52,079 nucleotides of DNA, taken from contig CASERY010000158.1 of assembly GCA_949290385.1 (NCBI GenBank), positions 1-52,079 on the forward strand. The letters are read 5' to 3'. The position numbers and the translations under genes were made by a program. The notes beneath the pieces are model-generated. The model was not told the DNA's origin. It did no database searches and saw only the letters and a program-made list of their open reading frames with translations. Of the stretch, positions 1-52,079 are shown one piece after another. How positions within the stretch are numbered: the first letter of the stretch is position 1; each line of letters starts with the position of its first letter. The stretch comes from an uncultured bacterium (GTDB taxonomy: Bacteria > Verrucomicrobiota > Lentisphaeria > Victivallales > UBA1829).

Positions 1-633
1 AGCGATCAGCTTCCCGAATTTCCAGAACCGTTTGATTTCGGGGATCGGACACTCCTTCATGCAGAGCATCTTGAAAAGGAACAAACTGTTGTTGCATATG
101 CGATTCCCGGCATTCCGGAAAATTCTCCGGACCGCTTTGCACTCACCCTGCTTTCCAGAGTGATGGGTTCCGGCATGTCGTCACGTCTCTTCCGCACTAT
201 CCGGGAAGAAAGGGGCCTCGCCTATTATGCAGGGATGTTCAACAGTCCTCAGATCGGAAGCGGCCTGATGGTTTTCTATGCAGGAACCCAGGCGGAATCC
301 GCTGAACAGGTTGCAGAACTCATCGAAAAAGAACGGAAAAAAATGGCGGAAGAAGGCCTGACTCAGGAAGAATTCGATTCTGCCAAAGCTTAGATTCTTT
401 TCCAGCTTGAAGATGCCAAACAGGATGGATCTCTGCTCTGCGCCCAGGCCGCCTTGGCGGAATACTTTGGTCTCGGCTGTTCAGAAACGGATAGGAAAAT
501 TAAAGCCATCCGTGAGCTCACCCTTGAACAAGTCAATCGGACGGCTGCAAGACTCTTTTCCACACACGTCCGGGCACTCTGCATTGTTTCTCCTGAAAAA
601 GAAGTGAAATTTCCTGATTTTTCACAAAAGTAA
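1..633 (+). CDS. M16-family zinc peptidase (C-terminal part, 5' truncated by window edge)
   Basis: The reading frame is open from base 1 and ends in TAA at 631-633, so the first part of the gene lies outside the window. The visible part matches the inactive C-terminal half of M16 (pitrilysin/processing-peptidase-like) proteins: a core with GSGMSSRLF and a following REERGLAYY segment, which are typical of the C domain. The HxxEH zinc motif would be in the missing N-terminal half. An in-frame TAG (391-393, codon 131) falls in a helix reading DSAKA-X-ILFQLEDAK. M16 relatives commonly have AKxQL-type helices there, so glutamine fits well. After the TAG the frame continues with a normal M16 C-terminal helix and strand. 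Family confidence is good; substrate unknown. Confidence 0.8.
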
Positions 634-721
634 ATTGAAATCTTTGCATTTCGTTTTAATTTATAGTCAGATACGGGGATTCCCGCAACATATTTTGATG
701 CTTTTCTGCGGGACTCCAATG

Positions 722-739
722 TGTCATAAAGTTATGACA
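722..739. promoter_or_regulatory. Perfect 8-bp inverted repeat, operator-like
   Basis: TGTCATAA and TTATGACA are perfect inverted arms separated by 2 bp, 45 bp upstream of the LysM lipoprotein start. The size and spacing look like a dimeric repressor or activator site, but no cognate regulator can be named. Confidence 0.4.
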
Positions 740-783
740 GAAAAAATCAACAACAGACGTTTTCAAATAGATGGAGGTTTATT

Positions 784-2091
784 GTGAAGGATGAGAATTT
801 GATGCCTTTGTCAGGCAAACTGCTGCCCAAGGTATTTGTGTTTGCACTGCTTCTTGCTGCAGGCGGCTGCATGAGCGATTCAGACTTTATGCCCGGCGAC
901 GCCTATATTCCTCCTGCCTCCGGGAATACACAAGATTACGCAGAAAACCCAATGGATGTGGGCTCAGAAACGGACTTCACCAGTCCAGTCTTAGACCCGT
1001 TTGATCCCTATGATCCCAACTATGGAAGCAGTGAGACAGACACAGACAATATGTCTGACCTTTCCAGCAGCAATGAGGATGAAAGTGAAGTTCTGATTGT
1101 TGAGGAAGAAGAATCTTCAGATGAAACTTCAGTTCCAGAAACCGCTCAGTCAGAGGAAAAAAGTTCCAGCGAACTGAAACCTACGGATTCTGCCTCCGAC
1201 AAAACCACCTCATCAACCAATTCAGCCGAAGAAAAAAAGACTCAGACAGTCAGCTCTTCCAACGGCAGCAATCCCCAGAATAATACACAGAATCTGCAGA
1301 CATATACAGTCCAGAAGGGCGACAGCCTTTCCGGAATCGCGGCCATGTATGGGATTACAGTTTCTGAAATTGCAGAGTTGAACGGAATTGCAGACAAGAA
1401 CAAGATCCGGGCAGGCCAGGTATTGAAAATCCCCGCAAATGCCAATAAAGATCACGCGAAACAGCAGAAAGAAAAAATTGCAAACGGTGAACTTTATATT
1501 GTGAAAGCCGGAGATTCTTTAAGCGTCATCGCTCAGAAATTCGGTGTAAAAACTGCAGATCTTGCGGCCGCAAATAAACTGGATCCAGCAAAGCCCATCT
1601 ATGTAGGACAGAAACTGGTCATCCCGGCAGGCGGCAAAAAAGTTTCCTCTGCTTCTTCATCCTCTCTTCCGGAAAAAACCAAGAAGCAAGATAAAGCGAC
1701 TCCGTCAGCAACTGCCTCAAAAACCAGTGCTCAGCCTAAGACTGAGCCTAAACAGGAAAAATCAGCCGCCGCTGCCTCCACCACCACAACAACAGCACCA
1801 GCTGCAACGAGCAGTAAGGCAGCGTCTGCGGAAGATGCCGCAAATCAGGATTTGGAAGAACTTCTCCCTGGAATCAGCAGTCCAGATGCTTCAGCCAGTC
1901 AGCCGACCAGCAGTACTTCTCTGAATGACGATTCCAATGTACTTCCTATTGTTATTGATCGTGACATGACGCTGGAAGAAATTGCCGAAGGATTTGGCCG
2001 TTCTCTTGACGATGTCAAAAGATTGAATCCTCAGTACAAACCTGGGGAAAAAATCAAAAGTCAGACGACTATTATTCTCCCGTTTTTCTAA
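784..2091 (+). CDS. LysM-repeat lipoprotein
   Basis: The protein is 435 aa and probably an outer-membrane or periplasmic peptidoglycan-binding lipoprotein. The start is GTG, placed 7 bp after a strong GGAGG. The N-terminus has a hydrophobic segment (FVFALLLAAGG) followed by a Cys at residue 29, a plausible lipobox. A long Ser/Thr/Glu-rich linker leads to two good LysM domains (about residues 175-219, beginning YTVQKGDSLSGIA, and 237-280, beginning YIVKAGDSLSVIA). A second Ala/Ser/Thr-rich linker follows, then a third degenerate LysM (about 389-435). There is no catalytic domain, so it is likely a structural or cell-wall anchoring protein. It stands alone between the M16 gene and a strong terminator. 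No in-frame TAG. Confidence 0.85.
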   Translation: MKDENLMPLSGKLLPKVFVFALLLAAGGCMSDSDFMPGDAYIPPASGNTQDYAENPMDVGSETDFTSPVLDPFDPYDPNYGSSETDTDNMSDLSSSNEDESEVLIVEEEESSDETSVPETAQSEEKSSSELKPTDSASDKTTSSTNSAEEKKTQTVSSSNGSNPQNNTQNLQTYTVQKGDSLSGIAAMYGITVSEIAELNGIADKNKIRAGQVLKIPANANKDHAKQQKEKIANGELYIVKAGDSLSVIAQKFGVKTADLAAANKLDPAKPIYVGQKLVIPAGGKKVSSASSSSLPEKTKKQDKATPSATASKTSAQPKTEPKQEKSAAAASTTTTTAPAATSSKAASAEDAANQDLEELLPGISSPDASASQPTSSTSLNDDSNVLPIVIDRDMTLEEIAEGFGRSLDDVKRLNPQYKPGEKIKSQTTIILPFF

Positions 2092-2160
2092 TTTCGTAAT
2101 ATTTGTCTGACAGTTTTTCCTGATCAGGAGGAATTGAATTCAATCTGACTTGGAAAAAAT

Positions 2161-2204
2161 GCGCTGTTCGGAATTCTCTGAGAAACGAACAGCGCTTTTC
2201 TTTT
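2161..2204 (+). terminator. Rho-independent terminator after LysM gene
   Basis: A 10-bp perfect stem, GCGCTGTTCG with CGAACAGCGC, is followed by TTTTCTTTT. It lies about 70 bp after the LysM stop codon. Confidence 0.9.
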
Positions 2205-2346
2205 CAAGTGGAAATACTGCTCAGCAGATAGAAATTATCCTATAGATCCGTTTCAGAAACAGATCGTCTGATTTTCAGCTTCGAATACAGTTTTTCTGTA
2301 AGAGATTTCACTTTCTTTTGTAAAAACAGGACAGTCACTGCAAGCT

Positions 2347-4563
2347 ATGCCAGGATTCTCTTCCTACTTCTTCTCCATAAAAAATTTAATTTTCCTTCTA
2401 AGCGGAAGTCTTTTCCTTTTCTTCCTGCGGGTTCAGGAAATCATTTCATCCTTTTTCCTTCATGATGAAGGGGCATGGGCTTTTTTCTGTGGAATTCCAC
2501 TTCTTTGCTTGGCATTGGGCCTTTTTTCCGGCAGACTCAATACCGCAGGGGCTTTACCTTCTGGTCAGACTGGTCAGCAGGAAGAAAAATCCGGGACATG
2601 CCACAGACAGTAGAACGGTTTCACAACCGTCCCGGGAAAAACATGCAGAGAAGGACATTTTCTATGGATTACAGGCTTTCTTCTGCTGACGGATTCAGCC
2701 GCTGTACATGCACAAACTCTTCAATATGGATGGCCCGTTTTCGGCCTCTTCTGCGCCGCATGTCTGGGAACCGGATTTTTTTTCAAATCTTTTTATGAAC
2801 CATTCCCGGGGAAATTTCTTTCGTCAAAACTGCTGCCGCCCACAGCACTGGGAATTGCTTTCTTTGCGCTTGCAACTTATTGGTTCCCCGAATACTGTCG
2901 TCGTTTCATCCATATTCTTCCTTTAATCCTGTTTGCTTTTGGTTGTTTTGTCTTTCGGCATGACCTGATCCGTCGGAAACGGGTCTGCATGCTTTATGCA
3001 GGTCTTTTTATTCTTTTGCTCTTCCAGCTGTCCAACTACCCGCAGCCTGCAAACGGCATATTTACAGAGATCCCGATTTATCTGAACGGACGCACTCTGA
3101 AATTCCATGAAACCGCTGACAACCGTCTGGAAGTCTACAGAGACAGCATCTACATGGGAACGATTGAATCGTGGCAGGAAATTTTTCAAAGGATTCCTGA
3201 AACTGCGGCCCTTCTGGCAGAACTTTCTCCGGAACGAGAAAATACAGTTCTTTTAATTGCACCGGAATACACTTCCGCCATTGGACCGTTTTCCATGATA
3301 AAAAACCTGGGACAGCTGCAGTTCCCAATTTTTTCTGAAAAAATGTTGCCTGTAGTCAATGGTCATTTTTATGAAACGGCTTCTTCCGAAAATGAAAAAC
3401 TGTCCATTGCGTTCATGGCGCCATCCCGGTATTTCAGCCGCAGCTAGTTTGAGCGGAAGGATCTGATCCTGATAGATATGCCATATCCAGACAACCGTGC
3501 CAGGAACTATTATTTCACACAGGAATATTTTCTCCGCTGCCGGGAAATGCTTCTGGATCACGGAATTCTTGCCCTGATTCTGCCTCAGGACAACGGACTC
3601 ACGTTAAAAGAACAATTTCAAGCAGAAAGCATTCTGGAATCGACCTTGAAGAGTGTTTTTCCCCATGTTCTGCGTCTGGAGGGCAAGCATTCAATCCTTC
3701 TGGCATCGGAAAGGACAGATTTGACAGCAGATTCGGAAAAACTTGATGAACGGGCAAAGTCCGTCGGACTTTATCCGACAGCATTGCTTCCGGATAATCT
3801 TCTCTCCGCGGTTCTCCCTATTTTTGCCGCCAGGAAAAATGATCTCTCCAAAGATTTTCCGCAGCAGGAAATGCCCATAAATACCGTTCAAAATCAAGCC
3901 TTAAGTCATATGATTGCATCCATTCGTGAATCGAACAGCTCTCTGCAACAACAGTGGCCTGTCCGTATTTTTTCCAAAATCCCCACCGCAGCAGGTGCAG
4001 GATTAACGCTGTTGTTTCTTATTTATCTGCTTATGCGCTATTTTATTTCCGGAAAAGCGATTCATAAGAATCTTTTCCGGGCTTTTGAAAACGGTTTCTT
4101 CTCCGGAGGCATTCTTCTTTTTGTCCTGACACAGCTCAGATATTATGACTCCGCCCGGGAAACAGGTTCTCCGGAATTTCTGACGGCTGTTTTTTGCCTG
4201 TCCCTCTGTTTTTTTGCAATGCGCAGGCTATCTGAACGGCGTTTTCTTTCGCCCTGCATAGCTGCGGTTCTCTTCTTCCTGATTTACCGGAATGGACTGA
4301 ACTTGGTTTATCCTGTTCTCCTGTTAATTTTCAGTGCCTTGGGCGTATGCTCCATGCAAAACTGTTTTGAAAGGACCATTCATTCTGGAAGGGATCTCTT
4401 TTTGATTGGCCGTTATACGGTTCTGGGACTCGCGGTTTCTCTGTTGATTTTTCCTGTATTTCTGGCCTTTCAGAACGGCATCTGGGTCTGGGTTGGAATA
4501 TTGATGCTGATCCGGATTTCCCATGCACGTGCCGTATCCTTTTTCCCCAAACAGCTTCGCTGA
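2347..4563 (+). CDS. Polytopic membrane protein with spermidine/spermine-synthase-like domain
   Basis: Read with TAG as sense, this is one 738-aa protein. Two in-frame TAGs occur, at 2611-2613 (codon 89) and 3445-3447 (codon 367), and all three open pieces share one frame. The N-terminal third holds several hydrophobic segments. The middle is soluble and contains a methyltransferase-fold stretch with DLILIDMPYPDN just after the second TAG, then a YFTQEYFLRCREMLLDHGIL segment as in SpeE-like proteins. The C-terminal third has about six membrane segments. Related fused membrane aminopropyltransferase-like proteins are common in bacteria, but catalysis is not shown here. The start ATG at 2347 lacks a clear Shine-Dalgarno sequence, so the N-terminus is uncertain. 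Confidence 0.65.
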
Positions 4564-5088
4564 ATTCCATGCTGAAAATCCAGAAGCTGTAAAAATCGGA
4601 TTTTTCCGGCAGGAAATATTACAGACTTCAATAACTTTCTTTAAAAGACTTTCCTGTAGGACTCTTTTTGAAACATTGCAAGGATCCTTTCCAGATTTTC
4701 CTTCAATTCTCTCAATATCTCACCTACTTTTTGTTTTCCTCGGTCAACTCTATCCCTTGAAATACGGTATTCTGATGCAGTTTCCCCTGTAAGTTGATTG
4801 TTTTATGAAAGACTCTTACAGAGTAAAAATTGTTGGAGTCACGGGTAATGACTACATTGCAAGCAGCTTGTTTTATAAAAAAAACTCTCCGAACATAAAA
4901 CAGGCTCTCAGGCATGCAACTAAAGTTTTTCCGAAAAAACAATGACAGAGAGAGGTTGATTGTCTTCTGTTCACACTTCAAATGGTAGAACATGGAGATT
5001 TTATTTTCAGAGACTTGACAAATGGATCCGTTCGATTATAATTATACTTAACATGATATTTTTTATATAACAAAAAGTATAACAAAAA
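4564..5088. other. Intergenic region with a single recognisable promoter
   Basis: About 525 bases contain no convincing gene on either strand, even with TAG read as sense. The only clear signal is the promoter at 5015-5042. The remainder is AT-rich. Confidence 0.6.
5015..5042 (+). promoter_or_regulatory. Consensus sigma-70 type promoter for the regulator gene
   Basis: TTGACA (5015-5020) and TATAAT (5037-5042) are both perfect consensus hexamers with a 16-bp spacer. The start codon of the GntR/LacI-type regulator lies 46 bp downstream. Confidence 0.75.
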
Positions 5089-6174
5089 ATGTCCGCAACC
5101 AAAACCGATAAAATTCTTGGGGAAGTCCTCAGCGAACTTTCTGCGGGGAAATTTGGAATTCCGGGAGACCGCTTTATAACAACACGCGATCTGGCATTCC
5201 GCAAAACGATTTCCCTGAAAACGGCGTTTCATGTTATTGAAGGACTTCGCGACGCCGGGGTCATCCGCAAAAAAGGCAGAGATTACAGAATCATCCGCCT
5301 CACGCCCCCTCAGAGCAGAGAAAACAGCAGAATGCTTCTCGGTTTTCTGGCGACCTACCTGGAAAGTCCTTATTTTGCAAAACTGGCATGTCATGCAGAA
5401 GAATTTGCACACTCCATCGGAGCAAGTCTTATCATTGCCTCAAGCAATTACGATTTTAAGAAGGAGTGCGAACGACTGAAAATGTTCTGTCGGCAAGGGG
5501 TTTCCGGAATCATGATCTGCCCCTGGGCTTCCACACCGGAAGAGGAACAGTTTTACAATACGCTTGATGTGCCTTATGTCATGCTCGGCCGCAGACTCAA
5601 AACCCTGGAATGTGATACCGTCCTCGTAAACAGCCAGAAGGCTGCACAGGAAATGGCGGAACATCTTGTGAGTCAGGGAATCCGTGAATTTGCCTATATC
5701 GGACAGGCAGGCAAACAGAACGACCAGCGTCTGCTGGGATTTCGTGCAGGCCTGCTTGAACATGGATTTTTTCTCCCGGATGAACGAATTATTCAGCTGG
5801 ATTACAACTCTCCGGCAAAGTGCCGGGCAGGCATTGCTGGACTGCTCAGGAAAAAACGCAATGGACGACTTGGAATTTTCTGTTACCATGATTTGTTTGC
5901 CACGCGGGCAGTAAACCTTTGCCACGAACTGGGCATTTCTGTTCCGGAAGATGTAGCTGTTGCCGGATTTGATGATCTTCCGGTGGCCTCAGAAATCTAT
6001 CCTCCACTGACTACGGTATCGTATCCGGTACGGGACATTGCACGTATTGCATTTGAAACGCTGTACACACGCATCAAATTCCATACACTCGATACCGGAA
6101 TCTGCCGTTATCTGGATTCCAGACTGGTTATCCGGAAAAGCACGGTCATTCAGGATAGAGACATCAAGATGTAA
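5089..6174 (+). CDS. GntR-type HTH / LacI-type sensor transcriptional regulator
   Basis: A 361-aa regulator. Residues 1-70 form a winged-helix GntR-like DNA-binding domain (FITTRDLAFRKTISLKTAF, then the wing region GVIRKKGRDYRII). From about residue 80 there is a periplasmic-binding-protein-like sensor of the LacI/GalR type, with recognisable segments such as VSGIMICPWAS, YAYIGQ-like IREFAYIGQAG, and the C-terminal VAVAGFDDLPVASEIYPPLTTVSYP, which is the classic LacI-family signature. It most likely binds a sugar and controls the downstream catabolic genes. It has a strong consensus promoter but only an A-rich stretch, not a Shine-Dalgarno sequence, before ATG. Confidence 0.85.
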   Translation: MSATKTDKILGEVLSELSAGKFGIPGDRFITTRDLAFRKTISLKTAFHVIEGLRDAGVIRKKGRDYRIIRLTPPQSRENSRMLLGFLATYLESPYFAKLACHAEEFAHSIGASLIIASSNYDFKKECERLKMFCRQGVSGIMICPWASTPEEEQFYNTLDVPYVMLGRRLKTLECDTVLVNSQKAAQEMAEHLVSQGIREFAYIGQAGKQNDQRLLGFRAGLLEHGFFLPDERIIQLDYNSPAKCRAGIAGLLRKKRNGRLGIFCYHDLFATRAVNLCHELGISVPEDVAVAGFDDLPVASEIYPPLTTVSYPVRDIARIAFETLYTRIKFHTLDTGICRYLDSRLVIRKSTVIQDRDIKM

Positions 6175-6387
6175 TATACAGGAGGAGGGAAAATCTGAGA
6201 CTCAGCATTTTCAAAATTCAGCAGAAAGTCTCCGGTAAATCAAAACCGCTTTTCAAAAGATCAAAATAAGAAAAGGATGGAATAAAACACCGAGACTCTC
6301 CAGACATCTCCATTTTCCAGGTTATCAGCAATTTTTTATAAACAGGATTTCCTTAAACAGCAGAACTAAAACAAGGACAAGAGACAC

Positions 6388-7419
6388 ATGGCTATTACAC
6401 AGACGGCAGTCAGCTACTACGGGTTCAATTATGTTGAACATGCCGAGCGCGACTTTCAGGAAATGCTTGATCACGGATGTACAACCGTGATTCTTGCAGT
6501 CACAGAATTTGATTTCGACTTCTGGCGTCCGAATATCGTAAAAATCACTCAGAAGGCGCACGAAATGGGACTCCGTGTCCTGCTGGATACCTGGGGAATC
6601 GGCAAATACTTTGGAGGAGAACAGACCAGTCTCTTCCTTCAGAACAATATTGAAAACCGCCAGGTCTCTGCTCTGACAGGAGAAAAACTTCCGTATGCGT
6701 GTTTCAACACACAGTCTTTCCGGGATTATTTTAAAAGGATCTGTCTGACTCTTACCCGGGAAGCCGGAGCCGACGGATTCTTCTGGGATGAACCCCATTA
6801 CGCGTTTCCAAAATCCTACGCTTCCATCACGGGAGGCGCCGGGGAGGACTGGACATGCCGATGCCCTGTCTGCATGAAAAAATTCAAGGACTACTATGGC
6901 TATGACATGCCCAAAGTCATGAATGACGATGTCAAGCAGTTCCGCTGGCGCGAAGCCCTCTTTATTCTGGAGGATACCTCCCGCTGCATCAAGGAAATCA
7001 ATCCGAAACTTGAAATCACATGCTGTGTTCACGCCACACTGAACTCTTATTACGTTACAGAATACCGCGGATACGACAACTGGGATATGGTGGCGGCATC
7101 CCCCTATTTTGATGTCTTTTCCACAACGATTATTGCCTGGGATCTCCCCCGCCCCTTCTTTGAAAGCATTACAAAACGCACGGTTGAAATGGCAAAGAAA
7201 TACGGGAAAAAATCCGAGCGCTGGCTCATGGGCTACTACAAACAGCCCGCAGACTTTAAACAGATTGACGAAATTGTTGATCTCTACGATTCTCTGGGGG
7301 TAGACCGGATCGCCGCATGGACCTACCGCGGAGGCTATGGAACAGTCCTTGCTGCTCCGGATGCGCTTAAACTCTGGGATCGGATTGGAGAAAACTATAA
7401 ACGTATTCTTAAAAAGTAA
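6388..7419 (+). CDS. Putative TIM-barrel glycoside hydrolase
   Basis: A 343-aa cytoplasmic protein with no signal peptide. The pattern of the sequence (VILAVTEFDFDFW, LRVLLDTWGIG, ADGFFWDEPHY, DVFSTTIIAWD, RIAAWTYRGGYG) is that of a beta/alpha-barrel carbohydrate-active enzyme. The DGFFWDEPH segment could carry an acidic catalytic residue. A CRCPVCMKKFKDYYG cysteine segment resembles that in GH42-like barrel enzymes. I cannot name a GH family. It is the first structural gene after the sugar-type regulator and has a good AAGGACA ribosome site. No in-frame TAG. Confidence 0.6.
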   Translation: MAITQTAVSYYGFNYVEHAERDFQEMLDHGCTTVILAVTEFDFDFWRPNIVKITQKAHEMGLRVLLDTWGIGKYFGGEQTSLFLQNNIENRQVSALTGEKLPYACFNTQSFRDYFKRICLTLTREAGADGFFWDEPHYAFPKSYASITGGAGEDWTCRCPVCMKKFKDYYGYDMPKVMNDDVKQFRWREALFILEDTSRCIKEINPKLEITCCVHATLNSYYVTEYRGYDNWDMVAASPYFDVFSTTIIAWDLPRPFFESITKRTVEMAKKYGKKSERWLMGYYKQPADFKQIDEIVDLYDSLGVDRIAAWTYRGGYGTVLAAPDALKLWDRIGENYKRILKK

Positions 7420-7742
7420 AAATTTTCCAGCATGCACTGTCTCTCTTTCTCGCTGTAAAAGGAATGAAACCACGCACAAAAGGATGAAAACAGAAAAACA
7501 TCTTTAGTTCAGCAGCAAACAGACTGGCTGAGCAACTCAGGAAGCGCCCCCCTCCCGAGTTCACCGTGGAACTTCACCATCCGGAAAACAAGAGAACATG
7601 GCAGAATAACAGGGAAAAAATACAGAGAAAATATTTTACAGGTATTCCAGAATCCCTTCCCTTTGTAAAAGGAATTCTGGGAATGCTGACAAAATGTTCC
7701 GCAGCAACGGAATAAATTCATGAAAAGGAAAGGATTTCCAAG
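7420..7742 (+). other. Intergenic region with stable hairpin (7647-7680)
   Basis: No gene is seen. Bases 7647-7658 and 7669-7680 form a 12-bp stem with one mismatch and a 10-nt loop, without a T-tract. This suggests an mRNA-stability or processing hairpin within the sugar operon rather than a terminator. Confidence 0.45.
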
Positions 7743-8501
7743 ATGTCTGAACTCAATGATTTCGGTTATGTCGAAAAAGCATTTGCCAACATCCGCGAGG
7801 TCGTCGAAAAACAGGGCGGAAACATCCATAAGGCCGCATCCATGATGGCGGACGCTATCTGCAATGACAAGCTCATCAATGTCTATGCAGGCGGCGGACA
7901 TACCACACTGGCCATGGGAGAAATGTTCTTCCGCGCCGGCGGACTTGCCAATATCAACCCGATTATGGAAACGGCGCTTTCCGTATTCAACCAGGCACTG
8001 AAATATCTTGAGCTTGAACGCACCGTCAATTTTGGCGCATCCATTGTAAAATACTATGACCTGCAGAAGGACGATCTTCTTATTATCTTCCACAATATCG
8101 GCATTAATCCTGCCACAATCGATGCAGCCATGGAAGCCAAAAAGCGCGGAGTAAAAATTATTGCCGTGGCAAGTTCATACTGGCAGAAGGAAATGCCGGC
8201 AGACCATTTTATCCGTCATCCGTCCGGAAAAAACCTTTTTGACTTTGCGGATGTCTGCATTGACGACTACAATCCGGTCGGCGACGCCATTGTGAACGTG
8301 CCCGGACTGGATACACCCATCGGTCCAGTTTCCAACGTTGTGGATTTCACGATCGCACACCTGCTGGAAATTGAAACAGTCCGGATCTGTATTGAACGCG
8401 GAGTTGTTCCGCCCGTCTGGAACAGCGCCAACACACCGGGAGGAGACGAGAAAAATGCCGCCTTCCTGAAAAAATACAAACCTCTGGTCAAGAATCTGTA
8501 A
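7743..8501 (+). CDS. SIS-domain sugar-phosphate protein (UPF0309-like)
   Basis: A 252-aa SIS (sugar isomerase) domain protein. The phosphosugar-binding elements are visible: INVYAGGGHTTLAMGEMFF near the N-terminus, LIIFHNIGINPATIDAA and VKIIAVASSYW in the Rossmann-like core. The length and the C-terminal part resemble the UPF0309 group, whose members sit in amino-sugar and phosphosugar gene clusters. It probably isomerises or senses a phosphosugar produced by the neighbouring hydrolases. It has a clean AAAGGA ribosome site and is 4 bp upstream of the next gene. Confidence 0.75.
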   Translation: MSELNDFGYVEKAFANIREVVEKQGGNIHKAASMMADAICNDKLINVYAGGGHTTLAMGEMFFRAGGLANINPIMETALSVFNQALKYLELERTVNFGASIVKYYDLQKDDLLIIFHNIGINPATIDAAMEAKKRGVKIIAVASSYWQKEMPADHFIRHPSGKNLFDFADVCIDDYNPVGDAIVNVPGLDTPIGPVSNVVDFTIAHLLEIETVRICIERGVVPPVWNSANTPGGDEKNAAFLKKYKPLVKNL

Positions 8502-8505
8502 CTTT

Positions 8506-9363
8506 ATGAAAAAATCCGTTGCAGAATTTCCTCTCGCTCACTTTGAGGAACTGATTCCACTGCTCATGCGCTGTTTTCCAGCATTCTGGGGCCCGCGGCT
8601 CGCACGGGGAGTTCATTCGTTTCCCTACGATCTCAAGCTCTTCTGCATGGAACTGGATGGACAGCGTATGGGAACTGCAGGTATCCATGAATATCCGTTT
8701 CTGTTCCATGGAGCGGCGGTTTCCTGCGGCGGACTTTGTGACGTTGGAATAGATCCGGATTTCCGAGGACATGGGTATGCGGGATTCCTGCAGGAATTTG
8801 CCCTGGCATACTGTAGAAACCATTATCCGCATTATCCTCTGGTTCCGCTTTATACGGACAAGCCAGCCGTTTATAAATCACACGGCTGGCAGCTCTATGA
8901 GCCGGATCGGCTTCTGGAAATACGGGCAGAGGATTTTCCGAAATCCCGGGCATTCTGTCTGAATGTTCCGGAAGAGTCTATGGACTGTCTCCGGATGAAG
9001 CGCAGGCCCCAGTCCCGGGATGAGGAAATCATGCACGCCATTCAATGTATTTATGCACAGGGAATTCTCTTCAACGGCAAATGTCTGCGTTCCGCCGAGA
9101 CCTGGCGGGAACTGTTTTCCAACCCAGAACATGAATGGGTTCTGGAAAACCAGACCTATTTTCTGTACCGGGGTCCCCGCCTTCTGGAGGCATATTCAAC
9201 CATACCCGACCATCCGTCTGGCAGGTTTATCCCGGCTCAGGGAGGATATGGTTCCAATAAAATCATGCTCAATCTTCAGAGGTCCGCCGAGGACCGCATG
9301 GACCAGCTTGAGGAAACGATAGAGCGCAAAGCGCTGTTTTTCCCCATTGCAGATACTTTTTAA
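8506..9363 (+). CDS. GNAT-family N-acetyltransferase
   Basis: A 285-aa protein. The acetyl-CoA-binding motif A is clear at about residues 78-100: GLCDVGIDPDFRGHGYAGFL, with the R-G-H-G-Y-A pyrophosphate loop. The length exceeds a single GNAT fold, so a second degenerate domain may follow, as in Eis-like proteins. It lies 4 bp after the SIS gene and is thus translationally linked. Acceptor substrate unknown; an amino sugar is plausible from context only. Confidence 0.75.
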   Translation: MKKSVAEFPLAHFEELIPLLMRCFPAFWGPRLARGVHSFPYDLKLFCMELDGQRMGTAGIHEYPFLFHGAAVSCGGLCDVGIDPDFRGHGYAGFLQEFALAYCRNHYPHYPLVPLYTDKPAVYKSHGWQLYEPDRLLEIRAEDFPKSRAFCLNVPEESMDCLRMKRRPQSRDEEIMHAIQCIYAQGILFNGKCLRSAETWRELFSNPEHEWVLENQTYFLYRGPRLLEAYSTIPDHPSGRFIPAQGGYGSNKIMLNLQRSAEDRMDQLEETIERKALFFPIADTF

Positions 9364-9387
9364 AAGACTAAATCAAAAGGATAACAA

Positions 9388-10128
9388 ATGAAAATCAAGG
9401 AAATGAACGAAGCCCTGCAATGGCTTCGCAGCAAGTATGCAGTCAAAGCAGATGGCACACTTGAAGCTGCCGCAGACGGCAGTTTCGGTGCAGATGCAGA
9501 ACTCAAACTTGAAAACGGTACTGGCGTAAAACTTCTCCCCTGGAGACCTGAACGACGCTTTGTTGAACTCAAAAAACTCGTTGACAGCAAAACCCTTGAA
9601 AACGTATCCACCCTCCGTTTCGCAGCAATGAGCCATGACAAACCCCTGGAAAAACTGCTCTATCGGGAACTTGATCTCTGCGAATTCCTCGGAGAATCTC
9701 CGATTGTTTCCGCCTTTGCCGTCTCAAATGGCAGTACAGCCAACGTCCTTGCAAAACTTAAAGATGATAAAAGCTGCAGCATTGAATGCTCCGCCGCCCT
9801 CCCCGCAGGCACCATGGAAATGGACCGCCATGAAATCATTGCCCGGCGCGGTATTGCCTGTGACCGGACCGTCGATACTCAAGTGCCCCAGTCCTCCATC
9901 TATCAGTTTACCGAAAACGAGGAAAAGCGCTATACAGATACCGATACAGAACTCTTTGGTTTCGAAAACGAAGAAGTTCTTCTGATCCGTGCTGCATTTG
10001 AAGTTCTTCAGCATCCGGAACTCGCGGCACTCTGGAATCAGACGGATGCACGGCTTGTCAAAATGACAAAAGCCGTCCTCGAAAGTGAGAAAAATGGAAA
10101 ACCTGCAGTCTTTGCGGAGGAGAAATAA
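9388..10128 (+). CDS. Hypothetical protein in sugar operon
   Basis: A 246-aa soluble protein that I do not recognise. It has alternating strands and helices, no signal peptide and no membrane segment. A good ribosome site (AAAGGATAAC) precedes the ATG, and the stop is 2 bp before the start of the Gfo/Idh/MocA gene, so the two are probably co-translated. Codon use is like that of its neighbours. Its position suggests it supports the oxidoreductase, but no function can be assigned. Confidence 0.7.
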   Translation: MKIKEMNEALQWLRSKYAVKADGTLEAAADGSFGADAELKLENGTGVKLLPWRPERRFVELKKLVDSKTLENVSTLRFAAMSHDKPLEKLLYRELDLCEFLGESPIVSAFAVSNGSTANVLAKLKDDKSCSIECSAALPAGTMEMDRHEIIARRGIACDRTVDTQVPQSSIYQFTENEEKRYTDTDTELFGFENEEVLLIRAAFEVLQHPELAALWNQTDARLVKMTKAVLESEKNGKPAVFAEEK

Positions 10129-10130
10129 TC

Positions 10131-11210
10131 ATGAAACCAGTAAAAATTGCAATGATGTCCCTTACCCACGGTCATACCCGCAAATATTATCAGACTCTGC
10201 GGGAAAATCCCAAGCTAGACTGGGTTGCATCCTGCGCTGAAGATCAGACTGCAAAAGATGTCTATGACCTTTACAACAACGGTGTTCCCTGCTATCTAAG
10301 CGTGGAAGAAATGTTCGAAAAACATCCGGATATTGAAGCTGTTGTCCTTGCATCTGCAAACAGCCGCCATCTGGAACAGGTCAAGGAATGCGCCCGCCGA
10401 GGGGTTCATATTCTTTCTATGAAGATTCCTACTTTTGATCCCAAAGAATATGATGAAATGATCGAAGCCGTTGAAAAAGCCGGTATCGTCTGCCAGGTGG
10501 AACTGGAAATGCACTACAATCCTGTTGTAAAACGCCTCCAGAAACTTCTTGCAGAAGGCAAAATCGGAAAAATTCTTTCGATTCAGGCAACCAATATCAC
10601 TCTTTCGCCAGTATGGGCTTTCCCATGGCAGGGTGTCCCGGAAGCCAGTTACGGCAAGCGTGTACCCCTGAAGAATGCAGATCCGCGTTTCCGCGGAGGC
10701 GCTCTCTGTGACCATCCTCATATTTTCGACCTGATTCGCTGGCTTACGAATTCTGATTTCGATTTTGTATATTCCACGGTGGCACCGAATCTGCGTCCGG
10801 ATATTCCCGTTGAAGACATGCTTCTTGTCAATGGGAAAATGAAAGACGGAACCTCCTTCCTGTTTGATCCTTCCTGGTCGCGCATGGAGGAACGCCTCAA
10901 AGTCCCCGGTCCCGGCTGGGAAGTCTTTCCGAAACGCATGGAAGTCAATATTACAGTCACAGGCGAAAAAGGCACCATTGTCTGCGACTGCTTCGGACCG
11001 AATGTCTATCACAACGGCGCACCGAATGACCGTTACACGGTGCAGTACACCTACTTCGACGAGTGGATTGGACTCATTGATGAATTTGTAGACTGCATCC
11101 GCAATCACAAACAGCCGAAAATCAATCTCCGCTGGCACCGTCAGACAATCGATTGCATGAATGCCTGCTACAGCAGCATTGCCTCCGGAATGCCTGCACG
11201 GGTGCAATAA
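10131..11210 (+). CDS. Gfo/Idh/MocA-family oxidoreductase
   Basis: A 359-aa NAD(P)-dependent sugar oxidoreductase candidate. The N-terminal Rossmann fold begins KIAMMSLTHGHTRKY, with GHT replacing the usual GxGxxG, and continues IEAVVLASANSRHLEQVKECARRGVHIL, the standard second half of the fold. The EKP catalytic motif expected next appears altered (SMKIPT). The C-terminal part has the usual alpha/beta domain, with CDHPHIFDLIRWL carrying the conserved histidine. The altered nucleotide loop and missing EKP could mean different cofactor use or a non-canonical reaction. Start supported by AGGAG. Confidence 0.8.
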   Translation: MKPVKIAMMSLTHGHTRKYYQTLRENPKLDWVASCAEDQTAKDVYDLYNNGVPCYLSVEEMFEKHPDIEAVVLASANSRHLEQVKECARRGVHILSMKIPTFDPKEYDEMIEAVEKAGIVCQVELEMHYNPVVKRLQKLLAEGKIGKILSIQATNITLSPVWAFPWQGVPEASYGKRVPLKNADPRFRGGALCDHPHIFDLIRWLTNSDFDFVYSTVAPNLRPDIPVEDMLLVNGKMKDGTSFLFDPSWSRMEERLKVPGPGWEVFPKRMEVNITVTGEKGTIVCDCFGPNVYHNGAPNDRYTVQYTYFDEWIGLIDEFVDCIRNHKQPKINLRWHRQTIDCMNACYSSIASGMPARVQ

Positions 11211-11261
11211 ACTCTCAGCCTACGATACGCGCTTTCTAACCAAGAAAGAAAGGAATAACTC

Positions 11262-12755
11262 ATGGATTCCAGAGAGATTAAAATTCTCAGCAGCAGACTC
11301 GTTCCGGCCCCCAGAGAATGTACCTTCAAGGATGGTCCGGAATATCTCCTGCAAAATCAATGCAAAATCGCTGTCAATGTCGCAGATCTCACAGATATTG
11401 AAGAAAAAGTTTATGCCTTGTGCAAACAATACTGGAATATTCAGCCGGCACTCACGCTGAAGAAAAATGCTTCGGCGGCGAAATTCAAACCGGATGCCTA
11501 CCAGATAAAAATCACGGAAAAACAGCTCACTGTTACCGCTGAAGCTCTTACAGGTGTAATGAATGCCTTTAAAACCCTTCGCCAGCTGGCAGAAGTTCAG
11601 CGCGGCACAGAAAAAGTAACGGGCTATTTTCTGGTTCAATCTGAAATCAAGGATGAGCCTGCATTGGCGTTCCGGGGAATCCACTTGTGCATCTTTCCTG
11701 AAACGCCGATCTGGGATATCGAAAAGCAAATCCGTCTGGCAGCCTATCACAAATTCAATTATGCTGTGATAGAAACCTGGGGAGTGTTCCCCTTCGATTC
11801 CCATCCGGAATTCTGCTGGGCAGATAAGAAAATCAGCAAGGATGAGTTTAAACGGCTTGTCCGGCTAGGAAAAGAGCTTGGCATCACACTGATTCCTCAG
11901 TTCAATCTCCTCGGACATGCTACAGGAGCCCGTGCCACCACGGCAAAACACGTAGTGCTGGATTACTATCCGGCCTATCAGCCGCTCTTTGAACCGGACG
12001 GTTGGTCCTGGTGTCTCAGCAATCCTGAAGTCCGCAGAATTCAGACTGACCTGGTCATGGAAATGTACGATCTTTATGACCGTCCTCCCTTCTTCCATAT
12101 CGGGTGTGATGAAGCAGATAATATCGGCACCTGCCGTGACTGTCGCAGAAGTTCCCTCAAAGATCTTGTACGAGATTTGATCCTGTACTTTCACGATCTG
12201 CTGTAGGAACATGGAGCTCGTCTAATTATGTGGCATGACATGCTCCTGGAATCCGGAGATAAACGCTGGAGCGGCTATACCGCATGTGGTCTTCCTGAAC
12301 ACAAGCTCAGTATGCTCTACAAGGAACTTCCACGGGATATTGTCATTGCAGACTGGCAGTACGGCTATAATAAAGCTGCACCGGAAGACCCTGAACCGGA
12401 ATGGCCGACTTCCAAATTTTTTAACAAGGAAAAGTTTGATGTTCTTGTCTGTCCCTGGCTGAATGAAAACGGAATTATCAGCCTCGGCAGAATGGCAGAA
12501 AAAGAAAAACTAACTGGTATTCTGGAAACAACGTGGCATATTTCTCATTGTTCCAATTTCCAGACCATCTTTAATATAGCAGCCAATGCTGGATGGAATC
12601 CGTCCAAGGCATCCGGCTCAAATACAGCCTCCCGTCTTGCAGCTACTATGCACACCCGTCAAATCGAATGGGATATGGATATTGTAGACTATGAAAAAAC
12701 CGGGTGGAATCAGTATCAGATGGATCCGGGACATCATCCTCATCCTGTCTTTTAA
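11262..12755 (+). CDS. GH20 beta-N-acetylhexosaminidase-like protein (contains UAG)
   Basis: Read with TAG as sense, this is one 497-aa protein; the TAG is at 12204-12206 (codon 315). Residues about 1-125 form the small alpha/beta domain that precedes the barrel in GH20 enzymes. The barrel begins at FRGIHLCIFPETPIW. The catalytic pair typical of GH20 is seen in FFHIGCDEADNIG. The TAG sits in a surface helix, FHDLL-X-EHGARLIMWHDML, where GH20 relatives have a variable polar residue, and the barrel continues at once. No signal peptide, so cytoplasmic; it would release GlcNAc or GalNAc from short oligosaccharides. It ends the sugar operon before a strong terminator. Confidence 0.8.
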
Positions 12756-12776
12756 GGATACTTCCGTTTCAGGAAA

Positions 12777-12826
12777 TACAGATCTGGCAGAAAAAGGCAT
12801 TTCTCTCTGCCGGATCTGTTTTTTTA
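12777..12826 (+). terminator. Rho-independent terminator of the sugar operon
   Basis: The stem ACAGATC-T-GGCAG pairs with CTGCC-G-GATCTGT and is followed by eight Ts. It lies just after the GH20 stop codon. Confidence 0.9.
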
Positions 12827-12873
12827 TGGCTTCAGCTGCCATATCTTGTTGAACAGTTGTCTTTTTTCAAAAT

Positions 12874-13998
12874 ATGGATATATTGAAAAGAAAAAAATGC
12901 AACAGGATTAAATCTGATATGTCATTTATCCCGCAGACATCTGTCCAGACTGGCAAGTATATGCCTGTTTTTCTTGCGCTGCTTGCCGCATTTTTATTCG
13001 GGCTCAATGCTCCGTTTTCAAAATTGCTTTTGTCCCATATTTCCCCCATGTTCATGGCGGCCTTTCTTTATCTCGGGGCTGGAACGGGCATGCTTGTGCT
13101 TCACCGGTTTACCGCAGAAGGGAAAACAGAAGCACCGCTGTCATCAGAAGAACTGCCATGGATTCTTTCCATGATTTTTCTGGATGTTCTTGCGCCTTTC
13201 CTGCTGATGTGGGGGCTGAAACTCACGACGGCAGCCAATGCGTCCCTGCTGCTTAATTTTGAAATGGCGGCAACTTCGATCATTGCTTTTTTCTTTTTCC
13301 ATGAAGCAGTCGGTACCCGCATGTGGTGCTCCATAGGAATCATAACGGCGGCAAGTATGATTCTGTCTCTTGATTTCTCCAATATAGCGGGGACATGGGA
13401 TTTTTCCAAAGGGTCTCTGTTGATTCTTGCAGCCTGCATCTGCTGGGGAATGGAAAACAACTGTACACGGAATCTGTCGGAAAAATCTCCTGCTCAAATT
13501 GTCATTGTCAAAGGGTTCGGCTCAGGAGGAACAGCTTTTCTGCTTGCGATGCTGCTTGGAGAACCTTTCCCTCATATGCCGTCTTCAATGATCTTAACCG
13601 TTCTGCTTGGATTTGTGGCTTACGGCTTAAGTATCTTCTGTTACGTAAAAGCTCAACGGTATCTTGGAGCCTCACGAACAAGTGCATACTATGCAGCCGC
13701 GCCTTTCATCGGGGTGCTGTTGTCCCTGATAATTCTGCATGAGTTCCCATCACCGGCTTTTATTCTGGCCTTAGTTCTTATGGGATGGGGGGTCTGGCTT
13801 GCTGTCCGGGAAAAACACTGTCACCGACACCAGCATGAAATTCTGACACACAATCATGCACACCTGCATGATGATCTGCATCATCAACATATTCACAATC
13901 CGCCGGTCAAAGGCTGGCACACTCATGAACACGTCCATGAGGCCTGTGTTCACACTCACCCGCACAATCCTGACATCCACCACAGGCATCTGCATTGA
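12874..13998 (+). CDS. EamA/DMT-family transporter with histidine-rich C-terminal tail
   Basis: A 374-aa protein with about ten membrane helices arranged as two EamA repeats: the first starts at FLALLAAFLFGLNAPFSKLLL, the second at LLILAACICWGMENNCTRNL. After the last helix a soluble tail of about 60 residues contains some 22 histidines (CHRHQHE, HNHAHLHDD, HEHVHEACVHTHPH). Such tails bind divalent metals, so metal efflux or metal-sensing transport is plausible. The core family also exports small metabolites. Start is uncertain: ATG 12874 and ATG 12919 are both possible, and the first helix begins near codon 30. Confidence 0.8.
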   Translation: MDILKRKKCNRIKSDMSFIPQTSVQTGKYMPVFLALLAAFLFGLNAPFSKLLLSHISPMFMAAFLYLGAGTGMLVLHRFTAEGKTEAPLSSEELPWILSMIFLDVLAPFLLMWGLKLTTAANASLLLNFEMAATSIIAFFFFHEAVGTRMWCSIGIITAASMILSLDFSNIAGTWDFSKGSLLILAACICWGMENNCTRNLSEKSPAQIVIVKGFGSGGTAFLLAMLLGEPFPHMPSSMILTVLLGFVAYGLSIFCYVKAQRYLGASRTSAYYAAAPFIGVLLSLIILHEFPSPAFILALVLMGWGVWLAVREKHCHRHQHEILTHNHAHLHDDLHHQHIHNPPVKGWHTHEHVHEACVHTHPHNPDIHHRHLH

Positions 13999-14431
13999 AA
14001 TACAAGTAGCTGCTGGAAAAACATTTTCTCTGCGATCCGTCTTTTTACGGAAAGATGTCTTTATAAAAAGGATTTCTTTCTATTTGAAAACTGGGATCTT
14101 CTTTCAAAATTTGGCGTATCCCGACTCATCCGTCATTCAGGAATAAAAAAGACTTCAGCTGTGTAAAAAACATAAAAGGTCAAAAATTCGACGCGCTTTT
14201 TTCATTCAGCAGAAATTGCAACATTGGACGCACAGACTACAGTAATACGCTTCAAATGATCTGAAAAAGATCCGCATTGTCTTGTCGTAAATGGGAGGCA
14301 TTGTCTTTTCCCGGAATACAATCTTTGGAAAACGGGCCACTGTTTAAATGAACAAATGGACAAACTGACAGGCAGACGAAACCGTCATTCATTTTTATTT
14401 TCAATCAACAGTTCATACGACTCAGAATGTG
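13999..14431. other. Intergenic region without recognisable gene
   Basis: This is the convergent gap between the DMT transporter and htpX. I see no coding pattern on either strand and no plus-strand terminator. The htpX terminator follows at 14432-14482. Confidence 0.5.
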
Positions 14432-14482
14432 AAAAAATTCATCAACCGCACTTGTCTTACCACCAAACAAGTGCAGTTGATG
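14432..14482 (-). terminator. Terminator of zinc-ribbon/htpX operon
   Basis: On the minus strand, CATCAAC-T-GCACTTGT pairs with ACAAGTGC-G-GTTGATG (16 bp including one G-T pair) and is followed by T6. It lies just after the htpX stop codon. Confidence 0.85.
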
Positions 14483-14493
14483 ATTCATTCATG

Positions 14494-15501
14494 TCAACTT
14501 TTTTTCTCCAGCATCTCAATTCGTCTTTCCAGAGACGGATGCGTCGAAAAAAGATCGGTCCATGCAGGCGGTGCAGCAATCATCATGGCGGCAGCCGGAT
14601 CATCTGCTGTTACGGTTTCTCCAGCATGAGAATCATCCATGAGTCTGCGCAGTGCACCAGACATGGCATCCATTCCGACCAGCGATGCAGCCGTAGCATC
14701 CGCTTCGAACTCCCGGTGGCGTGAAAACCACAGTAAAACCAAATCCCCCAGCAGAAACAGGATATTAACAATGACAAAGTGAATCAGCCAGGATAACAGT
14801 TTTGACTTTTTACAATAATCTTCATACCAGTCCGTCTGCCGTATGACGAAATCAACGACAATGACCGTAATATTAATCAAACTCTGCAGCAAAGTCATTG
14901 TCAACATATCCCCATTGGCAATATGAGCAGTTTCATGAGCCGCAACCCCGGCGATACTGTCTGAATCCATCTGTCTGAGCAAGCCGGAACTGAAAGCAAT
15001 CATGGAGTCATTTTTAGAAGCCCCGGTTGCAAAAGCGTTCATCTCTTCGCTTTCATAAATTCCAACTTCCGGCACTGCGGGCAGATTGGCTCGATTGGCC
15101 AGCGATTGAACCAGTTCCAGCAGATATTTCTCCTGATCATTTTCTACTTGTTCGGCTGTAATAATCCTGATCTTGTACTGCTATTTCAATAAAGATTTAG
15201 AAAAAAACAGCATCACAAATGGAACCACACTCCCGATCAGCAGCAGAAAAATCGCAGTTCCAATCCCGGCATGAGGATCAAAAATCCGGACAATGATCAT
15301 GAGTATAATCATTACTCCGACATTGGCCGCCATGAAAATCCCCATAGATTTCCCGAAACCTCCCCCCAGTCGAATCTGAGAGGATGAACGGATGCGATTA
15401 AAAATGGCTGTCACATCTTCCTGCGTCTGCCATTTTCCACAATAACGGCATTTTCGAGCCTCGTCCAAAATTCCTTTATTGCAATAAATACAGGATTTCA
15501 T
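14494..15501 (-). CDS. HtpX-like M48 membrane metalloprotease with N-terminal zinc ribbon (contains UAG)
   Basis: One 335-aa protein when TAG at 15181-15183 (codon 107) is sense; both halves share one frame. Residues 3-25 are a zinc ribbon (CIYCNKG...CRYCGKW). Two membrane helices follow (about 52-72 and 80-101). After FSKSLLK-X-QYKIRIITAEQ comes the M48 domain: EVGIYESEEMNAFATG, the zinc motif HETAH within GVAAHETAHIANGD, two more helices, and FEADATAASL carrying the third ligand. HtpX-type enzymes degrade damaged inner-membrane proteins. An N-terminal zinc ribbon is unusual for the family. The start is 2 bp after the stop of the upstream zinc-ribbon gene. Ends in TGA. Confidence 0.85.
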
Positions 15502-15503
15502 GA

Positions 15504-16319
15504 TTACTCTTTCTGATGCAACTCTCCGAATACATCCATGTAGTAATTCTCATTAACAAAATCCAGTAATTCATACGCAGACATACCGTCAATTGCCTCC
15601 TTAAGATTTTCGTCATGTTCACTATCTAAGAACACCCCCAAGACTATTACTTGAGCAAGAATTTTCTCTTCTTCTTCAGTCAAATCATTATTTTGAAGTT
15701 TTTTCCCGAATTCCTTGCCTCCAATTTCTTCTGCCAGATAAACCATGATTTCCTCACATGATTTTCTATAAGTCTCGGAAGAAGAATAATCCAAAGTCGG
15801 ACCTCCAAACAAGTTTCCTATAACAACAAACAAGATCATAAATAAAATCCAAGCCCCAATCAGAATACCGGCAGCTTTAGGCGCAAGAGATTTCCAGTTT
15901 TTCTTCTGATAATCGATCTTGTTTTCTGTCAAATATTGGATTTGTGGTCTGCACTCTATAAAGTACCAAGCTACTAAAGTAAGTAAATACAGGCTGCTGC
16001 AGATGCCTTCATTCAGAAAAAGTATAGAAATAATATAAATAGCAGTCAGTGCGATCAGCCAGGTTTTAGAACGTTTCTCCAGCTGTTCCTGCCCTAGGTT
16101 TTTCCAGTTGCTCTTCGTGACAAAAGCTCCAAAAACCGGAGTAAACAGCAATGACCAGAGCGCTGCAGTTTCGGGATTATACAGTTCAAGTATTTTTACC
16201 GAACCCCCAACTTGAGATTTGGAAGAGGCAGACAGTTTTTCCCCGCAAAATTTACAGACCGTGGCATCTACAGGAATCTCCTCTGCACACACAGGACATT
16301 TTCTCTTTTCTTCTGACAT
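15504..16319 (-). CDS. Zinc-ribbon membrane protein of unknown function
   Basis: A 271-aa protein preceded by a strong AAGGAGAA ribosome site. Residues 8-26 form a zinc ribbon (CPVCAEEIP...CKFCG) like that in the neighbouring HtpX-type protein. There are then about four membrane helices (residues roughly 50-170) and an acidic, Glu-rich C-terminal domain of about 90 residues. It is co-transcribed with the protease, which suggests a joint role in membrane protein quality control or a shared zinc-dependent partner, but this is inference only. A long structured RNA element lies upstream. Confidence 0.75.
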   Translation of the reverse strand: MSEEKRKCPVCAEEIPVDATVCKFCGEKLSASSKSQVGGSVKILELYNPETAALWSLLFTPVFGAFVTKSNWKNLGQEQLEKRSKTWLIALTAIYIISILFLNEGICSSLYLLTLVAWYFIECRPQIQYLTENKIDYQKKNWKSLAPKAAGILIGAWILFMILFVVIGNLFGGPTLDYSSSETYRKSCEEIMVYLAEEIGGKEFGKKLQNNDLTEEEEKILAQVIVLGVFLDSEHDENLKEAIDGMSAYELLDFVNENYYMDVFGELHQKE

Positions 16320-16429
16320 TTTTTTCTCCTTGTTCGTGTTGGTTTATCAACTTTTGGTTTTATGTTCAGCCAGCAGAAAAGAGAATGCCTGATGCAGTCT
16401 GGATTTATGATTAGAAAAATCAGACAAAA

Positions 16430-16566
16430 AAAAGACGCCCTCTGTTGCATCCACCTCAGAGGTACGCCAATACCTGAACAAGTCTATACAAACAGAGAGC
16501 GCCCAAGCCTGGGCGCAAACTCTAAAGCTTGACTTGTTCACATGGGTTTGGCGTTTCCTGAGGTGA
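16430..16566 (-). ncRNA. Long structured RNA element with terminator-like end (unidentified)
   Basis: On the minus strand, nested complementary arms form a rod: CACCTCAG with CTGAGGTG, CGCCAA with TTGGCG, GAACAAGTC with GACTTGTTC. These are separated by small internal loops; then comes a large bubble and a terminal hairpin GCGCCCA/TGGGCGC. A short hairpin (GATGC/GCGTC) plus eight Ts follows. A TTGACA lies about 25 bp upstream (16592-16597 on plus), with no good -10. It could be an independent small RNA (a short 6S-like rod is one thought) or a 5' leader with attenuator for the zinc-ribbon gene starting at 16319. Strand is inferred from the T-tract. Confidence 0.55.
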
Positions 16567-16896
16567 AGTCTGCTTAAAGCTTACGTAAATCTGTCAATTA
16601 AATCTGTAACAAAACTTTCTTCTGATGAATAACTTCCTGCTTTGGTTAAAATTTCAAACTGGGGCGTAATATATAAGTATTTTATAATATTGTCAATCTT
16701 TATACTGGGAGTTTCTGTAAATATTTACTTTATGAGACGGCTGTACAGCCATTCCTGAGGGCAGATTTTCCATTTTTACAAATAGCTGGTTTGAGTTTAT
16801 ACAATTATATGACACGAATGAAAAGATAAATATACTAAAATCAAGGGAAAGAAAGCATCTCTGTTTTAAAACACAATCTAGAGAAAATGAAAGGAA

Positions 16897-16981
16897 TGGT
16901 GGTGGGGGATGGATTCGGACCATCGAAGGTACAACCGGTAGATTTACAGTCTACTGCATTTGACCGCTCTGCAACCCCACC
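16897..16981 (-). tRNA. tRNA-Tyr (GUA)
   Basis: An 85-nt class II tRNA. Acceptor GGTGGGG pairs with CCCCACC, the anticodon loop reads ACTGTAAAT with anticodon GTA, and the T loop reads GGTCCGAATCC. There is a long variable arm. The discriminator A and the CCA end are encoded. Confidence 0.95.
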
Positions 16982-17002
16982 AAAGGGTTTGATTGAATAA
17001 AC

Positions 17003-17076
17003 TGGAGCGGGTAGAGGGAATCGAACCCTCACAATCAGCTTGGAAGGCTGATGTTCTACCGTTGAACTATACCCGC
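17003..17076 (-). tRNA. tRNA-Gly (UCC)
   Basis: A 74-nt tRNA. Acceptor GCGGGTA pairs with TACCCGC, the anticodon stem and loop read CAGCCTTCCAAGCTG with anticodon TCC, and the T loop reads GGGTTCGATTCCC. CCA is encoded. It lies upstream of tRNA-Tyr on the same strand, probably in one transcript. Confidence 0.95.
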
Positions 17077-17531
17077 ATTGTCTGCGTACAAACAACGTTT
17101 CATTCAATATGTCTTTATTATACAGTATAAAGATCCACTGTCAAGTTCAAAATCTGAAAGACTTATAATTTTTTCGAATTCCAGACGAGGGCTTCCGGTA
17201 AATTCTTTTCCTGTTGCAGTTTTTGTACTTCCCCCGCCTATTGAGGTTTTCCCGAATAAACAGGACTTTTTGTTTTTCCGGGAAAAAGAATTTCATAGAT
17301 GGACAAATACACCGTTGCATTTTATTCTTCTGTTTCCCCAAAAACAGATCCGTTTTCAGAGCCTTTTCCATGCTGAAAACTTTTTGGAAAAACTCCCCCC
17401 GAATTTTTCATTTCTCCGTCTAAGGTGCATTCTCAAAGAACAAACTCTGCCATTCAGGAAACATTTACAGATTCAGGCATCCATTCATACAAAACAGCAC
17501 GCTTCCTCGTCTGAAAATTTGGCCCCTGCTC
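17077..17531. other. Intergenic region, nothing recognised
   Basis: About 455 bases lie between tRNA-Gly and the YczE-like gene. A plus-strand open frame exists here, but its composition and lack of a ribosome site argue against a gene. The tRNA promoter is expected here, but I cannot point to it with confidence. Confidence 0.5.
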
Positions 17532-18194
17532 TCATGCAGCAACAGAACGCCTGACGTAGCACCATTTCCGGATTAAACGCATTCTTTTCAGCAAAAACGA
17601 AATGATACCCCCCACAATACACGCAGAAAATATAGTTCCTTCCCGAATGCCTTCCACATGATGCATTGCTGCAATTCCCAGCAGTGCCGCACATACAACA
17701 AGTGTACAATCAAAAGCAATTTTCGTTCTGGAAAAATGAAAGCGGTATTTCAGCGCCAGCGCTTTTACAATTCCGTCTCCCGGCAGATACAAAACCTGAG
17801 CCAGCACCTGGAGCGTAATTCCAAAAGCCAGAAGGGCACACCCTCCAAAAAGATAGAATGTCTGGATCAGATAAAAATCAGTTCTGACAAACGACATCAG
17901 CCACATACCCAGATCAATAAAAACTCCGAAAAGAAAAGTCGCCGGCAATTGCAATATCTGATATTTTGGGAAATCCTTCCCCAGAAGAGCCTATTGAACA
18001 GCTAGAAAAAAAGCATTCAGAAGAAAAGTCTATATTCCCAGAGTCACAGGACAAATAAAAGTAATTACATAAGGAATACTTGAAATCGGAGTCGTTCCCA
18101 AACTTGATGCCGTTGCCATCGCTACACCCAGTCCACTGAAAACAATCCCTGCGGCAAAAACCACAGACCTCCGTTTCATATCAAAAACAATCAT
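17532..18194 (-). CDS. YczE/YitT-type integral membrane protein (contains two UAGs)
   Basis: A 220-aa protein when TAGs at 18030-18032 (codon 55) and 17991-17993 (codon 68) are sense. Under the standard code only a C-terminal piece with no proper start remains. The N-terminus starts MIVFDMKRRSVVF and holds the family's conserved SSLGTTPISSIPYVIT motif. The reading through both TAGs (TLGI-X-TFLLNAFFLAVQ-X-ALLGKDFPKYQ) gives an uninterrupted second membrane helix followed by LQLPATFLFGVFIDLGMW, also conserved in this family. Five or so helices in total. These proteins are poorly understood transporters or membrane factors. Start ATG 18194; an in-frame TGA lies just upstream. Ends in TGA. Confidence 0.75.
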
Positions 18195-18265
18195 TCAACA
18201 ACCTCAATTCAAAGAATTCGGAAAAAGTTCTTCCGAAACAGCTCAAATATATACAAAAAAACATC

Positions 18266-18303
18266 TCAAAAAATAAAACAATGATTTTTTCAAATCATTG
18301 TTC
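18266..18303 (-). terminator. Terminator after rph
   Basis: On the minus strand, AACAATGATTT pairs with AAATCATTGTT across a short loop, followed by TTATTTTTT. It lies between rph and the YczE-like gene. Confidence 0.75.
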
Positions 18304-18350
18304 TCTTCATTCCGGATACAATCCGGCTCCTCAAAAAATCAATTCTCCAC

Positions 18351-19154
18351 TTACAGTTTCACCCCCGAAAAAATATCGCTTAAAGATCCAAAAGAATTTC
18401 GGTCCGGCGCAGGCATAGGATAAGCCTCCAGAACTTTTCTCTGAGCTTCAAACAACCGGTCATTGCCTGCTTTCGCCAAATCCAGCAAATGATTCAAATC
18501 ATCTCTTGAAAACGGCTGTTCCTCCGCAGTTCCCTGAATCTCCACGAACTTGCCTGACTCCGTCATAATCACATTCATATCCACATCTGCAGAAGAATCT
18601 TCCTCGTAACAGAGATCCAAGAGATAATGCCCCTGCTTCATTCCAACACTTATCGCGGACACATTTTCACGCATGGGAAATTTTGCCAGAAGCTTTTTCC
18701 CCAGTAAACGCCGGAACGCAATCTGAAGCGCCACAGAAGCACCTGCAATTGAAGCACACCGGGTTCCTCCGTCCGCATCAATAACGTCACAGTCAATATA
18801 AATCGTATTCGGCCCCAATGCCTCAAGGTCAATTACAGAACGGAAACTGCGTCCGATCAGCCGTTGGATTTCCATGGTTCTTCCAGACTGTTTTCCTTTT
18901 ACAGCCTCCCGTTGAACCCGGTCGTTCCCAGCGCCAGGAAGCATCCCGTATTCGCTGGTAACCCATCCACCGGATACGCCCTGTGCCCGCATCCATCCTG
19001 GGACACCGGATTCAAAGGTCACAGAACACAAGACTTTTGTGTTCCCCATTTCCATGAGCACAGATGAAACCGGATGCTTTAAATAATCCGGTGTTATTTT
19101 AATCTTTCGTGTCTGATTCCAGTTCCGGTTGTCAATACGGTTTGGATTTGCCAT
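18351..19154 (-). CDS. rph: Ribonuclease PH
   Basis: A 267-aa 3'-5' phosphorolytic exoribonuclease that trims tRNA 3' ends. Family motifs in order: KITPDYLKHPVSSVLMEMG near the N-terminus, VTSEYGMLPGAGNDR, GRTMEIQRLIGRSFRSVIDL with the phosphate-binding arginines, and TIYIDCDVIDADGGTRCASI, the catalytic segment. The usual N-terminal RxDGR motif is seen as RIDNR. Length is slightly above the usual 240-260. Start ATG 19154 follows AAGGCGG. The gene follows the SRP RNA gene. Confidence 0.95.
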   Translation of the reverse strand: MANPNRIDNRNWNQTRKIKITPDYLKHPVSSVLMEMGNTKVLCSVTFESGVPGWMRAQGVSGGWVTSEYGMLPGAGNDRVQREAVKGKQSGRTMEIQRLIGRSFRSVIDLEALGPNTIYIDCDVIDADGGTRCASIAGASVALQIAFRRLLGKKLLAKFPMRENVSAISVGMKQGHYLLDLCYEEDSSADVDMNVIMTESGKFVEIQGTAEEQPFSRDDLNHLLDLAKAGNDRLFEAQRKVLEAYPMPAPDRNSFGSLSDIFSGVKL

Positions 19155-19380
19155 AGCATTCCGCCTTTCCAGTCATTCGCTCAACTGAAATGAAAAATTT
19201 CACTCTTTATTCTGCGGGATACTGTCCCCCTAAAAAATGATCTTCTACACTTCAGCATCTTTTTTCAAATTCAAAATCTGCCGTCCGTAAGTCTGCGGGA
19301 TCATTCCAAATCTCAAACCAGAAAATCTTCTCTGTTTCAGCACGACTTCAGGCCATGCCGGCATCCGGCAAAATAAAAAA

Positions 19381-19494
19381 CCGCCGCCGGCGACAGAACA
19401 CCCACGCACCTGGTTTCAACGCTTAGAGCTGCTTTGTTCCCAACCTGACTCGGTTCACGCGATTCCAGCACACAGGGTCCGGCACCGGCGGCGG
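19381..19494 (-). ncRNA. ffs: Signal recognition particle RNA (4.5S type)
   Basis: On the minus strand, a 114-nt RNA whose ends pair perfectly (CCGCCGCCGG with CCGGCGGCGG). The apical domain IV has the conserved Ffh-binding elements: GTCAGG on the 5' side, a GGAA tetraloop closed by TTG/CAA, and AGCAGC on the 3' side. The 3' end is followed by TTTTTTATTTT. This arrangement identifies the strand and the RNA. Confidence 0.92.
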
Positions 19495-19542
19495 AGAATG
19501 ATCATTTCAATCAAAATATCTCCAGCCGCGTCGATTTGCGAC

Positions 19543-20481
19543 TTACTTTTTTACTATACACGACTGTTTGAAAAAGTCAAGATCCCGTGCCAGCTCTTCC
19601 CGTAAATTTTTACGGTTGACAATCCGGTCTATTAAGCCTTTTTTCAAAAGGAATTCTGCCGTCTGGAATCCTTCCGGGAGCTGTGCCTGAGTGGTTTCCT
19701 TGATCACCCGGGGACCTGCAAAGCCGATCAAAGCCTCCGGTTCAGCCAGGATCAGGTCGCCCAGAGAAGCAAAACTTGCTGTAACGCCTGCTGTAGTAGG
19801 ATGTGTCATAATGACAATATACGGCAGTTTTGCCTCTGCATGACGCTCCACAGCTCCGCTGGTCTTGGCCATCTGCATAAGACTGATCATGCCCTCATAC
19901 ATTCTTGCACCACCGGAGGCAGTCACAATCACAACCGGAAGACGGTGTGCTGTACCATACTCTATAATACGGGTAATTTTTTCACCCACAACCGCCCCCA
20001 TACTTGCCCCAAGGAAACGAAAATCCATAACCGCCAGAGCGAAAGGAATTCCATTCAGAGCAGCTTCACCGCAGACAACAGCATCTTTGAGTCCTGTTTT
20101 TTTCTGATTGGCCGCCAGTTTATCTGTATAAGATGCAATGCCTTTAAACTTCAGGGTATCCACGGAAACAATGTCGCTGAACAATTCCTTGAATGTTCCG
20201 CTGTCAGTAAGCAGTTCAATTCTTTTCCAGGCTGTCATGGGATAATGGTATCCGCATTTCGGGCAGATATTCAGATTGGACTCTTTTTCCTGGGTAAAAA
20301 TGATTTCATCACATTTCTTGCATTTTTCCCAGAGTCCTTCCGGAATATCTCTGCGCTTCGGAATCTCCTGAGACATGCCGTTGTGGGGCAGCGCTCCACC
20401 CTGAAAGGGTGCAGTGCCGGGAATGCCGGCAGACTGGGAACTGATCGTGGAATATTTTGATTTTCTAAAAAATGCGGCCAT
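19543..20481 (-). CDS. accD: Acetyl-CoA carboxylase carboxyltransferase subunit beta
   Basis: A 312-aa subunit that, with AccA, transfers carboxyl from carboxybiotin to acetyl-CoA, giving malonyl-CoA. The N-terminal Cys4 zinc ribbon (CKKCDEI...CPKCGYH) is at about residues 54-76. The crotonase-like core shows VVIVTASGGARMYEGMISLMQMAK and TAGVTASFASLGD, which are family signatures. A 40-residue Ser/Gly-rich stretch before the ribbon is a little longer than usual. The start is 3 bp after the comF stop, so the two are co-transcribed. Confidence 0.95.
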   Translation of the reverse strand: MAAFFRKSKYSTISSQSAGIPGTAPFQGGALPHNGMSQEIPKRRDIPEGLWEKCKKCDEIIFTQEKESNLNICPKCGYHYPMTAWKRIELLTDSGTFKELFSDIVSVDTLKFKGIASYTDKLAANQKKTGLKDAVVCGEAALNGIPFALAVMDFRFLGASMGAVVGEKITRIIEYGTAHRLPVVIVTASGGARMYEGMISLMQMAKTSGAVERHAEAKLPYIVIMTHPTTAGVTASFASLGDLILAEPEALIGFAGPRVIKETTQAQLPEGFQTAEFLLKKGLIDRIVNRKNLREELARDLDFFKQSCIVKK

Positions 20482-20484
20482 GCT

Positions 20485-21219
20485 TTAATTCCTTTGTCTT
20501 CGTGCGATCACCAATACGAAAACTTTTCCGGCACCGGCATCCAGTAAAATCTTTGAGGCGGAAGCCAGCGTGGCACCGGTAGTCATAACGTCGTCCACCA
20601 GTAATATAGCACGGTTTTCAATGTTCGTCGAATTTTTTAGAAAAAAAGCATGATTTAAGTTCTTGATTCTTTCGATCTGACCGCGCTGAACCTGCTGACC
20701 GGTCATCCTCACGCGCTTCAGAAGATTTTCACAGGGAACACCGCTTGCGTTCGCAATCTGCTCCGCGATAAGGGCCTACTGATTATAGCCTCTTTTCCAC
20801 TGTCTTGTCCAATGCAGCGGAATCGGCACAATCACATCTACACTGTTCAGAATACCGGAAACCGCATCGCAGGCAAAATACCCAAACGTCCTGGCCAGCT
20901 CAGGGTGATTCTGATACTTAAAAGCATGAATCATTTCCTGAAGTTCTCCTTCCATTCGGAACACAGCACGAGCTTCTGTCCATGGACGCAAACTGCTTTT
21001 CCTGCAACACTCAGAACAAATATCCAGGAATCCATCCAGCTCTCCCCCGCACATACGGCATGATGGTTTCCGGATAAAAGGCATCTTGCTCAGACAGTCG
21101 GCACAAAACATATTAGGTCTTCCATCTGCAGGGACTCCGCCGCAAACCGGACAGTTCATGGGAATATAGGTGCGCAGAACATTCCATAAAAAGTCTCTGA
21201 CTGAACGCTGAATATTCAT
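20485..21219 (-). CDS. comF: ComF-family phosphoribosyltransferase-like protein (contains UAG)
   Basis: A 244-aa protein when TAG at 20776-20778 (codon 148) is sense. The N-terminus carries two Cys pairs (CPVCGG, CADC and CRMCGG, CSECC), the usual ComF zinc region. The core reads DVIVPIPLHWTRQWKRGYNQ-X-ALIAEQIA, the highly conserved ComF motif interrupted by the TAG. It then has RTxQ-like MTGQQVQRGQIERIKN and the PRPP-binding loop ILLVDDVMTTGAT. Without read-through the PRPP loop would be lost. ComF proteins take part in DNA uptake or an unknown phosphoribosyl reaction. Start ATG 21219 follows GACAGGAAA; the frame is open farther upstream, but without support. Confidence 0.88.
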
Positions 21220-21788
21220 TTTCCTGTCGTCTCCGGCCTCCGCTGGGTCGATGGAATTTGTTTCAGACTTGAAAAATCCCCAGTCCTGTTTTAGAATCAT
21301 TTCTTCTCTTTTCGGTTCTTGTCGGCCGTGTTCTGTTCCTGATCTCATCCATTCGGCTGTTTTGAGAGAAATCCGCATCCAATTCGCATCGTTCGGCAGG
21401 ACATTTATTCGTACAGACTTTTCCCAGACCGCATTTTCAGAAGAAGCATGAAATCTTCCTTCCACTGTCTGATTTATCGACCAGATAATCGATTAAATAA
21501 TAGTATATATTCAGTCAGAAAATCTTTCAACCGGATGATCAGAAAACACATTCAGAGAATACACTTTTTTTCCTGTGCTTCGGCTTCTTTCACCCATTAT
21601 TCAGCCCCTATTCACCTGTGTTCGGACAGTCTGGCATTTTTATCCGAATCAATCATAAAAAACCACTTGTTCTTTCCCGTGGAAATGTTTTTGATTCAGG
21701 AAAAAGAATCTTGAAAAATTCCAGTTGACAGGTTATTTTATTTATCTGTAATTTGCATAAAATCCAATGAATTCCAGGAGAAGAAAAA
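21220..21788. other. Divergent intergenic region between comF and dapL
   Basis: About 570 bases without a convincing gene. It holds the dapL promoter (21725-21752). The comF frame stays open without stops to 21465, but nothing in the extra part resembles ComF. Confidence 0.5.
21725..21752 (+). promoter_or_regulatory. Sigma-70 type promoter for dapL
   Basis: TTGACA (21725-21730) and TGTAAT (21747-21752) are separated by 16 bp. The AGGAGAAG ribosome site and ATG 21789 follow directly. Confidence 0.65.
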
Positions 21789-23027
21789 ATGGCTGAAAGT
21801 TTTCTGCAGACAAACTTTGCCCAGCGAATCGGCGGTAACAAGTTCGGCAAAGATACTAAAATTTATAAATTTGAAAAAATTAAACGCGCCAAACGCGAAG
21901 CTATGGCTAAAAACCCCGGAGTCGAACTCATTGATATGGGAGTAGGCGAACCCGATGACATGGCATTTCCCTCCGTTATCAGTGCGCTTCAAAAAGAGGC
22001 CGCCGTATGGGAAAACCGCACTTACGCAGACAACGGCTGTGCAGAATTCAAGGCCGCTGCGGCTCGCTATATGAAAGCTCTTTACGGGGTTGAATTGAAT
22101 CCGGATACGGAAATTGTCCATGCAATCGGAAGCAAATCCGCACTCTCTCTGTTGCCCGCATGCTTTATCAATCCGAGGGACATCTGCATCATGACCGTTC
22201 CCGGATATCCTGTGATGGGGACCTGGACTCAGTACCTGGGCGGAGAAGTTGTCAATCTTCCTCTTCTTGAGGAAAATGCCTTTCTCCCGCAGCTGGAAAC
22301 CCTCACGGAAGATCAGTGCAAACGCGCAAAACTTCTGTATCTGAACTATCCCAACAACCCCACAGGAGCTTCTGCCACCGTGGAATTTTTCACCCGTGTG
22401 GTGGATTTTGCCAAAAAGCACGAAATTCTCATTGTAAGTGATGCCGCATATGCGCCGCTGAACTTCCAGGGAAAACCTCTCAGCATTCTTTCCATTCCGG
22501 GAGCGATGGACTGTGCCGTGGAACTGCACAGCATGTCCAAAGGATTCAATATGACAGGCTGGCGTCTGAGCTGGGTCTGCGGAAATCCTCTGGCAGTCAA
22601 GGCATTCGCAACCGTCAAGGATAATGCAGACAGCGGACAGTTCCTTGCCATTCAGAAGGCCGCCATTGCAGCGCTGGACGATCAGGCTTCCATCACTCCT
22701 ATGATCAGTGCAAAATATGAACGCCGTCTCACCAGCATGGTCCAGACCCTGAAAAAACTTGGCTTCAATGCCAAAGTTCCGGCTGGTTCATTCTATCTTT
22801 ATGTGAAAGCCCCCAAAGCAGCTTCAGACGGCACCCGGTTTGAATCCGGCGAGGATTTCAGCCAGTGGCTCATCAAGGAAAAACTCATCAGCTCCGTCCC
22901 CTGGGATGATGCAGGACCTTATGTCCGGTTCAGTGCAACGTTTGTAGCACGCGGAGGCAAAGAAGATGAAGAACGCGTCCTGGCAGAATTTGCACGCCGC
23001 CTTTCCGGCGCAAAATTTGAATTCTGA
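21789..23027 (+). CDS. dapL: LL-diaminopimelate aminotransferase-type PLP enzyme
   Basis: A 412-aa class I/II aminotransferase. DapL makes LL-diaminopimelate directly from tetrahydrodipicolinate for peptidoglycan and lysine. The sequence has the DapL N-terminus (FAQRIGGNKFGKDTKIYKFEKIKRAK), IDMGVGEPDDMAFP, LYLNYPNNPTGA and the PLP lysine in HSMSKGFNMTGWRLSW. This closely resembles DapL of Chlamydiae, Planctomycetes and Lentisphaerae as I remember them, supporting a PVC-type host. Own promoter and strong ribosome site; followed by a terminator. No in-frame TAG. Confidence 0.88.
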   Translation: MAESFLQTNFAQRIGGNKFGKDTKIYKFEKIKRAKREAMAKNPGVELIDMGVGEPDDMAFPSVISALQKEAAVWENRTYADNGCAEFKAAAARYMKALYGVELNPDTEIVHAIGSKSALSLLPACFINPRDICIMTVPGYPVMGTWTQYLGGEVVNLPLLEENAFLPQLETLTEDQCKRAKLLYLNYPNNPTGASATVEFFTRVVDFAKKHEILIVSDAAYAPLNFQGKPLSILSIPGAMDCAVELHSMSKGFNMTGWRLSWVCGNPLAVKAFATVKDNADSGQFLAIQKAAIAALDDQASITPMISAKYERRLTSMVQTLKKLGFNAKVPAGSFYLYVKAPKAASDGTRFESGEDFSQWLIKEKLISSVPWDDAGPYVRFSATFVARGGKEDEERVLAEFARRLSGAKFEF

Positions 23028-23076
23028 TCTTTAAGCACGGACTGGCAGAACAGTCCTTGTCCTTCAGAAAAAAATA

Positions 23077-23118
23077 GAAGACGTCTGCAGTCGATCACTT
23101 GCAGACGTTTTCTGTTTT
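23077..23118 (+). terminator. Terminator after dapL
   Basis: AGACGTCTGCA pairs with TGCAGACGTTT across a short loop, followed by TCTGTTTT. Confidence 0.75.
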
Positions 23119-23219
23119 AAGACAAAAGCATAAAAAAGTCAGGCTTCTTCTGCAACTTCCATTGAAAAAATCAAGTTTAAAGCTATATTTTAATTGCTCA
23201 GTTAAAAACATAGAAAGCT

Positions 23220-23888
23220 TTGACAATGCCCAGAAGAAAAGATGGAGAAGAAACCAGAAATAAAATTCTGAAGGCTGCAGCTGTCATGTTTGCAAGGAAT
23301 GGATTCAAAAATACAACCAATGCAGATATTGTCAACCAATGCGGCGGCATCAATGCGGCTCTGATCAATTACTATTTCAGCGATAAGGCAACTTTGTATC
23401 AGCAGGCATGGGAATATGCTTACAGTGAAGCCGTCAGAGAATTTCCCCTCCGGGAAAAACTTCAGAAATGTCATTCGCCGGAGGAAAAACTGTTGACAGT
23501 CATCGAAACAAGCCTCTGCCGCAATGCCACCAGTGACAGCGTAGTCAACGGAATGATTCATCATGAAATTTCAGCCATGACCGGAATCCTTACCGATCTG
23601 TATGCCAGAACCTTTTTTGACATGCAAAGACTTCTTCGCAGCATTGTCGATGAAATTCTGGGAAATCGTGTCCCCGCCATTGAAAAAGATCTGTCGGTAT
23701 ATTCTATTTTATCCATGCTGCTGATTCCCATCCGGAAAATCCGCTCCATGGACCACAGGAAGTCGGAAAGTCCCGATTTTGATCTTTCACAGCGAATCCG
23801 TCATGTACAGCAGTTTGCACTGGGCGGACTGGAAAAACTCAAACAGCAGTATGAAAAAACCGATCCCTGTTCCGGGATCTTGAAATAA
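23220..23888 (+). CDS. TetR-family transcriptional regulator (CerR-like C-terminal domain)
   Basis: The frame opens at 23220 with an in-frame TTG; the ATG at 23226 is the more likely start, giving 220 aa. Residues about 10-60 are a TetR HTH: TRNKILKAAAVMFARNGFKNTT, then ADIVNQCGGINAALINYYFSDKATLY. The C-terminal part resembles the DUF1956/CerR-type ligand domain. It stands immediately before the fabH-fabF pair on the same strand, so control of fatty-acid synthesis or of itself is plausible. No operator was identified. Confidence 0.82.
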   Translation: MTMPRRKDGEETRNKILKAAAVMFARNGFKNTTNADIVNQCGGINAALINYYFSDKATLYQQAWEYAYSEAVREFPLREKLQKCHSPEEKLLTVIETSLCRNATSDSVVNGMIHHEISAMTGILTDLYARTFFDMQRLLRSIVDEILGNRVPAIEKDLSVYSILSMLLIPIRKIRSMDHRKSESPDFDLSQRIRHVQQFALGGLEKLKQQYEKTDPCSGILK

Positions 23889-24068
23889 CTTGAAATCAAA
23901 AGGAAAAGACATTCTTTTCCAGAACCTGTTCCGAGGGGCAGATGCCCCGGGCATCCGAAACGGCGGAATGCCCGGAAAAGCCTCCGGCAGAGATACACAG
24001 GCTCTGGTAAAAGCATTTAACAATGGACGGATTCCTCTACGGATCTGTCCCAAAAGGAGACGTATGAC

Positions 24069-25049
24069 ATGGGAATCAGAATAAAAGGCATCGGCAAATA
24101 TGTGCCGGAACGGATTATGACCAATGCCGATCTTGAAAAAATGGTCGAGACCAATGATGAATGGATCAGAACCCGTACAGGCATTCACCAGCGTCATATT
24201 GCCGAATCTTCCACCGCTACATCTGACCTGGCAGCCAATGCAGCGAAAGCCGCTCTGGCTGATGCCGCCATGGATGCCTCTGAACTTGATATGATTCTAG
24301 TTGCCACAGTCACCCCGGATCATACGTTTCCGAGTACAGCGGCTCTGATCCAGCAGAAAATCGGCGCACCGAAATGCATGAGTTTTGATATTGAGGCGGC
24401 CTGTTCCGGACTTCTTTACGGACTGGATATTGCACACAGTATGATCTTCAGCGGAAAACACCGGAAAGTTCTTGTCATCGGAGCCGAAAAGCTCTCCAGC
24501 ATTACGGACTACACGGACCGCTCCACCTGTGTGCTTTTCGGAGACGGAGCCAGTGCCCTGATTCTGGAAGCCGATGATTCCATTGAAGGCGATTTCTATC
24601 TGGGCGGAGAAATCGGAGCAGACGGCAATTATGGCGATATTCTGCAAGTTCCTGCCGGAGGAAGTGCCATTCCTGCAAGTCATGACTCTGTAGACCGCCA
24701 TCTGCATTTCATTCACATGGACGGTCCCAAAACCTTCCAGCAGGCAGTCACTTCCATGACCAGAGCCTGTCGAAAAGTGCTTGAAAAAACAGGGGTTTCT
24801 CCCGATCAAATCCGCTGGGTCATTCCGCATCAGGCAAATCAAAGAATTATTTCTGCTGTTGCAGAACGCCTCAATCTCAGCGACAGTGTTTATTGCAATG
24901 TGGCTCGTTACGGCAATACTTCTTCTGCTTCTATCGGACTCTGTCTGGATGAGCTCCACCACAGCGGACAACTGCAGAGGGGGGATCTGATCCTGATGAC
25001 AGCTTTTGGCGGCGGTCTTACCTGGGCAGCTGAGCTGATCCGCTGGTAA
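24069..25049 (+). CDS. fabH: 3-oxoacyl-[acyl-carrier-protein] synthase III
   Basis: A 326-aa enzyme that condenses acetyl-CoA with malonyl-ACP to start fatty-acid synthesis. The catalytic triad is visible: Cys in DIEAACSGLLYGLDIA, His in WVIPHQANQRI and Asn in ARYGNTSSASIGL. The N-terminal signature ETNDEWIRTRTGIHQRH is typical. Ribosome site AAAGGAG at 24054; the ATG at 24069 fits the family start GIRIKGIGKYVPER. fabF follows 58 bp later. Confidence 0.95.
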   Translation: MGIRIKGIGKYVPERIMTNADLEKMVETNDEWIRTRTGIHQRHIAESSTATSDLAANAAKAALADAAMDASELDMILVATVTPDHTFPSTAALIQQKIGAPKCMSFDIEAACSGLLYGLDIAHSMIFSGKHRKVLVIGAEKLSSITDYTDRSTCVLFGDGASALILEADDSIEGDFYLGGEIGADGNYGDILQVPAGGSAIPASHDSVDRHLHFIHMDGPKTFQQAVTSMTRACRKVLEKTGVSPDQIRWVIPHQANQRIISAVAERLNLSDSVYCNVARYGNTSSASIGLCLDELHHSGQLQRGDLILMTAFGGGLTWAAELIRW

Positions 25050-25107
25050 CGCTTGAATTTTCTGCCTCGAAAATTCGGAAACAAGGAAAATAAAACAGGT
25101 AGCATTT

Positions 25108-26379
25108 ATGAATTTTAATAAGAACACACGCAGAGTTGTTGTAACTGGTTATGGAGCCATTTCCTGTCTTGGACACAGCGCCGATGCTCTTTGGAACGGC
25201 GTTCTGGAAGGGAAATGCGGCTTGGACTTCATCTCTCGTTTTGATCCTTCCGACTACAAATGCCGCATCGCCGGAGAAGTCCGCAATCTGGACATGAGCC
25301 CCTATATGAACCCTAAGGAAGCCAAAAGGTTCGACCGTTTCACCCAGTATGCCATTGCGGCGGCGGATGAAGCTATGAAGCAGTCCGGCATCTCTGTGAA
25401 TCCGGAAGATGACTCCATCGACCGGACCCGTTTCGGAGTCCTTGTCTCCACAGGAATCGGCGGTCTCGATATTATCTCGGAAGCCCAGGATACCCTGCGG
25501 GAAAAAGGCCCATCCCGAATTTCCCCCTTTGCAATTCCCACTATGATTGGAGACAGTGCCGCTGGTATTCTATCCATTCGCTATGGCGCAAAAGGTCCGA
25601 ATTTCGGAGTTGTTTCTGCTTGTGCCACTGCCTGTCATTCCATTGGAGAAGCCGCCTGGATGATTATTCGGGACGATGCGGACATCATGCTGGCCGGCGC
25701 CACAGAAGAAAGCGTTACGCAAATCAGCCTTGCCGGATTTGCTTCCATGAAGGCTTTAAGCACACGCAATGATGATCCAAAACATGCCAGCCGCCCCTTC
25801 GACCTGAACCGGGATGGCTTTGTTGCCTCCGAAGGCGCCGGAATTCTGGTGCTCGAAGAACTGGAACATGCCATCAGACGCGGTGCACGGATCTATGGAG
25901 AAATCATCGGCTATGGTGCAACCGGAGATGCTTACCACATCACCTGTCCTGCCCCCAACGGCAGCGGTGATGCAAAAGCTATTCAGGAAGCAATCCGTCA
26001 TGCCGGCATACGTCCGGAAGAAATCGACTATATCAATGCTCACGGGACCTCCACTCCGCTCAATGACAAATACGAAACCATGGCCATAAAAACCGCTCTC
26101 GGAGAAGAAGCTGCCCATAAAGTCTCCATCAGCAGCACCAAAGGGAGTACCGGACACGCTCTGGGTGCAGCCGGTGGACTGGAATCCATTATCTGTCTGA
26201 AAGCTATTGAGTATGGCATTGTCCCCCCCACAATCAATTATGAAACGCCGGATCCGGACTGCGATCTTGACATTACGCCAAACCACCCGCGGAAGCGCGA
26301 TATCCGGATTGCCATGAATAACAATCTGGGCTTTGGCGGGCATAATGCCGCTTTACTTTTCAAAAAATATGAAGATTAA
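25108..26379 (+). CDS. fabF: 3-oxoacyl-[acyl-carrier-protein] synthase II
   Basis: A 423-aa elongating condensing enzyme. The active-site Cys is in VVSACATACHSIGEA (about residue 174), with His in NAHGTSTPLND and His in GSTGHALGAAGG. The start RRVVVTGYGAISCLG fits the family. Ribosome site AGG at 25098 is modest. The fabH-fabF pair lacks an adjacent acpP, fabD or fabG. Strong terminator downstream. Confidence 0.95.
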   Translation: MNFNKNTRRVVVTGYGAISCLGHSADALWNGVLEGKCGLDFISRFDPSDYKCRIAGEVRNLDMSPYMNPKEAKRFDRFTQYAIAAADEAMKQSGISVNPEDDSIDRTRFGVLVSTGIGGLDIISEAQDTLREKGPSRISPFAIPTMIGDSAAGILSIRYGAKGPNFGVVSACATACHSIGEAAWMIIRDDADIMLAGATEESVTQISLAGFASMKALSTRNDDPKHASRPFDLNRDGFVASEGAGILVLEELEHAIRRGARIYGEIIGYGATGDAYHITCPAPNGSGDAKAIQEAIRHAGIRPEEIDYINAHGTSTPLNDKYETMAIKTALGEEAAHKVSISSTKGSTGHALGAAGGLESIICLKAIEYGIVPPTINYETPDPDCDLDITPNHPRKRDIRIAMNNNLGFGGHNAALLFKKYED

Positions 26380-26556
26380 CAGAAAAGAATCCCGGAAAGC
26401 CATTCTCATCGGCACAGAATGCCTTCCCGGAGACGCAGAACAAGGTTCGGCACAGGTTCTTTTCAAAACCGGATATTTATGAAAAAGAATAGATTCCTTT
26501 CCGGATGAAATTCGGGTGCCACATCATAAACTGCAGAAATTCAAACTGTACATATT

Positions 26557-26598
26557 CAAACGGGAAATACATCAGTTGGATGTTTTCCCGTTTTTTTA
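26557..26598 (+). terminator. Terminator after fabF
   Basis: AAACGGGAAA pairs with TTTCCCGTTT and is followed by TTTTTATTT. Confidence 0.85.
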
Positions 26599-26610
26599 TT
26601 TCCTTTTCTG

Positions 26611-26660
26611 AAAATAAAAAAAGAACCATGCCCTTTAATAAAAATCATCAGGCATGGATC
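26611..26660 (-). terminator. Bidirectional terminator, mainly for the RRM gene
   Basis: The arms at 26622-26631 and 26651-26660 (core CCATGCC with GGCATGG) are flanked by an A-tract on one side and a T-tract on the other. On the minus strand the hairpin is followed by TTTTTTTATTTT. Confidence 0.7.
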
Positions 26661-26842
26661 TTTTATTTCAAAATACGCTGAAGCCTCCACAAAAAATCTG
26701 GAACCTTCCAGCCGCACACCGCGCACACCGGGTCCTTTCAAGAATCGCCCTCATTCGAATCAGCCGCAACGGACAAAATATTCGGCGACAGCTGCAGACT
26801 TTTTCAACAAGCGCTTCAAAATTCCCAGTTCACAAAGTAAAA

Positions 26843-27115
26843 TCAGCGGCGGAATGCTCCACGGGGACGCTCTTCTTTCGGACGAGCTTCATTTACTTTC
26901 AATGTACGGCCGCCAAGCTGCTGACCATTCATGCCTTCCATAGCGGCTTTAGCTTCATCATCGTTATGCATTTCTACAAAGCCGAATCCCTTGGAACGTC
27001 CGGTTTCGCGATCCATAATCACGATGGCGGAATCCACAGTGCCGAAACTTGCAAATGCATTTTTGAGTTCTTCTTCTGTCGTAGCGAAAGCCAGATTGCC
27101 AACATACAGTTTCAT
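26843..27115 (-). CDS. Single-RRM RNA-binding protein
   Basis: A 90-aa protein made of one RNA recognition motif. RNP2 is KLYVGNL at residues 2-8 and RNP1 is KGFGFVEM at about 43-50, with the usual spacing. A short Arg-rich tail (RPKEERPRGAFRR) follows. Small bacterial RRM proteins of this kind bind single-stranded RNA and are often induced by cold. The gene stands alone with its own terminator. The ATG at 27115 is preceded by GAAAGA. Confidence 0.92.
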   Translation of the reverse strand: MKLYVGNLAFATTEEELKNAFASFGTVDSAIVIMDRETGRSKGFGFVEMHNDDEAKAAMEGMNGQQLGGRTLKVNEARPKEERPRGAFRR

Positions 27116-27543
27116 AAAAAATCTTTCCGCGGCAAAAACCGCAATTGTGATTCAAGCTGGTAAAGGATCCAGAAGACTGACAGCATGAATATTGCCGGAC
27201 AAAAAACGCATTTGAATACATTTCCGGTATTCCATGCATTTCTTTTCTAGAAACCCGATCAAACAGCAGAAGTTTTTCAAAATCGTTTATCAGCAAGTTT
27301 TACACACAGGCAAAAAGTCCACATATTCTCCCGTTCAGATCCCAATTATCTGAACGGTTGAACTTCTCCTATGGTTCAATTAAGATAACTGATTGTTAAA
27401 AAAAATACAAGTCGTTTTTTTCTGTTTTTTTTAAAGAAAATCCGCAGTCTGAAAAAATTCAAACTGCGGACTGTTTTTCTGATTCGGCTCCGGACAAGTT
27501 ATATTCCTCGGAAAATCTGCCGGCAAAACGTCTGTCTTCTATT
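27116..27543. other. Intergenic region upstream of the RRM gene
   Basis: About 430 bases hold the likely RRM-gene promoter and 5' leader, and the fumC terminator at 27427-27475. No gene is seen. Confidence 0.5.
27427..27475 (-). terminator. Terminator after fumC
   Basis: On the minus strand, TCCGCAGT pairs with ACTGCGGA across a 14-nt loop and is followed by TTTTCTTT. Confidence 0.75.
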
Positions 27544-28935
27544 TCAAACCATCTTTTCCGGACGAACAATCCGGTCAAAATCTTCCTCCGAAATCAATCC
27601 GCTTTCCACGGCTGCCTCCCGCAGAGTTTGTCCTTTCTTGTGGGCGCTTTTCGCAATCTTCGCCGCATTATCATAGCCGATTGCAGGACTCAATGCGGTT
27701 ACAAGCATCAGAGATTTTTCCAGCAGGCTCTTGATTTTTTCTTTGTCCGCCTTTAAATCCTTTAAAGCATACCTTGTAAAATTTACACACGTATCGGCCA
27801 TAAGGCGACATTCCGTCAAAAGATTAAAAATCATTACAGGCTTGAACACATTCAGCTCAAAATTGCCTTGTGTCCCTGCAATGCCTACAGCAGTATCCAG
27901 CCCAATAATCTGCACGCATACCATAGTCATTGCCTCACACTGTGTGGGATTCACCTTGCCTGGCATAATCGAGGAACCGGGTTCATTTTCCGGCAGAATC
28001 AGTTCTCCAATGCCGCAGCGAGGACCGCTGGCAAGCCAGCGAATATCATTGGCTATCTTCATCAGGGCACATGCGGCGGTACGCACAGCACCTGAAGCAG
28101 CGACTACTGCATCGTGTCCGGCAAGCACAGCAAATTTATTGGGAGCTGTGCGGAACGGAAATCCGGTGAGCTGGGCAATTTCTTCTGCAACTTTTTGTGC
28201 AAACAAAGGCGGTGCATTCAATCCTGTCCCTACAGCAGTCCCGCCAAGAGCCAGTTCATAGAGTTCATCCAGAGAATACTCAATCCTTTTCTCTGCATAG
28301 GCTATCTGAGCACAATAACCGGAAAATTCCTGCCCGAGCGTCAACGGCACAGCATCCTGAAGGTGCGTCCTTCCTATTTTGACAATATCACTGAAAAGAC
28401 GAGCTTTTTCATCCAGTTCCTTCCGAAGCATTTCCAGCGCCGGAAGAAGTCTCCTGCGAATCATTTCAACCGCTGCAATGTGCATGGCTCCCGGAAAGGT
28501 GTCATTGGAGGACTGCGACATATTCACGTGATCATTCGGATGGATCGGCTTTTTAGAACCGACAGTTCCCCCGAGAATTTCACTTGCACGGTTTGCAATA
28601 ACTTCATTCACATTCATATTGGATTGAGTCCCGCTTCCGGTCATCCACACATGCAGGGGAAACTGATCGTCCCAGCGCCCTTCCTGAATTTCGTCACATG
28701 CCTGGCAGATCGCATCACAGAACTCTTTCGAAAGTTTCCCCAGCTTGCAGTTGGTCAAAGCCGCCGCTTTTTTCAGAATGGCAAAAGCATGAATAACCTC
28801 AACAGGCATGATGTCAATGCCAATATTAAAATGAATCATAGAACGCTGTGTTTGAGCGCCCCAGTATTTATCTGCAGGGACATCAATGGGTCCCATGCTG
28901 TCATTTTCTGTCCGCCACTGTTCTGTATTGTCCAT
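27544..28935 (-). CDS. fumC: Class II fumarate hydratase
   Basis: A 463-aa cofactor-free fumarase that interconverts fumarate and malate. The family signature [15 protein letters not shown] is present, as are [20 protein letters not shown] and [23 protein letters not shown]. The length is exactly that of class II enzymes. I chose ATG 28935 ([15 protein letters not shown]) because AAGGTGAC precedes it; the frame is open slightly farther upstream, but that part overlaps the upstream terminator. Ends in TGA. Confidence 0.95.
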
Positions 28936-28960
28936 TTCTGTCACCTTATGCTGCCCTGTC

Positions 28961-29004
28961 AAAAAAAAGGACTTCACAGCTGCTGAGCATCATCCGTGAA
29001 GTCC
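28961..29004 (-). terminator. Terminator after the STAS gene
   Basis: On the minus strand, GGACTTCAC pairs with GTGAAGTCC and is followed by T8. It separates the alaS-STAS unit from fumC. Confidence 0.88.
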
Positions 29005-29026
29005 ATGAGTTCATTCTAATTCTGTC

Positions 29027-29542
29027 TCAATTATTTTTATTTTCGTTCATCCGGTCGATATCTTTCTGGACCATGCCGACCACTTTCTCAAACTTCTTGA
29101 TATTCTGTTCATCCACATTCATCAATGTCTGGTGGGCTTCCAGAACAGTCCGTGCACTTCTGTCCGGAGCACCGGGGGCATCATCATTCCAGGCACCCTC
29201 GCCATTCTCCGACTCAGCCGCATCGTCCGTAATAAACTGGAAGAATTTTTTCAGCCCAAGACCGCAGAGAAGCCCCGCATTCTGTTCCGACGCATTGCAT
29301 ACATATATCGGAGCATTTAATTTCCGTGCACGCAGGGCCAACATGGCCAGGATCCCCATGAATGTGCTGTCCATCCAGGAACATTTTGTCAAATCAATCC
29401 GGATCTCCTTAAAAGATTCCGTTTCCAGTTTCTTGGCAAGATTCCGCAGAGAAGGCGCACATTCAAACGTAGCACGACCGGAAACCTGAATCCGGTAAGA
29501 TCCCCCCTTATTGGTAATCAGCAAATCTCCTGTATTTGCCAT
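29027..29542 (-). CDS. STAS-domain protein (anti-sigma-factor antagonist-like)
   Basis: A 171-aa protein. Residues 1-95 are a STAS domain: ITNKGGSYRIQVSGRATFE, then the segment IRIDLTKCSWMDSTFMGILAML, which carries the conserved Asp-Ser switch site of SpoIIAA/RsbV-like antagonists. The C-terminal 75 residues (acidic, then helical, VDEQNIKKFEKVVGMVQKDI) are an extra tail. A serine kinase or phosphatase partner is expected but is not in the window. It lies 49 bp after alaS and shares its transcript. Confidence 0.82.
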   Translation of the reverse strand: MANTGDLLITNKGGSYRIQVSGRATFECAPSLRNLAKKLETESFKEIRIDLTKCSWMDSTFMGILAMLALRARKLNAPIYVCNASEQNAGLLCGLGLKKFFQFITDDAAESENGEGAWNDDAPGAPDRSARTVLEAHQTLMNVDEQNIKKFEKVVGMVQKDIDRMNENKNN

Positions 29543-29591
29543 AGTCCAATCCTTTCCTTCCTCTCAACAACGTTAGAATTCAATGAAAACA

Positions 29592-31379
29592 TCAAGCATC
29601 CTTAGGCTGGATCACCGCTTTGATTCTGCGGACACCGCGGCTCGAACTCTCTTCCTTAAGGATTTTGAAAGCGCCCAGCTCGCCTGTATGCTGAGCATGA
29701 GGTCCGCCACAAATTTCCTTGGAAAAGTTTCCAATGCTGTAAACCTTCACGCGTTCTCCATATTTATTGCCAAACAGTCCGATTGCTCCGGATTTTCTGG
29801 CATCCTCCAGAGACATCTCCTCGCAAACGACAGGCACATCTTCCTGAATGACTTTATTGACAATATCCTCCACCTGTTTCAACTGTTCCGGAGTTACTTT
29901 ATCCGGATGGCTGAAGTCAAAACGGAGACGTTCCGCCGTAATGTTGGACCCTTTCTGCTCCACATGATCTCCCAGGACCATGCGCAACGCCTGATGCAGC
30001 AGATGAGTGGCCGTATGAAGTCTGGCAGAAGCTTCTGAATGATCCGCCAGTCCTCCTTTAAACTTCTGCTCAGCGCCGTGCCGGGAAAGCTCCTGATGTT
30101 TTGCAAAGGCTTCCTCATAACCTTTCATGTCTACGGAAAAGTTGCATTCCTTTGCCATTTCAACCGTGAGTTCAATGGGAAAACCGTATGTCTCATACAA
30201 ATAGAAGGCATTCTTCCCGCTGATGACCTTATTCTGAATATGTTCAGGAACACGGGAAATAAATTTTTCAAATTCCTTGGTTCCTCTTTCAAGAGCAGCG
30301 GCGAACTATTTTTCCTCGCGGTCAAATTCCTCCAGGATCATTTTCTCATTGGCTTCAAGTTCCGGATAGACTGCCTTATAGGAATCGATGACAACTTGAG
30401 CCATTTTTGCCGTAAATTCAGCTTCTATTCCAAGTTTCTTAGCCTCACGGATGGCTCGGCGGATCAAGCGGCGCAACACATAGGCCTGATCCACTTTTCC
30501 TGGAGTAATCCCGTCTGCCATAATGAAAGTGGCAGCACGCATATGCTCTACAATAATCCGTTCAGAACGTGTTCTCTCCGCTGGAGCTTCCGCAAGACCG
30601 CGGATTTTATCCAGTTCATCAAAAAGCGGCTTGAATATCTCAGTATCATAGCAGCTGGACTTGCCCTGAAGGATCGCGGTAACCCGTTCAACTCCCATGC
30701 CGGTATCCACATTTTTCTGCTTGAGCTGTTCAAATTTCCCGTCAGCATTCTTAAAATACTGCATGAAAACATTGTTCCAGATTTCAACCCAGAGTTTATT
30801 TGACGGATCAAATACTTCAGGCACGGGATCCGGACCTGTCCAATAGAAAATTTCTGTATCCGGTCCGCAGGGACCCGTTTCTCCGGCAGGCCCCCACCAG
30901 TTGTCTTTCTTTGGCAGTTTGGCAATATGATTTTCAGGAATACCGTGTTTTCTCCATTCCTCAAAAGCCTCTTCATCAAAGGGAGCATCCGCATCCCCTG
31001 CAAAAACTGTAACAGCCAGCCGGTTCACAGGAATATTCAACCATTCCGGAGAAGTCAGGAATTCAAAGCTGAACCCGATGGATTCCTTTTTAAAGTAATC
31101 ACCGAGAGACCAGTTCCCAAGCATTTCAAAGAAAGTCAGATGCACAGGATCTCCCACTTCATCGATATCGCCGGTACGGATACACTTCTGATAATCCGTG
31201 AGACGTCTTCCCTGGGGATGTTTTTCACCCAGCAGGTACGGGACCAGTGGATGCATTCCAGCAGTGGTAAAAAGTACGGTGGGATCGTTATCCGGAATCA
31301 GAGACGCGCTCTTGATTTCGGCATGACCTTTGGATTTGAAAAAGTCGATGAATTTTCTTCTTAATTCATTTGCTGTCAT
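29592..31379 (-). CDS. alaS: Alanyl-tRNA synthetase, short form without C-Ala domain (contains UAG)
   Basis: A 595-aa essential enzyme that charges tRNA-Ala. TAG at 30306-30308 (codon 358) lies in LEEFDREEK-X-FAAALERG, between the tRNA-recognition helices and the editing part. Other AlaRSs have Gln, Lys, Arg or Glu there; E. coli has EEEQFARTLERG as I recall. The catalytic domain is complete (QKCIRTGDIDEVGD, FFEMLGNWSLGDYF, TGMGVERV). The editing domain has HTATHLLHQAL and CGGPHAQHTGELG. The protein stops right after the editing domain (GVRRIKAV), so the coiled coil and the C-Ala/DHHA1 domain, about 250-300 residues, are missing. Start ATG 31379 (MTANELRRKF). Ends in TGA. Confidence 0.92.
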
Positions 31380-31480
31380 AACAGAATCTCTCTTCATTTT
31401 AAAGAAAAAATAAACATGATGTCAATATACACTGCAAAGTGCACGGTTCAAGTTTTTTCAGTGATTTTTCAACAGGCTTT

Positions 31481-32659
31481 TTAAAATCCGCCGGTTTTCA
31501 AACCGTGTCCGTTGCAGGTCAGGATATGAATCTTTCCATACACTCCGGATGAGTTCCTTTCCAATTGACTGTAAAGAAGCAACACCAGATTTCTGCAGAA
31601 GTCCGAAAGGTTCAGATCAATGCCAGGATTCTGCTGATTTTTTATTTTGCGATCCGGGAAAATCAAAAATGTTCTGCTGCTCTGTCTCCATGAATTATCC
31701 AGAATGGGGGGTTCTTCCTCAGAATGCAGTCCCGGGCCGATTCTTTCAGGGTCTCCGTTCCGAATCCGTTCTGTTCCCCTTCCGACAGGCATTTCCGGTG
31801 GAATCAATACCAGATTCAAGGAACTGCAAGGAGGATCATTCTCCTCGCCTGCAACCCGGGTGTTTTCCCGGGATTGTCTGCAAAAATCTGCAGGCTGCCG
31901 CTGTTCCCATTCTGCGCAACAGAGACGAAGCCGTGGATCCGTACACTTTTGCTGCTGGGCACGCATCTGCTTGACAAATGCAGCAAGAAGACGCCTGTTT
32001 TCCGGCACATTCTGGCTGCAGGAAGCACAGATTCTTTTCAGACTGCTGTTTCGCATCACCCGGATCATCTCCTGAATACACAACCCTGTGCAGACTGGAA
32101 CCACACATGGTAGTGCAAGGCCGTTCCACGACCATGCAGCCAGAGGCTTTCCAGAATTCAAAAGGCTTCTGTACAATCCCGGACAACTTTCCAGAGGTTG
32201 AAGAAGAACCGTTCCATCATAAGACTTCAGATCTGCGATTTCGAAATCATCGCACGTTCTGACAAAAAAGTGAAATCCCAAATTTTCAAATGTACATCTT
32301 AAACGCAATACAACCGCATCTGTTAGGACAGAATGTTCTTTACCGCATCCCGGAGTCGGCAGAAGCGTCAGGATGTTCCTGGGACAATGCAATCGGGAAG
32401 TCGCAGACTTGTTTCCCGGAGATCCGAAAAATCTCAGGATTTTGGCCCTTTTCCCTCGGGTGCATTGAATATATCCCATTTCCTGCAGTTTCTGCAAAAT
32501 TCTCTGAGAAGTCAAAGGAGCCACCAGAAAGCGTTCCGACAATTCCTTTCTGCTGTAAAATAATCCCTCAGGGAAATTCCCCTGCTGGGTATCCAGTTCA
32601 AACAAAAGCTCGCGCAGAATGTTTTCTGATTTTGACAAGCCATTCTTCTTCATAGTCAT
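31481..32659 (-). CDS. GntR-family-like transcriptional regulator
   Basis: A 392-aa protein. Residues about 8-68 form a GntR-type winged helix: SENILRELLFELDTQQ, SRKELSERFLVAPLTSQRILQKLQEMGYIQ. The rest is a degenerate sensor domain loosely like the LacI-type one in the regulator at 5089, with LKSYDGTVLLQPLES and a Cys/Arg-rich central part. The C-terminal half is poorly conserved. It is divergent from the lexA-like gene, sharing the 240-bp upstream region. Ligand unknown. Confidence 0.7.
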   Translation of the reverse strand: MTMKKNGLSKSENILRELLFELDTQQGNFPEGLFYSRKELSERFLVAPLTSQRILQKLQEMGYIQCTRGKRAKILRFFGSPGNKSATSRLHCPRNILTLLPTPGCGKEHSVLTDAVVLRLRCTFENLGFHFFVRTCDDFEIADLKSYDGTVLLQPLESCPGLYRSLLNSGKPLAAWSWNGLALPCVVPVCTGLCIQEMIRVMRNSSLKRICASCSQNVPENRRLLAAFVKQMRAQQQKCTDPRLRLCCAEWEQRQPADFCRQSRENTRVAGEENDPPCSSLNLVLIPPEMPVGRGTERIRNGDPERIGPGLHSEEEPPILDNSWRQSSRTFLIFPDRKIKNQQNPGIDLNLSDFCRNLVLLLYSQLERNSSGVYGKIHILTCNGHGLKTGGF

Positions 32660-32899
32660 TCTTCAAACTTTTACATTCATTTTCCTATAAATTATCTCTT
32701 AAGTTATACATGTTCAATAGTCATCTTAATAAAAAAATCAAAATTTTTATTTATTTTATCAATCTATTAATCCATCTGTCGTCATCTTTTTTGTATAATT
32801 AATTGCAGAGAGAGATACAAACTGGAAAGGGAAAATAACAAGGCTTTCGTAAAAAAATAAAATGATTTTAAATTTGCAAGCCGCTATGGAGGTATATCA

Positions 32900-33505
32900 A
32901 TGAAAGGTCTTACAGACAAACAGAAAAATATTGTGGATTTTATTGAAGATTTTACAAATTCCGCAAAAATGGCCCCCACTATTTATGAAATAGCAGAACA
33001 TTTCAATATTAAAACATCTACAGTTTTTGCCCATATTCGAGCTTTGCAGAAAAAGAATTATCTATCCAGAAGTTCCAAAGCCAGAAGCATCAGTCTGACA
33101 AAACCCCGCAGGGAAAACCGTATTCCAGCAGGTCTTCAGGCAGTTCCTGTTCTGGATGACAGTTCCAGCAAAGAAGTCTTCTGCGATACAAAGCTCCTGT
33201 AGAAAGCCGCCGCCGAAAGCGAACGAAAAAATATCTTTGCCATTCATGCAAAAGGTGCAGACATGGTGTCCGCCGGCATTCTGGATGGAGATATTGTGAT
33301 TTTAAAAAGCCATCCTGCCTATATTGCCAGCGGAGATATTGTTCTGACTGAAGTCAATGGAGAAAATGTACTGCGCACCTGCTATCCGGTTGGTCAGGAC
33401 AGTTACGAACTCAGAGCTGGAAACATTGCCTCTAAAGCCATGACTGCTAAAAAAGCGGATTTCCATGTCAAAGGTGTAGTCATCGGACTTCAGCGATTTA
33501 TCTGA
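32900..33505 (+). CDS. LexA-like repressor lacking the Ser-Lys dyad (contains UAG)
   Basis: A 201-aa protein when TAG at 33200-33202 (codon 101) is sense. Residues 1-65 match the LexA DNA-binding domain (LTDKQKNIVDFIEDF, PTIYEIAEHFNIKTSTVFAHIRALQKKNYL). The C-terminal part aligns with the S24 domain (GADMVSAGILDGDIVIL; GDIVLTEVNGENVLRT). The catalytic Ser of GDSM-type motifs is replaced (GADM), the Lys of the xVxRL segment is Leu (NVLRT), and no Ala-Gly cleavage site is evident in VPVLDDSSSKE. It is probably a non-cleavable dimerising repressor. Strong GGAGG before ATG. Ends in TGA. Confidence 0.8.
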
Positions 33506-34439
33506 TTCCAAGGCCACTTTTCGCATAAAGCATAAAATTGAAATCTTTTTCAATACATCACCCACCTGGGGAAAGGATTCCATCAAAATATTCCGTCAAA
33601 AAAACGCAATTGAATGCAGAGCTTCATTTTCAAAAAGGATTTGCTGTTTGCCATGCAAAATTCATACCTTCCCACCGGGGAAACGGGGAAATGAATCGCA
33701 TTTTCCGGACTCATGCAGATTTCCGACTGTTCATTCAGTCTAAGCCTGCCCGGAAAATAAACAAATTGGAAAGAGGGCGTATGCGCCAAATGCAAAAAAT
33801 TCATTGAATACAAACTCTGCGTTTTTTTATGAACTCCACTCCTTTCAACACCGGGGGCAGAAAATTGTTTTTCTGTCCCCGGTTCTTTTTACCGGTGCTA
33901 CAGCCATATATGCCTTCTGCAAAAATCAAGGTCCTGCTGGTTGCTAAAAAGAATCCCTGAATCCCTTTTCTACACTTCTTCCCCGAATGCCTTTGTTTTC
34001 TGTTCCAGAGTTTCGAATCATCCATCTCTCAACTCTTTTATAACTTTTTATCCTGATATTCTGAATACACACAGCTACGCCATTCATTTCTCTGTTTCCA
34101 ATGACAGAAGAAAAGACCCGCCCGAACATGGCCAGATCTGCTTTCCAATCCATAGGGCTGTTTCAAAGGGGGGATAAAAAAACAAAAGAAAAAATCTGCT
34201 TGCATTTCATCCCCGAAATTGTATGGTACTGCATTCTCTGAAAAGCCTGAACGAACTAAATATAGGCATCTTTCCCCGGGACACAGTTTGGTTGGATCAG
34301 GAAGAAACGCTCTTTTAAATTCCGAGTGAATTCACTTTTCAGAAATTTGCAGTCATTCAGGAAAACAGACCGGGCCTTTTCGAGGAACATCCATTGAGTT
34401 TTCGGATGCATGTAAACAGGAAGAAAGTTTTTCAGTCTT
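33506..34439. other. Long non-coding stretch between lexA-like gene and sbcD
   Basis: About 930 bases without a supportable gene on either strand, also when TAG is read as sense. A terminator lies at 33849-33890. The small open frames here lack ribosome sites and recognisable sequence. Confidence 0.5.
33849..33890 (+). terminator. Rho-independent terminator
   Basis: CACCGGGGGCAGAAAA pairs with TTCTGTCCCCGGT (one G-T pair) and is followed by TCTTTTT. It probably ends the lexA-like transcript, although it lies 345 bp past the stop codon. Confidence 0.75.
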
Positions 34440-35945
34440 ATGAAAATCCTCCATACAGCTGACTGGCATTTAGGTGCGACTCTGGCAGACAATCGCAGAT
34501 ATGCGGAATTCCGTCAGTTTTTAAACTGGCTTGTCCAGCTTATCCGGGAACAGCACATAGAATGTCTTCTGGTCTCCGGAGACATTTTTGACAACAGCAC
34601 ACCTTCCATTCATGCCCAGGAGCTGTATTACCGTTTTCTGGCAGATGCCGGGGATGCCGGATGCAGAACCTGTATTCTTATTGGAGGCAACCACGATTCT
34701 CCCGCCTTTCTGAATGCGCCTGCCGGACTTCTGCAGCGTTTTTCCATCCATACTGTCGGTTCTCTACCGGAGACAATGGAAGACGCTCTTTTCACGCTCA
34801 CCGATCCATCCGGAAAGCCATGCGCTGTTGTCTGTGCCATTCCTTATCTGAGAGAAAGAGATTTGAGTTCTGTCTACCGGGAATCATGGAATCCATCCGG
34901 GAACCCGGAACAACGCTTCAGCGAGGATTCTCTGCATTTCACCGGATCTGAAAGCATTGCAGATCATGTACAGCGTGTCAGACGGGCACTTCATCAAACG
35001 ATCCACTCGATTTACCAGGGGGCTGTTCAGCGGAGAAATTCCTTTCCCGAGGAATTTCGCACAGTTCCCATTCTCGGCATGGCACATCTGTTCGTTGTTC
35101 CCGGAGATGAATTGGACATACCGCAGGACCCTGCCGCCGAACCCATTCTTGGGACTCTTTCCGCCATACCGGCCGGAATGATTCCGCCGTTTGATTATCT
35201 TGCACTGGGTCATATTCATCAGAGCTATGCCATTAAAGGAGCACCTTTTATCCGCTATTCTGGTTCACCGATTCCGAAAACTTTTGCGGAAGCCAACCAT
35301 CATAAACACGTCATTCTTCTGGATACGGAACAACAGGACTTGCATCCATTTCCCATTGAAGTACCTGTTTTTCAGAAAATGGCAACGGTTTCCGGAGACT
35401 GGGAACATATTCAGGATCAGCTACACAAACTAATCCAGCTTCAGGAATCTATATGGATTTCAGTGGAATATACGGGCTATGCAGTTATGCCGGATTTGCC
35501 GGAATTGACCCGGGAGCTTGTCCGTGGGACCCCGGCAGAAATTCTTCAATGCAGGAATATGCACGCAATGGATGATCTGAAAGGCCCCGGCAGAAATCAG
35601 AATATCCGTCCGGAGGATATGACGCCAGAAAAAGTTTTTTGTCTGAAACTGGAAACTGCGGAAGTTCCCGCAGAGCAGAGACCGGAACTTTCCAACGCAT
35701 TCCAGGAAATTCTGAATTTGGTTCAAACCCCATCCGACGCTGGAACAGTCGGCACAGAAATCTCCCACCCTGCCGCCCCAGAGGACAGAAAAAATAACAA
35801 TGCAAAAGGCCCCGTACAGACCTCCGAGCAAAAAACCTTTCAGACAAGTCCGGATGCAGAACAAACAACGCCATGGCCTTCCAATCCCGTAACGGCAGAT
35901 GCTGTTTCAGCTCCATCTGTTCTCCAAAATGTACCGGAAAGGTAA
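34440..35945 (+). CDS. sbcD: Exonuclease SbcCD, subunit D (Mre11-like nuclease)
   Basis: A 501-aa subunit of the SbcCD nuclease, which cuts hairpins and protein-blocked DNA ends. The calcineurin-like metallophosphoesterase motifs are all present: HTADWHLG (residues 5-12), LLVSGDIFDNSTP, ILIGGNHDSP, LGMAHLFV and LALGHIHQS. The C-terminal 130 residues (capping domain and a long Pro/Gln/Thr-rich tail) are longer than usual. ATG 34440 gives the canonical MKILHTADWHLG start. sbcC begins 5 bp after the stop. Confidence 0.95.
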   Translation: MKILHTADWHLGATLADNRRYAEFRQFLNWLVQLIREQHIECLLVSGDIFDNSTPSIHAQELYYRFLADAGDAGCRTCILIGGNHDSPAFLNAPAGLLQRFSIHTVGSLPETMEDALFTLTDPSGKPCAVVCAIPYLRERDLSSVYRESWNPSGNPEQRFSEDSLHFTGSESIADHVQRVRRALHQTIHSIYQGAVQRRNSFPEEFRTVPILGMAHLFVVPGDELDIPQDPAAEPILGTLSAIPAGMIPPFDYLALGHIHQSYAIKGAPFIRYSGSPIPKTFAEANHHKHVILLDTEQQDLHPFPIEVPVFQKMATVSGDWEHIQDQLHKLIQLQESIWISVEYTGYAVMPDLPELTRELVRGTPAEILQCRNMHAMDDLKGPGRNQNIRPEDMTPEKVFCLKLETAEVPAEQRPELSNAFQEILNLVQTPSDAGTVGTEISHPAAPEDRKNNNAKGPVQTSEQKTFQTSPDAEQTTPWPSNPVTADAVSAPSVLQNVPER

Positions 35946-35950
35946 TTGTC

Positions 35951-38900
35951 ATGAAAATAGAAAAGCTGCATTTCAAAAATATTAACTCCTTGTATGGTGA
36001 ATGGGAAATAGACTTTACCCAGCCAGAATACACTCAGAACGGACTTTTTGTCATTACCGGCCCAACCGGTTCCGGGAAAAGTTCTATTTTTGATGTTCTC
36101 TGTCTTGCCCTTTTCGGAGCCACGGCCAGAATCTCTGTCAAAGGCAAGGAAAACGATGCCTTTTCCCTGGGGAAACATGAATTTCTTGCAGAAGCCGTCA
36201 TTCTGCTGGATGCAGGCCGTTTCCGATTCCGTTTTGAGCAGACACGTTCTAAACGGAAAAACTCTCTGGGCAACCTTCAGTCCTGCAGGAGAATCATCTA
36301 TCAGGGAGAGAACGTCTACGCGGAGGGAAACAGCGCCTCTGCCAAAGCCGCTGAACAGCTTCTGGGAATGGATCTGGAACAGTTTCTCCGGACCGTTATG
36401 CTCGCTCAGGGCAGATTCACAGCCTTTCTGGAGTCCGGGGAAAATGACAGAGCCATGCTTCTGGAAAACATTACAGGCACCGGCATCTACCGGGATATAT
36501 CCAAAGAGGTTTTCCTCCGGGCCAAAAATGAGGAAGAAGTACGCCGGCATATTCTGGACCGGCTGAACAACATCCAGCAAATAACTCCAGACTCTCGCGA
36601 ACAGCTCTTACAGCAGAGCGCAGATCTGGAAAAAACATTGCTCCTTCTTCAACAGGAACGTCAGGAATACGCGGATCTCTGTGCACTCTTTGATCAGTAT
36701 ACAAAGAATACAGAAGCTTTACACCAGCAGCAACTCCATGAAAAAGAACTTTTCCTGGAAGAACAATCCTTTCAAAAGGACGCCCTTCGTCTGAAACTGG
36801 CAGAAAATGCCCTTGAATGTGAATCCGCCTATCTTTCCCGGGAAGAACTCATCCGGACACAGGCCAGTCACCAGAAAAACCTTCAGCAGGCCGAAGACCA
36901 GGCGCAGCAACTCAAAGACCAGACGGCTGAAACAGAAAAACACCTTCTGCATGCCTCAGAGCAATTTGCCCTCTTTCAGGAATAGGAAAAAAAACTGATG
37001 CCTCTCCTGCAACAGGTCCGGACGCTGAAAACACGGGAAGAAGAAAAAAAAGTTCTTCTCAGGAAAAACGAAACCGATCTGTCCCTTTCCAAGCAGGAAT
37101 GTCTTGCGCAACAGAATCTTCTGGAAAAGCTGAACAAACAGGCACGCCAGGATGCTGCCGAACTGCAGGATACTCTTCTTTATCTTGAGCAGCATGCAAA
37201 AGACGCACAAATTGAATCCGTTCAAGCGCATCTGACCTCCTGCCGCGATATGCTCGTCTATACTTTCCGAAATGGCCTGACACTCTATAGACGTCAAAAT
37301 GAAACCACCTCTCACATGACGCAGCTCCGGCAGAAGATTTCTGAAATCCAGCAGGATCTTCAGTCCCGGCATGCCCAATCTGCTGAAACTGAAGCTGCGC
37401 AGAAGCAGTTGCAAACACAAATCCAGACGCTGCTTCAAGGACAGACTCTCCAATTCCATCAGGAACGTCTCCAGTCCGCCCTCCGGGAACAAGCCCTTCT
37501 CGCGCGAATTGCAGGCTACGAAGAAGAACGAAGACTTTTGAAAAAAGGGATCCCATGTCCTCTCTGCGGATCGCTGGAACATCCCTATGCAGAAAAACAT
37601 CCCTCTGATGAACAGTCTGTTCTGGCCCAGAAAATCTCCGGCCTCCAAAAACGTCTGGAAGACTATCAATCTCTTGAAAAACGCAGAAAAGAGCTTGACA
37701 GTCTCTCTCAGCAAGCCGAAACCGAAAAAATCCGTCAGGAAAACGCTCTTCAAAATTTTCAGCAGCAGCTTGCTGCACTTCAGAGCCAGTACCTCCAGAA
37801 TCAAACGGAACAGCAATCCATTGAAAAGCAAATTCTTTAGAAGATCAAGACATTCAATGATCTGGTCTCTCTTCACAATCTCGGTCCTGCATTAAACGAA
37901 AGTCTGTCTGAGGATATTTTCAAATCCGACCGCCCCGGTTCCAAAGAAGAAAAAACACCATCCTTCTTTCCTGATTCCGCTGTCATGCAAACCATCTTCA
38001 AAAATCTTGAACAGCGGCAAAAATGCTATCATAATGCCTGCACACTCCGGGATCAGGCACAAGAACGTGCCCAGACCCGCATGCTCAAGGAATCTGCCGC
38101 AAAATCCCGAGTACAGTCTTTGCTAGTTCGCCTCCATCAGCTGCAGGAAAATCGACAGGATGTTCTGCAGGATCTGGACAGCCTTCACCGTGATCTTTGT
38201 CATCTTTTTGAAAATAAAGATCCAGATCTGGAAGAAAAAGCGTTCAAAGAAAAATTCCGTCAGGCACAGCTTCTGGAATAGAAAGCCCTTCAGACACGAG
38301 ACATTGTTCAGCAGAAATATTCCAGTATTCTTGAAAAAATTTCTCAGCTTCAGCACGCTCTCACCTCGCTGAATCCATCTCTGGAACAAGCTCAAAAGCT
38401 CTGGTCCGAACAAAGGCGTCAGAATGGTTTTATTTCGGATGAAGACTTTCTGGCTGCCCGCATGGATGCCGCTGAACGAAGAAAGCTCCGGGAGAAAGCT
38501 GAATCTTTGCAGAAAAAACGTATTACACTCACAGAACGACTTCAAACTTTATCCCGGCATCGGCAGGATCTGGAACAGGTTCTGTCCGGGAAAGACTGTA
38601 TGGAATGTCAAGAGCATCTCAGCAAAGTGCAAAAAGAACTGCTGGAGAAGACCTCTCAGCTGGGAGCTGTCCGGCAAAAACTGGCAGATTGTGAAGAAAA
38701 AACCAGACAGATAGCCAGTCTCCAGGCTGAACTGGAAAAACAGAGTGCAACAGCCCGAAAATGGTCCCGTCTGAATGAACTGATTGGATCTGCATCCGGA
38801 GATTCCTTTGCCAGATTTGCAGAAAGCGTCATGTTTGACTATCTTCTGGAGCTGGCGAACCAGGAGCTGAAACGACTCAGTGACCGTTATACGCTTGTGC

Positions 38901-39274
38901 AGAATCCCCGGAAAACACTTGAGATCCAGGTTCAGGATTCTTATCAGTTTGATGCAGTCCGGTCTGGAGAAAATCTCTCCGGCGGAGAAAAATTCCTGGT
39001 AAGTCTTGCTCTTGCACTGGGACTCTCGCACATGACCCGCAAAAAGAATCGAATTGATTCGCTCTTCCTTGATGAAGGTTTCGGAACGCTTGATCCGGAT
39101 ACTCTTCAAATGGTCCTGCAAGCCATCGCATCCCTGCATCAGGATGGAAAACTTATCGGAATTATTTCCCATGTTCAGGCCGTCAGTGATCAAATTCCAT
39201 GCAGAATTGAAGTCATGCCTTGTGCAAAAGGACGAAGCATCCTGAACGGTCCCGGGGTGAAACGGCTGGATTAA
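35951..39274 (+). CDS. sbcC: Exonuclease SbcCD, subunit C (Rad50-like ATPase; contains three UAGs)
   Basis: An 1107-aa SMC-like ATPase. TAGs occur at 36983-36985, 37838-37840 and 38279-38281 (codons 345, 630, 777), all inside Gln-rich coiled-coil arms (LFQE-X-EKKL, KQIL-X-KIKT, QLLE-X-KALQ), with one frame throughout. Walker A is ITGPTGSGKSSIFDVLC (about residue 33), the Q-loop is MLAQGRFTAFLES, the zinc hook is CPLCGS with CPLCG-type spacing at about 536, the signature is NLSGGEKFLVSLALALGLS, and Walker B is SLFLDEGFGTLD. Length matches SbcC. The canonical start is ATG 35951 (MKIEKLHFKNINSLYG), 5 bp after sbcD. TAA overlaps the convergent neighbour's stop. Confidence 0.93.
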
Positions 39275-41163
39275 GGTTCAGCGCTCCCGTTACCCTGCGC
39301 CTCATCATAAAGGACCTGGGAAAAGGAAGAAATATCCACAGGCCCAAACCATCGGTTCAGAGTCAGGTCATATCGGTAGACCGGTTCATGGATGGCGTTC
39401 TCTTTACACCACAGTCTTAAATGATCCGGATACAAATCTTCAAAAATCTGCATCAGATGCCAGTTTTTCGGATAGGCTCCGGTATAACCATGAAACGTCT
39501 TGATCTTGTATTTCAGGGAAATCTCCATGGCGGCCATCTGGGCAAAAGCCGGCGCCATTGCATAATCATGCCACTGAGGACTCTCCTTGTCCGCATCCTC
39601 GGGAGGCTTCTCCGGCATTTTTTGAGTAACAAAAAAAACACGACAGTCCTCCGGAGGAGCTGCAATGCTTTCCAGGAATGCCCTGTTCCGCGAAATGCTG
39701 ATCTCTTCCACGCCCCCCAGATTTAAATGATCAACAAACAGCAGCAGCGCCAGGAACAAAGCCACAAGCCAGCCGGCTTTCCAAGAATGCAGTTTTCTTT
39801 GAAGGAGATCCAGAAGAAACGCCAGTAAAATTCCAGCAGGAAACAACAAAATCAGCATCATTCTGGATACAGTCCGTATTGCAGAGACTCCGGGAAAGTA
39901 TTTCCAGAGGGGATACCAGGTGCATTGAATGCCGTTGCCTCTTTTAATCGCAATCATACACAATGCCATACCGAACAGCAGAGCAAAAAGCCAGGCATTC
40001 TCACGAGTCATTGATTTTTTCATATGAAACAGCACAAAAAGGCCTGCCGCCAAAAGCATTGCCCATGTAATCAGAGGGAATCCCAGATACATTTCATAAT
40101 TGAGAGGCCGATCCCATGAATCCGGGAAAGTCTTACGCATCCAGCTGCTCCAAAGAACATTCCCAGGACCCACGTTGAAGTAATCAAACCATTTCAGAAG
40201 AGTGTCTGCCAGATCCCGCCAGACTCTTTTGTACCCCTGTTCCACGACCGGAACGTAAATCATCAGAAGAGGCACAGAACCTGCCGCAGTCAGAGGGAAT
40301 GCCACAATCGGGTCAAATTTACGAATTTTGATCCAGTTCACGAACTTCCGGAAATCATCTTTTTCCTGTCTGTAAAGGAAGGCAAGCAGTGCTCCCGCGA
40401 AAAAGGGAACCGCCAGGAAAACAAGAAAAAACGCCGTATAAAAAGATGTATAAAGAATCCAGAAAAAGATTAGAATTGTCCCGGAAAGAAAAGCCATCCG
40501 CTTCCAGGCAGAAGTCTCCATGCCGCACCTGCAGTAAGCGATTGCCGTGCAGCATAAAGGAACTATCAGGAAATAAGCGTAAAACTGTGTGTGAAATAAC
40601 TTGTGAAGCACAGAATTTCCAAAGCAAATCACCATCATTCCTGCCAGAGACGCAATCAGATGAAATCCCAGCTGTTTTCTCAGGAAGTAAAAACAACACA
40701 CTCCACCCACTCCATGCAGCAGAAAAAAACTGATCTGCTAGGCACGGAACATATCCATCCCCAGCATCCGGAACGGAATTTCCATTACAGCCAGAGGAAG
40801 AGACAAGTCTGAAAATCCCATGGCATTCCGAAAAGGATAAAAGAAACGCGTTTCCCCGAAATGCAGCTCCCCTTTGAAAAACTGGATCCAGTGTTCTGCG
40901 ATGAGAATATTGAACCGGGCATCTCCATCGTCTCCGGCAATCAGATCAAACCCTGATAATAGGGTCTTATGATAAAAAATGCAGAAGAGAATTATGAAAA
41001 CGAATGAAAAAAGAAGCCATTCCCGCAGACTTTTTCTATGAAAGAGTCGCCTTTCCTCTGCAGGATGCAAGATCTCCTGACTGCCGGAACATTTTTCCAT
41101 ACAGGCGTATTTTTTCAAAGAATCTTTCCGTTCTTTTCCCATCACTAAACCATTTCCCTTCAC
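39271..41163 (-). CDS. Polytopic membrane protein, GT-C-like paralogue 1 (contains UAG)
   Basis: A 630-aa protein with about ten membrane helices when TAG at 40738-40740 (codon 142) is sense. The first extracytoplasmic loop carries GDDGDARFNILIAEHW, an Asp-rich motif shared by all three tandem paralogues and reminiscent of GT-C glycosyltransferases; the activity is unproven. The TAG is in FRA-X-QISFFLLHG; the paralogues read RSVQISFYLL and RATQIVFSL there, so the site is variable (V, T). The C-terminal soluble part follows RVFFVTQK. Possible starts are GTG 41163, which overlaps the upstream gene's TGA, and ATG 41142. Stop TAA overlaps the sbcC stop on the other strand. Confidence 0.75.
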
Positions 41164-43196
41164 TTCTGTTCATTCTAAGGGGAGGAAACACTTTTCACTA
41201 CGGATCTTTCTTTTGCAATAGCCTGCTCTCCCGAAAACTGCAATAACTGTCCGGCACCAAGATCCACCGGCCCGAACCATTGATTCCGTATTAAATCGTA
41301 TCCGTACAAGGACGTTATTTCCGGATGCAGACGAGCCCATTCCCGGAGATTCTGCAAATAACGCTCCCCGGAAACCTCCAGAAGAGCCCATCTTTTCGGA
41401 GAATTTCCACTGTACCCGTTGACCGTTTTCAGATTGTAATGCAAGGCTATCTGCATGGCATCAATCTGGGCATAGACCTGTTCCTGCATATCCACAGGAT
41501 GTTCCTTCTAAACTCTGGACAGAATCGTCTGCTCTTCCTCTCCAATAACAAAAAAGACCCTGCAATCCGGCGGAGGTTCCGAAACCGATTCCAGGAAAGC
41601 CCTGTTTTCTGAAATACTGAAGTGCTCCATGCCCCCAATATTCAAGTGATCCAGATACAGCAGAAGAGCAACAACCGTCATAAATACCGCACCCAGTTTC
41701 CGGCCATGAAGTTTTTCCTGGATTCGGTTCAAGAACACAGCCAGCAGAATCCCGGCTGGAAACATCAGAATCACCATCAGACGCGTCTCAGAACGAATAG
41801 CCGATGCACCCGGAAACAATCTCCAGACTGCACACCAGTTGGAATACATGAGTCCCCCTACAGTTAGCAATGTCGCACACAAGCCACATGAAAACAATAA
41901 GATAAAAAGTCCTCTTCTTTGCCGGTTCATTTTTCCGCATTTCCAAAGCCATCCAAAAAGGGCTGCCCCCAAAGCCGTATAGATGCATCCTGCAAGCAGA
42001 CAAATCATCATTGAATACTTGGTTGCAAACCCTCCATTTCCCTTGGCAATCAGGACCATGCACAAAACACAGCCACCCCACAGTCCGAACAGCCACGCAT
42101 TTTCCCAAAGGATCTTCTTGCCGAACATTCTCCGGATGACATCCAGCGAAGCCCCCAGCAGAAGAATTCCTGTAATCCATGGAAATCCATAATACATTTC
42201 ATGGCATATAGGCCGCATCTAAGCTTCCGGAAACCATTTGGAAAAACAGTCGCTCCACAGAAAATTTCCAGGGCCCGGGTTAAAATAATCATACCAGTCT
42301 GAAAGCGTCAGCACAACTTCCTGCCAGGACCTCTCATATCCCCCGCTTACAACTGGATAGTAAATACGGAAAAACGGCCAGAGCTACACAAGTCCAAGGA
42401 TCTACAGAATTCCAAAGTCCACCATTCTGATCCGGAACCAGTTTCTCAGCGCCTTCAGATCCTTCCAGTTCTGTCTGGCAATGAATGCCACGGCAAGTCC
42501 GAAAGCAAACGCCACCGAAAAGAATGCGGTAAAAAATGCTGTATAGTAAGCAGTATAAAGGATCAGAAGAAAAATAAAAAACGCTCCTGAAAGAAAAGCC
42601 ATTCTCTTCCATCGCGGACATTTCTCTGTGCAGCGACAGTAACAAATCAACAGACAGCACAGCAGCGGCAAAAGAAAATAAGTATAAAATTGTGTGTGAT
42701 AAATTTTTTGAAGAACCGGATTTCCAAAACAAATAACCATCATCCCGATGACCGACGGCATGAAACGAAGTTTCAACAGCTTCCGTAACAGATAGAAACA
42801 ACTGCCCGCTCCAATAAAATGAATCAGGGAAAAAACAATCTGCGTTGCTCTTAAAGCATCCAGTCCCATCCATCTGAACGGAATTTCCATCCAGGCAAAC
42901 AGAATGGAAAGATCTGAAAATCCCATGGCATTCTCAAAGGGATAAAAAAAGCGTGTTTCGCCAAATCCCAGTTCCCCCTTCCAGTATTCAATCCAATGTT
43001 CTGCGATGAGAATATTGAACCGGGCATCTCCGGCATCCCCCGGAAGCAGATCAAATCCGGACACCAGCGTCTTATGATAAAATGAGCAGAATAATGCCGT
43101 AAACACCAGCAGAAACCATAAAAAATCATGGTTCCTCTGCTTTTTTTCAGGCTCCATTCCGGATAAATCTGTATTTTCAGAATGAAATAAAATCAC
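41160..43196 (-). CDS. Polytopic membrane protein, GT-C-like paralogue 2 (contains five UAGs)
   Basis: A 678-aa protein with TAGs at 42402-42404, 42384-42386, 42219-42221, 41508-41510 and 41175-41177 (codons 265, 271, 326, 563, 674). There is no other stop and no frameshift. It aligns end to end with its neighbours: the first loop GDAGDARFNILIAEHW, the helix VDFGIL-X-ILGLV-X-LWPFF (paralogue 3: VDFCIAGLIGMVGLIPFW), and FPEA-X-MRPICHEMY (FPEAGERVYYHE and FPDSWDRPLNYEMY in the others). After the last TAG only NEQK remains before TGA (41160-41162), which overlaps the GTG start of paralogue 1. Under the standard code it would be five fragments. Confidence 0.75.
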
Positions 43197-43394
43197 TTTT
43201 TCTTTTCTTTCCCGATACTGCTGCTCATGCCTCTGTCTCCAACAGGTATTTTCTTTGAAACAGAAACAACGGCAACTTTACACCAAAAGCGATATCAAGT
43301 CAAATAAAATCAATCAAACAATATAACCTTGCCGGGAAACATCTTTTCTTTCAAAAAATCTTTTATGTATCTTCTTCCTTCTCCCACCCCTTTA

Positions 43395-45368
43395 TTATTT
43401 CTCCGCGGACACAAGAGACAAATTCTACTTTGCCTGCAAATGACAGTCTTTCCTCTGGGAAACATGCAAATCCACCGGACCGGACCATTTCTTATCATTT
43501 AAATCATAACAGTAAAGAGGCTCCTTTATAGAATGCCGTTCAACCCATGCTTGAAGAAGCTGCGGATAAGATTCTTTGAAAATCAAATTCAAACTCCAGT
43601 TCTGCGGAGCATTTCCACTGTATCCGCAAACGGTTTTAAGCTTGCAGTACAGAGCTATTTCCATTGCATCCAGCTGGGCAAAAGACTGTTCCAGCTCTAT
43701 CCCTTCCCCTGGTATCTCCCCCTTTTTCGTCACAAAAAAGATCCTGCATTCTTCAGGCGGCGGCACGATGGATTCACGAAAAGTCCGGCGTTCGGCAATG
43801 CTGAAATGTTCATTTCCATTCACATTCAAATGGTCCAGGAATAACAACATCCCGATTCCGGCAAGGACAATTCCACCAAACTTCCAGCCGGAAAGCTTTT
43901 CAGCCACTCCGTTTAGAAAAAACGTTAGAATAATCCCTGCAGGAAACAGCAGAATCAACAGTATTCTGGAAACAACTCTTATCCCTGACGCCCCTGGAAA
44001 AATTCTTCGCACCGTATCCCATGCGGCCATGATCCCTTCCCCACGGAGAGCAAGAATCACACATGACACAAATCCAAAGATCATGGCTGCAAGGTACACA
44101 TTCCTTTGTGGCATATTTTTTTTCAAACGACACATTCCCCACACACAGCTCATTCCCAAAAGAAACAGCGTTATCCATGGAAATCCGCTCCAGAATTCAT
44201 GATAGTAAACACGCTCCCCCGCTTCGGGAAAGTTTTCAAGAAATCGCCTTCCCCACAGAAAATTGCCGTTTCCCGGGTTGAACAGATCATACCAGTTCAG
44301 GAGAAATGGAGAAATGTCTTTCCACGTTCTCTTAAATCCCTTTTCCAGCACAGGAGCATAAATCATCCAGAAAGGAATAAGTCCAACCATACCGATCAGA
44401 CCTGCAATGCAAAAATCCACAACCCTTATCCGGACCCATCGAAGAAACAGAAAAAAGTCCTGCGCATTCTCACGAAAAAGAAACACCAGCAAAAGTCCCG
44501 AAAAAAACAAAGAGACATAAAAAGCAGCAAAAAATGCCGTATAATATCCTGTATAAAGGATCAAAAGCCCCAGAAGTTCCGCCGCTGTCAGCCAGCCCAT
44601 ACGCCTCATCCACGAAACATTTTCTGAACATCTGCAGTAACAGATCAGGCAGTACAACATGGGCGGAAGCAGGAAGTATGTGTAAAACTGAGTATGCCCC
44701 AGTTTCTGAGCTAAAGCATTTCCAAAGCAAATCACCATCATTCCTGTCAGGGACGGCAGGAGATGAAAATGCAAAAGTTTCCGGAACAGATAGAAACAGC
44801 TTAAAGCCCCCAGAAAGTGGAGCAGATAAAAACTGATCTGAACAGACCTCATCGCATCCAGTCCGACCCCTCTGAACGGAAGTTCCATAACAGCATACAG
44901 CAGAGAAAGATCCGAAAACCCCAGAGTAAAATCCAATGGATAAAACATCCGAACCTCTCTGAAATTCAGCTCCCCTTTGAAAAACTGGATCCAGTGTTCT
45001 GCGATCAGAATATTGAAGCGGGCATCACCCACATCTCCGGGAAGCAGGTCAAATCCGGAAGCCAGTGTCTTATGGTAGAACGAACAGAATAATACTGCAA
45101 ACACCAGCAGGAACCATAAGAAATCGCTGTTTCTTCGTCTTCTCTTTCTCTCAGATAAAGCGTGACTGCTTTCACACAACCGCCAAGAGTGTTTTCCCGT
45201 TTCAGGTCCTTTCGGCACACGCTTCTCTGACCCTCCCGCCTCCGGCAGCTTTTTCTCTTCACTTACAATTCCACAGGCTCCCTCTTCTGTCATACCAGCA
45301 GATTTTCCCTTTTTTAGAAACAGCTTTTTCAAATCTCTCGAATCCTCCACAGGCTTCATTCGTTGCAT
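43395..45368 (-). CDS. Polytopic membrane protein, GT-C-like paralogue 3 (contains UAG near C-terminus)
   Basis: A 657-aa protein if TAG at 43425-43427 (codon 648) is sense; a TAG stop would shorten it by only ten residues, so this site alone does not discriminate. The N-terminal 80 residues are charged and soluble, then come about ten membrane helices with GDVGDARFNILIAEHW in the first loop. The C-terminal soluble domain contains LDAMEIALYCKLKTVCGYSGNAP, shared with both paralogues. Extracytoplasmic sugar transfer or lipid-linked glycan assembly is a guess from the fold pattern. Start ATG 45368 is uncertain because the frame is open upstream and no good ribosome site is seen. Confidence 0.72.
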
Positions 45369-45777
45369 CGGGTCAACTTCAGAATTTTTCAGATTCTCTT
45401 TTCTGACGTTCCAGATAAAGGAAAAAAGAGAAAATGAAATATCTCACACACAGATGCACCTGCTCTGCAGAAAAGAAACCCTCTCTTTCATCTTAGGCTT
45501 TGCTTCCCCCTTGAATGGATGTGGGGGCAAAAGTTCTTCGGGGACAGGTGCATTCATATTCAACTTTGCTTCCCCATCCCCTTTTCCTTGCCAGCTTTCA
45601 GACTCTGCCCGGATGAAAATTCACACTCAACTTAGCTTCCCCACCCTCCCCCGAATGAACGTGGAAAAGGGAATTTTTTCCCCTTGCAAGAAAAGCAGGA
45701 GCTATCTCATTCGAACCACCTTTTTTCACCGCAGGCTTTTAAGCTCAGAGATTAAGATTACCCTTTCTCTGAATGTA
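45369..45777. other. Intergenic region with direct repeats
   Basis: About 410 bases, C/T-rich on the plus strand. No gene is seen. It holds the imperfect direct repeats listed separately and probably the promoter of the paralogue cluster on the minus strand. Confidence 0.5.
45552..45643. repeat. Imperfect 25-bp direct repeat, 67-bp period
   Basis: Bases 45552-45576 and 45619-45643 match at 22 of 25 positions (pattern ATTCAyAyTCAACTTwGCTTCCCCA). A third weaker copy of the core (CTTTGCTTCCCCC) lies near 45495. All are upstream of the minus-strand membrane-protein cluster, so they could be operator sites. Confidence 0.5.
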
Positions 45778-46437
45778 TCAACTGCCACGGAGCATTTTTA
45801 CAGCATCCGCCACAGTCTTTCTCACAATATCCCAGTTTCCCGCTGCAAGATCGGATGCCTTTCCAAGCCACGTTCCTCCCACTGCCGCGACCTGTGGAAT
45901 CGACAGATACTCCATTGCATTGCCTTTATGAATGCCGCCTGTAGGCATATAACGGATTCCCAGATGCTTGTAAGGTGCAGACATGGCCTGAAGCATAGCC
46001 TTTCCGCCGGCTGCTTCCGCCGGGAAAAACTTCAGGAAACGACATCCCAGCTCATATGCCTGCTCAATTTCACCAGGGGTGCATACCCCCGGAGCAAACG
46101 CCAGTCCATTTGCCGCGGCCTCCTTTACAACAGAAGGATTAAATCCCGGAGACACAGCGAATTGTGCGCCTGCCTCAAAAGCCCTGAAAAGATCTCTTTT
46201 GTTCAGGATTGTCCCGGCACCCAGATATAAATCAGGAAACGTTCTGGACACTTCTTTAAGAATATCTTCCGCAGCTTCTGTGCGAAAAGTAATCTCCGCC
46301 GCAGGCAGCCCTTCTTCTGACAGGATAGAACACATTTTCAGGCCCTCCTCTACCGAAGAAAGCACCAACACCGGTACAATTCTGACTCCGGCAAGCCTTT
46401 CAGCAACTGCCGTTCCCGCTTCAGCAATGGAAATCAT
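45778..46437 (-). CDS. eda: KDPG/KHG-type aldolase
   Basis: A 219-aa class I aldolase of the Eda family, which cleaves 2-keto-3-deoxy-6-phosphogluconate or 4-hydroxy-2-oxoglutarate to pyruvate. Visible motifs: AEITFRTEAAED with the catalytic Glu, LYLGAGTILNKRDLF, FAVSPGFNP, and the Schiff-base lysine in CRFLKFFPAEAAGG. Length is typical. No dehydratase or kinase of the Entner-Doudoroff pathway lies nearby, so the exact substrate is open. Start ATG 46437 (MISIAEAG); the ribosome site GGATG is modest. Confidence 0.88.
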   Translation of the reverse strand: MISIAEAGTAVAERLAGVRIVPVLVLSSVEEGLKMCSILSEEGLPAAEITFRTEAAEDILKEVSRTFPDLYLGAGTILNKRDLFRAFEAGAQFAVSPGFNPSVVKEAAANGLAFAPGVCTPGEIEQAYELGCRFLKFFPAEAAGGKAMLQAMSAPYKHLGIRYMPTGGIHKGNAMEYLSIPQVAAVGGTWLGKASDLAAGNWDIVRKTVADAVKMLRGS

Positions 46438-46555
46438 ATTGAAAACATCCTTTCATTCATTTCTCTATAACCTCTATAAAAAAACTTAAACACTCCAGGA
46501 GACAAGTCTCCCAATCCCTTCTCCATCCGATATCCGTCGGCCGGACAAAAGTTGT

Positions 46556-47227
46556 TTACTGGTCCCGAAGGATATGATCCCGGCACGAGAAAAAATCTGA
46601 AAAGGCTTTCAATGATTTCTGATATCTCTCAAGATCGTTTTTATTCAATTCAAAGCGCTGTCTGTCACGTTCTCCGGCGATAAAGGAGTGATTGTCTTCC
46701 ACAAACTTCTTCAACAGCTGGAAAAGTTTTTTTTCCAGGGTCGAAGCCAGGATCTCCGTCTGTTGGAAATAGTCGTCATGCTTGCCGGGGAAAATTTTAC
46801 CGAACTGTTCATTCCAGCCTGCTATACACGATTCTGTAAGAACGGCATTCACAAGCAGTGTGAACATCTGATTCAGATGCATGAGATAATGATCAATTGC
46901 CTGGAGTTCCCGTGTTATGTCATCCTCTTCCAGATTCAGCAGCACAGCTGTCAGATTTTTCCCGGCTTCCTGAAACAGGGCCTGAATTGTCTTGTACTGA
47001 TTCAATCTTTCCGGAAGATCCTTATTCAAAATATCTTCTTCCAGGAATTCTGCCGCCTTGGCATAGGCGGCTGCAGACCTGGCCAGCATCGGAGGAATAT
47101 TCTGGCACAGAATGGAATTGCAGCGATTTTCTCCACTTCCGAAATCGAAGGGAGAAGTCATTCGTAAAAAATCCTGTTTTATCTTATCAAGACATTCTTT
47201 TTCATTTTCATTTTCATTCTCATCCAT
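46556..47227 (-). CDS. Hypothetical helical protein
   Basis: A 223-aa soluble, largely alpha-helical, charged protein that I do not recognise. It begins with an acidic repeat (MDENENENEKE) and contains heptad-like helices (AKAAEFLEEDILNKDLPERLNQYKTI). The ATG at 47227 follows GGGAGGACC, a strong ribosome site; the frame is open upstream without support. It lies 100 bp after the small HTH gene on the same strand. No signal peptide or membrane segment. Confidence 0.75.
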   Translation of the reverse strand: MDENENENEKECLDKIKQDFLRMTSPFDFGSGENRCNSILCQNIPPMLARSAAAYAKAAEFLEEDILNKDLPERLNQYKTIQALFQEAGKNLTAVLLNLEEDDITRELQAIDHYLMHLNQMFTLLVNAVLTESCIAGWNEQFGKIFPGKHDDYFQQTEILASTLEKKLFQLLKKFVEDNHSFIAGERDRQRFELNKNDLERYQKSLKAFSDFFSCRDHILRDQ

Positions 47228-47326
47228 CAAAAGGTCCTCCCGTATTCTTTGATCGGACAAATTCAGAGAACTTCCAATCCCGCTTCTGTTTTTATGCAAG
47301 ATTCCTATACAACTGGAATCTTTCTG

Positions 47327-47686
47327 TTACTCCATCGGATTTTTCTGGCGCAGATGCTTTTTCGCAAGTTCCACAATTTCCAGGAGTTTCTGATTCTGGA
47401 CATCCGGAGGCAACTCGTTAAAGGCATCCAGCAGAATTTTCTGATCCGCATTCAATTCCAGACCGTGTTTTGCGCCGCCGGATCCTTTGCCGGTATGAAG
47501 GTGTCCCTTGATCAGAGGATAAATTTTGTTCCACGTATCTTTCTGAATCGTTGAAGATTCTTTCCGCATATACTTGGAAATTGTGTTGGCACTGACATTG
47601 GCATTTCGTGCAAAATCAGAAACGGATTCATAGCCGTCCTCAATACATACATGCAGTGCTTTTACAATTTCATCAGTCAGTTTCAT
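47327..47686 (-). CDS. Small helix-turn-helix protein
   Basis: A 119-aa protein. Residues about 20-45 read SVSDFARNANVSANTISKYMRKE, a clear HTH of the XRE/DNA-binding type (ISKYM as recognition helix). The C-terminal half is helical (DQKILLDAFNELPPDVQNQKLLEIVELAKKHL) and probably dimerises. GGGAG precedes ATG 47686. It may regulate itself and the 223-aa neighbour. Confidence 0.78.
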   Translation of the reverse strand: MKLTDEIVKALHVCIEDGYESVSDFARNANVSANTISKYMRKESSTIQKDTWNKIYPLIKGHLHTGKGSGGAKHGLELNADQKILLDAFNELPPDVQNQKLLEIVELAKKHLRQKNPME

Positions 47687-47747
47687 GACGAGTCTCCCGG
47701 TTAAAACATTGTCTGCACTCCTAAAATAAGCAGACTTTAAAAAAATA

Positions 47748-48614
47748 TCAAGCCTTTTTCCTGCTGTCAATGGCAGAAATCAGAGCTCTGCGCATTTCTT
47801 CCAGCGGAGCCTCGATGCCTGTCCAGATGCGGAAAGACGATGCCCCCTGATACAGAAGCATTGTCAGGCCGTTTGCCACCGGCAGACCTTTTTCACGGCC
47901 TGCGCGCTGGAAGGCCGTCGGCTTGTAGATTGTGTCATACAGCAAAAGTCCTTCCTGCGGCAGACAGTCCGGATCCACAGGTGACGGATCTCCATCTTTC
48001 AGGCCTACACTTGTACACTGAACAGCAAGATCGCTTTCCTTGAAAAAATCCTTTACACGCGCAGCATTCTCAAGAGGAGCCGCCTCACACACAAGAGTCG
48101 GAAAACGATCCTGAAGACTTTTGCACAGACTTTCCGCCTTGCAAAGCGTTCTGTTCAGAATCCGTATGCACGCAGCCCCCCGGAAAGCCAGATGAAAAGC
48201 CAATGCAGGCACAACCCCGCCGCATCCGATAAAACAGATTCTTTTTCCTGCAGGCTCAAATTGCAATTCTTCTCTGAGAGAAAGCTCCAAGCCAATGCCA
48301 TCTGTAGTATCCCCGGAAAGCTTCCCTTCTTCTGTCACACTTACCGTATTCACGCTTCCTGCAAGACGGGCCGTTTCAGAAATCTCATCCAGGAAAGGAA
48401 TTACCGCATGTTTATGCGGAACTGTAATATTGAATCCTCTCAGCTCTTTTCTTGCTTTTTTCGTAAAAGCCTCCAGATCCCTGGGATCCACCCGTACAGC
48501 GATGTATTCTGCGTTGATCCCCAGTTTCCGGAAAGCTGCATTATGCATCACAGGGGAAAGAGAATGGCCAATCGGATCTCCGATAACCGCGAATAATTGT
48601 TTTGAATCTGTCAT
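47748..48614 (-). CDS. aroE: Shikimate dehydrogenase
   Basis: A 288-aa NADPH-dependent enzyme of aromatic amino-acid synthesis. AroE motifs in order: FAVIGDPIGHSLSPVMHNAAF (shikimate-binding Ser pair), FNITVPHKHAVI with the catalytic Lys, NTVSVTEEGKLSGDTTDGIGL, and the Rossmann loop CFIGCGGVVPALAFHL, in which one Gly of GxGGxG is Val-shifted. ATG 48614 (MTDSKQLF) follows TTGGAG. The frame is open upstream to 48758 without family resemblance. Ends in TGA. Confidence 0.93.
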   Translation of the reverse strand: MTDSKQLFAVIGDPIGHSLSPVMHNAAFRKLGINAEYIAVRVDPRDLEAFTKKARKELRGFNITVPHKHAVIPFLDEISETARLAGSVNTVSVTEEGKLSGDTTDGIGLELSLREELQFEPAGKRICFIGCGGVVPALAFHLAFRGAACIRILNRTLCKAESLCKSLQDRFPTLVCEAAPLENAARVKDFFKESDLAVQCTSVGLKDGDPSPVDPDCLPQEGLLLYDTIYKPTAFQRAGREKGLPVANGLTMLLYQGASSFRIWTGIEAPLEEMRRALISAIDSRKKA

Positions 48615-48848
48615 TTTCACACTCCAAAGAAACTCATTTGCCTGAAAAAATACCACGGGAACCCACGAAAAGCAAGACCGGGTCATCTTCGAAAGACTTG
48701 CCGGAATTTTATTTTTTTCCGGAAAAAAAACTTGAATTTTCTTGTTTTCAAGAATCAACGCAGTATATTAACTCGTTGAGAGGAGACAGAATCGAACTCG
48801 TTGGCTTCTATACTTTTTCAAGCGATAAGAAACAAATTGAGGTGCTTC

Positions 48849-49154
48849 ATGTCAGTAAAAAAATCTTCCACTGTTCCTGCTGCCCGCGCGAAGAAACGTC
48901 GCAGAACCCTGAAACCAGTCAAGCAGTCTCCGCCCCTCACCGCAGAACAGAATATCAAAAAACTGGCAAAATCCACCATCCCGGCAACCTTCGTCAAAAA
49001 ACATGACGGACACTGGAACCATCAGGACTGGCTGGATTTTCTGAACTACATTCATGCAAAAGGATACACTCCCATCTGTGACGACCAGGTAGGTCTGATT
49101 CTTGAGGCCTGCAAAACAAAATATCTTGCAGACCATGGGCAGCAGCCTTCCTGA
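48849..49154 (+). CDS. Small basic hypothetical protein
   Basis: A 101-aa protein. The first 45 residues are Lys/Arg/Pro-rich (VKKSSTVPAARAKKRRRTLK), suggesting a nucleic-acid-binding or disordered tail. The rest (VKKHDGHWNHQDWLDFLNYIHAKGYTPICDDQVGLILEACKTKYL) is a compact helical domain with conserved-looking Trp and Cys. Ribosome site GAGGTG is 5 bp before ATG 48849. A TATATT box near 48764 may be its promoter. I do not recognise the family. Confidence 0.7.
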   Translation: MSVKKSSTVPAARAKKRRRTLKPVKQSPPLTAEQNIKKLAKSTIPATFVKKHDGHWNHQDWLDFLNYIHAKGYTPICDDQVGLILEACKTKYLADHGQQPS

Positions 49155-49628
49155 TTTTCCGTCCAGGAAAGGTCCCGGCATACAGCCTGCAAATCCGGCG
49201 CCACACTTTCTCAGGCGTTCCGGAAGAGCTTTTGTGCTTTCTTTCCTTTTCTTCTCCATACCGCATGCCTCACAGGATGCCGCATTTTGAATGGAGACAT
49301 CCTCTGCAAGAATTCAGGAATTTAAGAATAAGAAAATGGAAGTATAGGCTATGCAGTCTATTCCCGGCAAGGATAGTTACCTTTCCAAATTAGCCTGAAA
49401 TTTTTTTGTACTGCCGGCTCCGGAAAATCCAAGGGACTTTCTTGATGCTTTTCCATCATTTCTCCGGGACAGAAATTCGGAAGGGTTCCTTTTCAGCAAG
49501 CCATCTCCAGGCAGGAAATTCCTGTCCGTGAAAAATGAAATCTTTTCTCACGGAAACAGTTGAAAAAACACCCCTTGCGCTGTATGTTAGGCGATTATCT
49601 ATCAATTGTTTTTCAGGAGTTGATTTTC
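49155..49628 (+). other. Intergenic region with promoter
   Basis: About 470 bases without a gene. The promoter at 49560-49588 and the GGAG ribosome site of the next gene are the only signals seen. Confidence 0.5.
49560..49588 (+). promoter_or_regulatory. Promoter for the DUF1015-kds unit
   Basis: TTGAAA (49560-49565) and TATGTT (49583-49588) with a 17-bp spacer, about 40 bp before the start codon. Confidence 0.5.
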
Positions 49629-50858
49629 ATGGCAGTTTTCAGGCCTTTTCATGCATTAATGCCTCAGGCAGCACAGGTGGCAAAAGTAGCCGCTGTACCA
49701 TACGACGTTGTCAACACAGAAGAAGCTGCCGCTCTGGCAGAAGGCAACCCTTTAAGCTTTCTTCGTGTATCCCGTCCGGAAATTGAAATGCCCCCCGGAA
49801 CCGATCTGCATTCTGACGCAGTTTATGCAAAAGCAAAAGCCAATTTTGAACGTCTCTGCAGGACTGCACCTCTTTCCCTGGATCCGGAAGCAAATCTGTA
49901 CGTCTATTCTCTGAAAATGGGAGACCGCACACAAATCGGAATTGCCGGCACAGCCTCTGCCGCAGAATATGACTCCAATATCATCAAGAAACACGAGAAA
50001 ACCAGGTAGGACAAGGAAGCCGACCGGGCAAGACATGTCATGGAGCTCCGTTCCCAGACCGGGCCCGTTTTTCTAACCTACCGTGATTCAGCCAGGATCA
50101 ATGCCGTTGTTCAGGAAATTATCCGCTCTGAACCATATTTCTCCTTCACCGCCAGAGACGGAGTGGAACATAAACTCTGGAAAGCAGGCAGCCGCAGCGA
50201 AGAACTCAGTCGGTGCTTTGCCGCGGATGTTCCCTGCTTTTATATTGCAGACGGTCATCATCGCGCGGCGTCAGCCTCTCATGCGGCAGCACGCTGCAGG
50301 TAGGAGAATCCCCACCATACAGGCGATGAGGAATACAATTACTTTCTGGCAGTGGCTTTTCCTGCTTCAGAATTGAAAATTCTTCCCTATAACAGAGCTG
50401 TACATGATCTCAACGGGCTGAATCCGGATGAGCTTATTGCACGCATTCAGGAAAAATTCATTGTCAATGCAACCAACAGTCCTGAACCGCCCGTCTGCGG
50501 CAGTTTCTGTATGCTTCTGAACGGGAAATGGTACCTGCTGACACCCAAATTTGATCTGAAAAAACTCGATGTCATCAGCCGTCTGGACGTGACAGTGCTT
50601 CAGGACAATATTCTGGGCCCGATCCTCGGCATTGATGATCCCAGAACAAGCCAGCGCATTGATTTTATTGGAGGCATTCGCGGTACGGGAGAACTTGAAA
50701 GGCTCCAGGCCATGCGCAAGGCCGCTGTCTGCTTCTCCATGTATCCGACAACGCTCCAGCAGCTCATGGATATTGCCGATGCAGGGGAAATTATGCCACC
50801 AAAGTCCACGTGGTTTGAACCCAAACTCCGAGACGGCCTTGTATGTCATAATTTCTAA
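49629..50858 (+). CDS. DUF1015 family protein (contains two UAGs)
   Basis: A 409-aa protein when TAGs at 50007-50009 (codon 127) and 50301-50303 (codon 225) are sense; all parts share one frame and the length is normal for DUF1015. Conserved stretches surround both TAGs: IIKKHEKTR-X-DKEADRARHV (family form HExTRxDKExDRxxH) and DGHHRAASASHAAARCR-X-ENPHHTGDEEYNYFLAV (family form DGHHRxAS...NPxHTGxExYNyfl). The aligned residues in relatives are variable and mostly polar or small. The N-terminus FRPFHALMPQAAQVAKVAAVPYDVV is typical. Biochemical role not known to me. Ribosome site GGAG before ATG 49629. Upstream of kdsB. Confidence 0.9.
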
Positions 50859-51029
50859 GTTCCAGAAACAGAGACAAAACCGTTTTCTTTCGGAAGGTGG
50901 AAGCCCTTGTCCGGAAGAATCATCCGGGAAGTCATCCAGCATTCCGGCAGCCAAATCATGGCCGGCCGGATGGCCCCGTCAGCAAAAAGCTTCCGCTTAA
51001 CAGAAAGACAGAGAAAGAGAGATTGAATC

Positions 51030-51794
51030 ATGAAAACAGTCGCAGTTATACCTTCCCGTTACGGGAGCACCCGTTTCCCGGGAAAAGCTCTTCAGCTTCT
51101 GGGCGGAAAACCCATTGTTCAGTGGGTCTGGGAACGAACGGTGCAGTCGAAGGTTGAAACCGTGCTTGTGGCCACAGACGACGAACGCATTGCTCAGGCT
51201 GTTACAGCTTTCGGCGGGAAAGCGGTCATGACATCTGCCAATCATCCGTCCGGATCGGACAGGATCTGGGAGGCGGTCCAGGGTCTTGATGCGGAACTTA
51301 TTATCAATGTGCAGGGCGACGAACCGCTCATGCCTCCGGAAATTATCAATGACTTGATTGATGCGATGGAAGGTCCGGACAAGCCGGATATGGGCACAGT
51401 TGCTGTTCCATGTGCCCGGGAAGATGTTGCCTGCAATCCGAATCTTCCAAAAGTCGTGCTTTCCGCAGACGGAAATGCTCTTTATTTCAGCAGAGCCATG
51501 ATTCCGTTCCTTCGGGAAGGAGGCACTGAAATGCCGGAAATCTACCGTCATTGGGGAATCTATGCCTACCGCAGAGAAGCTTTGAAACGCTTTGTGTCGC
51601 TTCCGGAAGGAAATCTGGAAAAATGCGAAAAACTCGAACAGCTCCGTGCCCTTGAAAACGGTATGAAAATCAAGGTAATTAAAACGCATTTTGACAGCAT
51701 CGACATCAATACGCCGGAAGACCTGGTACAGGCAGAGGAATTTATTCGGACTCATGGCATATCTGCAGAAGGAAAGGACCGGAAATCATGCTGA
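51030..51794 (+). CDS. kdsB: 3-deoxy-manno-octulosonate cytidylyltransferase
   Basis: A 254-aa enzyme activating Kdo as CMP-Kdo for lipopolysaccharide. The nucleotide-binding N-terminus IPSRYGSTRFPGKALQLLGGKP is canonical. TDDERIAQAV, NHPSGSDRIWEAV, INVQGDEPLMPPE and HWGIYAYRREALKRFV follow, as in KdsB. Length as expected. Its TGA overlaps the kdsA start (ATGCTGA), so the two are translationally coupled. No in-frame TAG. Confidence 0.96.
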   Translation: MKTVAVIPSRYGSTRFPGKALQLLGGKPIVQWVWERTVQSKVETVLVATDDERIAQAVTAFGGKAVMTSANHPSGSDRIWEAVQGLDAELIINVQGDEPLMPPEIINDLIDAMEGPDKPDMGTVAVPCAREDVACNPNLPKVVLSADGNALYFSRAMIPFLREGGTEMPEIYRHWGIYAYRREALKRFVSLPEGNLEKCEKLEQLRALENGMKIKVIKTHFDSIDINTPEDLVQAEEFIRTHGISAEGKDRKSC

Positions 51795-52079
51795 AAACGG
51801 TTTCTGTCGGAGATTTTCATATTGGAGACGGCTGTCTGACGGTTCTGGCCGGCCCCTGCGTGGCCGAAAGTCTTGATCTCTGTCTGCAAACCGCTGAACA
51901 GATGATCAGAATCTGTGACAAACTGCATGTAAATTATGTCTTCAAAGCCTCTTTCGACAAAGCCAACCGTTCTTCCGGCACCTCCTTCAGGGGCCCCGGC
52001 ATTGCAGACGGACTCAAGATTTTGGAAACAGTCAAGGAACGCTTCGGAATCCCCGTTGTAACAGACGTTCATGAAACAG
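51788..52079 (+). CDS. kdsA: 3-deoxy-8-phosphooctulonate synthase (partial, 3' truncated by window edge)
   Basis: The first 97 codons are seen. KdsA condenses phosphoenolpyruvate with arabinose 5-phosphate to Kdo-8-phosphate. The N-terminal signature LTVLAGPCVAESLDLCLQTAEQM and FKASFDKANRSSGTSFRGPG are diagnostic. The start ATG 51788 overlaps the kdsB stop. Confidence 0.95.
   Translation, partial: MLKTVSVGDFHIGDGCLTVLAGPCVAESLDLCLQTAEQMIRICDKLHVNYVFKASFDKANRSSGTSFRGPGIADGLKILETVKERFGIPVVTDVHET

What the first reader, a model, noticed from the sequence alone, without database searches (positions are those of the whole stretch)
1..52079. UAG appears to be a sense codon in this genome
Seen: 22 in-frame TAG codons lie inside 13 genes (positions in the CDS entries), with the same frame and the same protein family on both sides in the recognisable ones. 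No in-frame TAA, TGA or frameshift is needed for any gene. Of 39 gene ends in the window, 24 are TAA, 15 are TGA and none needs TAG. Known: UAG recoding (for example code 15, UAG=Gln) is described in some phages and eukaryotes; I know of no well-described bacterial lineage with it on chromosomal core genes. Inference: the host has reassigned UAG, and standard-code gene calling has fragmented its genes.
Basis: partly seen in the sequence, partly recalled or inferred. Interest (0 to 1): 0.95.

Follow-up and report, generated by a model that had tools for sequence, protein, structure and literature searches.

The report
Bacterium reads UAG as amino acid
An uncultured Lentisphaeria bacterium seems to have lost the protein that stops translation at the codon UAG and carries UAG inside many of its genes, apparently a natural change of the genetic code of a kind I found no report of in bacteria, although which amino acid UAG stands for is still open.

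Summary
Confirmed, and it holds beyond the window, which lies in a 2.68 Mb, 78%-complete Lentisphaeria MAG. Against a standard-code relative (G008), a 31% sample of the genome gave 60 in-frame TAG, 0 TAA and 1 TGA in 55,720 aligned codons; the reverse control gave none that withstands inspection in 54,144. TAG lies inside alaS, secY, mreB, dapA, recF, recJ, rny and prfB. The cause is visible: by score 37 of 40 relatives have RF1, and in 29 of 30 loci cut out it lies beside rpmE; here rpmE is followed by 402 bp without RF1 similarity and then the exporter that follows prfA in several relatives. Only RF2 was found. 'No gene ends in TAG' is weak support, because G008 hardly uses TAG stops either (1 of 162); that scarcity may have made RF1 dispensable (codon capture). 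Unsettled: the amino acid. Gln and Lys lead narrowly, but no residue exceeds 22% at TAG sites (matched sense codons 63%). None of 46 tRNAs pairs with UAG; no PylS. UAG may be read by near-cognate tRNAs at tolerant sites.

The parts
160..633 (+). M16 peptidase C-terminal domain gene (frame open to the window start), TAG at 391-393
   Evidence: the one homologue aligned has K at the site
2347..4563 (+). 738-aa ORF, no Pfam match, TAG at 2611 and 3445
11262..12755 (+). GH20-like glycoside hydrolase, one TAG at 12204-12206, inside the GH20 match
14494..15501 (-). peptidase M48 protein, TAG at 15183, just before the domain match
17532..18194 (-). DUF6198 protein, TAG at 18032 and 17993, both inside the domain match
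20485..21465 (-). ComF-like protein (DZR_2 + phosphoribosyltransferase; the name ComF is recalled), TAG at 20778 between the two domains
29592..31397 (-). alanine--tRNA ligase, TAG at 30308 (codon 364)
   Evidence: 16 of 29 same-order loci have Gln there, 8 Leu; no TAG in this gene in the 35 other same-family genomes
32900..33505 (+). LexA-type repressor, TAG at 33200 (codon 101), N in G008
35873..39274 (+). SbcC/Rad50-type ATPase, TAG at 36983, 37838, 38279
39271..41163 (-). first of three tandem paralogous proteins without Pfam match, TAG at 40740 (V and T in the two neighbours)
41160..43196 (-). second tandem paralogue, TAG at 42404, 42386, 42221, 41510, 41177 (the first three align to G in the third paralogue)
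43395..45368 (-). third tandem paralogue, TAG at 43427, 10 codons before TAA (not informative alone)
49560..50858 (+). DUF1015 protein, TAG at 50007 (R in G008) and 50301 (A in G008), both inside the domain match
16897..17076 (-). tRNA-Tyr(GUA) and tRNA-Gly(UCC), a pair present twice in the genome; neither anticodon pairs with UAG

Best explanation
This is a Lentisphaeria bacterium that has lost release factor 1 and uses UAG as a sense codon. Shown: in-frame UAG in conserved genes across the sampled genome; RF2, which reads UAA and UGA, is the only class-I release factor found; the RF1 gene is absent from its conserved place between rpmE and an ABC exporter. Inferred: UAG stops had already become nearly extinct in the ancestor, which made RF1 dispensable (codon capture); after its deletion UAG reappeared by mutation inside genes and is now decoded by an elongator tRNA. 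That tRNA is either an ordinary near-cognate one, tRNA-Gln(CUG) being my first guess, or a dedicated tRNA(CUA) in the unassembled fifth of the genome. The change looks young or leaky: UAG is rare and sits at weakly conserved positions.
For: 60 TAG vs 0 TAA and 1 TGA in 55,720 codons aligned to G008, reverse control clean on inspection. 116 of 304 genes with homologues carry TAG, 195 in 125,817 codons, on 38 of 44 contigs with such genes; aligned TAG sites on 26 contigs. TAG lies in SecY, RF2, MreB, DapA, RecF, RecJ, RNase Y, RecN and AlaRS by curated models. One class-I RF in the genome, an RF2. By score 37 of 40 relatives have RF1; in the 30 best loci, the only ones cut out, it is RF1 in 30 and L31 lies beside it in 29; here rpmE is followed by 402 bp without RF1 similarity (best E 2.6) and then the exporter. 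G008 ends 1 of 162 comparable genes in TAG. Two tandem paralogues (88% identical) share one TAG and differ at another, TAG vs TCG. Gln is the best single residue in the fixed model over 60 sites, Lys 2 log units behind; AlaRS column Gln in 16 of 29. The tRNA-Gln(CUG) anticodon arm is that of G008 and G016.
Against: On the amino acid: A 13, K 11, Q 7 of 60, against 63% self-identity for sense codons matched by alignment and local identity; over the 60 sites each of the 20 fixed models, Gln included (-16), scores below plain background composition, and on a stricter subset of 32 Lys (+4) beats Gln (-8); in mixture models Lys, Gln and Ala are nearly tied. Three TAGs of a window paralogue align to Gly, two of them in a hydrophobic stretch, odd for Gln. 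No tRNA(CUA) at E up to 10. On the recoding: 2 of 140 gene ends have a TAG within 5 codons of the partner's end, about what stray sense TAGs would give. Stops inside genes are also reported now and then in relatives: AlaRS of G037 (TAG) and G042 (TAA), not examined; one RND gene of G023 (TAG) and one of G016 (2 TAA), not examined; one gene of G016 with a real in-frame TAG and TAA. The MAG is 78% complete, so a moved RF1 copy is not wholly excluded.
Confidence: 0.93

Rival explanations
1. UAG = glutamine in the ordinary sense (code 15-like), read by a dedicated tRNA-Gln(CUA) that happens to lie in the unassembled part of the genome.
For: Gln best in the fixed likelihood model over 60 sites; AlaRS site is Gln in 16 of 29 same-order loci. 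The 46 tRNAs lack other isoacceptors that I would expect (recalled), e.g. Ala(UGC) and Ile(GAU), so one tRNA could be missing.
Against: Gln at only 7 of 60 sites (12%) although CAG sites keep Gln in 59% and the rare CAA in 43%. The fixed Gln model scores below background, and Lys leads on a stricter subset. No CUA tRNA in the part that is assembled.
Confidence: 0.35
2. UAG has no fixed meaning: RF1 is gone, no cognate tRNA exists, and several near-cognate tRNAs (Gln, Lys, Glu, Leu, Ser, Tyr) insert different residues, tolerated because the codon is kept at permissive sites.
For: Flat residue spectrum A13 K11 Q7 E5 L4 S4 N3 T3 F3; TAG density is 1.8-2.3 per 1000 codons in genes under 55% identity to the best homologue and 0.95 in genes over 75%; no tRNA(CUA); engineered RF1-less E. 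coli was seen to insert Gln, Tyr, Asp and Val at UAG (PMC6207430, passages read).
Against: 195 UAGs in 304 genes, several essential by recalled knowledge, would be a heavy load if decoding is poor, and this genome keeps a tmRNA gene, a rescue system that acts at UAG in recoded E. coli. Ala, the commonest residue at TAG sites, is not a near-cognate residue. A model of single-base origin from near-cognate codons fits worse than background. Most TAG sites have one relative only, so a fixed meaning may be blurred.
Confidence: 0.27
3. UAG encodes pyrrolysine.
For: UAG is the Pyl codon (recalled) and sites are not matched by any one canonical residue.
Against: No PylS above cut-off: one hit of 20 bits against a cut-off of 178, and the same search also rings below the cut-off in 12 of 14 control genomes. 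No atypical tRNA. UAG is spread over housekeeping genes.
Confidence: 0.02
4. The TAGs are pseudogenes, sequencing errors, or a phage or foreign contig.
For: It is a fragmented MAG of 168 contigs with 2% contamination. The relative G016 does show one gene with an in-frame TAG and TAA, so such damage occurs in these MAGs.
Against: Here 60 TAG stand against 0 TAA and 1 TGA, over many contigs and in core genes; AlaRS, RF2 and L31 are closest to the same family among what was compared.
Confidence: 0.02

Closest known systems
UGA reassignment in bacteria (Mycoplasma and insect symbionts UGA=Trp, Gracilibacteria/Absconditabacteria UGA=Gly)
   Same: stop codon turned sense on a bacterial chromosome; loss of the matching release factor is described for UGA/RF2 (PMC8204192, passages)
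   Different: here UAG and RF1, the mirror image. PMC8629427 (passages read) states that all bacterial stop reassignments then known concern UGA; that its own five new bacterial codes are arginine-codon changes is recalled, the passage shown was cut
Genomically recoded, RF1-less E. coli
   Same: RF1 absent, RF2 alone ends translation, no cognate tRNA found for UAG
   Different: engineered and freed of UAG; here natural, with UAG inside many genes (PMC6207430, abstract and passages read)
Genetic code 15 (UAG=Gln) in crAss-like and other phages
   Same: UAG inside genes, Gln among the best residues
   Different: here host core genes and host release factor loss; Gln not established (PMC9523058, start of abstract in listing only)
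Ciliates and other protists with UAG or UAR sense codons
   Same: UAG as sense codon
   Different: eukaryotes (PMC11687900, title and start of abstract in listing only)
Pyrrolysine-coding archaea and bacteria (recalled)
   Same: UAG as sense
   Different: no PylS above cut-off and no atypical tRNA found

Membership tests
Stop-codon reassignment of UAG (nuclear/phage code 15 type) | in-frame UAG in many conserved genes, other stops absent | tested here: met
   60 TAG, 0 TAA, 1 TGA in 55,720 codons; control
Stop-codon reassignment of UAG (nuclear/phage code 15 type) | UAG not used to end genes | tested here: inconclusive
   2 TAG among 140 gene ends near the partner's end, but the standard-code relative uses almost none either
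Stop-codon reassignment of UAG (nuclear/phage code 15 type) | release factor no longer reads UAG | tested here: met
   RF1 gene missing at its syntenic place, only RF2 found
Stop-codon reassignment of UAG (nuclear/phage code 15 type) | tRNA with CUA anticodon | tested here: inconclusive
   none among 46 tRNAs, and one more weak match, inside the tmRNA gene, at E up to 10; the MAG is 78% complete
Code 15 (UAG = Gln) | Gln in homologues at UAG sites | tested here: inconclusive
   7 of 60 sites; best of the fixed models but below background, Lys close and ahead on a subset
Pyrrolysine code | PylS | tested here: not met
   in the part assembled
Natural counterpart of RF1-less recoded E. coli | RF1 absent while RF2 is kept | tested here: met
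UAG-recoded phage | viral genes | tested here: not met
   alaS, secY, mreB, dapA, recF and others

The most novel reading that the evidence does not exclude
A natural bacterium in which UAG has no single meaning: RF1 has been deleted, no cognate tRNA exists, and UAG is translated by competing near-cognate tRNAs (or, less likely, as an unknown non-canonical amino acid), so that the lineage is caught in the unassigned/ambiguous phase of a codon capture that theory predicts and that I know otherwise only from engineered strains.
Probability: 0.28. Interest if true: 0.97.

Novelty: new variant of a known kind. Interest (0 to 1): 0.92.

Why it matters
I found no bacterium in print with UAG as a general sense codon or with natural loss of RF1 (paper searches; titles and abstract starts of capped listings, open PMC papers, no bioRxiv collection). 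It is the mirror image of the known UGA/RF2 changes and would make codon capture testable in one bacterial family: relatives with RF1 (and, in the one tested, almost no UAG stops), and one genome without RF1 and with UAG inside genes. It also means that standard gene calling breaks over a third of the homologue-bearing genes sampled from this genome (116 of 304).

Tried and rejected
Pyrrolysine: no PylS above cut-off (an earlier try, used an accession that proved to be another synthetase family and says nothing here). Suppressor tRNA: RF00005 at E 0.1 and 10, ARAGORN on loci, a pattern of CUA loop + T-loop over the whole assembly (21 hits against 96 for the backwards control). The one of these hits with a convincing T-loop, C164:78-121, has no anticodon stem (my reading) and no tRNA was called there. 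A stem-based scan of the sampled stretches gave 3 poor candidates. A T-arm pattern was badly designed (67 hits against 93 for the control). Changed tRNA-Gln(CUG): its anticodon arm equals that of G008 and G016. UGA recoding in relative G002, suggested by 'stops inside': the TGA is upstream of the start. Amino acid by deeper homology: a 7-TAG gene was found only in G008 and G016 among 35 other family genomes at E 1e-50, the RND relatives could not be cut out, and the PDB homologues shown for the RND protein have S, K, H, N, A, G and others at its TAG sites by eye. A 3' context effect (A after TAG 40%, after CAG 29%, p about 0.01) is too weak to use. A phage tblastn with the SbcC gene gave only partial matches under 60% identity. 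No structure was predicted.
Full report
What the window is. The window lies at C158:1-52079 of a 2,680,693-bp, 168-contig MAG, 78% complete and 2% contaminated; window GC 46%.

The observation. Recognisable ones are AlaRS, LexA, SbcC, a ComF-like protein, M48 and M16 peptidases, GH20, DUF1015 and DUF6198.

Test beyond the window. I took stretches of this genome (839,789 bp, 31%) and of a 97%-complete relative of the same family, G008 (1,198,365 bp), aligned all G008 ORFs of at least 80 aa to the G000 DNA and kept alignments of at least 45% identity, E up to 1e-20. 190 alignments gave 55,720 codons with locally good alignment: TAG 60, TAA 0, TGA 1. In the reverse direction 54,144 codons gave 2 TAG, 1 TAA and 2 TGA; four of the five lie together in one misaligned stretch, the fifth in an ORF antisense to tRNA-Glu genes (my reading). 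Of 304 genes with a homologue among the fetched loci, 116 contain TAG, 195 in 125,817 codons, on 38 of 44 contigs with such genes; aligned TAG sites lie on 26 contigs. Curated models confirm SecY, RF2, MreB, DapA, RecF, RecJ, RNase Y, RecN, an RND transporter and AlaRS as TAG carriers. By the tool's count no TAG lies in the AlaRS matches of the 35 other same-family genomes, while further out G037 has a TAG and G042 a TAA (not examined). For RND transporters 3 of 3 matches of this genome hold TAG (6, 1 and 3), against 1 TAG (G023) among the 85 other matches listed, one more of which (G016) has 2 TAA. The G016 homologue of a 7-TAG gene of this genome holds one in-frame TAG and one TAA, that of G008 none. 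Two tandem paralogues, 88% identical, share one TAG and differ at another (TAG vs TCG), so TAG has lasted through duplication or gene conversion.

Why UAG no longer stops. In a search of 41 genomes for the class-I release factor domain this one has a single match; it is RF2 (SPF motif as recalled for RF2; TIGR00020 at 525 bits against a cut-off of 370), and the RF2 gene itself holds a TAG where G008 has K. By score and length 37 of the 40 relatives have an RF1-like match; G016 and G046 (72% and 78% complete) have only an RF2-like one, and G001 has fragments; G002, G015 and G050 have a single, RF1-like match (my reading). The 30 loci cut out are the 30 best matches, one per relative: RF1 in 30 of 30, with L31 (rpmE) beside it in 29, the exception being G008; the ABC exporter follows in 7 of these short loci and in longer stretches of G008, G002 and G005, but not of G013. 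In this genome contig C43 carries rpmE (944-1147), 402 bp in which RF1 finds nothing better than E 2.6, and the exporter (1550-3355), 60% identical to that of G008. The simplest reading is that RF1 was deleted in place. In bacteria with the standard code neither RF1 nor RF2 is dispensable (PMC4530459, passage).

Gene ends. For 162 genes whose alignment nearly reaches the end of the G008 protein, the first stop-type codon in this genome is TAA 83, TGA 75, TAG 4; within five codons of the partner's end TAA 74, TGA 64, TAG 2. G008, which has RF1, itself ends these genes with TGA 84, TAA 77, TAG 1; scored in the reverse direction, TAG 2 of 153. So the scarcity of TAG ends is shared with the relative and not a consequence of recoding. 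It fits codon capture: the codon is driven near extinction, then gains a new meaning (model described in PMC8629427, passages read). One listed paper asks why UAG stops are almost absent from highly expressed bacterial genes (PMC8954436, title and start of abstract only).

What UAG means. The G008 residues at the 60 sites are A 13, K 11, Q 7, E 5, L 4, S 4, N 3, T 3, F 3, R 2 and five singles. With substitution frequencies taken from the same alignments Gln is the best single residue, Lys 2 log units behind, Ala 18; yet each of the 20 scores below plain background composition (Gln -16), and on 32 stricter sites Lys (+4) leads Gln (-8). When part of the sites may be unconstrained, Lys, Gln and Ala score 11.4, 10.6 and 8.9 against 6.4 for unconstrained sites alone; single-base origin from near-cognate codons alone scores below background, and a mixture with one fifth of it 9.0. 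Sense codons in the same alignments with the same local identity keep their residue in 63% of cases (standard deviation over draws 6%). TAG density is lower in conserved genes (1.8, 2.3, 1.5, 1.0 and 0.95 per 1000 codons from the least to the most conserved fifth of the identity scale used). The AlaRS site is Gln in 16 of 29 same-order loci, Leu in 8. In the window three TAGs of the paralogue at 41160-43196 align to Gly in its neighbour. I conclude that UAG is tolerated mainly at variable sites and that its residue cannot be named from these data.

Decoding tRNA. The 46 tRNA matches at E 0.1 (one a partial tRNA-Glu at a contig end) were all read and none has an anticodon that pairs with UAG; at E 10 there is one more, of 13.7 bits, which by its coordinates lies inside the tmRNA gene. 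Some isoacceptors that I would expect are missing too, so a tRNA(CUA) could lie in the unassembled part. tRNA-Gln(CUG) has the same anticodon arm as in G008 and G016, so if it reads UAG it does so only because RF1 no longer competes (inference). In engineered RF1-less E. coli UAG was read as Gln, Tyr, Asp and Val, with frameshifting and tmRNA rescue (PMC6207430, passages).

Known or new. PMC8629427 (passages) states that all bacterial stop reassignments then known concern UGA. My nine paper searches (capped listings of titles and abstract starts) showed no bacterium with UAG as a general sense codon or with natural loss of RF1. A verrucomicrobial endosymbiont uses UGA=Trp and keeps UAG as a stop (PMC8204192, passages). 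A 2026 survey of bacterial tRNAs with 4-bp anticodon stems mentions UAG only in passing (PMC13092985, passages). Pyrrolysine use in some archaea and bacteria is recalled, and PylS was not found here.

Limits. One incomplete MAG, one main reference genome, no proteomics, and about a third of the genome for residue-level counts. RF1 loss rests on the syntenic gap plus the search of the assembled part.

Noticed in passing
G008 stretches: The standard-code relative G008, which has RF1, ends only 1 of 162 comparable genes in TAG; UAG as a stop is nearly extinct there already.
   Followed up: yes
window 16897-17076 and C5:12990-13173: A tRNA-Gly(UCC)-tRNA-Tyr(GUA) pair is present twice in the genome with identical tRNA sequences.
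   Followed up: partly
G000 C164:78-121 (-), L268: A tRNA-like fragment with variable-arm-like and T-loop-like stretches near the contig end that does not fold as a tRNA by eye; perhaps a degenerate tRNA.
   Followed up: partly
L274:6990-8861 and L274:9125-10996: Tandem paralogues, 88% identical, share one in-frame TAG and differ at a second (TAG vs TCG): a record of recent codon change.
   Followed up: yes
G002: A 95%-complete relative shows RF1 but no RF2-like match; whether this is an assembly gap or an RF2 change was not tested. Its reported TGA in AlaRS lies upstream of the start codon.
   Followed up: partly
L330 (G016): The G016 homologue of a 7-TAG gene has one in-frame TAG and one TAA; G016 (72% complete) also showed no RF1-like match. 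Damage, sequencing error or something more was not resolved.
   Followed up: partly
window 39271-45368: Three tandem paralogous proteins without a Pfam match, one of them with five TAG codons.
   Followed up: no
L118:20-225 and L122:1-64: Tandem tRNA-Glu(UUC) copies at one contig end and a partial copy at the start of another contig, a likely assembly break at a repeat.
   Followed up: no

Follow-up and report, generated by a model that had tools for sequence, protein, structure and literature searches.

Throughout the genome of an uncultured gut-type Lentisphaeria (Victivallales-type) bacterium, UAG serves as a sense codon, and it does not behave there as a plain synonym of the glutamine codon CAG. 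A small residue, with Ala first, fits the constrained alignment columns at least as well as Gln, and none of the standard residues tested, taken singly, gives the fit expected of a codon long settled in its meaning. We consider it highly probable that the sense use of UAG arose by codon capture with loss of release factor 1 (RF1), a judgment that concerns the reassignment and not any one residue.

Genome and sequence comparisons

The genome (G000) is a 2.68-Mbp MAG in 168 contigs, 78% complete (22% missing), with a G+C content of ~46%; its species is the only one of its genus among 36 family genomes, and RNase PH places it closest to Lentisphaeria/Victivallales MAGs. By "the window" we mean the whole stretch of 52,079 nucleotides that was analyzed, contig CASERY010000158.1 (C158). 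The codon comparison set ~488 kb of this genome, roughly nine times the length of the window, against 1.9 Mb of its nearest sequenced relative, G007. The column statistics cover 48 to 56 TAG sites from these ~488 kb. For the column counts, the best nonoverlapping frame was kept and antisense shadow frames were removed; Trp and Tyr had appeared at TAG sites in the unfiltered count, but they belonged to shadow frames and were gone after this step. The column-profile score set 50 TAG columns against profiles built from relatives' sequences, with variability-matched samples of real codons as controls.

UAG is used as a sense codon and not as a stop

Inside conserved alignments we found 67 in-frame TAG codons versus 11 TAA and 8 TGA codons (19 together), an excess of TAG far beyond chance; G007 had none. 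The TAA and TGA codons, judged from their sequence contexts, were located in gapped or low-similarity stretches or directly 5' of a start codon, looking like gene-end or start artifacts. The terminal codons of conserved genes were TGA (83), TAA (81), and TAG (5, by a counting rule that also catches in-frame sense TAGs); UAG no longer serves to end genes. Relatives that retain RF1 already make almost no use of TAG stops: G007 has 1 among 205 genes, and other Lentisphaeria loci have 12 among 435, as the codon-disappearance model expects.

TAG occurs about once per 1,000 codons. Its count (56) approaches that of CTA (86), the rarest Leu codon, and TAG is scarcer in the most conserved genes and commoner in less conserved ones, a trend shared with CTA, CAA, and TTA. 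We therefore regard TAG as a rare sense codon and not as damage. The essential genes RpoA, AlaS, RF2, DnaJ, and MreB all carry it in frame.

Release factors, ribosome rescue, and tRNAs

RF1 (TIGR00019) had no match over the cutoff in this 78%-complete assembly, whereas 32 of the 36 family genomes had one and another scored slightly under it (33 of 36); the missing 22% of the genome could be partly responsible. This genome encodes two release-factor-type proteins and no more: an RF2 whose SPF motif is intact and a short ArfB-like protein (contig C30). The RF2 gene (L046, 917-2035, minus strand, contig C8) has an in-frame TAG besides the usual TGA frameshift site, so RF2 synthesis depends on UAG being read as sense. 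At this column, in the motif MS-x-PDFW, relatives have Lys (3) or Arg (2) and Escherichia coli has Gln. One tmRNA gene in the sequence analyzed encodes the tag ANEEYALAA; together with the ArfB-like protein, it provides this RF1-less genome with ribosome rescue. The genome G008, from the same genus as G007 and 72% complete, had no RF1 over the cutoff, and its AlaS is free of in-frame TAG.

No tRNA with a CUA anticodon was present among the 46 tRNA genes of the assembly, pattern scans of the assembly for such a tRNA yielded no credible candidate, and ARAGORN, run with introns on the sequence analyzed, reported no CTA anticodon. The one tRNA-like pattern match was the known tRNA-Arg(TCT); the others, among the matches listed (100 of 111 for the loose pattern), had no tRNA features in their strings. 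Other expected tRNAs (Ile-GAT, Ala-TGC, and three Ser tRNAs) are missing from the assembly as well, so a CUA tRNA gene may sit in the unassembled part. Both Gln tRNAs, CTG and TTG, are present. The initial annotation had proposed a CUA tRNA as a check on Gln; with none in the assembly, the search neither supports nor refutes that residue. PylS gave no match over the cutoff in any of the 36 family genomes, and its weak matches recurred in 13 of 14 control genomes.

Several further features of RNA genes and short words were recorded. A bacterial small SRP RNA gene lies in the window (19388-19484, minus strand, 57 bits). The genes for tRNA-Gly(TCC) and tRNA-Tyr occur as two copies of identical sequence in different surroundings (window 16897-17076, minus strand, and C5:12990-13170). 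TCTA and TAGA words look strongly depleted genome-wide, as a loose tRNA pattern starting with TCTAR had 111 matches versus 652 for its reversed control.

In-frame TAG sites in the window

Three adjacent membrane paralogues (39271-45368, minus strand), 49 to 51% identical, constitute a lineage-specific tandem family. The second of them spans 41160-43196 (minus strand) and contains five in-frame TAGs. The family had no relative in any of the 35 other family genomes, and each of its TAG columns, aligned with MAFFT, is read against two paralogues only. The sites in the window are as follows.

42402-42404, minus strand: membrane paralogue 2, TAG 1 (aa 265); faces Phe (paralogue 1) and Gly (paralogue 3), in the hydrophobic stretch GILxILGLVxLWP
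42384-42386, minus strand: membrane paralogue 2, TAG 2 (aa 271); faces Gly/Gly
42219-42221, minus strand: membrane paralogue 2, TAG 3 (aa 326); faces Trp/Gly
41508-41510, minus strand: membrane paralogue 2, TAG 4 (aa 563); faces Asp/Glu in a poorly aligned loop
41175-41177, minus strand: membrane paralogue 2, TAG 5, close to the C terminus; no paralogue counterpart
40738-40740, minus strand: membrane paralogue 1 (39271-41163); faces Thr/Val
43425-43427, minus strand: membrane paralogue 3 (43395-45368), ten codons ahead of the TAA end; readable either way from the site alone
20776-20778, minus strand: ComF-type phosphoribosyltransferase (20485-21465), motif RGYNQxA; Ala in 18 of 29 relatives, Ser in 9, Thr and Val in 1 each, Gln in none
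30306-30308, minus strand: alanyl-tRNA synthetase (AlaS) core (29592-31397); Gln 11, Thr 9, Leu 8, Met 3 (the four nearest relatives all have Gln)
50007-50009, plus strand: DUF1015 protein (49560-50858), TAG 1; Arg 3, Lys 3
50301-50303, plus strand: DUF1015 protein, TAG 2; Ala 5, Val 1
12204-12206, plus strand: GH20-like protein (11262-12755); Ala in G007
33200-33202, plus strand: LexA-like repressor (32900-33505); Asn in G007, in a weakly aligned part of LexA structures
36983-36985, plus strand: SbcC-like protein (35873-39274), TAG 1; Gln in G007, 31% identity, weak context
37838-37840, plus strand: SbcC-like protein, TAG 2; Ile in G007, weak context
38279-38281, plus strand: SbcC-like protein, TAG 3; Val in G007, weak context
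391-393, plus strand: M16-like peptidase fragment (160-633); Lys in G007
15181-15183, minus strand: M48-like membrane peptidase (14494-15501); Leu in G007, weak context
18030-18032, minus strand: small membrane protein (17532-18194), TAG 1, seen in translation; hydrophobic context LGIxTFLL
17991-17993, minus strand: small membrane protein, TAG 2, seen in translation
2611-2613, plus strand: long membrane protein (2347-4563), TAG 1, seen in translation
3445-3447, plus strand: long membrane protein, TAG 2, seen in translation

The residue pairs quoted in the initial annotation (Gly/Phe, Gly/Gly, and Gly/Trp for paralogue 2, Val/Thr for paralogue 1, and Ala/Ser for ComF) are all correct. Two of the sites that it described as polar or Gln-like do not bear this out: the GH20 site and the DUF1015 site at 50301 face mostly or wholly Ala. 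The three SbcC sites, placed in the same class, face Gln, Ile, and Val in a poor alignment (31% identity).

Constrained columns from the larger data set conflict with one another. In RNA polymerase alpha (RpoA), the TAG falls in the motif SSLEG-x-A, where relatives have Ser (3) or Ala (2) and the five structures shown have Ala or Val. The TAG of an RND pump (13390, motif LQSKL-x) faces Ala 5, Ser 1, and Gly 1, with Gly in the five structures shown. The DnaJ TAG (motif GRS-x-GFF), by contrast, faces Gln in five of five relatives and in the E. coli DnaJ structure. Thus RpoA, ComF, the RND pump, and DUF1015 want Ala, Ser, or Gly where DnaJ wants Gln, and two columns, those of RF2 and of DUF1015 at 50007, are occupied by basic residues. 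Ser occurs in the TAG columns of ComF, RpoA, MreB, RND, and NAD(P)HX dehydratase.

Residues favored at TAG sites

Opposite the 56 TAGs, G007 has Ala (11), Gln (7), Lys (6), Ser (5), Leu (5), Arg (4), Glu, Thr, Gly, and Val (3 each), Asp and Asn (2 each), and Ile and Phe (1 each); there is no Trp or Tyr, although both are one step from TAG. The Gln fraction of 12.5% compares with 46% opposite CAG and 31% opposite CAA, or 36% and 29%, respectively, within TAG-bearing genes, and 7 of 56 departs from an expectation of 0.29 to 0.46 at P values of 3e-3 to 1e-7. If UAG encoded Gln, a change from CAG to TAG would be synonymous, and TAG sites should resemble CAG sites; they do not, which argues against Gln. 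The single step from CAG, which had been offered as support for Gln, therefore cuts against it.

Column scores were highest for Ala (+3.1), followed by Ser (-1.8), Gln (-10.9), Thr (-15.5), and Lys (-17.3), and the ranking was independent of the pseudocount. All 500 draws of real-codon controls were assigned to the right residue, for each of the twelve residues tested. TAG columns do not peak at Gln as CAG and CAA sites do (a score of -10.9 versus +31.6 expected for a real Gln codon; z = -4.9), nor at Ser as Ser codons do (5.8 SD below), and Ala ranks first yet falls 4.1 SD under a real Ala codon. For the nine other residues tested, TAG lies far below the expected self score; every residue tested misses by at least 4 SD. 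In bootstrap replicates the best residue was Ala in 69%, Ser in 22%, and Gln in 8%, with Ala scoring above Gln in 88%. The Gln-minus-Ala contrast at TAG was -14.1, and Ser codons give a mean of -19.1 (SD, 6.9). Column statistics had been proposed in the initial annotation as a check; over these ~50 aligned positions, they do not peak at Gln.

Other scores point toward Gln. It was the best single residue by pairwise likelihood, with the runner-up 14 nats behind in the first set; over 56 sites at the normal rate, Ala followed at -5.8 and Ser at -11 nats, and with a free rate the lead of Gln was 1.8 nats over Ala, 2.1 over Lys, and 2.6 over Ser. The bare composition of this genome nonetheless explains the TAG-site counts better than the Gln row does, by 16 nats. 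A neighboring-residue model, calibrated in-sample, placed Arg best with Gln within 1 nat, both ~11 nats over Ala and Ser (Ser was 12 behind the best), although the neighbors may reflect the former occupant of a TAG site. An expectation-maximization (EM) mixture assigned Ala.22, Gln.20, Leu.11, Ser.10, and Lys.09 and was 31 nats better than Gln alone. In conservation, TAG columns match Gln columns (mean top probability,.399 versus.401). A search for near-identical paralogues with a TAG/sense swap returned none. The lean of the initial annotation toward Gln is thus weakened, kept up by pairwise likelihood and neighbor context and opposed by the count of 7 in 56 and by the first rank of Ala in the multirelative column score, while its caution that the residue was not settled, with Ser, Leu, and others still in play, stands with 488 kb compared against 1.9 Mb of G007.

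Discussion

We propose that in the lineage leading to this bacterium UAG stops first dwindled to very few, that RF1 would then have been lost, with UAA and UGA terminated by RF2, and that UAG returned as a rare sense codon, in a sequence of codon disappearance and capture. The reader of UAG would most likely be a tRNA with a CUA anticodon encoded in the part of the genome absent from the 78%-complete assembly. Our tentative first choice for the residue, at well below even odds, is Ala. No single mutation turns an Ala codon into TAG, so Ala predicts sites of mixed ancestry (Q, K, S, L, and E), which Gln does not. If UAG is Ala, TAGs would arise at Ala-tolerant CAG, AAG, GAG, TCG, and TTG sites, in addition to some old Ala/Ser sites. 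This expected pattern matches the sites seen, but DnaJ and AlaS favor Gln and the sample is small. Capture by Ala also has against it that no CUA tRNA was found, that Ala scores 4.1 SD low, and that both likelihood and context favor Gln.

Gln comes close behind, as a possibility that we hold to be somewhat doubtful. UAG would be read by a tRNA-Gln(CUA) that had arisen from an existing tRNA-Gln; gut phages recoded at TAG (PMC10879173) and many eukaryotes, in their nuclei (PMC8629427), offer precedents. The pairwise likelihood, the neighbor context, and the DnaJ and AlaS columns speak for it, but Gln is opposite TAG far less often than opposite its own codons (12.5% versus 29 to 46%), its column z score is -4.9 when a real Gln codon is called Gln in 500 of 500 matched samples, and it is absent from the TAG columns of ComF (29 of 29 relatives), RND (7 of 7), and RpoA (5 of 5). 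Alternatively, no dedicated tRNA may exist, and near-cognate tRNAs (Gln, Lys, Ser, Leu, and others) would read UAG after RF1 loss, with the codon surviving where the residue matters little. The lack of a CUA tRNA among 46 tRNA genes, the failure of any single residue to fit, the gain from the EM mixture, and the presence of tmRNA and an ArfB-like rescue factor are all consistent with such mixed decoding, and E. coli without RF1 inserts Gln, Tyr, Asp, and Val at UAG codons, where frameshifting and rescue by tmRNA also occur (PMC6207430). We nevertheless find it unlikely: the columns at TAG are no less conserved than those at Gln codons, TAGs occur in RpoA, AlaS, RF2, DnaJ, and MreB, neither Trp nor Tyr appears among the 56 sites, and heavy frameshifting would be costly at ~1 TAG per 1,000 codons.

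Seryl-tRNA synthetase ignores the anticodon, and a tRNA-Ser(CUA) would be one step from tRNA-Ser(CGA), just as TCG is one step from TAG. Ser is second in column score and in the bootstrap, its codons give a Gln-minus-Ala contrast like that at TAG, and it is found in five of the columns named above. Against this, the TAG score for Ser is 5.8 SD short of that of a real Ser codon, G007 has Ser opposite 5 of the 56 TAGs, and context places Ser 12 nats behind the best; we think Ser rather improbable. A residue other than Ala, Gln, or Ser, read without mixed decoding, is less probable still. Pyrrolysine or another nonstandard amino acid is extremely improbable, even though TAG is the pyrrolysine codon and the sites match no standard residue tested; we rejected pyrrolysine on the absence of PylS over the cutoff in 36 family genomes, and the TAGs lie in many housekeeping genes. 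We give equally little credence to an artifact, in which pseudogenes, sequencing errors, or contaminating DNA of a recoded organism would have produced the pattern. The genome is a 168-contig MAG, but the enrichment is of TAG only and not of TAA or TGA, it reaches essential genes across many contigs, and the Trp-site signature of pseudogenes (compare PMC8629427) is absent.

Every bacterial stop-codon change known by 2021 involved UGA (PMC8629427), and the one lineage added by a survey from 2026 is again a change of UGA to Trp (PMC13092985); reassignment of UAG is known in eukaryotic nuclei, mitochondria, and phages. The literature searched, in which subscription papers and preprints were thinly covered, contained no UAG change in Lentisphaerae or Victivallales, and we do not claim priority. 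The change of UAG to Ala after its disappearance has been described in the mitochondria of the green algae Hydrodictyaceae and Neochloris (PMC6821328), where, as here, UAG is nearly unused in relatives and returned as sense and the UAG release factor changed; the columns are Ala-like there, and Ala ranks first in the column score here. Those are small organelle genomes with a visible Ala-type CUA tRNA, whereas this is a 2.7-Mbp bacterial genome in which no such tRNA was seen. The same codon is sense in many genes of TAG-recoded gut phages (PMC10879173) and of several eukaryotic nuclei (PMC8629427), but it means Gln there, and the phages rely on a suppressor tRNA in a standard-code host, unlike a cellular genome that has no RF1 and in which Gln is not supported as a plain synonym. 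Bacterial UGA reassignments (to Gly in Absconditabacteria/Gracilibacteria and to Trp in Mycoplasmatales and endosymbionts; PMC8629427) likewise turned a stop into a sense codon, with the corresponding release factor lost; here, the pair is UAG and RF1 rather than UGA and RF2, without genome reduction and at a G+C content of ~46%. Recoded E. coli without RF1 (PMC6207430) is also an RF1-less bacterium, in which UAG is unassigned or near-cognate-read, but it was engineered with all UAGs removed, while the bacterium described here uses UAG in many genes.

Whether UAG passed to Ala, or to a residue that one mutation cannot reach synonymously, after RF1 loss in a 2.7-Mbp genome, or else is genuinely ambiguous, is for us an evenly balanced proposition. 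If the residue is not Gln, the common default of code 15 would give every TAG-bearing protein of such a genome a wrong residue. Since TAG hardly ever serves as a stop in the nearest sequenced relatives, the reassignment would allow a direct test of the codon-disappearance model. If true, reassignment of UAG together with RF1 loss in a bacterium with an ordinary-sized genome would be a natural counterpart of RF1-less recoded E. coli.
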